Shown piece by piece: positions 1 through 64,000 of a DNA stretch of 64,000 nt (position 1 is the stretch's first letter; each line of letters begins with the position of its first letter). The notes under the pieces were generated by a model, which saw only the letters and a list, made by a program, of their open reading frames with translations, searched no databases and was not told where the DNA came from. This stretch comes from Marasmius tenuissimus (Eukaryota; Basidiomycota; Agaricomycetes; Agaricales; Marasmiaceae). Position numbers and translations under genes: made by a program. The DNA is taken from NCBI GenBank assembly GCA_029532415.1, contig JAQOTA010000045.1:62001-126000 (forward strand). The letters run 5' to 3'.

Positions 1-21
1 TTGGGGAGAGTTGAACAAGGA

Positions 22-53
22 ACATGGAAGTTGTGGGAAGAGAATATCGGCCC
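22..53 (+). repeat. Dispersed repeat, copy 1 (partner at 2357-2389)
   Basis: A segment of about 32 bases built around GAAGTTGTGGGAAGAGA followed by ATCGGCCC recurs in the same orientation 2.3 kb downstream. The copies differ at a few positions. The flanks are not obviously similar, so I cannot say whether these are long terminal repeat remnants or ends of a small element. Confidence 0.5.
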
Positions 54-2356
54 GGGGCGGAAATTTCGAACCTGTTGGACCCACGAGAATCCACAGGAGG
101 CCGTTTTTGGACATTCGCGTCCACGCTCGTTTCCTCCTAAACCACCACCACACAGGCCTCTCAGAATTGTCAACAGGGTCGCTTTCAGCCATGGTTTTAT
201 TGGTCAAAAGCTCTAAATATAGGGATTCCGTGAGTACTACCAGTGTCGACCTGTCCCCTTCGAACCTCCCGAGCTCAACTTTATTGAAACATGTCGCGCA
301 GGAACAATTGGAAAACCTTGATGACACCTTACTTGAGGGCTTTGCGTCTATACGCCATACTTTATTCGCACGACTCAAGCATGGAGACTCGGGGACAGAG
401 GGCCTGTGCACGAACTCAACCAGTAGCCTTTGGGGATCTTCATGCGCTCGCCTCCTTCTTTCTGTACCACCTTCTTCCCCAATACAAAACTAAAAGCCCA
501 ATGAGTGTGTCTCTTTCAGCTCTATGCGTTCTTCCAGATTCAGATTTCAATCTCACAGCCTGCAGGTCGGCCAGGACATGCAACATCGGGGTTGAATATG
601 AGAGAAACACCCAGACGGTGCCATCAAGGACATAGGTGCACAATGTACTCTTTCTTTTATGCTGGCTCGTACTCACGAATATCATAAAAGAGACTGGGGT
701 TCGATTTTCAATCCTGAATACGACTAAGCAGCGACTCGAGAATGATCCTTCGGCGGCGCTGGTATACCAGAGTCAAACACGACTGTCTTGACCTCCCAAT
801 CCTCCGCGTGCATGATATCGATACAGCACCAATAAAAACAAACAATGCACATTTGGTTTACGTTATACATCTCCACGCCTCCTACAGAACGAAACATCCT
901 CAAGGCTCGAGTTCATCCACGAATACTCAATCAGTCTCCCATACCGCGGCATAGAACTACGGTCTCCCCAACTGATGGAACCTGGATGCTTCCAGCGATG
1001 ATATGGAACTCGTAGATCGTGTAGGACACACATAAAGAATCGTGTAATTTTCACCTGTACGATGAAAGTGATTCGATTCTCGATGCGGCAATTTATGGCG
1101 CAAGATGTGAGGTTTTTGAAAAATTTTGGTGTACAGCGGCATGAGCTGACCCTTGACTCACTCTCAGATCGGTTTCCGTTCACTGGATTGCTCAAGGGCG
1201 CCTCTGAACTGATGACAGGTATACTGTACTGTTGGGGTCGACGCCGTTCTCGTTCCGTTGCCAATATTTGTCGCACTGTTCAAGCTCAAACGTCCCTCGG
1301 TTTCCACTTATAGACCTTTGAGATCGAGTTTCGTGCGACTGGTAGCGCCGAGAAATGGGACGAAATCTGAACCACCTGTATGAATGTTGAGGAATTGACC
1401 GTTGAGAGGCATGGCGGCCCAACACCCTATGGACCTCAACGTACCGGTCGAAACCCACAGAAGTCGCACCAACTTCTATCGATGCTGCAAGGACGCCCTC
1501 CACACCAGGTTGTTCAAACAGTGGCTGGTCATGAATTCTGGGTTTCCAAAAGCTACGTCAGCTCTTGCCTGAACCAGCCCCAGAACCCGGAAGAGGGATG
1601 GATGTCGTTGAAGGATTCCTGGTTTGAGGAGAAACTCGAGTATCCGGGGGAGGCATACCGTCCAACGGGGACCACTGCCGAGTCAGTCAAATGTGCCAGG
1701 TTTCCTTTCCTCGTCATGCGTCTTGGATATGCGATTGACCGTTTCCATTCTTCGTAGGTTAGTGAACGCTTGAGCTTAATCCTGGGACCAGAGGAGCTCC
1801 AAGTGTTGATTATCGGAAAGACTACGGCAGATTATAGGACGTAGGGATCCACCCCTCACGCGGGGATGGGTGATCTGTAGCTTCGTTAGTCCTGTCCCAG
1901 CTGTGCCCAAGTATAGTCTTGCTCCGATTGGATGATTCGACGCTACGTACCACCTTTGAATGTGCTGTATCTAACGTGACTGATTTTCTTGCAAGTTTCG
2001 ATATTTGTTGGTCCAGTCACTGTTGGACAGTAACACCCAATTTGGACGACCTTTGCCGCTCCAGACTGCAAGATTGCACGACTATGACAAAACGCTGTCT
2101 TCGGAACGATCTCCATGTCGACATGCTGTATACCGTCAATGACGTGAGCGATACGGGGTGAAATTCGAGGATACAGCTCACAGGAGTGGTAGACACTCTC
2201 TGAGCCCAAGTTCCATTCACTGGCTCCTCTTGAATGAATCCTTGTATGTAGTGCTCGAAACACATTCTTGCGGTGAGAGCTAAGCGCAAGTTATGATGAT
2301 ACCATTTTATGCGTAGTCAAGACAACAGCGCGAGCCTCAGAGAGAGAGTTGCAGGC

Positions 2357-2389
2357 ACATAGAAGTTGTGGGAAGAGAGACATCGGCCC
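2357..2389 (+). repeat. Dispersed repeat, copy 2 (partner at 22-53)
   Basis: Same-orientation partner of the repeat at 22-53, sharing GAAGTTGTGGGAAGAGA and ATCGGCCC. The window starts only 21 bases before copy 1, so the full repeat unit may be cut off. Confidence 0.5.
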
Positions 2390-2687
2390 AGATCCCGAGC
2401 AGAATTTCTCCCCTACAGTCTAGACTCGCTACTTGTCTGACTCTGTCAATTTCAGCTGGTTCGACCTCGTTGCGTACTGCGTACGAGCACCTTCATGTTG
2501 AGCAACACGAGCGAGCACTGACCCAGGAGGCTGTTGTGAGGAAATCGATTTGTGGTCAACGGACATCGAACCAGATATGCACCTATCAGCCCGGCAATAC
2601 ATGATAGCCTCAGATAACCTAGATTCTTGTGTTGACAAGGGCCATAGTACGAGACGGAAGAACACAGTGGTAGGGGAAAACAAAGAG

Positions 2688-2750
2688 CCTGGTCCGAGCG
2701 CAATGGGTCAAAGTGGAAAAATTTCCCGGAAGCCGGGCCCAATTGTCCGG
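2688..2750 (+). repeat. GC-rich dispersed repeat, copy 1 (partner 5875-5936)
   Basis: About 63 bases beginning CCTGGTCCGAGCGC and containing GTCAAAG, AAATTTCCCGG, GCCGGGCCCAA and TCCGG. The same order of motifs recurs at 5875-5936. The runs resemble in composition the subterminal sequence of the 6.9 kb transposon at 8319-15255 (TGTCCGG, CCCGGGA, AAAATTT). They may therefore be remnants of related element ends, but this is inference. Confidence 0.5.
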
Positions 2751-5700
2751 TTACCCACCGACTTGAACTTGGTCTCCTTCGAACTCTCACTACCCCTTGA
2801 ACGTTCTCTCAATCGCGAGTTCTTCCCCGAAAATACCTCGAGCTCAGCCTTCCAAGTAGTGATGAAGATCGATATCAAGAGTCTGAAGAGTCTAAAAGGG
2901 ATAAACCAGCAGAATTGAGCACGGAATAGAGAGTGGCTTGACAGGGTACGCAGACGTTACACCCATCTCAATTGTTAACAATCCCCGGGTTCTTGAATGT
3001 TTTAACCTCAGAAACTCGGCCTGAAACACCATGGACAGTGACTAGTGACATGAAGGCCCAAGGACGGACGCATTCAAGCATTCCATAGTCAGTGCATCGG
3101 ATTGTCACGTATCTTCAGCCCCTTCAGCCCCATCGGATTCTCGAAGCAATATTTGTGATCTTCCACTTGAGCATCTGACTAAACGCATAGAATTAGCGCC
3201 GCCGTCATCCTCCCAGCACCGTTCAGGACACCCACCTTTGGCATTGACCTGCGCTCTACTATCACCAATATGAATGTCGGCTTCGCTCGAGCACACACGC
3301 GGGCACCACTCACACTAGACTGACACCGTCAGTGATAGTAACACTATTACCGCCACATTTTGGTACCGCCGGTTGCTTTCGAATAGAACAATGGCACGTA
3401 CTGAAAGGAGACGATGGCCTGGAGATACTGCAGATGCATCTCCGACGAGGCGTTCAGGTTGACGATGTGTGTTGATTCATTCGTCTAGGTTTTAGTTGTA
3501 TGCTGTACACAGGCGAACGTTACAATAACTTGAACAAAATATATAATATCCTACAACGAAAGATCCGACTCACATCTATTACTCGTCGCCCAGAGTCTGA
3601 TCAAAACCTCGCCATCTTTTCTCTCCAACCATCACGACACGAATCAGCATCTGAAGCTTTTCCCTGGAATTTGGTCCACTTCTCCAGCGCGGCATCCAAG
3701 GTCAGACGCGCCTGTACAGTATATAGTCCCTGTGTAGTCCGAAGTATGGAACTGAACTCGAATTGTGATCGACAAATCGACCTTGGACCAATGTGAACGG
3801 TGGAAGGGACGTCGCCAAAGCCTAAACATTGGAGCACGGACGCAGTGTCACTCCCAGTAGGTGCTCGTGCACTGAGAGGACAGAGGCATCATCTGAACTC
3901 CTGTGCATACACTGGATTGTAGAACGAGAATCGAAGTTCCGTGGGAACTGAACGAAAGACCACATAAGGTAACGCTTCGAGCTTCAAGCTTCAAGCCTCA
4001 GGGTGTGTGTGCCAGGACAACGACCTCAGGCAAGATCCTCGTGGTGGTAGCATCGGAGTGTGGGTCAAATTTACGGAGCTCGTATTCCGTATCGAGACGA
4101 GACGAGTTGCTATTGACTATGCGACTAGATCAGTACAAGGCAACGAGAATCGTTATTGATGCTAAAAACACTATCATAGCTGCCGGCGTGTCCAATCCAC
4201 CTTCAGCCCGAGAGGAGATGGGGGTTGCAAGACGACGATATGGACTGGGATAGCTGTTAGATTGATATAGAAGGGATCAAGTTGACGGTGGAGAGTGGCG
4301 TGACCGAATGTCGATTGAGCGCCATCGCTTGCTTCTGTCTGTCTCGTTCTTGCCACGTTCGAGAACTCTGCCCAGCCCGTGGTTGCCTCTAGGAAGGTTT
4401 TGTTAGCCACGGCACACGAGCATAGAAAGATCATTTCGTACCTGACTGAAACGTCCGTCGACCCCATATCTTCGCCCCCTCAACCCTGCACTCAAGACCT
4501 GGTATCGGCTAACGGAAGCCTTTGTGCAGTTGACTATTGCTGCTGCCGACGGTATGAGTGCTGCCAGTCGTGGATATCAGGCTTTGGTCATGCGAGAAGG
4601 TGATGTAGATAGCATACACGATGGCGAAGCCGATTCTGGAATAGATGGATACGCTCGGTTTCTACTCCGTTGTCGCGACCAGATCGATGTTTCCGGCGAA
4701 GCAGTATGTCTAGCAAAAAAGACACGATAGTAAGCAATAGCTTCGAGTAAAGATAGGAATGGCAGACTCGCACCTAAAGTCCATCAGTGCTACCAACAAC
4801 CCCAACACCATCGACCCAGCCCAGTTTGACCAACGAGAGCTTGTGTCGCAAACTCAATATGGGCCCGACTTCATCTAGTTCTCGTGGATTTTGGACGATA
4901 CTGGCAGGCTGTTCGCTTCTGTTCGAGGATTTAACGAAGCAGTCGGCGCTCATATCGCTCAACGGACAAGCATGTAAGATGCTGGCGGCCGAAAAGGGGC
5001 TCCGTACGTCTGGCTCGAGAAGGAAAGTTGGTATGGTGGGGTACCGTTGGAAGAGAGTGATGTCGATGAGAGTAAAAAGCGTTGAGCTATGATTTTGGAC
5101 GGCACATCGCAAGACACACGGACAATAAGCTTGATCGAAGATGTGACGATGGGGAAAAGGTAAGGGGAATCAGAGGCATGATAGCGCGTCCTGGGTGCCA
5201 ATGCGGAACTACGAGGGCAGCAACCTCGCTTGAAAAAGAGTGGAAGGATCAATGATGGGAGCCGAGAAGGCCTGGTCAGACCAAAGACTAGTAGGCAGGA
5301 CAACGTCGAGGCAATGGGTAATCAACCCAACGCGAAGTCAGGAGGTGGGTGAAGCAAGGGTATCGAAGGCCTTAACAGCACGGGAAATGGGATTCGTGGT
5401 AGGTGGCAGGCCATGTATATTTGGATCTATCTGTGTGCACAATCGCATGGATGATTCGAGCCGGTACACCATAGAGAGACGACGATTTCGTAGGGAGGAC
5501 GTGAGATGGTAAGACCCGTTCTCGCGAAGAAACTGAGGATTTCGCGACAATCCGATTGCCCTGGCCGATCATGCTAGTAGTTCAACCGTCTGAGAAACCA
5601 GCCACGAGCCACCATATTTCTCCGCTTCATTGTGCTACACCTCCGTTCATTGCTGCTCAACTTCGAGTCAAGCCAACTGTGCCCAATGGTGCGCTGTTGG

Positions 5701-5874
5701 GAGGTGATAAGTGTACGGTTGACAAAGATCGAACTGAGACGCACCTATTGACCCAAAGATTCAAAGGAGCGTCGATTCTCTTGCCTTGAAACCAGGTTCT
5801 GACGTTTCTGACGAGAGGATAAGAGACGAAGAGACGTCGTGGGGGTGGGTGAAAAGGGCCAACGTGACGGCTAA

Positions 5875-5936
5875 CCTGGCCCGGGCGCCAATGAGTCAAA
5901 GCAGGAAAATTCCCGGCGGCCGGGCCCAAAATCCGG
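5875..5936 (+). repeat. GC-rich dispersed repeat, copy 2 (partner 2688-2750)
   Basis: Begins CCTGGCCCGGGCGCC and shares GTCAAAG, AAATTCCCGG, GCCGGGCCCAA and ATCCGG with the copy at 2688-2750, in the same orientation. Similarity fades outside about 60 bases. Confidence 0.5.
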
Positions 5937-6803
5937 AAGTTCTCCTTAGCCCGAAAAGGGGGTATGAACATTCTGGCGTCAGTCTGGTGAGTCGTACTCT
6001 CAAAATCATCATGGACCGCTAGCCGCTGACTGATGGTCTACGAGGACTTCATCCTTCCATCTTGATAACAAGGACAACATCGAGTCACGGTTGTAGAATT
6101 TTGCGGGTCTGGTGCGGCGAAAAAAATCCAAAACAGGCGTTGCTGTAGGCTCAGAGCGTCTGTCATCGACATGTGTTGACCACGATGCAGCTGAACAGCT
6201 TATCTCTCGACCATCACCTTCTTCCCTCTCGTCTATTGCTCGATGCTCCCCGGATTCTTTCACAACACGCAGAGCCTGCGTATCACCGGCGGTAGCTTCA
6301 ACCAGGTTCAGCGAGATCAGTACAATTACAGTTACACGACAATAGTCCAAGCGAAGGAGGAGGAACTCACAGAATTCGATGAGGTGAGCGGGAGGTGCTG
6401 TGCTGAGCCGCGTGAATCTAACCTTGATCTTAGTATTTCAAGGTGAAAAGAGGTGCACTCTTGAAGTTGAAGGACATTGGGCGTACCACATACCCACGAC
6501 GATGGGACTATGGGGATAGAAGGCGGGGGGAGGAGGGGAAACCTCGAGCTGACAGAACAGTTTGTACAGCAAGGGTGCTGGAGCAGCCAGGCATGGTGTT
6601 TACGGTGGTGCAGTATAGCGGGCCGGATGCGCGGAGAGTACGCTCATCAATTTTCGAGTCCGATAAATGGTCTGATTCCCTTGGCAGGTTTTTGAAGAAG
6701 ACTTTCGGAGGTTGTCGAGAATTCTGTGCGCTCTTTCTCCGAGTTTTTATCATCGCGGACACTCAAATCACGCTAGGACTTCGAACGCATCGCAAATCTA
6801 CGG

Positions 6804-7145
6804 CTACACTAAGTCGGAAATTCCCTCGATCTTGATGCATAATGGTAGATGGTTGCATGCTGTGGGTCGAGCTTGACTGACGTTTCTATTGCAGAACTGA
6901 TACCAGCTGCGCACTTGGACGTTACGCACTTGGGTGAGCTTTATGTCAGTAATGTAGCTGTAAGTAGCCAATGTAATATCTGGATCCATTTGAATGAACT
7001 GGTTATAGAACCAATTGGGTTGTGACTTCTTGACCTCGGAGGTGTGGTTGGATGTTGGAAGAGGAGTGTTTTGTCGTGGTCCGCCAGGGCCAGGCGAAGT
7101 GGATTCGTGGAGTGGTTTGGGGATCAGAGACATGCCTTTGACCAT
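6804..7145 (-). CDS. Possible exon of an unrecognised minus-strand gene
   Basis: An open frame of 113 codons on the minus strand contains a plausible protein-like stretch (DPDITLATYSYITDIKLTQV, about residues 53-72). That stretch has the hydrophobic/polar alternation of a folded segment and is hard to explain by chance. No family is recognised. It lies back-to-back with the plus-strand gene starting near 7208, so it could be a divergently transcribed gene or a fragment of one. No splice partners were established, and the start at 7145 is only the first ATG of the frame. Confidence 0.3.
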   Translation of the reverse strand: MVKGMSLIPKPLHESTSPGPGGPRQNTPLPTSNHTSEVKKSQPNWFYNQFIQMDPDITLATYSYITDIKLTQVRNVQVRSWYQFCNRNVSQARPTACNHLPLCIKIEGISDLV

Positions 7146-7207
7146 AGATTTTCTTCAAGAAGATGTTTTGATACGCTTCTTGGCGAGTCAAAAGTCGAAG
7201 CAAGCGG

Positions 7208-8305
7208 ATGGCATTGTCATTTCGGATCTTGCGTTGGCAGATGTTCGGCCGTCGCTCCGGGATTCGGCTTTTGTCTGAACGAGTCTCTCAGCCAACCGTC
7301 TTTTCCACGTTGACAAACACCCCCATCGCCGTCGCAAACAATGACTGGAGCGACCCTAGCAGTAGTCTTTCAGATCAGACATTGTTGGCAAATGGCCTGA
7401 CCAGGTGCGTGTTTGAAGAAACCATCTACTTGCTTGTCTGACACATCGAGTAGATTCACACTCACTGGTTCATTCTATGAAATTTGGTTGGAATGGAATG
7501 GAAATGCATATAGGGCCTGGATGTCGCAAGCTTCAAGCATTTTTCATGCTCATGAAATCAATTTATGGGAAGATTTGGGTGTCTACGGTGTGTTATAAGG
7601 CTTTCATATTCCCTTTCTGCCTGCTAACATCTTCTAGAACTTGTCTACCCTCATGCCCACCTGCTCAGCGACTTTCTAGAGCCCTCTGAAGCCCAACTTG
7701 AGCGACGATCCCAACAACCAATCTACCTCTTCATCCACCCACCACCTTACGACCTGCATGATTGCGAAACATCTTCCCTCCATCATTGGTCTTTTCACAA
7801 AGACGGTCGCTCCCCCCTCTCTCGCGAAACCTGTCACAGCCTCAGCCTCCCCATCCAGCTCAAATTAGAATATCTTAGCTCCCGTTCACATTTTTGGTCC
7901 AAGGACTCCTACAGACAGATGCACCAATATCAACTCCTCCGAAGCTTCGACCCCTCCACCATTGATTTTGCTCAACATGTTGGTTATAACGGGAACACTT
8001 TTCGGCCTGTGAACAGCTCGGATCGGTTCGAGATCCAAGAAGGTTTGCTTTGTCACTCTCAGTTCTTTGCTATAGCCTGACATTCTCTTATCCTGATGTT
8101 AGAATCTCTGCCTGAAAGTCGAGCCTCAACGTCAACGCCGACATCCGACATGTCAGGGATCGAAGACCTCGGTCCTCTCCACCCAAGCTCGGTCTCTCTG
8201 ACGTCTGGAATTCAGGAAGGGCCTGCCAGCTTTGGATCGCCCTTCCTCGAAATTTCGACTGAATTGGTCACTACGACAGAGAGTTTCGACATGGAGGTAG
8301 ACTGA
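7208..8305 (+). CDS. Hypothetical protein, multi-exon
   Basis: At least four exons join cleanly. A donor GTGCGT near 7405 joins an acceptor TAG near 7454. A donor GTGTGT near 7591 joins a TAG near 7638. A donor GTTTGC near 8043 joins a TAG near 8101. The spliced frame reads through an aromatic-rich middle (EIWLEWNGNAYRAWM, then HHWSFHKDGRSPLS, then FDPSTIDFAQHVGY) into a Ser/Thr-rich acidic tail ending FDMEVD and a TGA at 8303-8305. I recall similar middle motifs in lineage-expanded hypothetical proteins of mushroom genomes, but no function is known to me. The start is uncertain: 7208 is the first ATG of the open frame, and an upstream exon is possible. The 6.9 kb transposon is inserted 6 bases beyond the stop codon, so the 3' UTR is probably interrupted. 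Confidence 0.5.
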
Positions 8306-8310
8306 CGTGA

Positions 8311-8318
8311 GGTAAGAC
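8311..8318 (+). repeat. 8-base target-site duplication, left
   Basis: GGTAAGAC immediately precedes the left terminal inverted repeat. The identical eight bases follow the right terminal repeat at 15256-15263. An exact 8-base duplication is characteristic of hAT and KDZ (Zisupton-type) cut-and-paste elements. Confidence 0.93.
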
Positions 8319-8348
8319 AGGACCCCCGAAAGTCTCTACTAAACCTGG
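8319..8348 (+). repeat. Left terminal inverted repeat of the 6.9 kb element
   Basis: Thirty bases starting AGGACCCCCGAAAGTCTCTA. They match the reverse complement of 15226-15255 with two mismatches. Confidence 0.93.
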
Positions 8349-8476
8349 ATACGACAGTCTGGGAATTCGGGCTAATTTTGTCCGTACGGGACCCAAAAAA
8401 TCTGCGCAAAAATGTCCGGATTTTTGCCCGGGATCCCAAAATTTCACCAGAATTTGTCCGGATGGTCGTATCCAGG
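8344..8476 (+). repeat. Subterminal hairpin at the left end
   Basis: CCTGGATACGAC at 8344-8355 is matched by its exact reverse complement GTCGTATCCAGG at 8465-8476. The two arms enclose about 109 bases containing TGTCCGG and CCCGGGA motifs. The arms start inside the terminal repeat. No equivalent 12-base partner was found at the right end. It could be a transposase-binding structure or the remains of an internal duplication. Confidence 0.7.
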
Positions 8477-8650
8477 TCTCTGGGGCTCAATTTCGCGATT
8501 TTTTCCTCCTTTGCGTGCGCGCAGGAGTTCTAGCATGTGGCAGGCCCTCTGTAATGGTCCAGGATGGGCGTAGTGAACGGGTAGATACCTCAGGATATAT
8601 TTGAATAGCTCTGCCAGTACTACACCTATGCTCAATGAATGACCCATACA

Positions 8651-11600
8651 CTACGTGGCCTTTTTCCTCGACTTATGTTGTTTCTGTTTGAAAGCCTCGA
8701 TAGCAATGAAAACATTCTTGGAATGAAGTTGAAGGTCAGTAAAAACTTGATAGTCCTCCGCTACCAAAGTGGCACGATGGCTTATCAACGAGCCTGAGAG
8801 ACTGAGTGTTGGTTGTTTTACCCAAACGAGGACGTGTATCGAAGGTAATATGGCGTAAGCCCGAGTTTGTAGGATGATCGTGGATTCTGGGCAAGGAGTG
8901 AACGCCATCTCGTGAGCAACATGCTCAAAAAGTTGAACTCCAACGTTTGAAAACGCGCTGATACTGCCTTTGCCGTCAAGCACTGCATCGTGCTTTGCAC
9001 CTTTTGCACTCGATTTGGAGTAGACGGGTAAGACTGAGCGAATTTACATCAGACATTAGCAAGATACATCTCGGACGCAGGAGTAGGTAGCGACTTACCT
9101 TTAGCAAGATAGATCTTCTTATCTTCAGCAACTAAAACCCAATCTCCTTCGTGAAGCGGCTTGAAATCCGATATTTTCGCCGTGATCAAGCTGCTTAGAT
9201 GGGGGAGCTTTGCATTCGTGAATACCTCCGTGCGTTTTCTTGCAGCCTAAAGAATACAATCAGCGACAAATAATTGATATCAACAGAGAACCCACCGCTT
9301 TAGCATCGTTAGCTGCAACGACGGCAGCGTTGGCCGAGTTCCCTGCAGCCAGAGATGAGTTTGCTGGTGGTGCTGACTCCTTCGTACTCAGTGCTTTTGT
9401 GCGCACTGACCGTCCTACTCCAGTGGTCAAGCCCTGTTCTCGGGTCTCTTTCAACACGTCGTTCATTGCCTTGATTAACTTGACACGTGGCGAGGATTTC
9501 TTCTTCAGCTGATTGTCGGTTGAATCGCTTCCTTCCTTCGAATCTCTGCCAGGTGTCCGTAGCCCGGTTACTGCTTGCTCAGTTTGGTGATCTTGTCGCA
9601 TGGATATGATAGCATCCCAGTTGAAGGAGCCCGGTGAAGATACGAGAACACCCTGGCATCCAAATATGTTCGGGGTGGTGACGATAGGTTTGATAGTGGG
9701 TAGTTCTCGGCTGCCAGCGGTAGTGCAGGAAAGATAGTTCTCCACCTCACAGCGTTCCCCATCGGTGAGTTCCGAGCCAACATTTACAACAGCACCTCCA
9801 ATATCCACATCTGAGGAACTCTGGTCAGCAAAGCGTTGCCTACGAGGTGAGGAGGATATTAGTGAGACTATATTGAACGGGCAAGATAGTACGCACACTT
9901 GAATATCATCCTCAACATCCAACACAACCGCTGCGTATGTCAGTGAGGTTATGCGCTCAGCCTGATGTCGAGAAGCTGTGTTCTGTATTTCATCTGAGTC
10001 AAGCTGTGCTATTAGGTCTTGTACTTGTTGGGACTCTGATTCTTTGTCGTCCTCATTATCGGACTCGCCATCGGAGTCCCAGAGTGTGTCGTCAATCGGA
10101 GCCCAATCCGAGTATGAAGGAAGAGCGGGTGCACTTCCATTTCTGAATGATTGCAAGCGTCCCAGGACCTTTGGATCCACCCCTACCGCCATAAGAAGAC
10201 TTTCCGCCTCTGCAAAAGCGGTCGTGGCACATTCGAATATCTGTTCATCCGAGGGAAAAGATGAAAGAACAAGGGGATCGAGTTTACCGGCATGGAAGTA
10301 CGTGTGGCAATAACCGCTAGCTCGTGCTTTACCGTCCGGCAGCTGTGTCCTAAGCTTCAGTATAGCTTGTCTGACCGATACACGAAGCTTCGGAATCATA
10401 TATATGAAATCGGCGTAGCTGAAATCTTTGATGATCTGGCGACAAATACCGAAGGCGTGCTCGCATGCTTCACTCGAGTGAAGCCATGGAAGGAAAGGGA
10501 CGGGGTTGCCAGGAAGATGATCGCGGTGTGTACAGTAAGGATAAGAAGCTGGTGATGAGGATGGAAGTGATATGAGTGCACTCTCTGGATAGAAAATGTT
10601 GACCATTAGCGTATCCCGAGCATTCAAGAAAGGTCGCCCAAAGGTCAAGGAAGTAGCGGGCACGGAGGATCATGGTCACACGTTGGGTGTGATCAATATG
10701 CCGGTTCTGGTACGCATCGACAACCTCCCCAAAAACAAACAGGTAAACAATGGTACCCGCCCATTCCGGATGAGTATGTACCAGATACCGCAGTAGACCT
10801 GCAGAGAACAACCGTGTCGCAGCATTGTCGTCCTGCCGATCGAGTTTTTCCACGTCGCGGTTGAAAAGCGGAGAATCTTCCCCCTGTGCAAGCTCATGAA
10901 TCTGAGCATAGTATGCGCAATGACTTCCTATAACCAGGAGTCGAGCCCCGGAAAAGAGATTATTCTGAAAGGTCTTCGCCCCATGCTTTGAGTCCTGCAC
11001 CATGGCCACTGGCTGTCCACCAAAGACAGCAATCTCGATAATGATGGTTGCTCCTATGGTCTGGGGAGAGGGAATCTCATAGGTGAGCTGCGAATCCGAG
11101 TTCTTCAACAGAAGAGCTTGAACTGCCCGCTCAACCTCAGTCCCGTCGCATGCATACGAAATGACCTGGATACCGTGGGCAACAAGCCCGCGTATAAGCT
11201 GTCTGGAATATAATTCGAGCTTTGGGGCGTCAAAGCCGGTCCCGATGGGCATGGCATGCAGCACAATTGGTGTAGAACCAGGAACCTCAGGACACAAACA
11301 CCACAATCGGAGCTGTGGATCAGCTGGCAAAGTTAACGGCGTAAGGTGACCTGAATATAACCAAAATCACACCTTGTTTGCCTTCTGGAATTTTGCCCCC
11401 TCTATGACGGTTCTTACGCCTTCGGGATCCTGAACAGCGAGCGGCCCTTCAACTGCCCCAATGAGGAAGTGGGATTTTTTCTCCGAGTCCCAGTAGAGGC
11501 GGAGGGTACTAAACAGTTTCGTGTCGTCACAACTCAAACCGACTGGGCCATGGTACATCAGTCCGGTCAAGTGCTCAACAGCGAGCTGGTAGGTTCTCTC

Positions 11601-14600
11601 GCATATCTCCATCGGAAATCGAGGTTGTCGGGCTTCCTTTTCCCTGATGTAATAGAAACAGTAAGGAGATTAGTTCAACTCCGAACCTTGAAATCTTATC
11701 AATTTCTCACCTAAAACTTCTTTCTGTCCGTGCTGGTAGTTGTTCCCTAAACATGCGGTACGCAGCTGGACTACGGATGAATAATAAATGACAGAATTTG
11801 TTGTAAGCCGGGGCGTATTTGAAGTTCTGCAAACCAACACCCCGGCTCTGCTTGTCGTGCTTCATCAGGTAAGACTGTGTAAGGCCATCGAACACCTCAT
11901 CACTGTATTCCCCGCGAAGAGCTCCCATAGCGTAATGCAGGTGCGGCGGCTTCTTTGCATCGGGAGTTAGGACTTCCTTCATCCCCAAGATACGCATGCT
12001 TATCTCTGTAACCACATCAGCACGGAATCTCTTGTTGGTGTGCTTAAGTTTAGACTCGTTGGGGAGTTTGTGGTTGAGAGCATTCTTGAATGTGCGGGAT
12101 ATGTACACCGCCGCACATTTGGTGCAAGGCTGTGGTGATAGAGGGGGGGTTTCAGGTACCTCTCGGAGGCATCTGCGTGAAAAGACACGAGGTGGGTCCA
12201 GTTCATGCCTATTCTCCCAAGTGTGAGATCGCTCCTGCTCATCCACAATAAGGGCTTTCTCCTGTGGGCTCAGGTCGCCGTAACTCTTACCATACTGAGT
12301 CTTGGCCAGTTTCCGAATGTCCTGACCACCCCTGCCGGCTACTGGAGTTCTGTGGAGATAGTCTCCGATATGGGAGTTATATGCTTGAGAAAGTCCAGGG
12401 CATGGGACCCTGTTTGGTGGCTGCGTAGTGGTGTTCGGGGCCTCGCTCGCCTTCAACAGCGGCTTTGGAGACCTGTGGATACGTGTCGTTGTTAAATGCG
12501 TCATTCAAATTGAACTTGGCCCGGAAAGTACTTACTTTTTGCTCCGAATATTCTTTGAGAAGAAGTCTGTCATTCGTCCACCGTGAACAGCAGGTTTGCA
12601 CTTCTTCATATGATCTCGCACCCGAGTGAGGTCGTACGCTTGCTTGACTTTGTGCCGTTTTAAGCATCGAGAACAATGATATGCGACAGCATCGTCCTTG
12701 CAAACGGCAGCCGGATCAAGTTTTTGGATCTCTTGCTTCCATTGGATGAGACGGTCGTTGTCGATTGCCAATGTACCGTTCTTCTGAGCTTTTCGGACTT
12801 TTGTGGCATGGATGGCTGATCGACTCTTCCCAACCCCACGTTTTTTCGATACTGGTTCGGACTCGGACTCGGTGGTCGACACTGTAGGAGAGCGGCATCC
12901 GCGTTTTCGTTCCAAGATCGACGATGTCAGGGCAGAGAATGCATTCGAGGTGGGACTAGACTGTGGTTTTGGGGGAGTGAGACCATCACTGGCGCTGCCT
13001 GGATCTCTGCTACGCTTTGGACTCAGTTTCTGTTTCACCTTGTCCATGACTCCGTATATTTTGGAGGGCGTAGAGGAAACCTTCGAGCTGGCTGATTTAA
13101 TGGAGTTATTCGATGTAGGGGGACCGGACATCATCTCGATGTCATGGAAAGGGCTCAACGGTCTGCCTGAAGTATTGGCATCTGAAATGAAGGAACTGTC
13201 GGGCAAAGCAGATGAGGGTGTGGATGGAGCTGAGTCCTCTCTATCAGAGTACTGGTTGAACACTTCCGATGAGGGCTCGGTGGGAAAGAGGAAAAAATTG
13301 TCGTTGGAGGATTCAGAAAGCGCGCGATCGCCATTGGTGGCAGTGGTGGGTACATTCAAGTTAGCACGGGATGTTGAACCCAGACAGGAGTCAATATCGG
13401 AATCGGTATCGGAGTGGTGTGCAAAAGTTGCGGTAATGGTCGATGCTACGGTGGTCGATGCTACGGGGTTCATGAGATCTGACAGGGTGAGACGATTGGA
13501 ATTAACGGCTGGATCTGGATTTTCAGGGGTCTGAGAGACACCAGATACGCTTATAAGGTCTCCAGAGAGCCTATTGAACCACGCTACACGGTGTCTTAAG
13601 GCAGCATCTGCACTCCAGCTTGGTTCTCCAAAAGCATTGTGTAGCACGGAACTCCCAAAACATATGCCGCAATTGTAGGTATCCTTCTGTAAGCCAGTCT
13701 CTAATTTCCGACCCTTTTCGGCCATATCCAGCTTGAGGCGCTTCAAGAGCCAGAGCTTCAGCTTCTGGAAGAACTGGCGCGGAGGCGTTGTTGTATAGGA
13801 ACTACTAGCGAGCGAATCACCTGATCGTTCAATAGAGTTCTCAGTCAGACAAACAATTCCATAATGATTCAATGTAAACACCTGCCATAATAGATCTCTT
13901 TTTGGCCAAAGTCGACGACCATGGTAATCCAGTGATTGTTGTTGACATGGACAGGTATGTACAGGACCTCTATTTCGTCCTCCAGGATCAACGATTTGAA
14001 GTGCTGCATAACACGGTCCTGTGGCTTTCCGTTCTCCCATGTCTTCCAGATTTCGGGACTGACAATCTTGTTGGCAAAAGCAAGAGATGCAACCGAGCTT
14101 CTTCGACCGTACTTGGTGCCCTCATGCTCAAGACGAAGGTTGATATGGCCAGCCATCAAGTCAATTTGGGTGTCCGAGAGCCATCCATGACCGAGAAACA
14201 TCGTCAAGTCCATTGAATACACCCGGTAAGTTGGAAAACGCTCTCTCCACCCAATGCGGTCAAACAATCCCCAAGCCGTGCTCAAAACATCCATCGTCTT
14301 GCTATCGTGACCCTTTCTCATCTCCTTTGCCAGAAACCCCTCTGCTCTCTGCCAGTCCAGCCTTTGCTTCGCCGTCTCCTTCACCTGCACCCAAAACTCC
14401 AAGATGTAGAAAGGAAACCGTTCTTTTCCTTCGCAAAACCGAGGATCCACTATTGACTGATAGCCATCCAACCATCGCTGAGGCAACTGCGCACGCAAGT
14501 CATTCAAGACGGCTTCAGTTGGAAGACACCGCATTAATAGGTGTTTCACGTCTGTCTCTGGTTCATCACGGCTAAACCAAAATTCAGAGTTTCCGGTAAC

Positions 14601-14890
14601 GAGATCGTAGGATGGGTTGGCAGTTCAAGGTTTATGAATTGGCGAGGTGTAAGGCTGTCTTTCACGGGAAATGAAGGTGCAAACGCGTTCTCTGGGATCG
14701 ATAACAGCTCTGGTTTTGCTAGGTATAGACTGGTAGGAGGGTTTTCGGGCCATTTCTTGCCTTTGTTAATCCACTCTTCGGCACGAAAATTTTCGATGTC
14801 GTCGAAGTCGAGTACTGGACCGTCCCAGCCAGACATCAGATGGTAAGTGAGGATCGTAGAGCGAGACAAATGCGGCACTGTATGGTACAC
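8651..14890 (-). pseudogene. Ulp1-protease/DDE-transposase fusion gene, frameshifted
   Basis: Read from 14890 leftwards, this is a multi-exon gene for a protein of well over 1,500 residues. The N-terminal third holds a Ulp1-type (C48) cysteine protease with catalytic His in NNHWITMVVD, Asp in YYGDSL and Gln/Cys in QKDTYNCGIC. A Ser-rich linker and a Cys/His zinc-finger-like segment (YHCSRCLKRHK ... HMKKC) follow near 12560-12700. The DDE-type core comes next, with CDGTEVE, QDSKHG and SSEACEH. The C-terminus (about 9240-8651) contains the GDWVLVAEDKKIYLAK segment and ends KQKQHKSRKKAT. Clean introns lie at 13885-13821 (GC-AG), 12535-12473 and about 11710-11644. Two breaks look real: a one-base shift near 14546-14560 between AVMNQRQ and KHLLMRC, and another near 10515-10540 between SRECTHIT and WLHSSEACEH, just before the last catalytic residue. 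The start at 14890 is the first ATG of the first frame and is uncertain. Confidence 0.8.
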
Positions 14891-15002
14891 AGCTGAAAAA
14901 AAGACTCAGAAAAGCCTGTATGAGCCCGTTGATCCGACCCGAGAGGTATTTCACCGCGTTCAGCTAGTAAGTCAAAGTCTACAAAATTTTAGACCCGTCG
15001 GT

Positions 15003-15080
15003 ATGCTCGGTACTCGAACGATAGAGCCCACAAATTTCAAGGGTAACGCGACGATCTACCAACTACACCACTGAAGCTTG
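15003..15080 (-). other. tRNA-like remnant
   Basis: On the minus strand there is an exact A-box match TGGTGTAGTTGG. About 40 bases later comes a near B-box, GTTCGAGTA, with the last consensus C missing. An anticodon stem and an acceptor stem do not pair. This is at best a decayed tRNA or a tRNA-derived short element inside the right part of the 6.9 kb transposon. Confidence 0.2.
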
Positions 15081-15225
15081 GCCGGACCAACATCCGGGAT
15101 CTCAATGAACCGGCCTGAAGTGTCCGTATGATGTACCTAAGATGTATCGAATCATGGTCCAAAAATGTCCGGATTTTACCCCGGGAGTTTAGCAAAATTT
15201 TGGCCCAAAATGTCCGACTTGGTAC

Positions 15226-15255
15226 CCAGGATTAGTAGAGACTTTTGGGGGTCCT
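15226..15255 (-). repeat. Right terminal inverted repeat of the 6.9 kb element
   Basis: The reverse complement starts AGGACCCCCAAAAGTCTCTA and pairs with 8319-8348 over 30 bases. It is followed directly by GGTAAGAC. Confidence 0.93.
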
Positions 15256-15263
15256 GGTAAGAC
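15256..15263 (+). repeat. 8-base target-site duplication, right
   Basis: GGTAAGAC, identical to 8311-8318. Confidence 0.93.
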
Positions 15264-18147
15264 CATTCGTTCCATACCTCTGCAGCTCACGCAACTAAAT
15301 CATTCTCAGCTAGATTTTCCCTCTCCTCTATTCAGGTCGCGCGTCGAGATTCTGGGTGCATTGTCTTAGTTTATGTATTCCTATTCACTTGTGTAACGCA
15401 TGGAATCAAATCGGATTCTAACACGTTTTCTATTGCCGTACCTCTAGCCTGCTTGGAATTCACATGCGGTCGGGTTACCGTCGCCTCATCTGAAATGTAC
15501 GATCGGGCACGACTATGCCTCCAGAATGGGGCTGAGCAATTGCATAACATGGTCAAGTACGCTCTCATCGATCATTTGACGGTACTGTAAACGAGTAGAT
15601 ACACGAATAGGTGTTCCGAGTCTGGAGAAGAAATGCAAGGGACCACTTCAGTCGCATCTTGAACTACAAAGCGAGAAACCAGGGTTCAATCCTCCCTTTG
15701 CGAGATAGCGCAACTCCTTGAGAGTATGCCCCTCGCTCGCCACCTGAGAGAATGGTTTGACCTTATCTAAATCCTTGTCAGACTCCCTGGTCGAGTTTGC
15801 CTCGAGCCTGATCCCGATTCCCGCTTTGTCGGGTCACTCATCCAGGGAGCAAACCATGTCTCAGATCTCCCTTGGGCAAAGTCGCGAGATATTCCCGGAT
15901 GGTTCAAGCAGCTCGACCTGAGGGGGCGTGAGTTGATTGAGCAGTGTTATAGCAAGAGGTAAATGGTCACTTGAAGGTATGTGATGAAGAAAGCACGGTC
16001 GACTTACCACCAGGGAACCTTGCGTTAGGTCAAAACGACCAATCCTGAAAAGAGGATAGACGCATTCTTCGCTGTAGTGATGTCGACCCACAATCGAGGC
16101 TCTGAATACACAAGTGGCGAACGGAAAGGATTTACAACTCGAGAAGAGTGACGGGATCTATGGGAGTTGGTTAGGCCTATCTGGAAACCCTCCGAGCTGG
16201 GTGGAATATTCATACCTGCTGTATTCCCGATGGGAAAGCTGGCATTGACCTCGAGTCTTCCTCTTCTAACTCCACCATTCCATATATATCTCCTGTAGCA
16301 AACCCTGGCTGAGCTCCTGGGGTCTGTCGGCTCATGAATGTCCATCCTGCTTCTCGCGTTTGTGTCAATGGGTATCAATGATTCCATCGACTTCAACTCG
16401 GGTACTGTTCTCTCCTTTTCCGCCCCTGGCACCCACCGAGCCTCAGAAGATAGCGATTGCGGTACAGGGTTTGACTTTCCTCTACCACTATGTTGTTGCA
16501 AGTCCCGGTGTCGTCCATTGCTGCTGAAAAGCCTGAAACAAGTCCAACTAGACATCACCTATTGCCGCCTGTTAGGTCTGACCCAGGTTGAGGTTCATGG
16601 ACGAGGCTCTCTGATGTCAGAAGCGATGGCAGAGAGCGTGAACATGTTGCGATGGTTCGCGTCACCGAACGAAACGTGGTGGCATCCAAGATACAGGAAC
16701 GTGAATGATTGTGGCTACCTGCATTCGTGCTTGAGGGTGTGGATGTTTCGTGGAGTCGGTCGGAAAAGAATGGATGTTGGTGCTAGACACGCTATGGAGA
16801 TACCTCCGAGAGTATCTGAACGAGGAGTAGCCAGTGGAGCTGTGTCCCGAGGATCGTCGAGCATCGGGTACGCGAGGAATACATGGATTTGTCCTCGTTG
16901 AGTGTCGGCGATACAAAGGGGGCAACAAGATAATATCCGGTCGGAGTTGTCCCACATTCTGGCCGGCTGCTATGCAGGACCCTTCTCCCACAATCTCTCG
17001 TGTTCCGAGACTGCCCACGCCTGGCACCTCAGTCCATCCTCTGTTTCTGCTCCTGGTGGCTCCTATTGAGCACGTTCTGAGCGTGATTCGAGGTCAAGTT
17101 CGGTAGAATATGTGAACGAGATGCAGCTGGATATTTCATTGCGAAGGTACGACGGACGAGACAGGGAGAACAAAATGAGCAACGGCGATGGATTTCCAGA
17201 CGCGGTGATGGTCTTGGGATAAGGAGAGTCCAATTGAAACTCCAATGCTGTCTTTTGTAAGTACTGGTCTGCGTTGGAGCAGTTGTGGTTCGGCTGTCGT
17301 CGCACTGGCCGTTAGCACTCCATAATCTGGACAACGATCAGCAAAAGAGTCGATTGGACTATCATAAGGGGTGCTCACATATTTCCTATTGAGGATCGAC
17401 CGAGCTGAAGTCACTGTGATCGTCTTGTTTGTTTGTCTTCGGCACCATGGTGTCCTATCCGTGGTTCGAATCTGTCTCTTTCTCGTGTGTACAGAGGGTG
17501 AACGCATGGTATGCGGGTCTTCATGGAAAGAGGCGGTCGGTAGCTTCTGGGTGGTTGAATGATGAGCACATGTTCAGAGGGTACAAAGACAGGGAAGGGA
17601 CGGGTCACAAACCTCGAGACACAAGCAAAATTTCGCCAGACGTGGGGTGTTGCTCTCAACGTTTTCAACCGCATGAGTTGTTGATTTTCAGTCAATGACA
17701 CTGTTTGCACCTCCTACATGTTCATGAAGAGCCATTTCCCTTCTCTTTGAGTCTCCAAATCTCGTTTTTCGTCCCATTTGGTGTCTTCAGCGTTGTGGAT
17801 TATGCCCACACTCTCGACCTGTTACCTGTAGGCCATTGCTAAAGCTGACCAGCAAGTGTATGAATAGTCGTTGATCCGCAATAAAGTCGAGGTCGAGTCT
17901 GGGTAGAAGGGGATGTGTCCGGTCCCTGATGGGGGTTTGTTGACAAAAAGCTATTTGCCAGTCATTTCCTGGCAATGACTAGTGTTTCCTCATAAGTGTC
18001 CGGATATTTGAGACGTTGCACGTTCGGCACCCACTATGCAGAGCCTGTATTCGTTGAATGCGACTATGAGCTTTGTCGTGAGGAGAAGAGACAGAGACGC
18101 GTTTCATAAGCGCCCGTCGCCAAACCTCTTACTCGAGGCAGGCGATG
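15264..18147. other. Interval between the two large transposons, no supportable gene
   Basis: Short open frames exist on both strands. The longest are 187 codons (+, 16338-16901) and 177 codons (-, 16558-16025), and these overlap each other, so at most one is real. A minus-strand set of short exons around 16560-15860 has some splice-like junctions (GTATGA to TAG near 16213-16156, GTAAGT near 16009) but no recognisable protein family. I do not support a gene model. Confidence 0.4.
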
Positions 18148-18315
18148 GGTTTAAATACAATAAAGCGTACTGTGCAGTTAAGTGTGGGAGTACCCTGCCA
18201 TGAGGTGACATGTACCCTGCCACATCAATACACGTGTTTTGCATTTAAGGTCCGCTAGAATTAACTGCAAGTAAATGAACGCACTTTACACTTAAGCCTC
18301 CAGCAGCAACTTGAT
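18148..18315 (+). repeat. Left terminal inverted repeat of the giant element
   Basis: Pairs in inverted orientation with 39699-39867. Identity is highest at 18148-18220 (ATACAATAAA, GTGCAGTTAAGTG, then a run of about 27 bases from CTGCCATGAGG) and at 18291-18310 (CACTTAAGCCTCCAGCAGCA). Confidence 0.8.
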
Positions 18316-19495
18316 GCTACTGCCTATCTGCTCCACTGACATGGGAGGTCCTCAGATGCTACTCATTCGACAACAGCCAGGTGAGAAGAACCTCAATACC
18401 TCCCGAGAGTCACCGCATTTTAATACTGCTTTCGGTCAATAGTAAATGGATACTACTCGAAATGACCTGAAATTTAGTGGAATCTGGAAGCTACCGGCAG
18501 AGGTGCGTGGATAGAATCTCAGTTCCTCCTGATTTTGCTCACGCTGATGACCTGGCAGCGTCCGTCGGAGGGTAGGATTTGGATACTACTGCTGCTGCAG
18601 CACGAAGGTAAGTGTGTCGAATCTCATTTCCTCTCACCTTTGATGACGCGTTGATGCCTCGGTAGCATCTCAGTACCATTCAACGAACGCCAGAAAGCGG
18701 GTCGAACCTCAGTACTACTCACGTCAAAGCGGTCGGCAGTGGAAACTGGATACCACTGGAAGAACACGGCGCGCCAGTTGCATCTCAATTCTACTACACT
18801 GATCTACCGGTAGCATCCCAATTCTATCCGAATCAGAACCAAGTGGGGGTCGAATCTCAATGCTACTCGGATCGGAGCTGGGGCCAGTAGTTACTGGATG
18901 CTACTCGAGTTTCGAGGTATGTCAGTCACATTTCAATTCTACTACGCTGATTGGTCGGTAGCATCCCAATACCATTCACAAACACACCAAATATCAGCCG
19001 CACCTGAATGCTATTCGGATTGAAGCTGAAGCCAGTAGTTGCTGGATGCTACTCGAGGGCCTGAGGTACGTCAGTTGCATCACCATCCTTCCACGCCTCG
19101 TTGGCGCTCAATCGCTGGTAGCATCACAGTACTATTCCAAGAGGTCGAATCTCGATACTACTCACATTGGAGCTGGAGCCGGTGGTTACTGGATACCACT
19201 CGAGCGCTGTGTCAGTCGCATCTCAGTTCTTTTCGAAGCCGTCCAAAGAGGAGTCGAACATAGATGCTACTCCAGCACCAAGGTATGTCAGTCGCATCTC
19301 AATTCCACTACGCCAGCTCACCAGTAGCATCCCAATACCATTCGAATCGGGGCCCAACGCCAGTCAAACCTCAGTGCTACTCAGAATGGAGCCAAGACCA
19401 GTAGTTGCTGGAAACTACTCGAACGCCAAGGTATTTCAGTCGCATCTCGATTCCACTACGCTAACCCACCAGTAGAATCCCAGTACTATCCATAG
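18316..19495 (+). repeat. Left subterminal array of ~150-base degenerate units
   Basis: Recurring blocks are GGTATGTCAGTCGCATCTCA, then TAGCATCCCAATAC.ATTC, then CTACTC, then CCAGTAGTTGCTGGATACTA. The GTATGTCAG-type block occurs near 18916, 19064, 19206, 19284 and 19431. There are no long open frames of plausible protein. Such subterminal arrays are typical transposase-binding regions in large DNA transposons; that role here is inferred. Confidence 0.8.
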
Positions 19496-19499
19496 TACA

Positions 19500-20567
19500 C
19501 TAGTTTCGACGTGTTACTTCGAGCCCTTTCCCTCTCAATTCTTGTAACTCCACCGCGAATGAACCCGGGAGCCAAATATTACCCTCCAGTTGCCCTTTTG
19601 TCCTCCACACGTATCCGACAAGTGCATCTATATCCATTCTTGTCAGCTCATGACTCGGCACCATCGTCGTCGTGAGGTCCACCTCCAATCCCTCCAGAAC
19701 CGGCGAAGTCAATGCCCTGAATATCCTTGCTGCCTCGCCGCCTACTGCTGTAACCCTCAGCCTTTGTAAGTTCCCAGTCACAATCATCTGGATTGTCTCG
19801 ACCTCCTCCTCGTAGCGCACCACTAATGCCGCTGATATCACAGACGGGCAAATCACAACGATCATTAGGCATAACGACGAGCTCCCGTCGACTTCCAACT
19901 CCTGTAGCCAATTCCACCGAGACTCAGAGGGTACCGTGGTGGGAATGTTACATGTCCATGGTCTGATGAAAGGTCCCTTGTCCATCGCCAGCCCGAGCTT
20001 TTCCAGTCCTCTCATGCGACCAATTTCACGACAGATGTCTATCATCTGATAACCATCCGCACTTGGAAACGGACCGCACATCTTCAAATCGAACTGAAGC
20101 CACGAACATTCCAACTGGCGCAACGATTCCAGTACGTTAACAACCAGTTCGCACACACTACCAAACCAACTGGCGTATGAAAACGAGGCCCATTGTCTTT
20201 CCTGCTTCGCTAGCCAACGGAGGGCCTCGCAAGTCAATTGATCTTCGTGGTCGCGCAGTTCATCCGCCTTCACCTCCAACGTCACCTCCAACCCTCTACC
20301 GCTTCTTTTGGCCAGATGCAGACACTCTCCCAAGAACACGAACAGGTCTTCTTTCTGGCATTTGCGATGGTCAATATGCCGCAGAGTGAGCCTATGCCAT
20401 ATGGGTAACCCCTCGGCGATGTCCCTCCACTCCTTGCACACCTTTCGAAGTGTGCGTGCTGTGCCATACCCCTTCTCCATGCCAGTACAAGCCTCGAATA
20501 ACAGCCGCTCCCCCTTCACTGCCTCCAGGAAGATATGTCGGACAATCTCGGTCGGCTGTGTGTTCAT
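19500..20567 (-). CDS. F-box protein, 355 aa
   Basis: One uninterrupted frame with a good start, MNTQPTEIVRHIFLEAV. The N-terminus is an F-box (residues ~4-50): PTEIVRHIFLE, then LRKVCKEWRDIAEGLPIWHRLTL, the usual Pro-x-Glu-Ile start and Trp-containing end that bind Skp1 in SCF ubiquitin ligases. The remaining ~300 residues are leucine-rich and irregular, like the divergent LRR region of basidiomycete F-box families. It has no intron and is apparently intact. It is the first gene inside the left subterminal array and ends only 5 bases from it, on the same strand as the next two F-box genes. Target proteins are unknown. F-box families are strongly expanded in agarics, so it could be a passenger rather than an essential part of the element. 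Confidence 0.7.
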   Translation of the reverse strand: MNTQPTEIVRHIFLEAVKGERLLFEACTGMEKGYGTARTLRKVCKEWRDIAEGLPIWHRLTLRHIDHRKCQKEDLFVFLGECLHLAKRSGRGLEVTLEVKADELRDHEDQLTCEALRWLAKQERQWASFSYASWFGSVCELVVNVLESLRQLECSWLQFDLKMCGPFPSADGYQMIDICREIGRMRGLEKLGLAMDKGPFIRPWTCNIPTTVPSESRWNWLQELEVDGSSSLCLMIVVICPSVISAALVVRYEEEVETIQMIVTGNLQRLRVTAVGGEAARIFRALTSPVLEGLEVDLTTTMVPSHELTRMDIDALVGYVWRTKGQLEGNIWLPGSFAVELQELRGKGLEVTRRN

Positions 20568-20926
20568 TGCTGTTTGCTGTCATTGAGAGGGTGGATAATG
20601 GTAGGGTTGGTAGACGATGGACCAGAATGGCTGATGTATATGGTGGTATGACGTGAAGAAATTACGATATCACCCACTGGTGGCAATGGTTCCGGCCCGG
20701 CAGCTCAGCACTCAGTACTCAGTACTTGGTCAACTTACGATGTAACATCTACTTACCTCTCAGTGTCTTGATGTCCACTCTTGTAATTAGCTCACGAAAA
20801 CAATTCTATTACTACCATTGTCCACTTTACGCGATACAAAAGAAAACGTGTATCAATGAGAGGGCAAAACAAAATACAGCCAAACATCCGATGACAGTTC
20901 ACGACGTCGGAGGACAGCACCATGGT
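20568..20926. other. Intergenic spacer with a CAGTACT microrepeat
   Basis: Between two F-box genes. It contains CACTCAGTACTCAGTACT near 20709-20726 and otherwise AT-rich sequence. It probably holds the promoter of the gene at 19500-20567 and the 3' end of the next gene. Confidence 0.4.
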
Positions 20927-22366
20927 CTAGTACTCCAGCCAATATGGAAGCCATTCCAGCATTCTTTCTCGCCACTCGTCATCCCAGTCTCCCATCTCCA
21001 ACGCAGTATCCCAGTTCACCTGAGGACAGTGGGGAAGTTTGGATTGTAGCCAAGCTCTCACTTCTCCTCGTGCGCTTGGGACCCCAGTGACTCTCCTTTT
21101 GCCACGCTCAGACCGAGACTCGACGTGACCAACCAAATCCTCCGGCACGGGAAAGAGTTTGAAATCCCGAATATGATCACCTTCCGAGTCCAGGAACCAC
21201 CCGAGGGCTACTAGCGTGTAGTACCTCAGCATCAAACTATCCAACGCCCAGTATGGACATGTGACTCCCAACGTTTCGAGTGAGGGGAAAGACGAGATGC
21301 AGAGGAAATTGGCCAGCCAAGCCTCGGGCTCAGTCAGTACCAGCATCAGATTGCGGAGATTCTGGTGCGGAACGAGGCGAACTCGGCCTTCATGAGCGAG
21401 ACAGCGTTGGAGGTGTGGGCTGAGGCCGTGGTAAGAATCCGGGCAACGAATGAGCATGACACGAAGTGTAACGAGTTGTGGACAGTTTCGGAGGATGGTG
21501 TATGCGGTATACTCGCTTGAGCCAATCGCGATCTCGGTGAGGTTGTTTAAAGGCAACGATTTGTTTTCAAACCATTTCGAGATTGCTGGAAAGGTACATC
21601 CGACTTCGAACCCACTCCACGGCGCTTCGCGAAGCGGTATGTCCAGTCGCCCGAATTCGTCTTCTTCATACTGGTAACGTCCAAACCACATTCCGCAGAC
21701 ATTTATATTCGGCATGAACCGCATCAAACAGTCCAACTGAAGCCCACTGTTTTCGCAAGCCGACTGCCTGAAGAAGCTGAACCGCTGGACATTCGCCAAT
21801 TTGTCCCTAAGTGGTGTCATACATCGTCCCGTGTCAACGTCTGATAAAACCGCATTCCACACTAGCGTCGCCCATTCACTGGGGCAGTCACCCAGAGCCT
21901 CGAGAAAACGATTGATGGGCAGAGGAATGTCAGGATTTCCAGGACTGGGGTCACCATAATACCAGCCAACTGTGAGGGTAATATCGAGTTGACACCCAGT
22001 CGCTCTCTCCAGGATTAGACGAAACCTCCGAAGAAGCTTTTCGTAGCGCTCACGGCCCATGGCTTTCATTGTCTGAGTGGTGGGTTCTTGTGCCGGGCAG
22101 ATGAGATGAATTTCCGTCCAAAGAGTGGAATCGTTCAACCCAACTTCGCGAAACGCCGCCGACAAATGGGTCAATTGCCACACATCCGAGGACTGAAACC
22201 CCACGGATTCGATGACCGGGTCCAGGTACAACAACCATAGACGGTTCTCCACGTTTCTGTAGATTTTCCTGATGATCTCGTTCGGTAAGTGGATTCTTTG
22301 ACGTGCTGTTGTCCTAAAGATATTCTGATTCAGAAGCTGATCTTTTTTTTTTTTGCTGAATATCAC
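20927..22366 (-). CDS. F-box protein, 479 aa
   Basis: A single open frame. After a lysine-rich N-terminus the F-box reads IHLPNEIIRKIYRNV (about residues 25-39), then a short acidic stretch, then LTHLSAAFREVGLNDSTLWTEIHL. The rest is a leucine-rich, LRR-like body ending with a GDWDDEWRERMLEWLPYW tail. A related tail (DWGWMDEEWEERMWALGL) ends the F-box gene at 25873-27282, so the two belong to one subfamily. A poly-T/poly-A run (22342-22353) sits just inside the first codons, so the true start could be downstream. Its predicted role is SCF substrate receptor, with substrate unknown. Confidence 0.65.
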   Translation of the reverse strand: MIFSKKKKDQLLNQNIFRTTARQRIHLPNEIIRKIYRNVENRLWLLYLDPVIESVGFQSSDVWQLTHLSAAFREVGLNDSTLWTEIHLICPAQEPTTQTMKAMGRERYEKLLRRFRLILERATGCQLDITLTVGWYYGDPSPGNPDIPLPINRFLEALGDCPSEWATLVWNAVLSDVDTGRCMTPLRDKLANVQRFSFFRQSACENSGLQLDCLMRFMPNINVCGMWFGRYQYEEDEFGRLDIPLREAPWSGFEVGCTFPAISKWFENKSLPLNNLTEIAIGSSEYTAYTILRNCPQLVTLRVMLIRCPDSYHGLSPHLQRCLAHEGRVRLVPHQNLRNLMLVLTEPEAWLANFLCISSFPSLETLGVTCPYWALDSLMLRYYTLVALGWFLDSEGDHIRDFKLFPVPEDLVGHVESRSERGKRRVTGVPSARGEVRAWLQSKLPHCPQVNWDTALEMGDWDDEWRERMLEWLPYWLEY

Positions 22367-22690
22367 TTACATTGTCGGTGATATTGTGCAGTTGCGGGAT
22401 CCGGATGCGTCGGTGGAAGTCGTAATTTGCAGAGGAACTCAAGAGAGATCGGTGAGTAATATTCAAGATCAAGACGGCGTTGGTTGAACGTTGAACGTTT
22501 TGTTTACTAGAACTTGTGATCCAGGCAGCAACAGTGACATGTCAACAATAGAAAAAGAACAAGAATCCAAATTCTACTCGAAAAAACCAAGTACAAGTGT
22601 AATTACAAGACTACTGACATTACCAATTGAAGAAAACGAACTCCAACAGCTTGCGGCTGCCCAACCTATTGAGTAAATACAACAGTCAAC

Positions 22691-25636
22691 CTAGAGGGAC
22701 TCGCCCGGTCCTAACAAATGCATCTCTGGCTTGACTTCGTCATTGGACTCCAGCTGCATGTCGTTGGGCTTGGGATGTGCATCGGCCTCGGAGCTTGCGT
22801 CGTTGGGCTCGGGCGTCATGTTGCAGCTGTCAGAATCCGCCTCATCATTATACCGCAGGATCATCTCCAGCAACCTTGCTTCATGGTCCTGTGGAGGAGG
22901 GAGAGCGCTCTGTTTGGCTCGCAAGCAATCAATCTGCTTTTGGATACGTTTCTCCTCTGGTATCGGGACATACTTCGCGCCATCACGTCGCCAACGCCAG
23001 ACATCCTGCAATTCGACTCCTCGGCTCCGGAGAAGCGTGATCATGAAGTTGCATGTTCGAGGCAACGGTGGTGTGTGATCACCATATCCTTGGGTTCTCC
23101 CGCCGTAGCTGATTCTGATAGTCTTCCACAGGTAAAAGCCCCATACCGCATCCTCGATCGTACATCCACAATGTGCATGTTCCTTTCCGTCGTCCCCAAC
23201 CGGCAACTGAACGAGCGGTCCAGGCCCTTTCTTTGTCTTCTGTTCCCCTTCGTCTTTCTTTCCCTTGCCCGATCGTACCATTCAATTAGGCACTCCAGTC
23301 ATGACCCCATCCACCGCGTCTTTATCGTTGGTCCTTGTGGTCTTGTCTGACTTGTGGTGGTAGATACACTTCAGCTGACCTTCGCGCGTCACCAGGACCT
23401 GCTTCGCAAGCTCGAAACAGGAATCTCCTGCCTCAGGGCAGTGACTTGCGTCAGCACGGATGTGAGCCCGTGCTTGGTCGTCTAAACGGGCCTTTGGGTC
23501 CGACGGATTATGTAGGAAGTTCCATACACTATGCACAGCGTGGGCTACAACCAAACGGTAAGCCATGATTCAAGAATTTGTCTTGTATATTGAACTCACC
23601 CTCGGCACTCACGAACTTAGCCATTGCTGCAACTCTGGATGTCAGGTTCTACACCGAGCATAACTCCAGGACCTTCACTTACCAAGTGGGTCATCCTTGA
23701 CATCTGTACCGGGGCCCACACGCGTTGAGCGCCAACAACATCGATGAACCAACAAACGACTCACCATCGCTTTCCTGTGCCTGCTCACCAGTCGAGGGAG
23801 CCATAGATGGCTCTTCATGCGTAGCGTTTGGCATCAACGCCAGCGAGTCAATTGTTTCTGCCAGCAGAAAGTCAATGTAGCCTGTTGCATTCCGTCCTCC
23901 CAACGAGATAGGAGACAAAGCTTACCCGAGTCAACAGGCTTTTCCTTCTGCTGGGTTCTGGATTTCCCTTTCCGCCGGGCTTTCGTTTTCTTTCGAGCGG
24001 GTTGCTGCTCAAGCATCTCTACTGGTTCGAGTCCATCAGGAGTGGGTATTTGTGGGTCCTCAGCATGGGGCTCCGCTTTGTCAGAGGCGTCAAAGGCAAG
24101 GTTTTCCGTAGACTGATTCATTGCCACTGTCATACCTGTGACAAGCTCTGGTGCTGGGTAAGCCGTTGTAACGGTCAGTTTGACTGCGTCGTGTTTGTAT
24201 CGACGGTGCAAAGACTCACCGGCACCGGTCAATCTCGTTTCCCCCTCTAGTTCAGATGAGTCAGGAGAAATTCGGGAATAACGAAGGACATTTCTCACTG
24301 TTCTGGCTATTCGTAGCGTTGCTGGTAGCTTGGGTGGAGGACGTGATTCCATTGGCGACGAGGATATCGTGCATACTGGGTACCCTACTACCCTCGGTTC
24401 CCGGTGCCTTGATGGAGTCTGAGAGTCAGGTAAGTCAGCAATGATATGTCTTTGAGATTGGTAGCAACCTCACAGTCTTCCGATGACGCGTTTTCGAAGG
24501 GTAGAGGGTTTGGACCCATTTCTCCCACAATATGACGGTTTTCTGTGTTCAACGTAGTCCGTTGTTCCTCCTCCATCTCGACGTCGAGGTCCTCAGAACT
24601 CGCCATCAGGGGTTTGGTTTTCGCAGCGGCAGCGGTGATTCCATTGCTAGCCATTCCTGTGATTGTGGGCGCAGCTGGAGAGCTCTCAAAGACGGCAGGT
24701 TGTTCGTTTTCCATCTCGACATCGACGTTCTCCGAGCTCGCTATCGGGAGTGTTCTTTTCGCCACAGCTGTGGTTGCGGGTGGGACTGGCAGGTCGGCCG
24801 AGACAACGGACGCTTCTACTTCCATGTCGATGTCCATTGTACCTACATTCGCACTAGGTGAGTAATGTAATACTAGTAACGCGCAAAAAAAAAAAAGAAA
24901 ACACAAACTGGTCTGATTCTCTGCAGCGGTCTTCGACTCCATCGTCTTAGATCTTGTGTTTGGATGTCGTCCTCCGGGAGGGAGTGAAACTTTCGAGGCT
25001 CGATGCACGCCCTGGGTATCTGCTACCGCTGTGGACTTGGCCTTGCTGCCACCTCTCCTCATCCCCTTCTTCGGCTTCGACGTGGATTCGCCCGACGTCT
25101 GACCGTGCAGGACCTCCATGTTACTACTTGGGGCTGCAGGAGGCTCGCAACCGTTTTGCTTGTCGTGAGCTGCCGCCTCTTCTTGCTGAAGCAAATCTAT
25201 TGCCAAGTGTAAGCTCGATACGGTAACGACCCGAAGTTTGGAACACTCACTGCGAATTCTTCGTAGGGATATATACTCGATTTTGATGGGCTCCAGTTGG
25301 CTTCGAAGAATCGTCAATTTTTCTTGAATATCCACGGTCGAATGTCCCTTCTCTTCAAGATAATGGAGCTCATTCTGCGCCTTTATAATCTGCGCCTCCA
25401 TTTTCTTGAGGATGTCGATGTGTTGCTGGAAGTCTGTGGGTCCAGTCATGACTAAATGGTAACGAAAGAACGATCAAACAAGTGTCTACGGCGTACACAC
25501 CATGGTCATTCCAAGCCTTTGATTCGGGCTCGGTGAGCTGGCGGGAGAACGGGCAGTTTGGCATGCTTTTTTCTGGTGACTGGTTACTCGTTTGAGGTGG
25601 GTGGTTTTTCAGAGCTATCCAGCTGGGGAGCGTCAC
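22691..25636 (-). CDS. Long acidic/coiled-coil cargo protein, one in-frame stop
   Basis: I can chain about ten exons. Clear ones are 25636-25501, 25451-25251, 25196-24909 and one starting at 24842. Later junctions lie near 24470, 24230-24160, 23930-23890, 23760-23700, 23680-23640 and 23610-23550. The frame stays open across these joins. The protein starts MTLPSWIALKNHPPQ and has a coiled coil (FQQHIDILKKMEAQIIKAQ and onwards). It then has a basic Lys/Arg segment, repeated acidic motifs (MDIDMEVE, VDVEMENEQ, LDVEMEEEQ), a KKTKARRKGKSR nuclear-signal-like stretch, and a C-terminal globular part with CGCTIEDAVWGFYLW. No family is recognised. A TGA at 23284-23282 interrupts the same frame between GVPN and MVRSGKG, with frame quality unchanged afterwards. 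So either the gene is nonsense-mutated (TGG to TGA is the simplest origin) or it ends there and the last 196 residues are separate. Confidence 0.5.
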
Positions 25637-25872
25637 TTTTAAACGTCCGGGTATTCACCATTTCATCATCTAGGGAAATGGGTATTTATTTGTTCAATTT
25701 TTTTTGGTGATGGTCGCCATGTTTAGACCGATTGGTCACGTTGGCAGACTGGTCGGCTTGCGCATATTAGCTCTCTCGAGCTACTGACCTCTCTTGAAAG
25801 CAATAAAATTATATGTATTACCAAAAATAAACTCGAAGACATGTATCGCTACCAATTTAATGGATTCCAATC

Positions 25873-27282
25873 TCAATTGTGGACCCCCCACTGGCTCTGA
25901 AAGCATTCTGACCGTCGGGCTACAACACCGGTGCAGCAACTCAAGCCAAGTGCCCACATACGTTCCTCCCATTCTTCATCCATCCACCCCCAGTCCGAGA
26001 TATGTACGCACCCCCCCTCCAATTTACATCCCGATCGTTCAACAAATTTGACAATACTCTTGGCGAGGGTCTCGTCTTGTAGCCCGATGTTGATGCCGCT
26101 CGAGCACGCCACGGAGAACACCTTCAAATTGGGACATGAGACACTGTCCAAAACAGACCAGAGTCGGCTTTCGAGCTGGCCAGTGAGGATCACGAAACCC
26201 ATTTCCCGAACAGTGGCATGTTCGAGCACTTGTTGGGGATGCCAGAGGGGAGCAGTTTCGCAGGTGATACCTCCCCAACATATCCCGACGGCTGGGCATT
26301 GACGCAAAAGAAGAGAAATTGCTGCATACGATGTGTATTTCAGACGGAGGACCATGAGCGTCCGCCACATTGTACCCTGCAAATGAGGGGTACCGAAGTA
26401 CACATTGTAGTGGATATCGCCGAGATCCAATCCAAAATCCTGCAATCACAATTGGGGGATGGTCCCAAGTCGGGTGATCAGACTGACTACCTCGATGTCG
26501 GGGTGGTGTATGTCGACTCCACTAAACGAACTCAGCAATTGAAACTCGTGAATCTCCCTCCAATGGGTTGTCTGCCACAACCAGTCTACTGTTGAGTAGA
26601 TTTGCAACCAGGCGCAGTTGGCAAAAAGGCCTCTGAAAGTGACAGCGGTCCAGCGCGCAGGTCCAGAGATAATTTTGTCCAGGAGGAGGCGGAATCTCGT
26701 GGGGGGGCCCGAGTCGTTGAAACCATCTGCAAAAGCGACCTTCAGAGAAAGACCGAAGTCTTGTGTCGTTTGTGCGCCCAAGCACCGGTCGACTCTATTT
26801 TTCATCGCCTCCCACCACTTCTGATTCAGTGTTTCGCTGTCGCACAAGAACTCCTGGCTTGGACGTGCTTGATGGATGAAAAGCCGACAGTTTCCAGTGG
26901 GCAACAATTGCGATAAAAGGCAGAAAAGCCGGCAGACCTTCGCCGTGTCCCAAAGAGCCTGACACACATATTTCGTTTCGCCCGTGGTCAGGTCAAGCTT
27001 CCAGCCGATCCCATCTCCCGCAACCCACTGGAAAATCTCTTTCCAGATCTCATGGGGCACTCTGTTGAAAAATCCACCTGACCTTAGCAGTTTTTGACGA
27101 AGGACAAGGAAGGAGATGACACACCTCTGGATATCCACATATCTCTCCTTCAGCTCATTTGTCGTTTCTATTCGCCTGCCCGATTCTGCTGGAGAGTTGG
27201 GAAGATATGCCTCTACTGTGTTCCCAGGTCCGATACGAATGGGATAAATGGTGTGCTTCTCCATCGTCAGTGTGGTGGGCAA
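25873..27282 (-). CDS. F-box protein with one intron
   Basis: The exon from 27282 starts MPTTLTMEKHTIYPI. The F-box reads FFNRVPHEIWKEIFQWV (about residues 70-86), followed by an irregular helical/LRR-like body. A 51-base intron (26490-26440; GTAGTC...CTGAT...TTGCAG) removes the only in-frame TGA and keeps the frame (HHPDIE joined to DFGLDLGD). The C-terminus ends near SDWGWMDEEWEERMWAL, resembling the tail of the F-box protein at 20927-22366. Predicted role is SCF ubiquitin-ligase substrate receptor with unknown target. It is the third F-box gene on the minus strand inside the giant element. Confidence 0.65.
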
Positions 27283-28478
27283 AGAGTTGACGGTGGGTCG
27301 GGATTTATCTGTCTTCGCAACACTGATTTGGAAATTGCGATGGCCACCGGACAGTAGCCTCGGCGGGGCTTATGAAGCGACCTCATTGCCTATAGACCTA
27401 TCCAGTATTATGGACGGGTGCCTCAGTGGGAGTGCATGTCATTAGTATGTTTGGTGATGTCGAGTTCGAGCCTCGGACTGTCCACTACTCCATGGCCGGC
27501 AGTAGCAGCTACGCTGGCTGTGGGTTTCTTTTCGCCTCTACTTCAATTTTTTTTCTTCGTCGAGCGAGATATCGCAAACCTTCAGAGACCATTAAGTCCA
27601 CCCTATGGCTCTTGATCTGGCAAACCACACAAGTTCAACTTCTCACTTGTGGTCATGGGAAGTCGCGAACTTCAACGTTTTTCTTTCTTACCTTCTCCCA
27701 CTCGTCGAGTGCCTCTCTTAAATCCCAACACTGCTCTCCAACTCCAACAATACACATCATGATGCCGCAGCTTACAATCAAAGGAAAATTGTATGTGAAG
27801 ATACCTGTGTCAAAGTCCTGATGTCAGTCGTGAAGCGCCGAAGGACATGTCCCCTTTCAAAGTGAGTGGCGAGCGCTTTGGTTATTTTGCGAGGCCAAGT
27901 AGAATCAATAGATACAGCACGGAGAACATTGTAATACAAGACTAAATTACCCAGCGTGAGCACGTATTGCAATATCACTCATTTTCAACCCTCCATCTTT
28001 GATATTAGTGAAAGAGTTATGAGTTGACAGCCGCAAGATCAATGTTATCTGTGAGATTGATTATTCCAGGGGATTTGTTGAGGACTCACAGCGTATATTG
28101 GCGCCATCAAAAATGCTATACGAGTACCTCGAAGGCTTCATGCTTGATCAAATGGCTATAGGTGAGTCAGAAGGGATAATAGGTGACTGTGCGAGGAGAG
28201 GAAGCTCTGGCGCTTATGGGCGCTAACATGGATTTTCGACGTTCTCTCTGGCGTCTATGGGCGCTTGAAGGCCTTTTCTCACTCTCGTCGTCATTGTCTC
28301 ACAGGATCAAAATGAGTGTCTCACAGGAGCGCAACGAGTGTCTCACAGAATACTGATTCTACAACATGTCAACATCGTAGACGTGCCAATTCCGCTAGAT
28401 TTTTGATCTTTTTCTTTTTCCTCCAGTATCTGCCTGGTCATTCCCAGATCAACGACAAACCCCATGCTCGCCAATGGA
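27283..28478. other. Non-coding spacer inside the giant element
   Basis: No supportable gene. Short frames on both strands are low-complexity or lack splice partners. It contains a small tandem repeat (28295-28349) and paired TGGCG(C/T)(T/C)TATGGGCGCT motifs near 28211-28265. Confidence 0.4.
28295..28349 (+). repeat. Three ~22-base tandem units with GTCTCACAG
   Basis: The motif TGTCTCACAG occurs at about 28295, 28317 and 28340, spaced 22-23 bases apart with variable AACGAG/AATGAG spacers. No function is evident. Confidence 0.6.
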
Positions 28479-29390
28479 TTCCCCACAATCCAGTTTCACG
28501 CAACTTCCACGCTTCGCTCCCCGCTCGAGTCGCAAAAGATCTACTTGACTACCAAGTCCTGATGAGGAAGACTGGCGATTGCCCATTGCATCAAGCCCTA
28601 CACCATCGCCTTGTGCTTCACCAGGACAACTCATAGAAACCACGCCCTCTCCCCGAAGGCCTCCAATATGGCACTGGGGTTTCGATCCCAACCTACCGCC
28701 GTCCGACCCACCATCGGATGATGAAAACGATCTGGCTGTGTATGACACAGAGACCGCGGGGGATACTCATGGAAAGGCCGCTCAGTTGAGTTTGAGAGTG
28801 TCTTGGGACTTCACTTGTCGGCTGAAGGTTGCTTACATCGGTCTCCTTAGCCTTGATAGTCCATTCGATTTCAAGTCCTCTCACTCAACAAACACTGCCC
28901 TGCACGACTCTGGTGGGTGGCCATGATTCATGGTGGAACACTTGTTTGACTCCCTAATAACCGGCCTTTGCAGAGTCTTCCCAACTAACCGCGAAGCAAC
29001 ATTGAATCTTGCAGAGTCAACGGAGAATAGAGAGCTTGAGGCAAGCGGTCGAGCTCAGGGAGCAGCGGAACGAGTGTCGAAGTAAAGCCCGACAACGGTC
29101 AAGTGCATACTATAACCGCAATCGGGAAAGAATTGCTCAAAGAAGAAAGGATCTTCGGGCTGCGTGAGTCCCGCATCCTCCCTCTATTTCACCTCAACTG
29201 ACCTTTTTTCGATTAGATCTACATCCGATGCGAGTCTTGAAGCCGTTCAGGAAAGACGAGCCAAACAAAGGGAGCACAGCCGATGGTATCGCGAATGACA
29301 TCGAGAATCGGTCAATGAGAAAGCCAGAAGACGTCGCAAGGCCAAACGTGATGAGGAGCGGGGTCATTAGATTAATTTGGTCCGATTCTG
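28479..29390 (+). pseudogene. Decayed gene: Ser/Pro-rich N-terminus plus basic coiled coil
   Basis: Exon 1 starts at ATG 28479 (MDSPQSSFTQLPRF) and runs through a Ser/Pro-rich stretch and WHWGFDPNLPPSDPPSDDEN to about 28795. A second exon begins after a TTGCAG near 29014 with a highly basic coil (SQRRIESLRQAVELREQR, then YYNRNRERIAQRRKD). After a GTGAGT..TAG intron the same style resumes (EAVQERRAKQREHSRWYRE). A TGA at 29296-29298 then interrupts it before HRESVNEKARRRR. I recall proteins with this layout as common hypotheticals in mushroom genomes, function unknown. The stop inside the conserved basic motif argues that this copy is broken. Confidence 0.5.
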
Positions 29391-29674
29391 TGGTAACGAA
29401 CGTCGACAATGTTAGGCTTGTTCAGGCTGATTGTTTCCTGCCATGTGCGACATATTCCGCTTGGATCGTACCCTATTGCGCCTGCTCGACCCTTGATAAG
29501 AAACCAAAGGGTCCCCGGTCAAGAGTTTGCCCAGTTCAATCTCGTCGAGTTTAAAGTAGTATAAACTTAATTTGTATGAACTCAATGAATCAACTGATTG
29601 AATCCTCTTGACCGAACGTTTGCAAAACGTAAGTATTCGAACTGACTACTGGAGGTACATACATGAAAAAAGAT

Positions 29675-31500
29675 CTAAGATGTGTTGGATGTGCTACCAC
29701 TCGGGCCCCCGGAACCCTGACCATTCTGATTAAGAATGTCTGTGATACTCGTCCCCTGAGCTTGGAGATAGGTACCCAGCAATGCAAGGATTTGATCCTG
29801 TTGCTCCACACGCTGATTGGCTTCATCTCGCTGTTGTAAGTACTGGGCGGACTGGAATTCCACCCGGGCGATGTCTCGGCGGCGGCCCGTCTTCAATGCC
29901 CCGTACATGGTCTTCATCAACCGGTTCATACTCTCGAAGATCCTATCAGGTGTGTCGCTCACAAACGACGGAGACTCCCAATGGACGTACCCACCCCAGG
30001 AGTTCGGATGGTTGGCAGAGATCTGGAGCTAACAGCCAGTCTCGTCGTACACACGTTCACACTGTCATGGGTAGTTAGCGAGCGAGTACCAATACAGGGG
30101 ACCTCCAACAGCTCACCATTATAAGAATGCGATCAAGACATTCTGTGAAATGTTGTGTCACCTTTCCCTCCTCCATTCTTCCGAACAACAGACCTGGTCT
30201 TACAACGGCTATCAAATTGGATCAGCCATTGGCATGTCGAGAATCACTGTGAGTGAGAACTTACAATATTCCTTATCCCCTCTTTTGGCAAGCATGAAAC
30301 CATAATGTGGCTTGGTATGTGAGGCTCGTAGACATTCACTGTTTTCGCAGGTGCGAGTGATACAGGACCTCTTGGGTACCGTTCCGGGGCTGGGGCTCAA
30401 GGGTCTGGGCGAGGGTGTAGGAGAAAAGTGACCGACATGTTGAGTGCCGACGTTGTCTTCTTCGGTACCATCCTGGGATGAGCCAAGCACTGGAGTCGAA
30501 GTCACTTGTTCCTGCTGGCCAGGCATATCTAAGAGGGCATGATTGGTCAACAACGGCGAGGACAAGGAGAGATTCTAGATTCGTACCGGAAGCCGATGGA
30601 GTGTCCAGATCTAGACGACAGCACAAAAGATCAACGAAGCTCAAGTGGAAGAACAAGTAGGCACCTACGAGTTTGGGATATACAGTCGTCGTGATCCACC
30701 GGCAAAGTGCCGATTCCTGAAGCCAGCGTTGCTGTGCCTGTCGAGCCTAAGATACGCGTTACTAAGGGTGCACAAATGTGACTTAGCATGACGAGAGATA
30801 ACATACGTGCAATGAGCTCCGCATTAAGAACTTGGAGAACTGAGGAAACTGTCAGAGATGGACTAAATAATCAACGGGCGTAACTCACGAGTTGTGTATG
30901 GTTGAGTAGGTGTGGGTACAGCTTGTGATATTGTAGGTGGATCCAACGTAACATTCTGATCGTCTTGAGCTGTCTTGGAGGTCACAAATTCTGCTACAAC
31001 TCAAGTAAGAGAGTGTACTCACAGAGGAATTGAGGTAACCCAAAGTCGAAGGACGATCCAATCAGAGTAGAGCCAGAAGAAGGGTATTGGGAGGTTGCGT
31101 GAGCCTGGTGTATCGAAGCTGAAAAGGGGTTGGCGAACGGCAGTTTGCTAAGGAACGGGGACGGCTACCTTCTGTTTGGTTGCGTTGCGGGTTGGGGGTC
31201 TGTATAAAGCCACAAGGGAATCAGCTCACGCAGCGACTCGGGGGGATGCATAAACTCTCACAGAATTACGAGGAGATGAGCCCTGCTTATTCTGTGTCTG
31301 ATCCTGTTGTCCAGCACGCACGCGCTGTTGTGCGCGTGCAGAATGTTGGGTACACTCCTTCTGCAATGGGTATGGAGGGCCAGGACATCACTTGCATTGC
31401 CGAGGGGCTCGCTTCATAACACCTTCTTTAGCTTGTAGTTTCTTTAGTCGAGCGGTGGGTACAGACTTGCACGGCGAGGATCGTACAGGCTGAGGCGAAG
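29675..31500 (-). CDS. Multi-exon Q/S/P-rich hypothetical protein
   Basis: Short exons chain on the minus strand. A likely first exon near 31497-31385 (MASPQPVRSSPCKS...) comes first, then a Gln-rich exon (QQRVRAGQQDQTQNKQGSS). A Ser/Phe-rich exon (KLPFANPFSASIHQAHATSQ) near 31120 follows, then ARQAQQRWLQESALCRWITT near 30700. The better-supported 3' exons are 30565-30262 (a Cys-containing ITRTCENSECLRASHTKPHY), about 30209-30119, and about 30031-29675. The last holds a coiled coil (YLQQRDEANQRVEQQDQILA) and ends GGPSGSTSNTS. Donor GTAAGT at 30261 and GTGAGC at about 30118 fit. One upstream junction would not join in frame by my reading, so the 5' half is uncertain. No family is recognised. 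Confidence 0.4.
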
Positions 31501-31992
31501 CCATCGGGATGATGCGGAGAGAGAGGTTACAGGAGAGTGGGTCTTGGGAGTTTGAAATTTATAGTCGGAAGCCCTGGGAGACCTCGAAGAAAAAAACAAC
31601 GACCAAACATCCACATCGTCATGGACAAACAGCAAGACCGGCTCAAAGATTGGTGGATACCGGGGTGAAATAAAGTTGTTTCAGGTTGGTGAAAATCCAT
31701 CAAGATTTGGGGCTGAGCTGCCCAGTCGTTTTGAACTTCTACGAGTAAAAGATGCGAGTTGGAGGAAAAAGAGAGGTGGTGAAAATAAAAGGCAGGCTGG
31801 GCGTGGTTCGAACGCATGATTGGCAGCGCGTCGATGACCGCCCGTCAGACGCACTTCCACTAATCCAAGAGGACATTAGAAAGGAGCGATCTCTGGATAT
31901 CCAGAATCGCAAAATCGGCCGTACAGATGTCTGGCTGAAGCTCCGCAGCTCTGGGTAGTAAACGAGGATTGGGTAAGCAGATTACCGATTCA

Positions 31993-34900
31993 ATGATTCC
32001 GTCGACAACGCGCGACAAGGCCGGCAGGTTAGAGGCTGAAGCAGATTCGAGTGCATGGAACAACGCCTTTGCGGTGATTGATATGTTCGATGAAGAAGAC
32101 TGGGGTGGGCCATCGACTACCGCAAGCCAAGATGAGGGAAGCTTCACTCTCCCTGCAGGCGACCTTAGCGCTCGGGATTCCCTAGACTGGCAGGCATGGG
32201 ACAACAAGGAGAGTGACTATGTGAGCCGGTATGTGGTACATCACAGCCCCTCAAAGACGCGATTGGGGAGAAGGCGGAAGAGGAGGGATAGCAACCAAGC
32301 ACCTCCAAAACGGCAAAGGGCTGCCGGTCCTGTGATGCAGGAGGGTGAATTCATGCGAAATGGGATGGAGGGAGCTGGATTTGGGTGGGAGCCCCTTCAA
32401 CAACAGCCAGTGGATGGTGAAGACGAGCACATGAGCCATGACCACTCCATAGATGATGAAGCAGACTTGGAGGCATACATCGAGGAGTACCAGGGAGAGA
32501 GGGCGGGGTTCATTCGCGTTGGGACGTATATCTATGTTGTCCAGGGTTGGAACAGCACGAAGAAGGAGGTTATGGTGAGTGCTGGCGCCTGCAAAAGCGG
32601 TGTTCTATCATTGGTTGATGGTGTTACAGGAGAAGTGGTTCCATTTCGAAGCTCGGAGAATTGGAGAAGATGTTCGAATCGCGTGTGCGTGTCCGAAGGG
32701 AATCGCTTCTGGCTGATGCGTACACAGTGAAACTTATCTAGAGTTTTGTGAGGACCGGTATATCGAGCAAGAGGCAATGATTTTTCGAGGTGTGTACTTC
32801 ACTCTCGCCGCTTGATTTGAGGTGACGATTCGACAATGCGTAGATGGCCGGGTGGTCTGGTTCTGGAGAGAACTCTATGGCGACGCCAATAACGAGGGTC
32901 CTTGGTTGAATTGTTTTTCTGTCGCTCTTGGAAAGTCAGACCAAATGACAATTCAAAGACGAGCGATCATGACTTACATTGGCCCTGATACAGGCGTAGG
33001 GACATGGAAATGTTCAAAGTGTTCTGGGGCATGTCCTCACCAGAGCGCAGCAGAAGTGTTCATGGGAAGGGTGTATGGAAGGGAGCCTCTGGTTGAGGAC
33101 GAGGGCATTGGGGATCCCGATAACTCTGAGGACATAATGTTGGGTAAGGTCTTTCCCAGTCTGAATGGTCGACGACTTGTGCTAACCTCGCGCTGTAGTG
33201 GACAGACAGAATAACATGCAGCAGAAGGAGACTGCCATCTCATTCCTGCCAGTTCGCCCTCCACATTGGGCAGAGCTGGATACGGACATTAAGCACTACG
33301 ATAGAGCTTCTCTCTTGTCCGAGATCCCGTGTACGATCAGACTGGAGGTACCGGCTCAATCAATGTGTGGGATCCAATGTGTCGAAGCGGAACTGCTGGG
33401 AGAAAGGATCGTTAGAACGTGCACGGTTTATACACTAACTGAAGGACTTACCTGCAATATCGAGCTTGTACCATGCCCGAGTTGTCACAATCGGAAGCAT
33501 TGCTTCATTGGGCCCGAAACCTGTCGGTTTGGCATCTTCAACTTCAACAACTCGGTACTATTCACTCACGAGCTGATGGACGAATACACCAGTCGCTTTA
33601 CCAGCTCGGAGACACCATTCGTTGCATTTGTGGAGACGATCGAGAGGAATTACCGAAGCCGTGGGTCCCAATTTGTGAAGGAGGACTTATTTTGTTTGGC
33701 GTGGTTTGCGTATGCGTCTATCCAGGACTTCTCTAAAGACATGTCGTGTCCTCGTTGCGCCGAGGAACCTGCGTGTGTCATCTTCGAAGGGGTAACCCTC
33801 GCCTTTGGTAAAAAGCACCTCCAAGACTCGCTGCGTCCGCCAACTTTTGCGAGTGAGGGGGCAATAGTACGACAGAGGACTTATCCTGTGAAGCCGCAAC
33901 TGGTGCAGGAACAGTCAAAGATGCCCATTCGCCGGTTGATGAAGAGCTTTATTAGGGGGAAGCGTAGCTCACAGCAACAAGGTGAAGATGATAACGAGGA
34001 AGATGACGATGAGCTATGGGACAACTACGAGGTCTTAGTGCAACACCTCAAAGGAGTGCTGCCAGCGCTGGCCAACCTGTTCGAGAGGACAGTCGGGCCA
34101 AAGGCGAAGATTCAGCCTGCCCTCAGGCAACGTTATGGGGTATTCTTGGAGCAGGTATGGATCCGGTGTCATTACGTCGCTGTATTGACTGAAGGTGTTA
34201 CAGATAGCGGCTGAGGAATACGCTACTCAAATGATCAGCTTCAAAAGTCTGCGTGTTCTGAAGGGCTTTACTGACCAACCAAGCTGGACATCCGCTACGA
34301 AACTCGTAGATATCCCCGCATTATACCACGTGTTGGAGTTCGAGTGCAAACTCAACAACAAGTACCCGGAGGACCTATTGGCGGTTTGAGTATGGTTACA
34401 TGAGCGCGCTGGACAAGTCCTAGGCTCCCTCACTCGTGGGCGAGATGGTGACCTTCCTATAGCTGAAAAGGAAGGGGAACACGATTGGAAATCAGTGGGT
34501 TCTTTTCTGCGACACATCGACTAGGAGACTCACAGATAAACATAGACTGGCTGCTACTACAGTCTGCCCAAAATTTGGGACAGACCTCTATATCCCAAGC
34601 TAAGAGGTGACGGGAATCCCGAAAGCAGCATTAAGGAGTCCAAGACTGCGGGTTGCCGAAAGTTGTACCACGAATACGGGCAGAAGAGATTGACCCATCG
34701 GCGAAACCCCTAACGCGGGTCCCCGGTAGGGACCAGCCCTCGCAACTCGGGAATACCCTTCCCATGTTGACGAGGATGTGAACAGTCGGGACCCATCGCC
34801 TTTTTGTGCACAATGGTCTGCATATTGTAGTTCAAGATGTACATTAGCTACTGGTTGTATGAAAGTATGGACAACTTACGCACCTTGTGAGGTGTTGTAC

Positions 34901-37089
34901 ATCTTTGCCTCCATCTTGGAGAAGATGTACAACTTGTGCCGCAAGTTGGATACAACAGTGTACAACCGGCTACGGGATGTAGCTGGGGTTGTGCATCCAT
35001 CTACATCCATTCAAATCCCCTCAGTTCCTCAGATATGTTCCAGTGTCGGGCAGCAATAAGAGAGTGAACTGAATCGTTATATTCATGCAACTACTAGATA
35101 CACATACAGCTATAACCACCGTGAGGGAGCGAGCCTACAAAACTAATCTAATAAATAACTAGAGCCGAGGGAGTCAAAGGGGGTTCGATAGCTTAGAAAA
35201 GTTTAAAGGAAAGGTCAATAGAAGCAATCTGCCCGACTTGCCACGGTTTATATCCGTGCCATAATGAGTGTTAGGCTTGCGAGTCACTGACAGAAGAACA
35301 GATATACGCACGTTCATGGGGCGCATATATGCGCCCAAATGACCAGTCAGAGCAGAACTTGGAGAAACAGACGACGACGGCGGCAGGATAGATGGTGTGC
35401 TATAGTTAATACATGAGGTCGTGGTCAGCAATTATATCAGCGTGAGGGATTAGGTTTGCTTACAGGGCCCATCCCATACTTGGGAGATCAGAAACCTGAT
35501 GATTGAGTGGAACCTGGAACCGACTTACTATTTAGTCACAACATGAGCGGGCGCTACAACTTCAGTGATGCATTGGGTGACCCAAAGACGGCGCGTTGAG
35601 CGGTGGGCGTGACAGGATAGAGACGAAGCAGACACCAGGCAGAGAAGGCGGGGTGATGGTGGGGGGGAAGGGAAGAAAGAGGTCGAGTGGCGAGCCTTTG
35701 CAGCGCATCAGGTTTATAAATCTGAGTGGTGGTCCGTGCGGGCGTTGTAGAAATAGTCGGGGTCCAAAGTTGACGACGTTGGTGATGGTGACAACATATA
35801 AGACGTATATACATTGTTGCGAAAAACTTCGCGAGCAAGCAACTGAAGCATTAGAAACCGTCACTCATAAAAATAATAATTTTCACGTACCTAGACCATA
35901 GAGTCTTCCAATAATCCCATGTATATTCCCATACAAGCTTCTTGGCTTTGACTGAGAGCTGTTAACTGACTACCAATTGGGAATTAGGCAAGTTAAACGA
36001 CGGTGGTGGTGGTTGGGAGTCAAGAGAGGCATAGAGCGTGCACGTGCGGGCAAACAACATATGTATTTGAGACTCCGACGAGATTTCAGCGCAGGCGCCC
36101 AAATTTGCCGCCGGCTGGACATCCACAAACCCCCCGACTATCTTCAGCCTCTGACTCTCACCTTGAACCGCGGCACTCAAGGTAAGCCAGACTCACCGTG
36201 TTTGACAGCAATGCGAGTCAGGGACATTCAAAATTTCGACACCATCACAAGTTGAATTTAAGTACCCACCAGTGTCCTAAACCACCGACCTGTAAGTACC
36301 GTATCTGGGACGGTCTGTATCTATGCCAGAATCATATCTATTGTTGTAATATTACCTTGATTGATGGATCGGGATGTACTGACACTATCAACTTGAACTG
36401 TAACATGGACATCTTACCAAACATCTTTTCTGTAGGTGTACACCTGCTACATCTTTCGTGCGCGTGAACATCTTTGCTAACATCTTGTATTGAAGGGACA
36501 TCCGCCGCATCTTGACACGGGATATACAACCTTTGCAGCAACATAGTAAGCTACTGTACAGTATCTCCCAGCGTGACTGTGAGTGGCCACCTCTTACCTC
36601 CTTGGGACCCGCCTTTGAGGTTTTGCCGATGCCGGGGGTATAATGTGTGCCTGGTGTACGCACAGCATTTGCTACGGCTTTCATTGCATCCCGAAAGCAG
36701 AAGGCAGGAACGATGTGTTTGCGACGCTTCTAACGCGATGGAAGGTGGCTCCTGATCGTGTAGTTTATGATTTTGCTTGCGCCTTGGCCTCCTACTGCAT
36801 GACTAGGGAGCCCGAGTTCTTCAAGACTACTCAGTTCCTCATTGACCAGTTTCACGAGACGGGGCATTCCAAGTGTGGTTCGGCGTGTTTCCTATCGACG
36901 TACATCAGAGTTGACAAGGACTTGGGAGCAGTGAATAGCAGTGCGGCGGAGTGCGGAAATAGCGGGATTGGGAGGATCAGAAAGTCCGTGAGCTACATGC
37001 GACAGAATAGGGCGATATTGTACACAAGGGTGTTTCTGTCGATCTGGAACCGCAAGCAGATGAAGAGGATGACGGGTAGAGGACAGTAG
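31993..37089 (+). pseudogene. KDZ-type transposase with cysteine clusters, disrupted
   Basis: A large transposase-like gene. Its N-terminal domain contains FIRVGTYIYVVQGWN (32510-32555), and a Cys cluster follows (WKCSKCSGACPHQS, ~33010). A second Cys cluster domain reads PCPSCHNRKHCFIGPETCRF ... DMSCPRCAEEP. The C-terminal catalytic region (36643-37089) has CAWCTHSICYGFHCIPKAEG, VYDFAC, IDQFHETGHSKC and SSAAECGNSG, giving candidate D, D, E residues. It matches the cysteine-cluster (CxC) proteins and RNase-H-fold transposases described for KDZ elements. Introns at about 32792-32845, 33145-33198 and 34156-34202 splice cleanly. Damage: a TGA and one-base shift at about 32728-32745, a TGA at 34387-34389, and a 1.94 kb element inserted after KLYHEYGQKRLT. 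The reading resumes exactly with GGIMCAWC. It is therefore not functional here, although it is the most likely former transposase of the giant element. Confidence 0.75.
34696..36631. mobile_element. Nested 1.94 kb TIR element inside the transposase gene
   Basis: The left end starts CATCGGCGAAACC and continues to GCGGGTCCC. The reverse complement of the right end starts CATCGGCAAAACC and also reaches GCGGGTCCC, so 24 of the first 28 bases match. A CC dinucleotide flanks both sides (34694-34695 and 36632-36633). Removing the element plus one CC restores the transposase reading frame exactly (KRLT-GGIM). There is no coding capacity for a transposase. Many ACATCTT/AAGATGT and TGTACAAC motifs lie towards both ends, inverted relative to each other. 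It is therefore a non-autonomous element. CACTA/CMC-like is the best guess from the subterminal repeats and short TSD, but the family is not certain. Confidence 0.8.
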
Positions 37090-37375
37090 CATTGTAGAGC
37101 CACCCGTCCCCTCCCATTGATCATTACACGTGCATGATGGGAATTCTCAGTGACGGCGTTCGGACCGTGATACGGATCGAGCATCTTATCGTAGGATAGA
37201 TAATCACGATAGAACAACGCCGTGTTTACCGTCGCCTTGTGGTTATCGTCTCGACCCAATGCTTTCTGTTCTCGCTTCGTGGCTCGCCTTTGTGGTCCCA
37301 TTACATCAAGGAGATATGGGTAAATTCTGCCTAAGACAAGGTAAACATACAAATGGAAGGACGTTGAAAATCTAA

Positions 37376-38302
37376 TCAGTTTCGTCACAATAAAGCTTCT
37401 CCTCGGGGTCTGTTCCCATGAGAGTTCGATATAGGTTGTACACCCAGCGCGCTGGCGGTCCGGGCATGGGAGTGGAGTCAGAGAACTGAGACTGAATTAA
37501 TGACTTGGTGAATTAATGACAGGTAGAGTGAGCTCACCAGGGAAGCATTCAAGGACACTCGCCCCGCTTGGATATCCTGCTCGAGAGATCCAAAAGCGCG
37601 CCAGAGCGCTCCAAGACTGGGGTAGCGACTGCACACAATCTCGACGCGGTCATCATCCATTCCAGGAATTACCAACAGCATTCGTTTGAATTCATCCGCT
37701 TGCTGCTCTAAAGTAGGATTGGCGCTGGGACGAGGGATCAGTGAAAGGTAATATTTCTAGGTTCTAAAGTTACATTTGGAACAGGAGGTCTGGCATCATT
37801 TAGCTTTAGACATAGCGAAGAGTAGTAGATTGTAACAAAGCAGCTCACCACGAGTAGCAGCTACAACGACCGCGGCAGCTTCATCAAGGTCATTCACGAA
37901 GTGATGTCGAGTATTGTGTGTTTCCTGCAACTCCTCCAACGTGGACCTTGCAGAGGAAACAGGTGTAGCGTGATCGTCATGCAAGCGATAGATGATAATC
38001 CATGTTCGATCGTAGGGGTGGATTTGGCCGTGAACAAGACGAAACGAATCAATAAGATGGGAGAGTGAGTCGATATTGGTGAGATATGGAAGGGCCTCGC
38101 TGGCATCTAGCCACAACAACGCTGCGAGTCCGTGAACGCCTTTCCAAGTAATGGTTTTAAAAGATCGCAAGGCGCTCAAGGTTGCGTAGACGACAAAGTC
38201 CGACTCGGGGGAGGTAATGGACTCGAGCTTCGATTCGAGGGCCCCTACAATGGCGGGATAGTCACGGGTGAGCTGCGTGGCGAGAACCACCTCGAGTGCC
38301 AT
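37376..38302 (-). CDS. Small protein with helix-hairpin-helix-like motif
   Basis: Exon 1 (38302 to ~37849) encodes MALEVVLATQLTRDYPAIVG and a predominantly helical domain of about 150 residues, ending LDEAAAVVVAATRG. A second exon holds LLVIPGMDDDRVEIVCSRYP followed by SLGALWRAFGS, similar to the helix-hairpin-helix of MUS81/EME1-type nuclease subunits. A last exon, GPPARWVYNLYRTLMGTDPE, ends at a TAG near 37376. Expected size is about 260-270 residues. The exon 1-2 junction phase did not resolve by eye. Assignment to the EME1-like family is tentative: I see no ERCC4 catalytic motif, which non-catalytic EME1-type subunits also lack. It is the last gene before the right subterminal array. Confidence 0.4.
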
Positions 38303-38359
38303 GATACTGGGTAGATGGAAGGTCGGGAGTAGGCAGTTGACAAGGTTCCCGACGCTGTC

Positions 38360-39698
38360 CGATACACTACGAACTCAAGTTGACGTCAGCAAATCGGGAA
38401 GAACCAAGATTCCATCCACACTTACCTGCGAGTCTGAGTGGTATTCAGAGACCACTCGTTTTGACGCCTGGAAGTGAGTAGGATTGGGATTCGACTGGCG
38501 CCTAGTGGATATCCAAGTAGTGCTGGAGTTTCACCTGAGAAGTGACGTCAGTGAAAGCGAGAAGAAATGAAATGCGACTGGAATACCTCTGAGGCTGAGT
38601 AGTACTGAATAACCACTCGTTTTGGGGGGCCGGAGGTGAGTAGAACAAAGATTCGACTGGCGGCTGGGTGTTCTCCTGGTAGTATTGGAATGCTATCCGA
38701 GACCTGACGTCAGCGAAAGCGAGAAGAAATGAGATGCGACCGACGTACCTGCGGGCCCGAGTAGTATCCAGGAGCTACTGGTGTGTGCACCCAGAAGTCG
38801 GATTGATATTCGGGTGTTCTGTGAGTAGTACTGGAATTCTACCGATAAGCTGACATCAGCGAGAGCGAGAAGAAATGAGATGCGACTGACATACCCTCTG
38901 AGGTTGAGTAGTACTAAATGACCACTCGTTTTGGCGCCTGAAACCGAGTAGAACAGAGATTCCACTGGCGGCTGGGTGCTCTCCGAGTAGTATTAGAACG
39001 CTACCCAAGACCTGACGTCAGCGAGAGCAAGAAGAAATGAGTTGCGACTGACATACCTCTGTGGTTGAGTAGTACTAAATAACCACTCGTTTTGGCGCCT
39101 GAAACCGAGTGGAACAGAGATTCCACTGGCGGCTGGGTGCTCTCCGAGTAGTATTAGAACGCTACCCGAGACCCGACATCAGCGAGAACGAGAGGAAATG
39201 AGTTGCGACTGACGTACCTGTGAACTTGAGTAGCCTTCGGTAACCACTCGTTTCGGTAGAATTGAGATTCAACTGGTAGCTGAGTGTTCTGAAGGTAGTA
39301 CTGGAATTCCACCAAGGAGCTGACGTCAGCGATAGCGAGAAGAAATGAGATACGACTCCAATACCCCCGAAGTTCAGTAGCCTTCAGTAACCACTCGTTC
39401 GGTAGAATTGAGATTCGACTGGCGCTGGGTGATCTCCGAGCAGTACTGGGATTCTACCAAGAACTGACGTCAGCAAGGCAGAGAAGAAATGAAGATGCGA
39501 TTGACATACCTGCGAGGCCGAGTGGTATTCAGTAACCACCGACTACCCGACTTGAGTAGAACTGAGTAGAATCCAGATACGACTGGCAGCTGGCGTTTTT
39601 TGAATAGTATTGGAAGGCGACTGGTCCGTATACGGCAAGGAGAGTAGAATTGAGATTCTATATACATATTTCTGTGTGTTGCTGCAGATGAACGAGTG
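38360..39698 (-). repeat. Right subterminal array of ~150-base degenerate units
   Basis: On the minus strand the units repeat the blocks seen at 18316-19495. Plus-strand marks are GAGATGCGACTGACATACC-type blocks near 38568, 38731, 38877, 39039, 39198, 39349 and 39490. AACCACTCGTTTTGGCGCCTG and GAGTAGTATTAGAACGCTAC lie between them. Spacing is 145-165 bases. Orientation is inverted with respect to the left array. Confidence 0.8.
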
Positions 39699-39867
39699 GA
39701 ATCCAGATGCTGCTGGAGGCTTAAGTGCAAGGTGCGTGCATCTAGTTGCATTTAACTTCGGCGGGCCTTGAATGCGTACCATGTGCCATATCTCGGCAGG
39801 GTACATGTCACCTCATGGCAGAGTACTGGATCACTTAACTGCACGGTACGTTTTATTGTATCTAACC
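39699..39867 (-). repeat. Right terminal inverted repeat of the giant element
   Basis: Inverted partner of 18148-18315. The outermost recognisable bases are TTTTATTGTATCTAACC at 39851-39867. Confidence 0.8.
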
Positions 39868-40059
39868 TCAACGTCTATCTGCTGAATCATATGAACGATC
39901 GTGTGGGCGATTCTTGACTAGCCCGACAAATGACTTGACCCCTCCGCAGTATCTGCGCTCGCCATACCCACGCCGTCGCAACGTGTTAACCAGCCGCCAT
40001 CCACCTGGATAAAGTCGTTCTTCCATCCTCTTCCACCTTCCTCCCGAACTTTATCATTT

Positions 40060-40080
40060 CCCCCCCCCCCCCCCCTCCCC
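40060..40080 (+). repeat. C homopolymer in the upstream region of NACHT gene A
   Basis: Sixteen consecutive C, then T, then four C, about 100 bases before the start codon. The matching place in copy B is a CTC/CCT-rich tract without the long run. Such runs are hypermutable; a promoter effect is speculation. Confidence 0.9.
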
Positions 40081-40174
40081 CTGCCTTCTACAAACATCGT
40101 TCCTCCATCCGCCGAGCTCAAAAACCCTTCGTAGCCAACCATCCCTGCCTGTTTGGCATCTTCAACGTCCCGTC

Positions 40175-43045
40175 ATGAATCGAGCCATACAAAGCTACCA
40201 AAGCGGCTCGGGTCTGCAGAATAACAACAACGCTGCCGGCGCCCAGAATGTATTCGTAAACAGCTTCAACACTGCTGCCTCCAATCGTGAGTTGCTAGCT
40301 TTTCGTTCCTGTTGAATGTGAGGATAACCTTGAGCCTGTCTCCTACAGCAATCAAAACTCTTTGGGGTGCAGTTGCGGGCGTCGGGGCTTCACACAATGC
40401 GGAACAGCAGTACTCGCGGGGCGAATGTCTTCCTGGAACCCGCGAGGAAGTCATTAGGATCATAATGGAATGGATCTTGTCTAACGGAGGGGAGTTTCCT
40501 ATTTGTTGGCTCGCGGGAACTGCAGGTGTCGGGAAGACCGCCATCGCCATAACCATCGCCAAAGAATGTGAACGAGGAGGCCGTCTGGCCTCTTCATTCT
40601 TCTTTTTCCGATCCGACCCCAAACGGAACAACCCTTCGGCTCTTGTACTCACCATCGCACACGGTCTTGTCGTGAAGAATTCGTCTTGCCGAGTTTTGAT
40701 CAACCAGAGGATTTCGGACGACCCGACGATACTGGAAGCTCAAATGGAAGAACAATTCCGTGAGCTCGTCATAAAGCCGTACGAATGCCAGACACTTCCT
40801 GCACCCCAGAAACCGTCTCTTCGCCAAAATTCATCCCTACGTCAGGCAAGGTCGAAGCGTATACGGAAACCCGTGGGAAAGCGTTCGCTCGCAAAACAAC
40901 AAGACCCTGACCAACACGGGAGCACCAGCCAAACCAAGTTCCCCAACTTGGTCATCATAGACGGCCTGGACGAATGCGGCGACGAGCAAACCCAGAAACG
41001 CATCCTCTCCATGATCCAATCCGTTTTTCACGACTCTCCTCATTTCCCTCTCCGCTTCCTGATTTGTAGTCGCCCAGAAGCATGGCTTCGGGAAGCCTTC
41101 ACCACCAATCATCTCTCGAGACTCACGAACTCTATTCTCTTGAATGACGAGTTCAGACCCGCTGAAGACATCATGAAGTACTACCGCCACCAATTTACGG
41201 AGATCACCAGCAGCCCCAAGTATGACCAAGTCCAGTTCCCGGATCCCTGGCCTGCAGAGAAGGACCTCGAAACTTTAGTCGACAAATCTTGCAGCCAATT
41301 TGTCTATGCGGCAACTGTTTCCAGATTCATAGCGCACGACGATGAAGATCCAATGGATCAGCTTCGTCTCATTCTCGAAAGTGCTCCGAATAGCCGACCG
41401 GGAGCATCACCCTACAAAGAGCTTGACACTTTGTACAACGTTATTCTCGCGGCCAACCCCAATTATGACAAAGTTCGTCCCATCCTTGCAGTCATTGTTA
41501 TCTTCTCGGGCTTGGAGTCGACAGATGGGGCGGAGCTCACACCGGCATCAATTGAGTTGATTCTGGGTCTGCCCTCGGGACAAGTAGCTTTGAGATTACG
41601 GAGAATGCACTCTGTGTTGAACATCCGTGGTCGGGACGATGCGATTACCGTGCACCACACATCGTTCAGGGAATATCTGGTTGACCCAACCAGGTCGGGC
41701 CATTTCCACATCGACATCAACACCCAGAAGTATGTCATCGCGCGACAGTGGCTCCAGAATCTGACGACCAGCAAAGTGCGGAAGTACAGGTATGATGTCC
41801 TTTATCCTCATTCCACTCTTTTATGGGGTACTGAACCTGTTTTGCATGCATCAACAGCCCCAGTCAACTCTATTCCAATGGAACTAGAGCCTTCTTCATG
41901 GCATGGAGGCCGCTCTGCACGTCGATTCCCAAACCATCTCGGGATCTATTGGATGATCTGTGGAACGTCGACCTTGCCTTCACGTATCTGATCATTAGTG
42001 CCTTCGATGGTCGGGGTCCCTTCATCGATTGGAGTCGTGCATTCAAGGGATTGGTACCATGGGTGAGGAATCATGTGAGTTGGGCTGACCATATTCTACC
42101 CCTTGCACTTGGTGCTTATGTGTCTATCACCAGGATCGCCCGGAAATATGTGAAAATAAGGACAACAGGGAAGCACCGACAAACCACTCGAAGGTCGGCG
42201 AAAATGCACATCTCGAGGCCAACAGCTATTCACCTTATGACAACGGTCAATGTGAGGTCGAAGCTCACAGCCGCGAGATGGCCGAGAAAGAGGAGGGCCT
42301 CGATCTTGTGGAGGGTCTCGTCCACAAATTACAGAACCACCCCGGGTGTTTCCATCTTGTATGCCCCCCGGGTGTTACTCCACGAAAGAGCGTCGTGTAT
42401 TGGCTCGTTCGTTGCGTGACCGGATGTCCATGGGATATGGACCGGGTTGAATCAGAACCCAGTGATGTCGACGATGTGCGCCTCACAGACTGCCGCTGTG
42501 ATCTCTCTGGAGGGAGCGAGTCGAGCGATCCAGAGCACCTTGTGTACCGAGAAGCTTGCAGGCAGCTTGTTGAGGCTTACATCTCCCTTTTTGAGGAGCT
42601 TGCCCAGAGTAGTGCGGAAGACGAAGACACCATTAATGTTTTGGAGAACTGCTTTCTGAACATGGTGTTCTCATCACTACTCAAACACTGTTGTCTTGAT
42701 CAGGAGTTGCTTTTGCTCTGCCAGATGTTTTTTGGGCTTGCGAAAGGTTGTTTGGCAATGTGGATCGATTCTGCGTTTGGAAAGGAAGGAAGGAAAAATA
42801 TGCTTGGGTGGATTGAGGTAAGCATGATCTTTATGGGTTCTGATCCCCCCTCATCCCTGTATTGTACCACAATTGATGGTTCCTCTCTTTGACAGACCTT
42901 CCCAGACACCTTTGCTGAAGAAGGCAAAGCCTTGAAAGCACAAATTCATGCTTTGCCTTGGAAGCAGTGGGTGCAAAACGGGTCGGGGGATCCGGGTGAT
43001 CTTTCATGGGCTTCAGGTGCCTCAGACAATGAACATGAGTTGTAA
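40175..43045 (+). CDS. NACHT (STAND) NTPase A, 867 aa, five exons
   Basis: Exons are 40175-40286, 40349-41789, 41858-42074, 42134-42817 and 42896-43045. The sum is exactly divisible by three. Exon 1 encodes an Asn/Gln/Gly-rich leader, MNRAIQSYQSGSGLQNNNNA and onwards (~37 residues). The NACHT core has the Walker A motif GTAGVGKT (residues 94-101), Walker B LVIIDGLDEC (~238-247), a sensor-like RFLICSRPEAWL and the HHTSFREYLVD motif typical of basidiomycete NACHT proteins. The C-terminal third (exons 3-5) is a Cys-containing domain (GCPW, DCRCDL, CCLDQELLLLCQ) that I do not recognise; no WD or ankyrin repeats follow. These proteins are thought to act as NLR-like signalling switches in self/non-self recognition and programmed cell death. 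No disabling change was seen, and all introns are 59-78 bases with normal borders. Confidence 0.88.
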
Positions 43046-43759
43046 AGACTGGTCAATCAAAGGTATGGTGATCAGACAGTGTACAGAAGTTTCAGTGCTG
43101 ACTCTCCTCGATAGATAACTATTTGCCTCCTTTTGTTGTACTAGCAGGCTGACTGGCCGATCGGCGACGACACATGTTTCAGGACGCTGGCAGCGCTACT
43201 TCGCCCAACAGTGCGACTTGCCTTGACGTGTACCTATGTTGCAGTCAGTTCAGTGGCACCGAGGCAGTCCAGGAGACCAGGAGAATCCCAACGGACGTTG
43301 TTAATCGAGAAGGAGACAAACAATCTTGTAGTCCGCGTTCGTTGGAATATATGTTTAGGCTCTTGTGAACGAACATGACTGCCAGTCCCTCTTGTCAGTT
43401 GCTGCGCTTGACGTGCCTCATTGCCTTCCAGGTTATTCCTTTGCTCAGACTCTGCGCGAAGGCAAAGAAGAGGGCCGCTCACGCCCTCGCCGCCAGATTT
43501 TCGGATTTTGATGGTTTGGCACGCCTTTGCTCAATTTTTTTCACAGTAGTTCCTCTGCATTGTTCAGTGACCGAAATGAATTTGGCTCGACTCTGGTTTT
43601 TTTTTTCATGCCGTCGCTGCCAAACATGATTTTAAGGGCCTCGATGCCGTCTTCGAATTGACTCTAGCGCTGCTGTGTTGCATTTCCACCACAAAAAACA
43701 GTGAGACGAGAGAGGACGCCACATGTAAGCACGATGGGCACATTGGGCCTAAGCTAGCC
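43046..43759. other. Non-coding 3' flank of NACHT gene A
   Basis: No supportable gene. The interval is closely matched by 57448-58150 downstream of NACHT gene B, including GGTATGGTGATCAGACAGTG just after the stop codon. It is part of the duplicated unit. Confidence 0.5.
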
Positions 43760-44368
43760 TTATAGGCACAACTGCATCCAGGACCGACAATGACCACTAC
43801 CAGCGGTGGAAGTACATGGTAAACGACGAGATTCACTCTCGAGTGAGATATCCGGTGCAGATCCTCACCAGGCGGCCTGTGGATGGGAGTCGTAGTCATC
43901 GTGGTGGTCTTTATTCGGAGACTCGGAGATGGAACCCGATTGCATGATTTCTCAAGTCGCTCGCCGGCTTCTGAATCTCAAAGGAGCGATTGCTCGAAGT
44001 TAGTGAAGCGTACCGTTTGCGTTGGTACGATATGTGGGTCCTCATGTTCATCTTTCTGGGATTGTCTGTCTAACACATCGTTTACTCTAGATGTGGGCTG
44101 ACCGCAATCGCAAACTTGGTCCGGGGACCTTGTCTTTCTTTGATTCTTCGCTGACCCGACGAGCAGAAAGAACATAGCTTCAAGCTTTAAGTGTCGTGCT
44201 TGCAAAAACTATACATTTCCTACCCTGCGAAGTTGCTGTTCCAGGTGGGTCCATTCACCCTTCGATCCCCACGTGTATCGTTGCTAAGAAAACAGCTCAG
44301 GAATTGCAAAGTATGGATAATACGGGTCTTCTGCACACTATATCCTCATGGTGGATATGGGACTAAGG
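43760..44368 (+). pseudogene. RPB2 3' fragment, copy A
   Basis: Broken frames encode the C-terminal end of the second-largest RNA polymerase II subunit: [26 protein letters not shown], then GLTAIANL, then LYISYPAKLLFQ. The last intron of the gene (GTGGGT...AACAG, ~44234-44295) is still present. That points to copying at DNA level, not through mRNA. Several stops and frame changes interrupt it (for example after WNPIA). The functional gene must be elsewhere. Confidence 0.8.
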
Positions 44369-47300
44369 ATATCCGTAGATTCTACGCGTCGAAATACTTT
44401 GTTGAGTGTCATGTAGGTGTACTAGTAGTATATGGAAGGCGACATACATCAAAGTAGCTGCGCTAGACTCCCTTTTCTCCTTCAATAGAACGGGCCAAAA
44501 GTGGTCCCGATGGATATGACACCTCCGCCCGTGGATAGTTCAGACCTTGCGGGTGAGCAGGCTCGGTTATGATTCCGAATGACCGCTCGGCATGGAGGTT
44601 ATCTGACAACAGTCGGATTCACGGCCATTCGCTCCGCCATGTTCGTGCCTCACTTTGCCTACCCCGAAGTACGAGAGCGATGAAGTGAATGGTTTTGAGT
44701 CTGGGCAATCGATGTGATTGGAATCGTACGAGATGAACCTTCGAGCCAACGGAAGCGAAACGAGTGCAGGTCAACAACCGATAAAAGAAAACATGATACA
44801 CCTTGAGAATTGTATCTGAACCCGTAAATCCGATGGTCTTGACAATATATGGGGTACCGATCGAAGAGGTCTCCCTCTGAGGTTGTCGGGTTGGTTTGAC
44901 GATGTTCATCGCCGTGTTGACGATACGTTCGGTTTTCCAAGTCTACCTCATCTTCTTTCTCAGTTAACCAACTACGTGTTTCGCCTTAGACGCGTAACTG
45001 ATGCCCTGACACCACCAATTTCCATCGTGTCAGGGACTTGCCTGCACAGTCCGGGCCTGAGACTCTTGGGTTAGAACACCTTGCAATTAATCTTGGATTG
45101 CTTCCTGAGCCTAAGACTGGCGAGGTGGTGAGCGAGCTAATTTGATTGGAGATGGTGGTAGAGGTTTTACTTACCACTCTCAAGTACTGGCTTTGTCGAG
45201 ATCGTGGGTGTCATCGTGGGGAGAAGAGAAGCGTTCGCGTCGTTGAATAGGCGCTCACACAACCTCCATCACCCCAACGACCTTTGACCACCCTGACTGG
45301 ACTTCCAGCTTCTCCCCTCCTTGTAGTCGTGTTTATCTACCATCCGCCTGGGGAAGTCGTTTTTCCATCCTCTTCCACCTTCCACCCATCGACTTCCCCT
45401 CTCAACTCTAAACGGCTCCCTATCGTCGGCACCCTCAAACCACCCTCAACCTTTCCTCTCAACTCCTCCAATTCTTCCTTCGTCGAGATATTTTGTTGAT
45501 TGACCCCCGCGTATTCGATCTATGGTCGCATCAGAACCTCCTCAAATCGCGGTTCCTCCTTTAACCATGCTCAAACCGGATCTGTTGAGTGTCGATGATA
45601 CCTACATAGGCGGCAGACGAAAACTGAATGTCCCTGGTTGTGAACAAGGTCAGTGGTCGAAAAAATCAACGGCCGAAACTTCTCTGACTGGTCCAAGTTC
45701 TACAGAAAATGAACTGATAGGCGTTGGAGCAACCCCCAATTCTCCTGCTGCAAAAAACCTTGACCCCTCCACCCTCTCATCTCATTCTCAAACCGCTCGC
45801 TGGAGCCTTTAGGCTCAAGTACACCCTCGAGAAGTCTCAGGGCCCGTTACATCTCCCCATATCTTCGAGCCCCTCGTCTTTCAGATCCACAAGAACCATC
45901 CGTCAACAACTCGTAATTCAATCTCTACAGCGAAACGAGCCTACGTCTTCATTGTCGAAACTCCGAACTATCACTTTCATCACGCGATTCCAGGCATTAC
46001 CACGGCTATCAGTAGACGTGAAAAATGCCGGAGAGGTCGAGCTTTCCCAAGACACCATTGCCGAGGGAAATGCGTAGAGACAGGAGTTGGTCACCGTGGC
46101 AGGGAGTATAGAGGAACTCCAGAAGTAAATTGAATTCAGAGGCGGAGGAAGAGACTCGTATACCCTCAGCAAGGATCATGCAGGATACTTTCTTTCACGA
46201 TGGGCACTGACGCTCTCGAGCGTTGCCATGTTGCTAGAGAGTGTGTTGTTTTCTCATGGGGACCATTTGGAAACACTTATAAGAGTCTGAAACTATAGAG
46301 TTTCATGGGAATCTAATCACTCATTCCACCACCGGGCTTGAGGCCTTGAGGTCTGAGGCGACACCTCCTTATCTTTTCAGCAAAGTGGCCACACCAACGA
46401 GGGGTCTTTTCGAAGCCTTCCCTCTCGATCCACGCGAACTACCAGCATATCAAAATCCCTGCTCTTTCCTCATATGCCTCACGATTTGGAAGAACAGGCG
46501 AACGAAACTATCCATCATCCATATCGACGTCCTATCTATCCTCTTAAACTTCCTCAGGCCCACGAGCACCTGGTGAGGACATCTATGTCCTCCACGGCAC
46601 GGAGAAACTGTCAGATGCAAGCCCGCGCTACGTTACTTGACTTTGCCTACGCCGATGGAAGAACCCGATGCGAATGAGGGGGATTTGGGGCGGGCAGGAT
46701 AGGAAAAAGAGGGATTTGCCATGTATCTGACTACTTGTGGGTGACCAGACGACTTTTTGTACGATATTTTAACGACTTATTGATAGTTCACCTACAGGTA
46801 GACGAGACCGTTCATGAGGAATGAACCGTCCTACGAGCTGCTCAACTCTCGCATCAGATTTGGTGATCTTAGATCGCCGGGCGACGTGACCATCGTCTGC
46901 TGTGATTTCGCACCGTGAGGAAGTTCCAAGGCCGGACGAAGAAGATTGGGACCTTCTTCTGCTCTCGACCTACTTCTCCCTCCAACTCAAGTTCAACAAC
47001 TTCAATGTTGGCTTCATGATCCTGATTTCCCAATAACACGCCGACACCGATGCGCCGGAAAACTTGGAATTTTCTGTTGTCTGCATGTATCTCCAGTGCA
47101 AAACCCACTCGTTTTTTTCATCCTATCCCTACTCAGTCGTGGACATCTGCATCAATTTGGGAGGCCAATACCCATGCCAATTCAGAATCATAACTCACCG
47201 ACGGCGCCCAGTCATCAGCCATTGCCACTCTCGGGCCTTTGGTCTCCGATGACGAGCGGTCACGAGTGGGCCAATCTGTTGGATGCGATTAGGGAGGACG

Positions 47301-50300
47301 AGGCTCGTGCAGCAACGGGTTGGATAGGCCTGAGTAGGGAGATCGTTGGTGCTCAGAGGTGGGGCGGAGGATTTAGGATGACTATACGGCTTGGTCTACC
47401 TCTATCACTGTCGTTCACGGTTCATTCACTATCTTCATGAATATCCTACATGCATCAAACGCATCGCAGCATTCCCGGAACTGCGTTCGTTGTATTTGAA
47501 AAATTTCGAGGGACGGAGTCCATCAAGCGAGTATAGTCTTTCCGTCAAGCTCACCTCGCAGGGGAGCTCACTCATTGTCGACCTCAGGACCCTCAACATA
47601 CCGACCTAACACGCTTTCCGTGGTCGAAAAATCACCAGCACCCGCCTTCAGATCTCAATCTTCAATTGGATGGTGCGTTGCATGGACAGGACGGGTGGAT
47701 GTTACAAACCAAGAAGGCATATTCGTCTATTTATTCGAATATGCCCGTATCACTACCAATAGCAATACACCGAGTTCCAGGGCCTTGAGGCAGACGGAAG
47801 CTACGAGACCAGGAGAATTGCGATGGGTGTGGCACATCAAGAACGAGATAACTCTTGAATAACTGCCTCTCGCTAGGTTTCGAAAGAGGACTCGTGAAGG
47901 CGAGGGGATCAAGGAGCTTGTGCTCTCGCCTCTGACGACATAATTCATTTCACGTTCCACCTAGAAGAGCACGTACATGGTATAATAACCACGAAGAAAC
48001 TTCCGTAACGAATTGAGCGTGAGTATGTATTGGACCGAGATTCTGTAACGGAAACGTTGAGATAGGCGGTACGTATAGTAGATCCAGAGTGAAGATCCAG
48101 GGATTCTGAGTGAAAAGGGCATTCGAGGTGCGAACGGGGCATAGTCTATGTAAAATCTTGACCGGTAGACCTCCTGCTTAGCCCTCCTACAGAGTCCTGT
48201 CGCCAACCCTCCAGTTCCGAGTAAGTTCAGCTCCACTGCCAATCTTCGCCCTGTCGAGACATATGCAGCCCTGCTCCTTTGTTTTTCTGAGCTCGTTACT
48301 GTCTGGAGTAACTTGTTCGAACAGCGGAACAAATCTCTAGACCCCTGGCCGTGTCCAGAAAACTCTGCCCGAGACTACGCCACTGTGCACCCACAGGGCC
48401 GTTCGCTTCGCCGATATCCCAACGATGCAAGAGAGGTGGACGGCAGCTCAGGTCCATTCCTTGCGGTTGGGAGGCAAGGGATGGGCTGCAGGCTTCGATC
48501 CTATCCGTTTGCGGCGAAGTCGCGGAATCGTGGTCCTGGACGCTAGCGGGGGACTTGATATGGAGTCGAGACAAATCGTGTCGTCTTCAGATGGGACGAC
48601 TCAACGCGATAGGCACGTTCTGGATCACCCAGAAGATTGGTATGCCAGTGGTTAACCCCTCTATATTTGCCTTGTCTTCGTCGCCGACGACACCCTCTCC
48701 AGGGTCAAATCCGTCCAACTTTGTCGTCCTTCTGGCTTCGCCCTCAAGCAGCATCGAACCGCTTGATCCATCGTCACGTTGACGTATCGCCTGGCAACGA
48801 AACGAGTACGCCTTTCGACGGTGTCCAACAATATCTAGCGTGCGCAATGCGGAGCGCTGGTGGTGGTGTAGAGGACGACGGGAAAAAGAAATGGATGGAC
48901 AGGCAGGGTGCGACGAATCCAGTAGATTGCAAGACGTGAATGAGCGATGCCTTTCGATGCGACGATAGGTCCTGGAAGCAACGTCTTCGTTGGAAACAAA
49001 GTCAAATCGGGACCATACCTGTCAGAGTTTCAGCGAAAGAGATATGAAGCTGAAGAGATGGCCACGTACCAGTCATATCAATCGTCTTGCCGTCCGTATC
49101 TGTCCTCTGTAGATCCCATGGTTTAGAAGCCCTCTGGCTGCTCTTGCTACCTCGCCCTTTGTAACATCTCTCCGACCTTTCCCTCTTCTGGTTTCCTTCC
49201 CAACACACGTATTATTGTTGCCGGACGAACAGATCGTTTGTGCGCTTTACTTATTGGATGAATCTCGGGCTGTCCGACAAGTGTAGGGCGGGTCGTACGA
49301 GATAGACCTTGAGGTAGTGATGGGGTGATGAGCGCGGACCAACGGAAGGCAGGGAAAGAAAAATACCATATGCCTCGAACGTCACCTCTGAATTAATCTG
49401 TAGAGCCGATGGTCTTGAGGATAGTCATGGCGTTGATTCGAGAGGTCCGTCTGGGAGGCGTCAGAGTTGGATTGGCGACGTTGACTGTTGTACTCTCGAC
49501 ACGTCCGTTCAGCCGAGTCTTCCTCATTTTCTCCAGACAATCACCTACGTCCTTCACCCTTGTCTGACCTCCCCAAATCTGTGCCGATTTTCGTTTTTCG
49601 GATTGTCCGGCACCAACTGATATTGGTGAGCGAACGTCTACCAGTGCGACAGTTTTGAGTGAATATAGGTTGGGGTATTCCAAGGAAGGACTAGCCTGTG
49701 TGAGTTGACGCCTTGGATTTTTCAGTTCAGGTGGTTCGCTATTGGACTCGACACACGACGCTTCCTCAAGAAGATTGGCAGGGTAAGATTAAGTGGCGAG
49801 TTAACCATCTCGAAACGGAGGTGGATCGTCGAGAACGCGGGTGTTGGAGAGAGACCCGCGTCGCGTCTAACAGGCGCTCACACAACTCGAACTCGGACCG
49901 TCATCAACAAACACAACAATCAACGTCGATCCACAAGCCTCAAACATCTCCGAGTCAACCAACCGGCAAAAATACCATCGGCGTGCAAACTGGGCGACCA
50001 AACGGATGAGAGGAGGCTGGGGATGAATTACGGGCACCGGTCATTGAGTGGAAAGTAGAGACATCTTCCTCTCATCCCCGTCACTCGCGTTAGCCCGATC
50101 TATGGTCATTGGATTCACGTCGACGACACCAAATCTGCTCCTACAACACTCATATGCCTGCGTGGGCTTCTCTTAACTCGTTATGTACGCGAATGACTTC
50201 CACTTCAAAATTGGAGGAGCATCACCGACACCTAGTGATTGGAGAAGAAGAGAGCCTGCGATGTGGTTTGGAGTCAACTTGACTCAGGTGCGTTTTTTCG

Positions 50301-50959
50301 TCGACCATCTATGGATTGATTTGTTGATCTAGCCTGTGCAGCTTTCCTTGGAGATCCCGCTCTCTTCACCGACTCGATTCCCCCGTGTTTGCTCGTTTGC
50401 TCCCCACCGTACACCGAACCCAACACCCGCCCAAACCGAAACGGCCCATCTCACATCCCAATCACAACATTCAACATCGTCTCCCCCACCTGCTTCTCCA
50501 AGGGCCATTCCCCCTCTTTTCCAATCCTTACACTCATATACGCGGGTATTTCCTGTTCTCCAGACTTCCAACTGTACGGCCGTTCCCAACTCGACGCTTA
50601 TCCAACCCGATTCCAGCACTTCGGCGACTGTGAACCTTTTCACTCCTTCCATGTCCCCGTTGAACCCCATGTCACGTCTTGGCGTGCTCATTCGAGATGC
50701 GTTTGGGTAGATGTTGGGCAAGACTGACCAAACCCTCCGCATCGACCCTTCCCTTTCACACTCGGAACGAGAAATTTTCCTACCCACATCCAACACCTCT
50801 CTCGAGACGCAGATAAGACACGGCCAAATGGACGTCGATGGCCACTCAAAGCATCGAGATACTACACCGGCCTTCCACCATCGTTGGATAGGCAGGTTGA
50901 AACGCGATGTCGGCAGAAGCGTACAGGCACCGATTTACAGTACCTGGGCGTCTCATTTG
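44369..50959. other. Repeated, decayed intergenic blocks; no supportable gene
   Basis: Frames of 70-160 codons exist, for example 45522-45812 (MVASEPPQIAVPPLTMLKPD...), 46946-47440 and 50336-50710 (Ser/Pro-rich). Their counterparts in copy B at 60900-63200 are broken at different places, so they look like dead copies of a gene I do not recognise. A promoter-like block containing GGCGCTCACACAAC recurs near 45250 and 49870, with related versions near 53720 and 60690. The block at about 49260-49740 resembles 44690-45200. Confidence 0.45.
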
Positions 50960-53249
50960 GGCTGGAAGGATTGGGGAGAGTTTCTTCGTCGTGCTTCGGC
51001 TCACTGCTCCGGAGAATATGAAAATTTCGGAACGAACATGTACGTTTGGCCAAGCCGATATCTTCAATTTTTTGCTGAGGCACTCAATGCGTTCTCTAGG
51101 CACCCTTGGTCGACCAGCTGGGTTCATAAGAAGCAGATTACCGGCTTTTGGTCTCGCTATGAACCTTCCCCTCATGTTCTGCATCTCCGTCGGATCACAC
51201 TCTGGATCCGTCATCGAGTTTTTGGAGGAGAACGCACATTCGTCGACGCCGTGTACCGAGATATTCGTGAATGGTGTGTGGATAGGTGCGGGACATTCGA
51301 GGGAGAGAGCTGTGGCTGCATATGGACGCTGGACTGGTTGACCGGCTGTTGTTCATCGTCGAGAATCTGCAACTCCTGCTCCACGAGAAGCACATATGAT
51401 GGATAGCCAACGGTCACGATGATGAGGGAGGAACCAGTGAGAGAGGGGATAGCAGAGCTGTTAGTTGCCGAGAGGAGAAGGTCATAATCTCGATGACGCC
51501 GGAGGTACTCGAGAACTCGTGGGCACAGTCGCAAGGAATTGATCCTCATGCCAAAGATGGAGAATTCGACCTGGTTGTTAGTCCGAAAGTGGGGATCATT
51601 GCTCGCACTTGGACTCACTGCGAGATTCACGATTCTCAGTATCTGTCCCGGTATCATGCCTTCTCCGGATAACAATCAGGTAACGGACTGTTGTGGCTGT
51701 CTGTTCGATTTACTGACTCGAATTTCTAGTCTCCCCGTAGTACCTACCAATCCGCTATGGGCAAGCAAGCGATGTGTATCTTCCTCACCAACTTCCTCAT
51801 TCGCAAGGACACCATGGCGAATATCCTCTACTATCCTCAGAAACCTCTCGCAACAACGCGCTCTATGGAGTACCTCAAATTTCGAGAGTTGCCGCCGGTC
51901 AAAACCCCATCGTCGTCGTCATCTGCTACAGCGGTTACAATCAGCAAGACTCCGTTATCATGAACCAGAGCTCTATCGACCGAGGACTTTTTCCGAAGTA
52001 TCTACTACCGAAGTTACATGAACCTCGAGAAGAGGAGTGGTGTTCAACAGCTGGAGGAGTTTGAGAAGTCGTTGCGGGAGAACACGCTGCGTATGAAGCA
52101 TGGAACGTACGACAAACTCGAGGACGACGGGTTGGTCGCTCCTGGTACTGGTGTTCGTGGTGAAGACAGCATCAGGAGAACGGCTCCCGTCCCACTGGAT
52201 AGCGAGGAATTGGGCCAACGCACGCGGACGCACTCGAGGAGAGCCGTCTCGACACCACTCAAGAGCACGAGAGCGGTATCGTCGACCAGGTCTTGATCAC
52301 GACCAACTCTGAGGACGCGAAGGTTCGGGTCCGGTCGACGCATATTCCTCAGATTGGAGACAAGTTCGCTTCGAGGGACGGGCAGAAGGGTACGATTGGT
52401 ATTACCTACAGGCAGGAGGATATGCCTTTCACGGCGGAGGGATCACTCTGGATCTTATCACCAACCCTCACGCCATTCCTTCTCGTATGACAATCGGACA
52501 CTCGGTCGAGTGTTGTCAAAGGTGGCGACTTTGATCGGTAATGAAGGTGATGCGACACCTTTCACTGATCTCACCGTCGAATCGGTGTCCATGTTCTTAC
52601 GGCAAAGGGGGTACCAATCTCGTGGTCTGGAGCTCATGTACCACGGGCACTACAAGCACAAGTCTATCTAGGACCGACATACTACCAACGATTGAAGCAC
52701 ATGGTAGACGACAAGACCCATTCACGAGCGAGAGGTCCGGTGCAGATTCTTACGAGGCAACCTGTGGAAGGGTCGTAGTCGTGATGGTGGGCTTCGGTTC
52801 GGAGAGATGGAACGTGATTGTACGATATCTCATGGGATTGCTGGGTTTTTGAAGGAGCGGTTGTTTGAGGCTAGTGATGCGTACCGGTTGCATGTGTGTA
52901 ATATGTGGGTGTTGTTGTTCGTCTTTGTGGGATGGTTTGTTCGACGTATGTTGCTGTAGCTGTGGGCTGACTGCGATTGCGAACCTGATGCGTGACACTC
53001 GCTTTCTTCATTATCCTTTGCTGACGCAGTGTGTAGAAAAATCAAAACTTCGAGTGTCGTGCTTGCAGAAACAAGACCGCCGTTTCGCAATTATACATTT
53101 CTTACGCTGCGAAGTTGCTGTTCCAGGTAGGTTTATCCAGCTATCACTCCCTGTATCTCCGTCTCAAAAAAACTGGCTTTCAGGAACTACAAAGCATGAA
53201 CATCGCGGCTCGTCTGTATACTGTTTCCTCAGGACGGACACGGGACTAA
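50960..53249 (+). pseudogene. RPB2 pseudogene, C-terminal half
   Basis: Successive plus-strand frames give recognisable RPB2 segments in order: [73 protein letters not shown], then [66 protein letters not shown], then [13 protein letters not shown], then [11 protein letters not shown] and a natural stop at 53247-53249. Introns are retained (51679-51729 at NNQ/SPR and 53127-53183 before ELQSMN), so this is a DNA-level duplicate. Frames change near 51880, 52060, 52300 and 52450-52560, so no full protein can be made. The part upstream of 50960 is not RPB2 that I can recognise. It is the longest of three RPB2-derived pieces in the window. Confidence 0.85.
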
Positions 53250-54046
53250 GGTCTTCGTACCTAAGTATCTACTATTTGTTGAGCGTTAAGTATGTGTAGA
53301 ATATGGAGGGTGCTTCACGGCGAAGTGTTCGTTCGAACTTCCTTTCTCATTTCCATCCGAAACGGGCTAATGAAAGCTTGTATGACGCCGAGGTTGGCCT
53401 CCGATGGGTTAATATGATATGGGACCTCTGCTCTCGGGCAGGTCAGGGCCCCTATAGATTGAGAAGGCGGGTTTGGCGATGAATCCAAATCTCCGTTCAC
53501 ACAGGTTAAGCTGAGGAGTCTTCATCATTCTCTTTCTCGAGGCGTTCCACTACGGGATGTTCACCTACGGTTCTCCCCAACTCTCTGTTAATTTTGCTTC
53601 CATTTTTTGATTTGTCTGGCTTGAACCGACGTTGGCGAGTGGTACGTCTATGAGTGTGACAGTTACCTGGTGAATGTAGGACGGGTAATTCAAGGAAAAA
53701 TACTCGCGGTGCGTCCAACAAGCGCTCTCAACCTCGAATTTGGACCACCATCAGCAAACGACCAAAGGTGATGCACATTCCATCTCTCCCAATGCCACGA
53801 AGTGGATGATATCTATACCTTCAAACGAATGAACCGGTAAAAGCTACCATCGACTCGAACGTGCAGCGGGCGGTTAAGAGGACGTGAAGAGCATGTGAGT
53901 GGGAATGAATTATGAGACTGCGTTGATCAAGTCGGTAATACTAATAGCCCAACTCCGGTACCGCCCTCCTCCCGTCTCTCGCCGCTCGCGTTGGCTGATC
54001 TATGGTAGTCGGATTTCTGAATCCTCGTCGACGACACCACCTCCTT
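53250..54046. other. Flank between RPB2 pseudogene and duplication copy B
   Basis: No supportable gene. The segment 53720-54046 resembles 49870-50180, including GATCTATGGT and CGTCGACGACACCA. Confidence 0.45.
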
Positions 54047-54339
54047 CCCATCGATGACTACGTGGGCTATTCTTGATCAGCCCAACAAATGACTTGACCC
54101 CTCCCCGAAATCCTCTTCACAACATCCATGCCGTCAAAACGTGTTAAATAACCAGCCAGCATCCACCCGAATAAAGTCGAGTTTTCGATCCTCTTCTACA
54201 TTCCTCCCAGCCTTCATCAACTTTCCCTCTCCTCCTCCTCCTCGCAACATTCTACAAACATCGTCCTCCCGTCCGCCACGCTTCGAAGGCTTCGTAGCCA
54301 ACCATCCCCGAAGTTTCTGTCTGTTTGGCATCCTCAGTC

Positions 54340-57300
54340 ATGAATACAGGCGTGCAAAACTATCAAAGCAGCTCAGGTTTGCAGAACAACAATAACGCTG
54401 CCGGCACCCAGAACATCAGCTTTGTGAACAGCTTCAACACTACTGCCTCCGATCGTAAGTCGCTGGTTTTTGTTCCCGTCGAACATAGGGATGACCTTGA
54501 GCCTGTCTCCTACAGCACTCACAGCTCTTTGGGGTACAATTGCGGGCGTTGGAGCTTCACACAATGCGGAGCAGCAGTATGAGCGGGGCGAATGTCTTCC
54601 TGGAACCCGCGAGGAAGTCATCAGGATCATTTGGGAGTGGATCTTGTCCAACGGAGGGGAGTTTCCTATCTGTTGGCTTGCGGGAACTGCAGGTGTCGGG
54701 AAAACCGCCATCGCGATAACCATTGCCAAAGAATGTGAACGGAAAGGCCGTCTGGTCACCTCATTTTTCTTTTTTCGATCTGACCCAAGACGAAACAACC
54801 CTTCAGCACTCGTGCTCACCATTGCACACGGTCTTGCCGTAACAAATCCGCCTTGCCGGATTTTGATTGACCAGAGGATTTTGGACAACCCGAAGATACT
54901 AGAAGCTCAAATGGAGGACCAATTCCGGGAACTCGTCATGAAGCCGTACGAACGCCAGACGCTTCCTCCATCCCAAAAATTGTCCCCATCTCTACGCCAA
55001 ACTCCACCTCCATGTCAAACCCCACCTCCACCTCCACCCCCAAAACCTCCATTTCTACGCCAAACAAAGCCGCATGGAAGCCAGACGCTTTCCACACCCC
55101 AGAAACTGCCCGCTCACCAAACTCCACCTCCACCTCCACCCCCAAAACCTCCATCTCTATGCCAAACAAAGCCGCACGAAAGCCAGACGCTTTCTCCACC
55201 CCGGAAACTGTCTCTTCGTCAAACTTTATCACCACGTCAGACGAAGCCGCTCGGCGGCCAGACACCTCCTCTACCTCAGAAAACTCTCAGAACATCCTCG
55301 TACCAGAAAAAGCCAGGGTACACACGGAAACCCGTGGGGGAGCATTCGCTCACAGAAATGGAGGCTCCCAACTTGGTCATCATAGATGGCCTGGACGAAT
55401 GCGGCGACGAGCCAACTCAGCAACGTGTTCTCTCCATGATCCAATCCGCGTTTCACAGCTCTCCTCATCTTCCATTGCGCTTCCTGATCTGCAGTCGTCC
55501 AGAAGCATGGCTCCAGGAAGCCTTCGCTGACAATCACCTCTCCAAACTCTCGAAGTGTATCTTTTTGAATGATGAATTCAGACCCGCCGAAGACATCATG
55601 AAGTACTACCGCCACCAATTCAAAGAGATTGTCAGCAACCCCAAGTACAAACAAGTCCGGTTCCCAAATCCCTGGCCTACAGAGAAGGTCCTCAAAACTC
55701 TCGTCGACAAATCATGCAGCCAGTTCGTCTACGCGGCAACTGTCTCCAGATTCATATCGCACGCTGATGGTCATCCGATAGATCAGCTTCGTCTCATTCT
55801 CGCAAGTAACCAATCCGGAGCATCACCCTACGAAGCGCTTGACACACTGTACAACATTATCCTCAAAGCCAATCATAACCCTGACAAAGTTCACACCATC
55901 CTTGCAGCCGTTGTTGTCCTTACGGACTTCAGCTATGTGGAACCAACTCCGGCAATTATCGAGTTGCTGCTGGGCCTGCCCTCGGGACAAGTGGCTTTGA
56001 CATTACGGGGCATGCACTCAGTGTTGAACATCGGTGATCAGAACGATGTGATTACCGTGCACCATACATCATTTGGGGAGTATCTGGTTGACCAAAATAG
56101 GTCGCGTCATTTTCACATCGACATCAACACCCAGAAGTACGTTCTCGCGCGGCAGTGGCTCCAGAACCTGACCACCAGTAAAGTGCGAGCTTACAGGTAT
56201 GAAGGCCTTTGTCCTTTTTTTCACTCTCTCGTGGATACTAAACCTCTTTATGCTTGCATTAATAGCCCCAGTCAACTCTATTCTGATGGAACCGAGGCCT
56301 TCTTCAGTGGATGGATCCAGTTCTGCACGTTGATTTCCAAACCATCTCGGGATCTATTGGATGACCTGTGGAATGTCAACCTTGCCTTCACACACTTGAG
56401 GACTACTTTTGCCTGGCATATCACATTTCAGAAACTGGTACCATGGGTGAGGCAGTATGTGAGTTTGAACCAACTGTTTTCCCCTTTGAACCTGCTTCTA
56501 TGCTCATGTGTATCTATGACCAGGATGGCCCCAGAATCTGTGAAGTGAAGGACAAGAAGAAAGCAGCAGAAAACCACTCGAAGGTCGGCGAAAATGCACG
56601 CCTCAAGACCAACAGCTATACACCTTATGACAATGGCCAGTGTGAGGTCGAAGCTCACAACTGCGAGACGGCCGAGGAAGACAAGGGTCTCGATCTTGTG
56701 GAGCATCTTGTCCACAGATTTCAGAACCGCCCCGGGTGTTCTCATCTTGTATGCCCCCTGGGTGTTACTCCACAAAAGGGTGTCGTGTATTGGCTCGTTT
56801 GTCGTGCGACTGGATGTCCATGGAAAATTTACCAGGTTCATTCAGAACCCAGTGATGTCGACAATGTGCACCTTACAGACTGCCGCTGTGATCTCCCTGG
56901 AGGGAGCGAGTCAAGCAATCCAGAGCACCTTGCGTACCGGGAAGCTTGTAGGCAGCTTGTCAAGGCTTATGTCTCCCTATTTGAGGAGCTTGCCCAGAGT
57001 GGTGTGGAAGACGAAGACACCATTGATGATTTGGAGGACTGCTTTCTGAACATGGTGTGCTCGTCACTACTCAAACACTGTTGTCTTGATCAGGAGCTGC
57101 TTTTGCTCTGCCAGATGTTTTTTGGGCTCGCGAAAGGCTGTTTGGTGATGCGGTTCCATCCTGGTTATGGAAAGGAAGGAAGGAAGAATATGCTCGGGTG
57201 GATTGAGGTGAGTATGATCTTTCTGGGTTCTCATTCCCCCTCATCTTTGTGTTGTACCGTAATTGATGGTTTTCCTCTTTGACAGACCTTCCCAGCAGAC

Positions 57301-57447
57301 AGCTTTGCTGAAGAAGGCAAATCCTTGAAAGCACAGGTTCGTGCTTTGCCTTGGAAGCGGTGGGCACAAAATTACCATTTGGCATATGAGAGGGACAGTG
57401 CATTTGAATGGGATTCAGATAATTCAGATGATGCACACAAGTCATAA
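54340..57447 (+). CDS. NACHT (STAND) NTPase B, 944 aa, five exons
   Basis: Exons are 54340-54454, 54516-56196, 56266-56458, 56524-57207 and 57286-57447, summing to a whole number of codons. Intron positions and phases equal those of gene A, and exon 4 is exactly the same length (684). Exon 1 is again an Asn/Gln/Gly-rich leader (MNTGVQNYQSSSGLQNNNNA...). The Walker A motif GTAGVGKT, Walker B LVIIDGLDEC, RFLICSRPEAWL and HHTSFGEYLVD are all present. The main difference is a proline-rich linker between Walker A and Walker B (about residues 185-290). It is built partly from a duplicated 34-residue unit containing TPPPPPPPKPP and QTKPH, and it replaces a ~50-residue basic linker in gene A. No disabling change was seen. 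Expected function is a NLR-like NTPase switch; partner and trigger are unknown. Confidence 0.88.
55016..55222 (+). repeat. 102-base tandem repeat coding a proline-rich linker
   Basis: Two units, starting CAAACCCCACCTCCACCTCC at 55016 and CAAACTCCACCTCCACCTCC at 55118, are 102 bases apart. Each encodes the polyproline stretch, KPP, a QTKPH motif and SQTL. Being a multiple of three, the repeat expands without a frame change. It is absent from NACHT gene A. Confidence 0.85.
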
Positions 57448-58149
57448 AGACTGGTCAATCAAAGGTATGGTGATCAGACAGTGTACAGAGGTTTTGGTGT
57501 GGGTGACTCTCCTTGATAGATAACTATTTGCCTACTTTTGTTGTACTGGCAGGCTGACTGGCCAATCAGCGACGACACATATTTCAGGGCGCTGGCAGCG
57601 CTACTTTGCCCAACACTGCGACCTGCCTCGACGTGTACCTATGTTGCAGCCAGTTCAGTGGCGCCAAGGCAGTCTGGGAGACAAGGAGAATGCCGACGGA
57701 TATAACCCATCGAGAACCTCGTGATCCGCGTTTTGAGCAATATATAGGCTCCGTGACTGTCGGTCCCTCTTACCAGCCGCTGCGCTTGGCGCACTTCCTT
57801 CACTGCCTTCGAGGTCATTCCTTCACTCAGGCTCTACACGAAGGCAACGAAAGAAAGCCGCTTACGTTCTCGTCGCCAGATTTTCGAATTGTGATGGTTG
57901 AGCATACTACTACCTTTGCTTGTCTGCCAATGGTGCCTCTGCTTTGTTCAGTGACCAAAATGAATTTGGCTCACCACTCGACTCTGTTTTTTTTTTGACG
58001 CCGTCGCCGCCAAACACCATTTTGAGGGCCCCGATGCCGTCTTTGATTTGACTTCAGCGCTGCTGTGTTGTATTTCCACCACAAAAAAAAACAGCGAGAC
58101 AAGAGAGGAAGCACCACATGTAAAGACCATGGGCACACTGGGGGGTAAG
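57448..58149. other. Non-coding 3' flank of NACHT gene B
   Basis: Matches 43046-43759 almost throughout. No supportable gene. Confidence 0.5.
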
Positions 58150-58747
58150 CTATAGGTACAACTTCATCCAGGGCCGGCAAACTCTACTACCAGCGGTGGA
58201 AGTACATGGTGGATGACGAGATTCACTTTCGATTGAGAGGTCCGGTGTGAATCCTCACTAGGCAGCCTGTAGAAGGTCGCAGTCGTGATGGTGGTCTTTA
58301 TTTCAGAGACTCGGAGATGGAACTCAATTGCAAAATCTCAAGTCGCTCGTCGGCTTCTCAGAGGAGCAATCGCTGGAGTTAGTGAAGCGTACCGTTTGCG
58401 TTGATGCGATATTTGGGGACCCATGTTCATCTTTCCGGGATGGTCTGTCTAACACATCGTTTACTCTGGATGTGGGCTGACCGCAATTGCAAATTTGGTC
58501 CGTGGACCTTGTTCTTTCTTTGATTCTTCGCTGACTCGACGAGTAGGTAAAACGATGTTTGAAGTGCCGTGCTTGCAAGAGCAAGACCGCCGTCCGCAGC
58601 TATACATTCCTTACGCCGTGAAGCTGCTGTACCGGGTGGGTCCGTTCGACCTTCAATACCCACGTGTATCATTGCTAAAAGACAGCTCAGTAAATGCAAA
58701 GTATGAATCGTCTGCACACTGTATCCTCAGGATGGATATGGGACCAA
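58150..58747 (+). pseudogene. RPB2 3' fragment, copy B
   Basis: Counterpart of 43760-44368. [16 protein letters not shown], then ADRNCKFG-type shifted frames, then PQLYIPYAVKLLYR and the retained last intron (GTGGGT...GACAG). Multiple frame changes. It ends at the same place as copy A, with GATATGGGAC. Confidence 0.78.
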
Positions 58748-59484
58748 GGATATTCGTAGATTCTACGCGTCGAAATACTTTATTGAGTGTCATGTAGGCG
58801 TGGTATATGGAAGGCGACACATATCGAAGTAGTTGCGCTACACTCCCTTTTCTCCTTCGATCGAGCGGGCCAAAAGTGGTCCCCCTTGGATATGACACCT
58901 CCGCCCGTGGATAGGTCAGACCTTGCGGGTGAAGAAGGCGGGCTCGGTTATGATTCCGAATGACCGTTCGGCATGAAGGTTATTTTGAAACAGTTAGATT
59001 CACGGTCATTTGCTTTGCTATGCTTGTGCCTCGCTTTGCCTACCTCGAGGTGCGAGGGTGAAGAAGTGAAGGACCTCGAGCCTGGGCAATCGATTGAACA
59101 GTACGAGATCGAATTCGACTTAACGAAAGGGAAATGAGTGCAGGCCAGCAAACAATGAAAGCAAACATGATGCACCTTGAGAGTTGTATCTAAACCCGTG
59201 AACCCGATAGTCTTGACGATATATAGGGCGCCGAGAGGTCTCTCTCTGAGGCCTTCAGGTTGGTTTGACGACGTTCATCGACGTGTTTACGATACGTTCG
59301 GTTGTTCGAGTCTTCCTCATTCTCTTTCTTGAGTTATCCAGCTACGTGTTTCGCCTTGAACGAGTGATTGATGTGCCCTGACAATCCAACAATTTGCGTC
59401 ATGTCAGAGACTTACCTACGTAGTTCGGGCCTGAGACCCTTGGGTTAGAACGCTTCGTAATTAATCTTGGATTGCTTCCTAAGT
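58748..59484. other. Duplicated intergenic block, no gene
   Basis: Matches 44369-45112, including GGGCCAAAAGTGGTCCC near 58867 (copy A near 44491). No supportable gene. Confidence 0.45.
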
Positions 59485-59912
59485 CTTACAGTAATTCCTG
59501 TAAATAATGAGACTCACGAAAACAATTTCGAAGAAAAAAAGAGCCGGAAGTCATATCCCAAACGGGTAGTCAACAGGGGCTCACTGCTTCCTCCACACCG
59601 ATCGGTGACGCCATTGCCAGTACATACAGCTCCATCCCTGTCCTTCCTCCTCCTCCCTTCATCTGGATTCTCTCCTCCTTGTTTTGCTCGATATATGGCT
59701 ATCGTGCCAACAATATGCCATTGTAATGAGTGTACACGGTCTACGATGTACGTGAGGCTTTGGGGGCTCACGGTAGTGCTAGCAGCGACCCGAGATCCGG
59801 GAGGCCGCCTCCGACATCGGGACAGGGGTTCTCCTTTTTGGGACTTCGTCTTTCGCGGTTTTTTTTGAAACTTTTTTTTGCGAGTCTCATTATATACAGG
59901 AATAACTGTAAG
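59485..59912. mobile_element. 428-base MITE, 31-base TIRs, AGT target duplication
   Basis: The left end CTTACAGTAATTCCTGTAAA (59485-59515) and the reverse complement of the right end (59882-59912) match over 31 bases with two mismatches, ending ATAATGAGACTC. AGT flanks both sides (59482-59484 and 59913-59915). Copy A carries the uninterrupted site at about 45111-45120. A 3-base duplication and short length suggest a PIF/Harbinger-like or CACTA-like non-autonomous element. No coding capacity. Confidence 0.85.
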
Positions 59913-59975
59913 AGTGGCAAGGTGGTGAGTGAGCTAATTTGATTGGAAACGGTTGTAGAGGTTTTACTTACCACC

Positions 59976-60599
59976 TAGGCCTGTAACCGACCCCTCACAA
60001 GAAACGTCGTTGTGAGGGGCCTGGAGATCTGAGTTTGAATTGGCTGGTGACTTTTCCACTACCATATATAGGTTTGGCCAAAGTGATCGGACAGTTTATG
60101 ATCGACAATAAACGTGGCGAGTATTTCCTTCGTGTCGCGTTGCCTGCATTATTGCTTTGAATTCCAGTCTCCAGTTTAGTAAGAGCCTCCAGGCCTGATC
60201 AGAAGTAGCACAGAGAGTCACAAAGACTTGTAACGAGCTGGTTGACCGCCTCCCAAGATAATTGAGCAGTGTGAGTAGCTTACCGTGGTCCCGATCGCTT
60301 TCTCGCTGTATTTGAGAGATAAAACTCAAGTTCTCGCGTCTTAATGTTGTGAACATAAAGATTTTCTGATCTCCCGAGCCATTTGCCTGAGTTTGGAGGG
60401 GGGAATTCGTGCGAAAAGGCGGGTGGATGCGAACGAGCAAGCTTGAAGAAAATATTTGCCACGTTTATTTTCGATCATAGGCTGTCCGATCACTTTGACC
60501 AAACCTATATATGGTAGTGGAAAAGTCACCAGCCAATTTAAACTCAGATATCCAGGTCCGTCAATCGACGCTTGCTCATTGATGGGCATGTCACAGGTC
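59976..60599. mobile_element. 624-base foldback/MULE-like element, 11-base target duplication
   Basis: TACTTACCACC flanks both sides (59965-59975 and 60600-60610), and copy A shows the single site at 45168-45178. Near each end lies a 107-base inverted repeat (60020-60126 and 60449-60555) with very high identity, containing CCACTACCATATATAGGTTT and AAAGTGATCGGACAG. The outermost bases (AGGCCTGTAAC versus AGACCTGTGAC) are only partly matched. Long TIRs with a 9-11-base duplication fit Mutator-like elements. No transposase. Confidence 0.85.
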
Positions 60600-60610
60600 T
60601 ACTTACCACC

Positions 60611-63600
60611 CTCAAGTACCGGCTTTGTCGAGAACGTAGGTGTCATCGTGGGGAGAAGAGAAGAGCTTGCGCCGTTGGATAAGTAAGCGCTCACACAACC
60701 TTGATCACCCCGACTAGACTTCTCCCCTCCTCGTAGTCGTGTTTATCCACCGTCCGCCTGGAGAAGTCACTCATCTTATTCTACCTTCCTCCCATCGACT
60801 TCCTCTCCCAACTCTAAACGCCTCCCCATCGTCCGCACCCTCAAACCACCCTCGACCTCCTCCCAACACCTCCAATTCCTCCTTTATCGAGATATTTTGT
60901 CAATTGACCCGCCCGTATCCGCTCTAAGGTCGCATCCTGACCTCTTTACATTGCGCTTCCTCCCTTGACGATGCTCGAATTGGATCTATAAGGTGTCGAT
61001 GATACCTGTAGGAGGCAGATGGAATTTGAATCTCCCTGGTCAGTGGTCGAATATTTGACTGCTGAAGCTGAGGTCTCGCTGACTGGTCATAACCTTATAG
61101 AAAATGAACTTGAAGGCGTCTATGGGCGAAGCAACTCCTCAAACCCTCTCGAATCTATAAACAAATCACGCTCTCGTCTCGTTCCCAAACTGCTCGCTGA
61201 ACTTTTAGGCTCAGTTACAGTTTTGCGAGATTTCAGAACCGTTATATCTCCCCATATCCTCGAGTCCGTCGCCTCTCAGATTCAGACGAACCGTCTATCA
61301 ACAATTCATGATTCATCCTGCGCGTCGAAATGAGTTTCCGTCTCCGAACCTCGATCTACCAACTTCATTACGAGGTTACAAGGATCAACACGACTGGCGA
61401 TGCATGTCAAAAAGTCGAAAGTCGGGCTCTCCCAAGACACCACTGCCGAGGGAAATGCGAGAAGACAGGAATTGGCTGTGGTCATCGTAGCAGGGAGGTT
61501 AGAGGCACTGTGGAAATAAGAGTCGATGATTTGGAGGCAGAGGAAGTGATTCGTTGTACACCCCCAGCTAGTATCACTTTCCTTCAAGAAAGGTGTCGAC
61601 ACTCTCAAGTGTTGCCGTGTCGCTGGAGAGTCTTCTCTTGGGGACCATTTGAGAACGCTTACGGTCGGGAACTGCAGAATCACATGGAAATCTAATGATT
61701 CATGCCGCCCTCGGGCTTGAGGCAATACCCGCCTCATCTTTACAGCGTAGTGGCCAAACCAACGAGGGGTGCACTCAAAGCCTTTCCGCTCAAAGTTCCT
61801 GCTCTATCTTTGCTTGCCTCGCGGTTGTGAAGAACAGGCGAACAAAACCACCCATCCTCACCAACGTCGTATCAATTCCCTCAAACCGTCGCAGGCCCGC
61901 GAGCACTCAGTGAGAGTTTCTATGTCCACGGCGGTACGGAAAACGGTCAGACGCAAACCCGTACTACATTACCTGACCTTGCCTAGTACCTACGCCGATG
62001 AAAGAACCCGATGCGAACGAGAGGAATTTAGGGCAGGATAGGGGAAAAAAGAGGGATCCATCATGTATCCGACTGTTGGTGGGTGACCAGGCGACCTGTG
62101 TACGATTTTCAACGGCTTATTGATGGTCTACCTATAGGTAAATGAGACCATTCATGGGAAGCAATAAACTGTCCAACAAGCTATTCTTTCGCACCACATT
62201 TGGTGAGCGTAGATCGCCGGACGACGTGGTCATTACTCGTGGTGATTTCGCACCGAGAGGAAGCTCCAAGGCCGGGCGAAGAACATTGGGACCTTCCGCT
62301 GCTCTCGATTTGCTTCTACATCCAACCCGAGTTCAAAGACCTCAAAAAATTGGCCTCTCGATCCTGATTCCTCAACAACACGCCGACACCACCGATGCAC
62401 CAGAAAACCCGGAATTCCCTGATCTCCACCGCAAAACCCATTCGTTTTCACATCCTCTCCCTCCCTTCAATCGCGGATGCCTGCATCAGATTGGGAGGTC
62501 AAAACCTTTGCCGATTCAGAATTATGACCCACTGATGGCACCCAGTCATTGCCACTCTCGGTCCTTTGCGTCTCCGACGACGAGCGGTTACGAGTGGACT
62601 AATCTGTTGAACGTGGTTATGGAGGACGAGGTTCGTGCGGCGATGGATTCGGATGTGCTTGAGTAACGGGATCGTCAGCGTTGAATTGTGGGGCGGAGGG
62701 TTTAGGATGGCCATACCCGGGGTTGGTCGTACCATCGAGGTCGTTGCGGGTCTTTCAGGGCTACCCTCACCGTTATCGTTCATCTGCTATCTTCACGACT
62801 ACTCCGCACTATGAGGTTGCAATCGATGGATGTTGTGTCTCGAACGTATCGCGGCATTTCCGGACCTCAGGCTGCGTTCGTTACACTTGAGAGAATTCGA
62901 GGGAAGGAGAAAGCCAGCTGTCGATTAGGTGAGTATAATCTCCCTGTCAAGTTTATCTTGAAGGCTCATTTTCATTGTCGACCCCAGGACCCTCAACACA
63001 ACACGCTTTCCGTGGTCGAAAACTCACCAGCATCTGCCTCCAACCCTCACTTCGAACTCCCGATCTTCAAATCTTTGATTGGATGGTGCATTACATGGAG
63101 AGGACGGATGGATGTTACGAACGAAGATGGTATATTCGTCGATGTATTGGGATATGCAAGTGTCACTACCAATAGCAATACAACGAGTTCTGGGTCCTGA
63201 AGGCGCAATCGAGACTGTGCTCCCATGAGATTGCGGTACAATTCTTGTACGTCCGAACCTTCAACTATCCTCTACCCTTCTTTCCGTTGTAGCAGCGTAG
63301 AAGTCTCAAGGCGACTAACAAACAACTGAACACTCATGAGGGGGACAAGAAATGGCGGAGACGCACTCATGATAGGTTACTGTGTACTGATGGCCAGCTT
63401 TATACGAATGGAAAGGGCGGTGGAGGTTTGAGATACAAGGTGCCTTGGGAATGGAGAGGAAGAGCGAGAATCATTGTGTTGGCTGAAATTGACGGTGAAG
63501 CGTCCGGTACTACTGAAAGTAGCGCGATCCGAGTTAGGGAAGGCTCGCTTGCAGCTGGGCTATTGAAGAGGCGGAGGTGAGTGTCAACCGATACTCAGAA

Positions 63601-64000
63601 AGCAATGACTTTCACTTGTGTTCAGTGCACTGAGGCAGGCGGAAGCTGCGGGACCAGGAGAATTGCGATGTGTGTCGCCCGAGAACTGACCTCTGGATCG
63701 CTGCCTGTCGCTGCCATGTAACGAAAGAGGAGTCGAGGAAGGCAAAGTGTCGAAGAGCAATACTCTCGCGTCTGGTCAACTAGTTCATTCTGCGCATTAC
63801 CTACGTAGACGGACATGTATACAACAACAGAACCACGGCCGAGCTTTTCGATGACGGTTTGAGCGTAAGGATGTATTACAATAGAGTTTCCATATCCGAG
63901 ACGTTGAGGTAGATGAGTCTCGGAAGGGTACGGTCGGGGTGGTACAACGGTACGAATCGTGAATCCAGAGTGAAAATCCAGGAAAATCGAGTGAAGAGAA
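60611..64000. other. Right end of copy B: decayed frames, no supportable gene
   Basis: Matches copy A 45180-48150. The longest frame is 174 codons (62142-62666), but the corresponding copy A sequence is differently interrupted. Another frame near 63400-63580 (YTNGKGGGGLRYKVPWEWRG) looks protein-like but I cannot join it to anything or name it. Confidence 0.4.

Follow-up and report, generated by a model that had tools for sequence, protein, structure and literature searches.

Is the region bounded by two inverted repeats in this stretch of Marasmius tenuissimus DNA (the window, 64 kb in full) a single large transposon with its own genes, or ordinary chromosome that happens to lie between repeats? 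We conclude with good confidence that positions 18135-39881 (21,747 bp) are one copy of a large element family of the KDZ superfamily, CxC4 branch. The limits were set by a terminal 10-mer common to other copies and lie 13 and 14 bases outside those of an earlier note on this DNA (18148..39867), whose element otherwise stands. The left terminal inverted repeat (TIR; 18135..18321, forward strand, terminus GAGGCAGGCG) and the right one (39695..39881, reverse strand, terminus CAGATAGACG) are about 187 bp long, against the ~165 bases first claimed, and their arms (18140-18321 versus 39695-39876) share 79-81% identity. The two arms score 176 against each other, and the best score in 300 Markov-resampled 64-kb windows, on one strand, was 36. 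Subterminal repeat arrays with approximate limits follow on the left (18322..19495, forward strand, ~148-bp units) and on the right (38380..39690, reverse strand, 147-162-bp units). The sequence GTCAGTCGCATCTCATTTC, with no more than 3 mismatches allowed, is found at 12 positions across the 64 kb (0.05 expected), six of them on the forward strand at 18612-19453 and six on the reverse strand at 38564-39423, demonstrating that the arrays are inverted, as had been proposed.

The transposase gene (31993..37089, forward strand, start set by hand) lies near one end, and its KDZ type, already recognized in the earlier note, was verified by two Pfam matches: a CxC4 cluster (PF18717) at 33186-34214 (E 2.2e-40, 138 bits) and a KDZ domain (PF18758) at 36619-37086 (28.7 bits, above the cut-off of 26.6). 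PF18758 scores 29.4 bits in the transposase of the copy at locus C26 (P0016; C-numbers denote loci of the same genome) and 20.8 bits, under the cut-off, in P0010 of a second strain. A nested insert of 1,936 bp (34696..36631, no strand assigned) with 28-bp inverted termini (23/28) splits the transposase in the window; C10, C22, C26 and C31 are contiguous at that point. The CxC4 match in C10 contains one TGA.

Three further elements with both ends are present in the genome, at C10 (23,964 bp), C22 (18,756 bp) and C26 (20,697 bp). Their gene order is that of the window copy, and they have no flanking sequence in common over the short flanks compared (about 3 + 3 kb for C10, 3 + 4 kb for C22 and 0.6 + 2.7 kb for C26). 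TIRs, as found in the TIR-bearing branches of KDZ DNA transposons, are present in the window, C10, C22 and C26, with lower arm identity in C22 (70%) and C26 (66%). Directly outside the terminal 10-mer, C10 (AATTTTTC) and C26 (CGGCCAAG) each have an 8-bp target site duplication (TSD) matching at 8/8 bases, which gives two of the four elements with both ends; C22 has none (2/8 bases match). At three other sites, then, paired ends 18.8-24.0 kb from each other enclose genes in this order, between flanks that are not shared; this agrees with the similar spacing looked for in the earlier note and supports its large DDE-type (KDZ) element with long TIRs.

Elsewhere, the end sequences of the window copy match two places, C10 (both ends) and C27 (right end); at C27 the right end is joined to a left array without a TIR, in a tail-to-head junction. 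Two C31 copies are 100% identical over 6,674 bases, up to the terminus CGGATAGGCG, and a search for the far end of one of them (C31b) by its expected duplication gave five matches, none on C31. When the flanks of the window copy were compared with five loci, the similarities found were a 27-base stretch of DNA (E 0.009) and a 37-residue stretch of protein (E 5e-4). The CxC4 exon has 12 matches across the genome, which represent fewer independent lineages because the C31 pair is identical and C4:214-231 kb and C65 score identically. Zones within 20 kb of these matches make up 0.7% of the genome, and contain 11 of 11 matches of gene3 and 10 of 12 of the EME1-like gene (both described below; own copies counted), as well as all six strong matches of F-box-like gene 2 and none of its eight weak ones. 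Gene content at C4:214-231, C65, C20, C54, C41 and C3 was taken from match positions, and C31 was covered from 794001. If the region were ordinary chromosome between two dispersed repeats, the genes inside would be host genes. The window copy has no TSD and flanks that match different contigs, and at C27 a right end occurs apart from any complete element, all of which would suit that reading; the perfect TSDs of C10 and C26, the constant association of gene3 with a transposase match, and three further sites where homologous ends enclose these genes in unchanged order make it hardly credible.

The copy in the window is nevertheless a worn member of the KDZ family. Its TSD is absent (1/8 bases match), and its flanks match different contigs, C10 and C5, the similarity breaking off at each element end, so that these two ends may never have been inserted as a pair. 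We read the absent TSD as loss or recombination rather than as a sign of another kind of element, and recombination between copies may have changed the flanks. An empty site, suggested earlier as a check, was not found with a 776-base join of the two flanks of this copy, which gave 28 matches, none reaching across the join by more than about 8 bases. It is a serious possibility, although somewhat short of an even one, that the region is a recombinant or relic of two different element insertions, whose ends are not those of a single transposition unit: the TSD is missing, the flank partners lie on C10 and C5, and the C27 junction suggests that such rearrangements happen. Gene order and spacing, on the other hand, agree with the other copies, and an old insertion between duplicated segments could give the same signs. 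Because its transposase is split, its TSD absent and its flanks matched to two loci, the window copy is no demonstrated working vehicle.

The genes between the arrays begin with F-box-like gene 1 (19503..20579, reverse strand), a 359-codon ORF without stops that matches the F-box-like Pfam family at E 0.0018 (18.5 bits, cut-off 24.3). Its relatives match at E 9.9e-5 (C22), 0.0014 (C26) and 0.013 (C10), with 22.5-22.6 bits in C22 and 21.8 bits in P0085, all under the cut-off, and we use the label "F-box-like" because no F-box call exceeds its Pfam cut-off. Identity of the relatives to gene 1 is 40% in C10, 50% in C27 (broken), 24-28% in C22 and 23% in C26. Between the window and C10 the gene is stop-free over 346 codons, with pN 0.37 and pS 0.74, the latter near saturation. 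Three of its six genome matches lie near a transposase match, two others are C27 pieces beside an element end, and one (C3) is unlinked. The protein search with gene 1 scored the 8,000 candidates with the most words in common. Another M. tenuissimus assembly also has a relative, on a 39,821-bp contig; a CxC4 transposase is likewise on a 39,821-bp contig, whose tag is five away from that of the first.

F-box-like gene 2 (20930..22366, reverse strand; a 479-codon stop-free ORF) and F-box-like gene 3 (25873..27369, reverse strand; two abutting ORFs) have no Pfam match, and are putatively F-box-like by eye and position. Thus, of three F-box genes proposed earlier, the first is retained below the cut-off and the other two find no support in Pfam. 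A profile built from six F-box-like sequences aligns SKP2 at E 1.4, which is not significant. Gene 2 has six strong genome matches including itself, every one adjoining a gene3 match, and eight further weak ones; in C10 it contains four stops, from introns or decay. Gene 3 has a relative in C26 (40% and 30% identity).

The family of gene3 (22694..23569, reverse strand; motif HCGCxxxDAVWGLYLWK) is unassigned: Pfam and PDB sequence searches gave nothing significant and its structure model was unusable (pLDDT 49). It has an in-frame TGA at 23282-23284, or a short intron. The basic coiled-coil gene (29678..30574, reverse strand, exon pieces) is conserved in C10, C22, C26 and C31. The acidic coiled-coil and Q/S/P-rich genes listed in the earlier note are present as ORFs, the former at 24388..25473 (reverse strand), for which C10, C22, C26 and the examined part of C31 yielded no relative, and the latter at 28316..28926 (forward strand), with a weak relative in C31 (E 0.00015). 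F-box-like gene 1, gene3, the coiled-coil gene and the EME1-like gene keep their order in the window, C10, C22 and C26, their proteins being roughly 23-60% identical. The middle segment varies, with F-box-like gene 3 in the window and C26 and what seems to be a TET/JBP-like gene in C10 and C22; the latter matches Pfam in C22 (E 0.012), the C10 piece has no Pfam match and the C22 piece no PDB match, and no such gene was found in the window copy.

These variable contents could reflect a small KDZ core that repeatedly captures unrelated host genes (pack-type), in which case the F-box-like and EME1-like proteins would have no role in transposition. The weak matches of the gene 2 family elsewhere in the genome, and the faster evolution of F-box-like gene 1 and the EME1-like gene than of the transposase, are consistent with capture. 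We consider it quite unlikely, given the gene order kept across four copies, the pairing of gene 2 with gene3 at 6/6 strong matches, and a gene 1 that is open in both the window and C10 with pN < pS. The earlier view that the load exceeds what transposition needs calls for correction as regards gene3, the EME1-like, coiled-coil and F-box-like genes, which recur with the transposase; the label "passengers" fits best the middle segment, which differs between copies.

The gene next to the right array (37372..38302, reverse strand; three exons, limits by hand) had been described as helix-hairpin-helix-like; it is real, and EME1-like is the better description. It is predicted to encode an XPF/MUS81-type pseudo-nuclease domain followed by a helix-hairpin-helix-like exon (exon 2), the latter conserved in a six-sequence alignment and recognized at the sequence level. 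Structural comparison of the predicted model indicates an XPF-type nuclease-like fold, and in both comparisons the top ranks, above other XPF-family members, go to chains of MUS81-EME1 entries that we take to be EME1. The active-site motif of the XPF/MUS81 group is ERKxxxD; by eye, the ERK string is absent from all six aligned sequences, which accordingly have no ERKxxxD, as on the EME1 side. With EME1 of MUS81-EME1 (PDB 9f98, 2ziu, 4p0q) the protein has in common the pseudo-nuclease fold, followed by a putative helix-hairpin-helix-like part, and it differs in being transposon-borne and in sharing just 19-21% identity across the aligned part. Sequence searches gave no Pfam ERCC4 and no significant PDB match, and a protein search gave none at E <=0.01 among 929 candidates; we name it EME1-like by fold because no family sequence profile matches. 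The C10 match contains one TGA. There is close to an even chance that the protein is instead a free DNA-binding or end-bridging subunit that shares the fold and is no MUS81 partner: identity is low, the alignment holds six sequences, and MUS81 pairing is a prediction. The first rank of presumed EME1 chains in both structural comparisons argues against that reading.

How such an element might move can be outlined. The transposase would in all probability bind the arrays via its zinc clusters, pair the ends, cut at CRGATAG-type termini and insert with an 8-bp stagger. For the accessory genes we infer roles more tentatively. The EME1-like protein, without ERKxxxD, could plausibly form a pair with MUS81 of the host and guide this nuclease to branched DNA from excision, insertion or repair of a long element. 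The F-box-like proteins might, somewhat more speculatively, be SCF adaptors whose target, to be removed or tuned, is either the transposase or a host factor that limits transposition. The middle segment may act as a swap zone, holding a TET/JBP-like gene in some copies and other F-box-like genes in others. The combined picture, a KDZ branch built as a 19-24-kb multi-gene machine in which an EME1-family subunit redirects host MUS81 to transposition intermediates, SCF adaptors disarm or adjust the host response and the swap zone trades TET/JBP-like and F-box-like genes, is rather doubtful as a whole.

Most DDE transposons are lean, and the large cargo elements of fungi generally bring to mind Starships, large multi-gene mobile elements that rely on a tyrosine recombinase and do not have TIRs of this kind. 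The M. tenuissimus element is likewise large and multi-gene, but has a KDZ transposase, long TIRs and, in sister copies, 8-bp TSDs; a search for a tyrosine-recombinase captain (DUF3435) found no recombinase family among the subset of window ORFs scanned. TET/JBP-encoding KDZ elements of fungi were reportedly described by Iyer et al. in 2014. An insert in Pleurotus MSH4 was rejected as a match, its CxC5/CxC6 clusters belonging to a different branch in the part of the source covered. For Marasmius oreades, one study mentions the KDZ and Plavaka groups as well as a TIR motif, and the covered parts of another study and of a giant-transposon review contain no KDZ term. Fish F-box genes with a CxC7 domain are described, a co-mention of KDZ and F-box in the text covered.

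The nearest described relatives are KDZ1, KDZ2 and KDZ3 of Cryptococcus neoformans, of about 9.2-11 kb, with CxC1, TIRs of 139-241 bp, few full-length copies and TSDs that measure 8 bp in KDZ1 and 4-8 bp in KDZ2 and KDZ3 (PMC12810828). The M. tenuissimus family resembles them in combining a KDZ transposase and CxC cluster with long TIRs, 8-bp TSDs and a small number of full-length copies, and differs in its size (18.8-24.0 kb), its CxC4 cluster and its several recurring accessory genes; that account does not use the term F-box, and its covered part mentions no EME1-like gene (PMC12810828). TET/JBP-encoding Zisupton, Dileera and Kyakuja elements of fungi are also basidiomycete KDZ elements with an accessory gene, and C10 and C22 seem to be TET/JBP-like carriers; in contrast to those elements as described, no TET/JBP-like gene was found in the window copy, and their account uses neither of the terms F-box and CxC (PMC12730594). 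TSDs are 8 bp in Zisupton and Dileera and 7 bp in Kyakuja, which is without TIRs, so the TIRs and 8-bp TSDs of the M. tenuissimus family speak against a Kyakuja placement (PMC12730594). Literature on EME1 with transposase and transposon showed no KDZ study, judging by titles, and across the portion covered of the literature on ERCC4, Mus81, KDZ and Zisupton, we found no KDZ element described with an F-box-like and EME1-like gene set.

M. tenuissimus thus has a KDZ lineage whose elements are about twice as large as those of Cryptococcus and retain a recurring set of accessory genes, among them one for an EME1-like protein. Should this protein work with MUS81, this would be a eukaryotic DDE transposon that recruits a structure-specific endonuclease. 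The copies at C10, C22, C26, C31 and in the window form a natural series for studying gene gain and retention in large DDE elements.

The window element (18135-39881; 21,747 bp) is bounded by an inverted pair of ends (18135-18321 and 39695-39881) with arms 79-81% identical. The arms align with a score of 176, against a best of 36 among 300 resampled 64-kb sequences, a control covering one strand only. Each arm adjoins a tandem array of ~147-162 bp units, and a 19-base array motif occurs six times on the + strand in the left array and six times on the - strand in the right; at ≤3 mismatches it was found nowhere else in the 64 kb (expected count 0.05). Near the right end, the transposase gene (+ strand) encodes a CxC4 cysteine cluster (PF18717) and a KDZ domain (PF18758), the latter barely above cut-off in the profile search. 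The inverted ends, inverted arrays and internal KDZ-type transposase described in the earlier note were thereby borne out. A protein search showed the transposase to be 99% identical to PM082_002385 of Marasmius tenuissimus, whose genome (71.06 Mb, 70 contigs) contains 165 PF18758 matches.

Searching this genome with the genes and, as the earlier note had proposed, with the end sequences recovered paired ends 18,756-23,964 bp apart on three other contigs, in flanks that are nearly unmatched. These sister elements are C10 (23,964 bp; arms of 846 bp, 97% identical), C22 (18,756 bp; arms 70% identical) and C26 (20,697 bp; arms 66% identical across 98 bp when scoring was relaxed). Window flanks shared just one 27-base and one 37-residue match with the loci of C10, C22, C26 (flanks of 0.6-4 kb compared per side), C27 and C31. 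Ten termini from six loci could be aligned. Immediately beyond the terminal 10-mer, AATTTTTC flanks both sides of C10 and CGGCCAAG both sides of C26 (8/8 bases each); at this position only 2/8 bases agree at C22 and 1/8 at the window copy. The two C31 copies share 100% identity over 6,674 of 8,000 bases compared, ending at terminus CGGATAGGCG; a pattern search for the expected duplication marking the far end gave no match on C31. Both ends were read for four elements, and each of these starts with CAGATAG or CGGATAG at one end and with GAGGCAG, GGGACAG or GGCCTAG at the opposite end; the pairing of start type with gene-end is not constant.

To the left of the window copy, 15752-18134 is 90% identical in its match to C10:1.21 Mb; to the right, 39882-42713 has a 92% match on C5. 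Each match breaks off at the element end. Because no duplication is present and the flanks match two loci, the sequence suggests either that copies recombined with one another or that the element inserted long ago between segments that are duplicated. An empty site, which the earlier note named as possible support, was not found for this copy when the M. tenuissimus genome was searched with joined flanks. On the right (39882-64000), the element adjoins a NACHT (NLR-like) gene family (40291-41988 and 54428-56545), and this flank is repeated along C4 (the window's own contig), C65 and C5. The window transposase is split by a 1,936-bp insert (34696-36631) with 28-bp inverted termini; the insertion point is uninterrupted in C10, C22, C26 and C31. 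Window gene3, from an unnamed family, has an in-frame TGA or else a short intron.

At the protein level, C10, C22 and C26 are each colinear with the window element. C10 matches F-box-like genes 1 (40%) and 2 (35%), gene3 (47-51%), the coiled-coil gene (60%), the transposase (57-86% in five exon pieces, 35% in the first) and the EME1-like gene (37% in exon 1, 51% in exon 2). Gene3, coiled-coil, transposase and EME1-like genes are all present in both C22 and C26. Their F-box 1 relatives are weak (24% in C22, 23% in C26), F-box 2 has no match in either, and C26 carries an F-box 3 relative. The middle segment varies from copy to copy. One further F-box-like gene is common to C22 and C26, and a gene resembling TET/JBP is common to C10 and C22; its Pfam match falls below cut-off in C22 (E 0.012) and is absent in C10. 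The window's acidic coiled-coil ORF has no relatives in the compared sister copies.

The CxC4 exon has 12 matches in the genome, including the window's own, and the 20-kb zones around them make up 0.7% of the genome. Counting matches ≤20 kb from any CxC4-exon match, own copies included, these zones hold 11/11 gene3 matches (two at C22), 10/12 EME1-like matches, and 6/6 strong (E up to 5.6e-21) and 0/8 weak F-box 2 matches. Gene3 is absent at two of the 12 transposase matches (C54:527 kb and C3). The EME1-like exceptions are at C27, beside an element end, and at C41. Three of six F-box 1 matches are linked; two others are C27 pieces and one, at C3, is unlinked. The transposase loci are not all independent: C31 carries a duplicated pair, and scores at C4:214-231 kb are like those at C65. 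These last two element loci (C4:214055-230927 and C65:207453-224326) have identical match scores, and may represent either a double assembly of one locus or a recent copy. An F-box 1 profile found three proteins among 8,000 scored candidates, including the window's own: PM082_013800 is on the C22 contig, with transposase PM082_013793, and AAF712_014997 is on a 39,821-bp contig of a second M. tenuissimus assembly, a length that also belongs to the contig of transposase AAF712_015002. A second layout, with the EME1-like gene on the opposite strand between gene3 and the transposase, occurs at C31:794001-812000 and, from match positions only, at C20:1425-1438 kb and C54:458-479 kb; the C31 subterminal array has a different, AGCTCC-rich unit.

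Between the window and C10, F-box 1 has pN 0.37 and pS 0.74, the latter near saturation, over 346 codons with zero stops. Read from these codons, the pS excess is what purifying selection would leave, despite near-saturated pS, and such selection appears weaker than on the transposase. The F-box 2 match in C10 contains four stops, and F-box 1 is broken at C27. At C27:2186521-2188953, a right end (EME1-like gene, array, TIR) is fused tail-to-head to a left array and the broken F-box 1, with no left TIR; the 60 kb examined there yielded no transposase of the CxC4 branch. C10 has the most similar TIRs of the four, yet a TGA lies inside exon 1 of its EME1-like gene. The CxC4 match at C10:5501217-5502209 also holds a single TGA, which may fall at the edge of an intron.

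Published sources describe KDZ1-3 of Cryptococcus neoformans (~9.2-11 kb, TIRs of 139-241 bp, 4-8 bp duplications; PMC12810828), fungal Zisupton and Dileera with TET/JBP genes and 8-bp duplications, Kyakuja with 7-bp duplications and no TIRs (PMC12730594), and fish F-box genes bearing a KDZ-derived CxC7 domain (PMC12062965). Among the open-licence matches listed, none showed a KDZ element that carries an EME1-like or F-box gene set; Iyer et al. (2014) may cover neighbouring genes.

We propose that a DDE-type transposase, as in other KDZ elements, would bind the arrays, then pair and cut the ends, and that insertion would proceed with an 8-bp stagger, its product visible at C10 and C26. The EME1-like protein could recruit host MUS81 to branched intermediates, and the F-box-like proteins could serve as SCF adaptors. 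At C41:659026-663524, an EME1-like gene lies ~4 kb from a KDZ match with no CxC4 or gene3 match; given this locus, the association of EME1-like genes with KDZ transposases may reach past the CxC4 branch.
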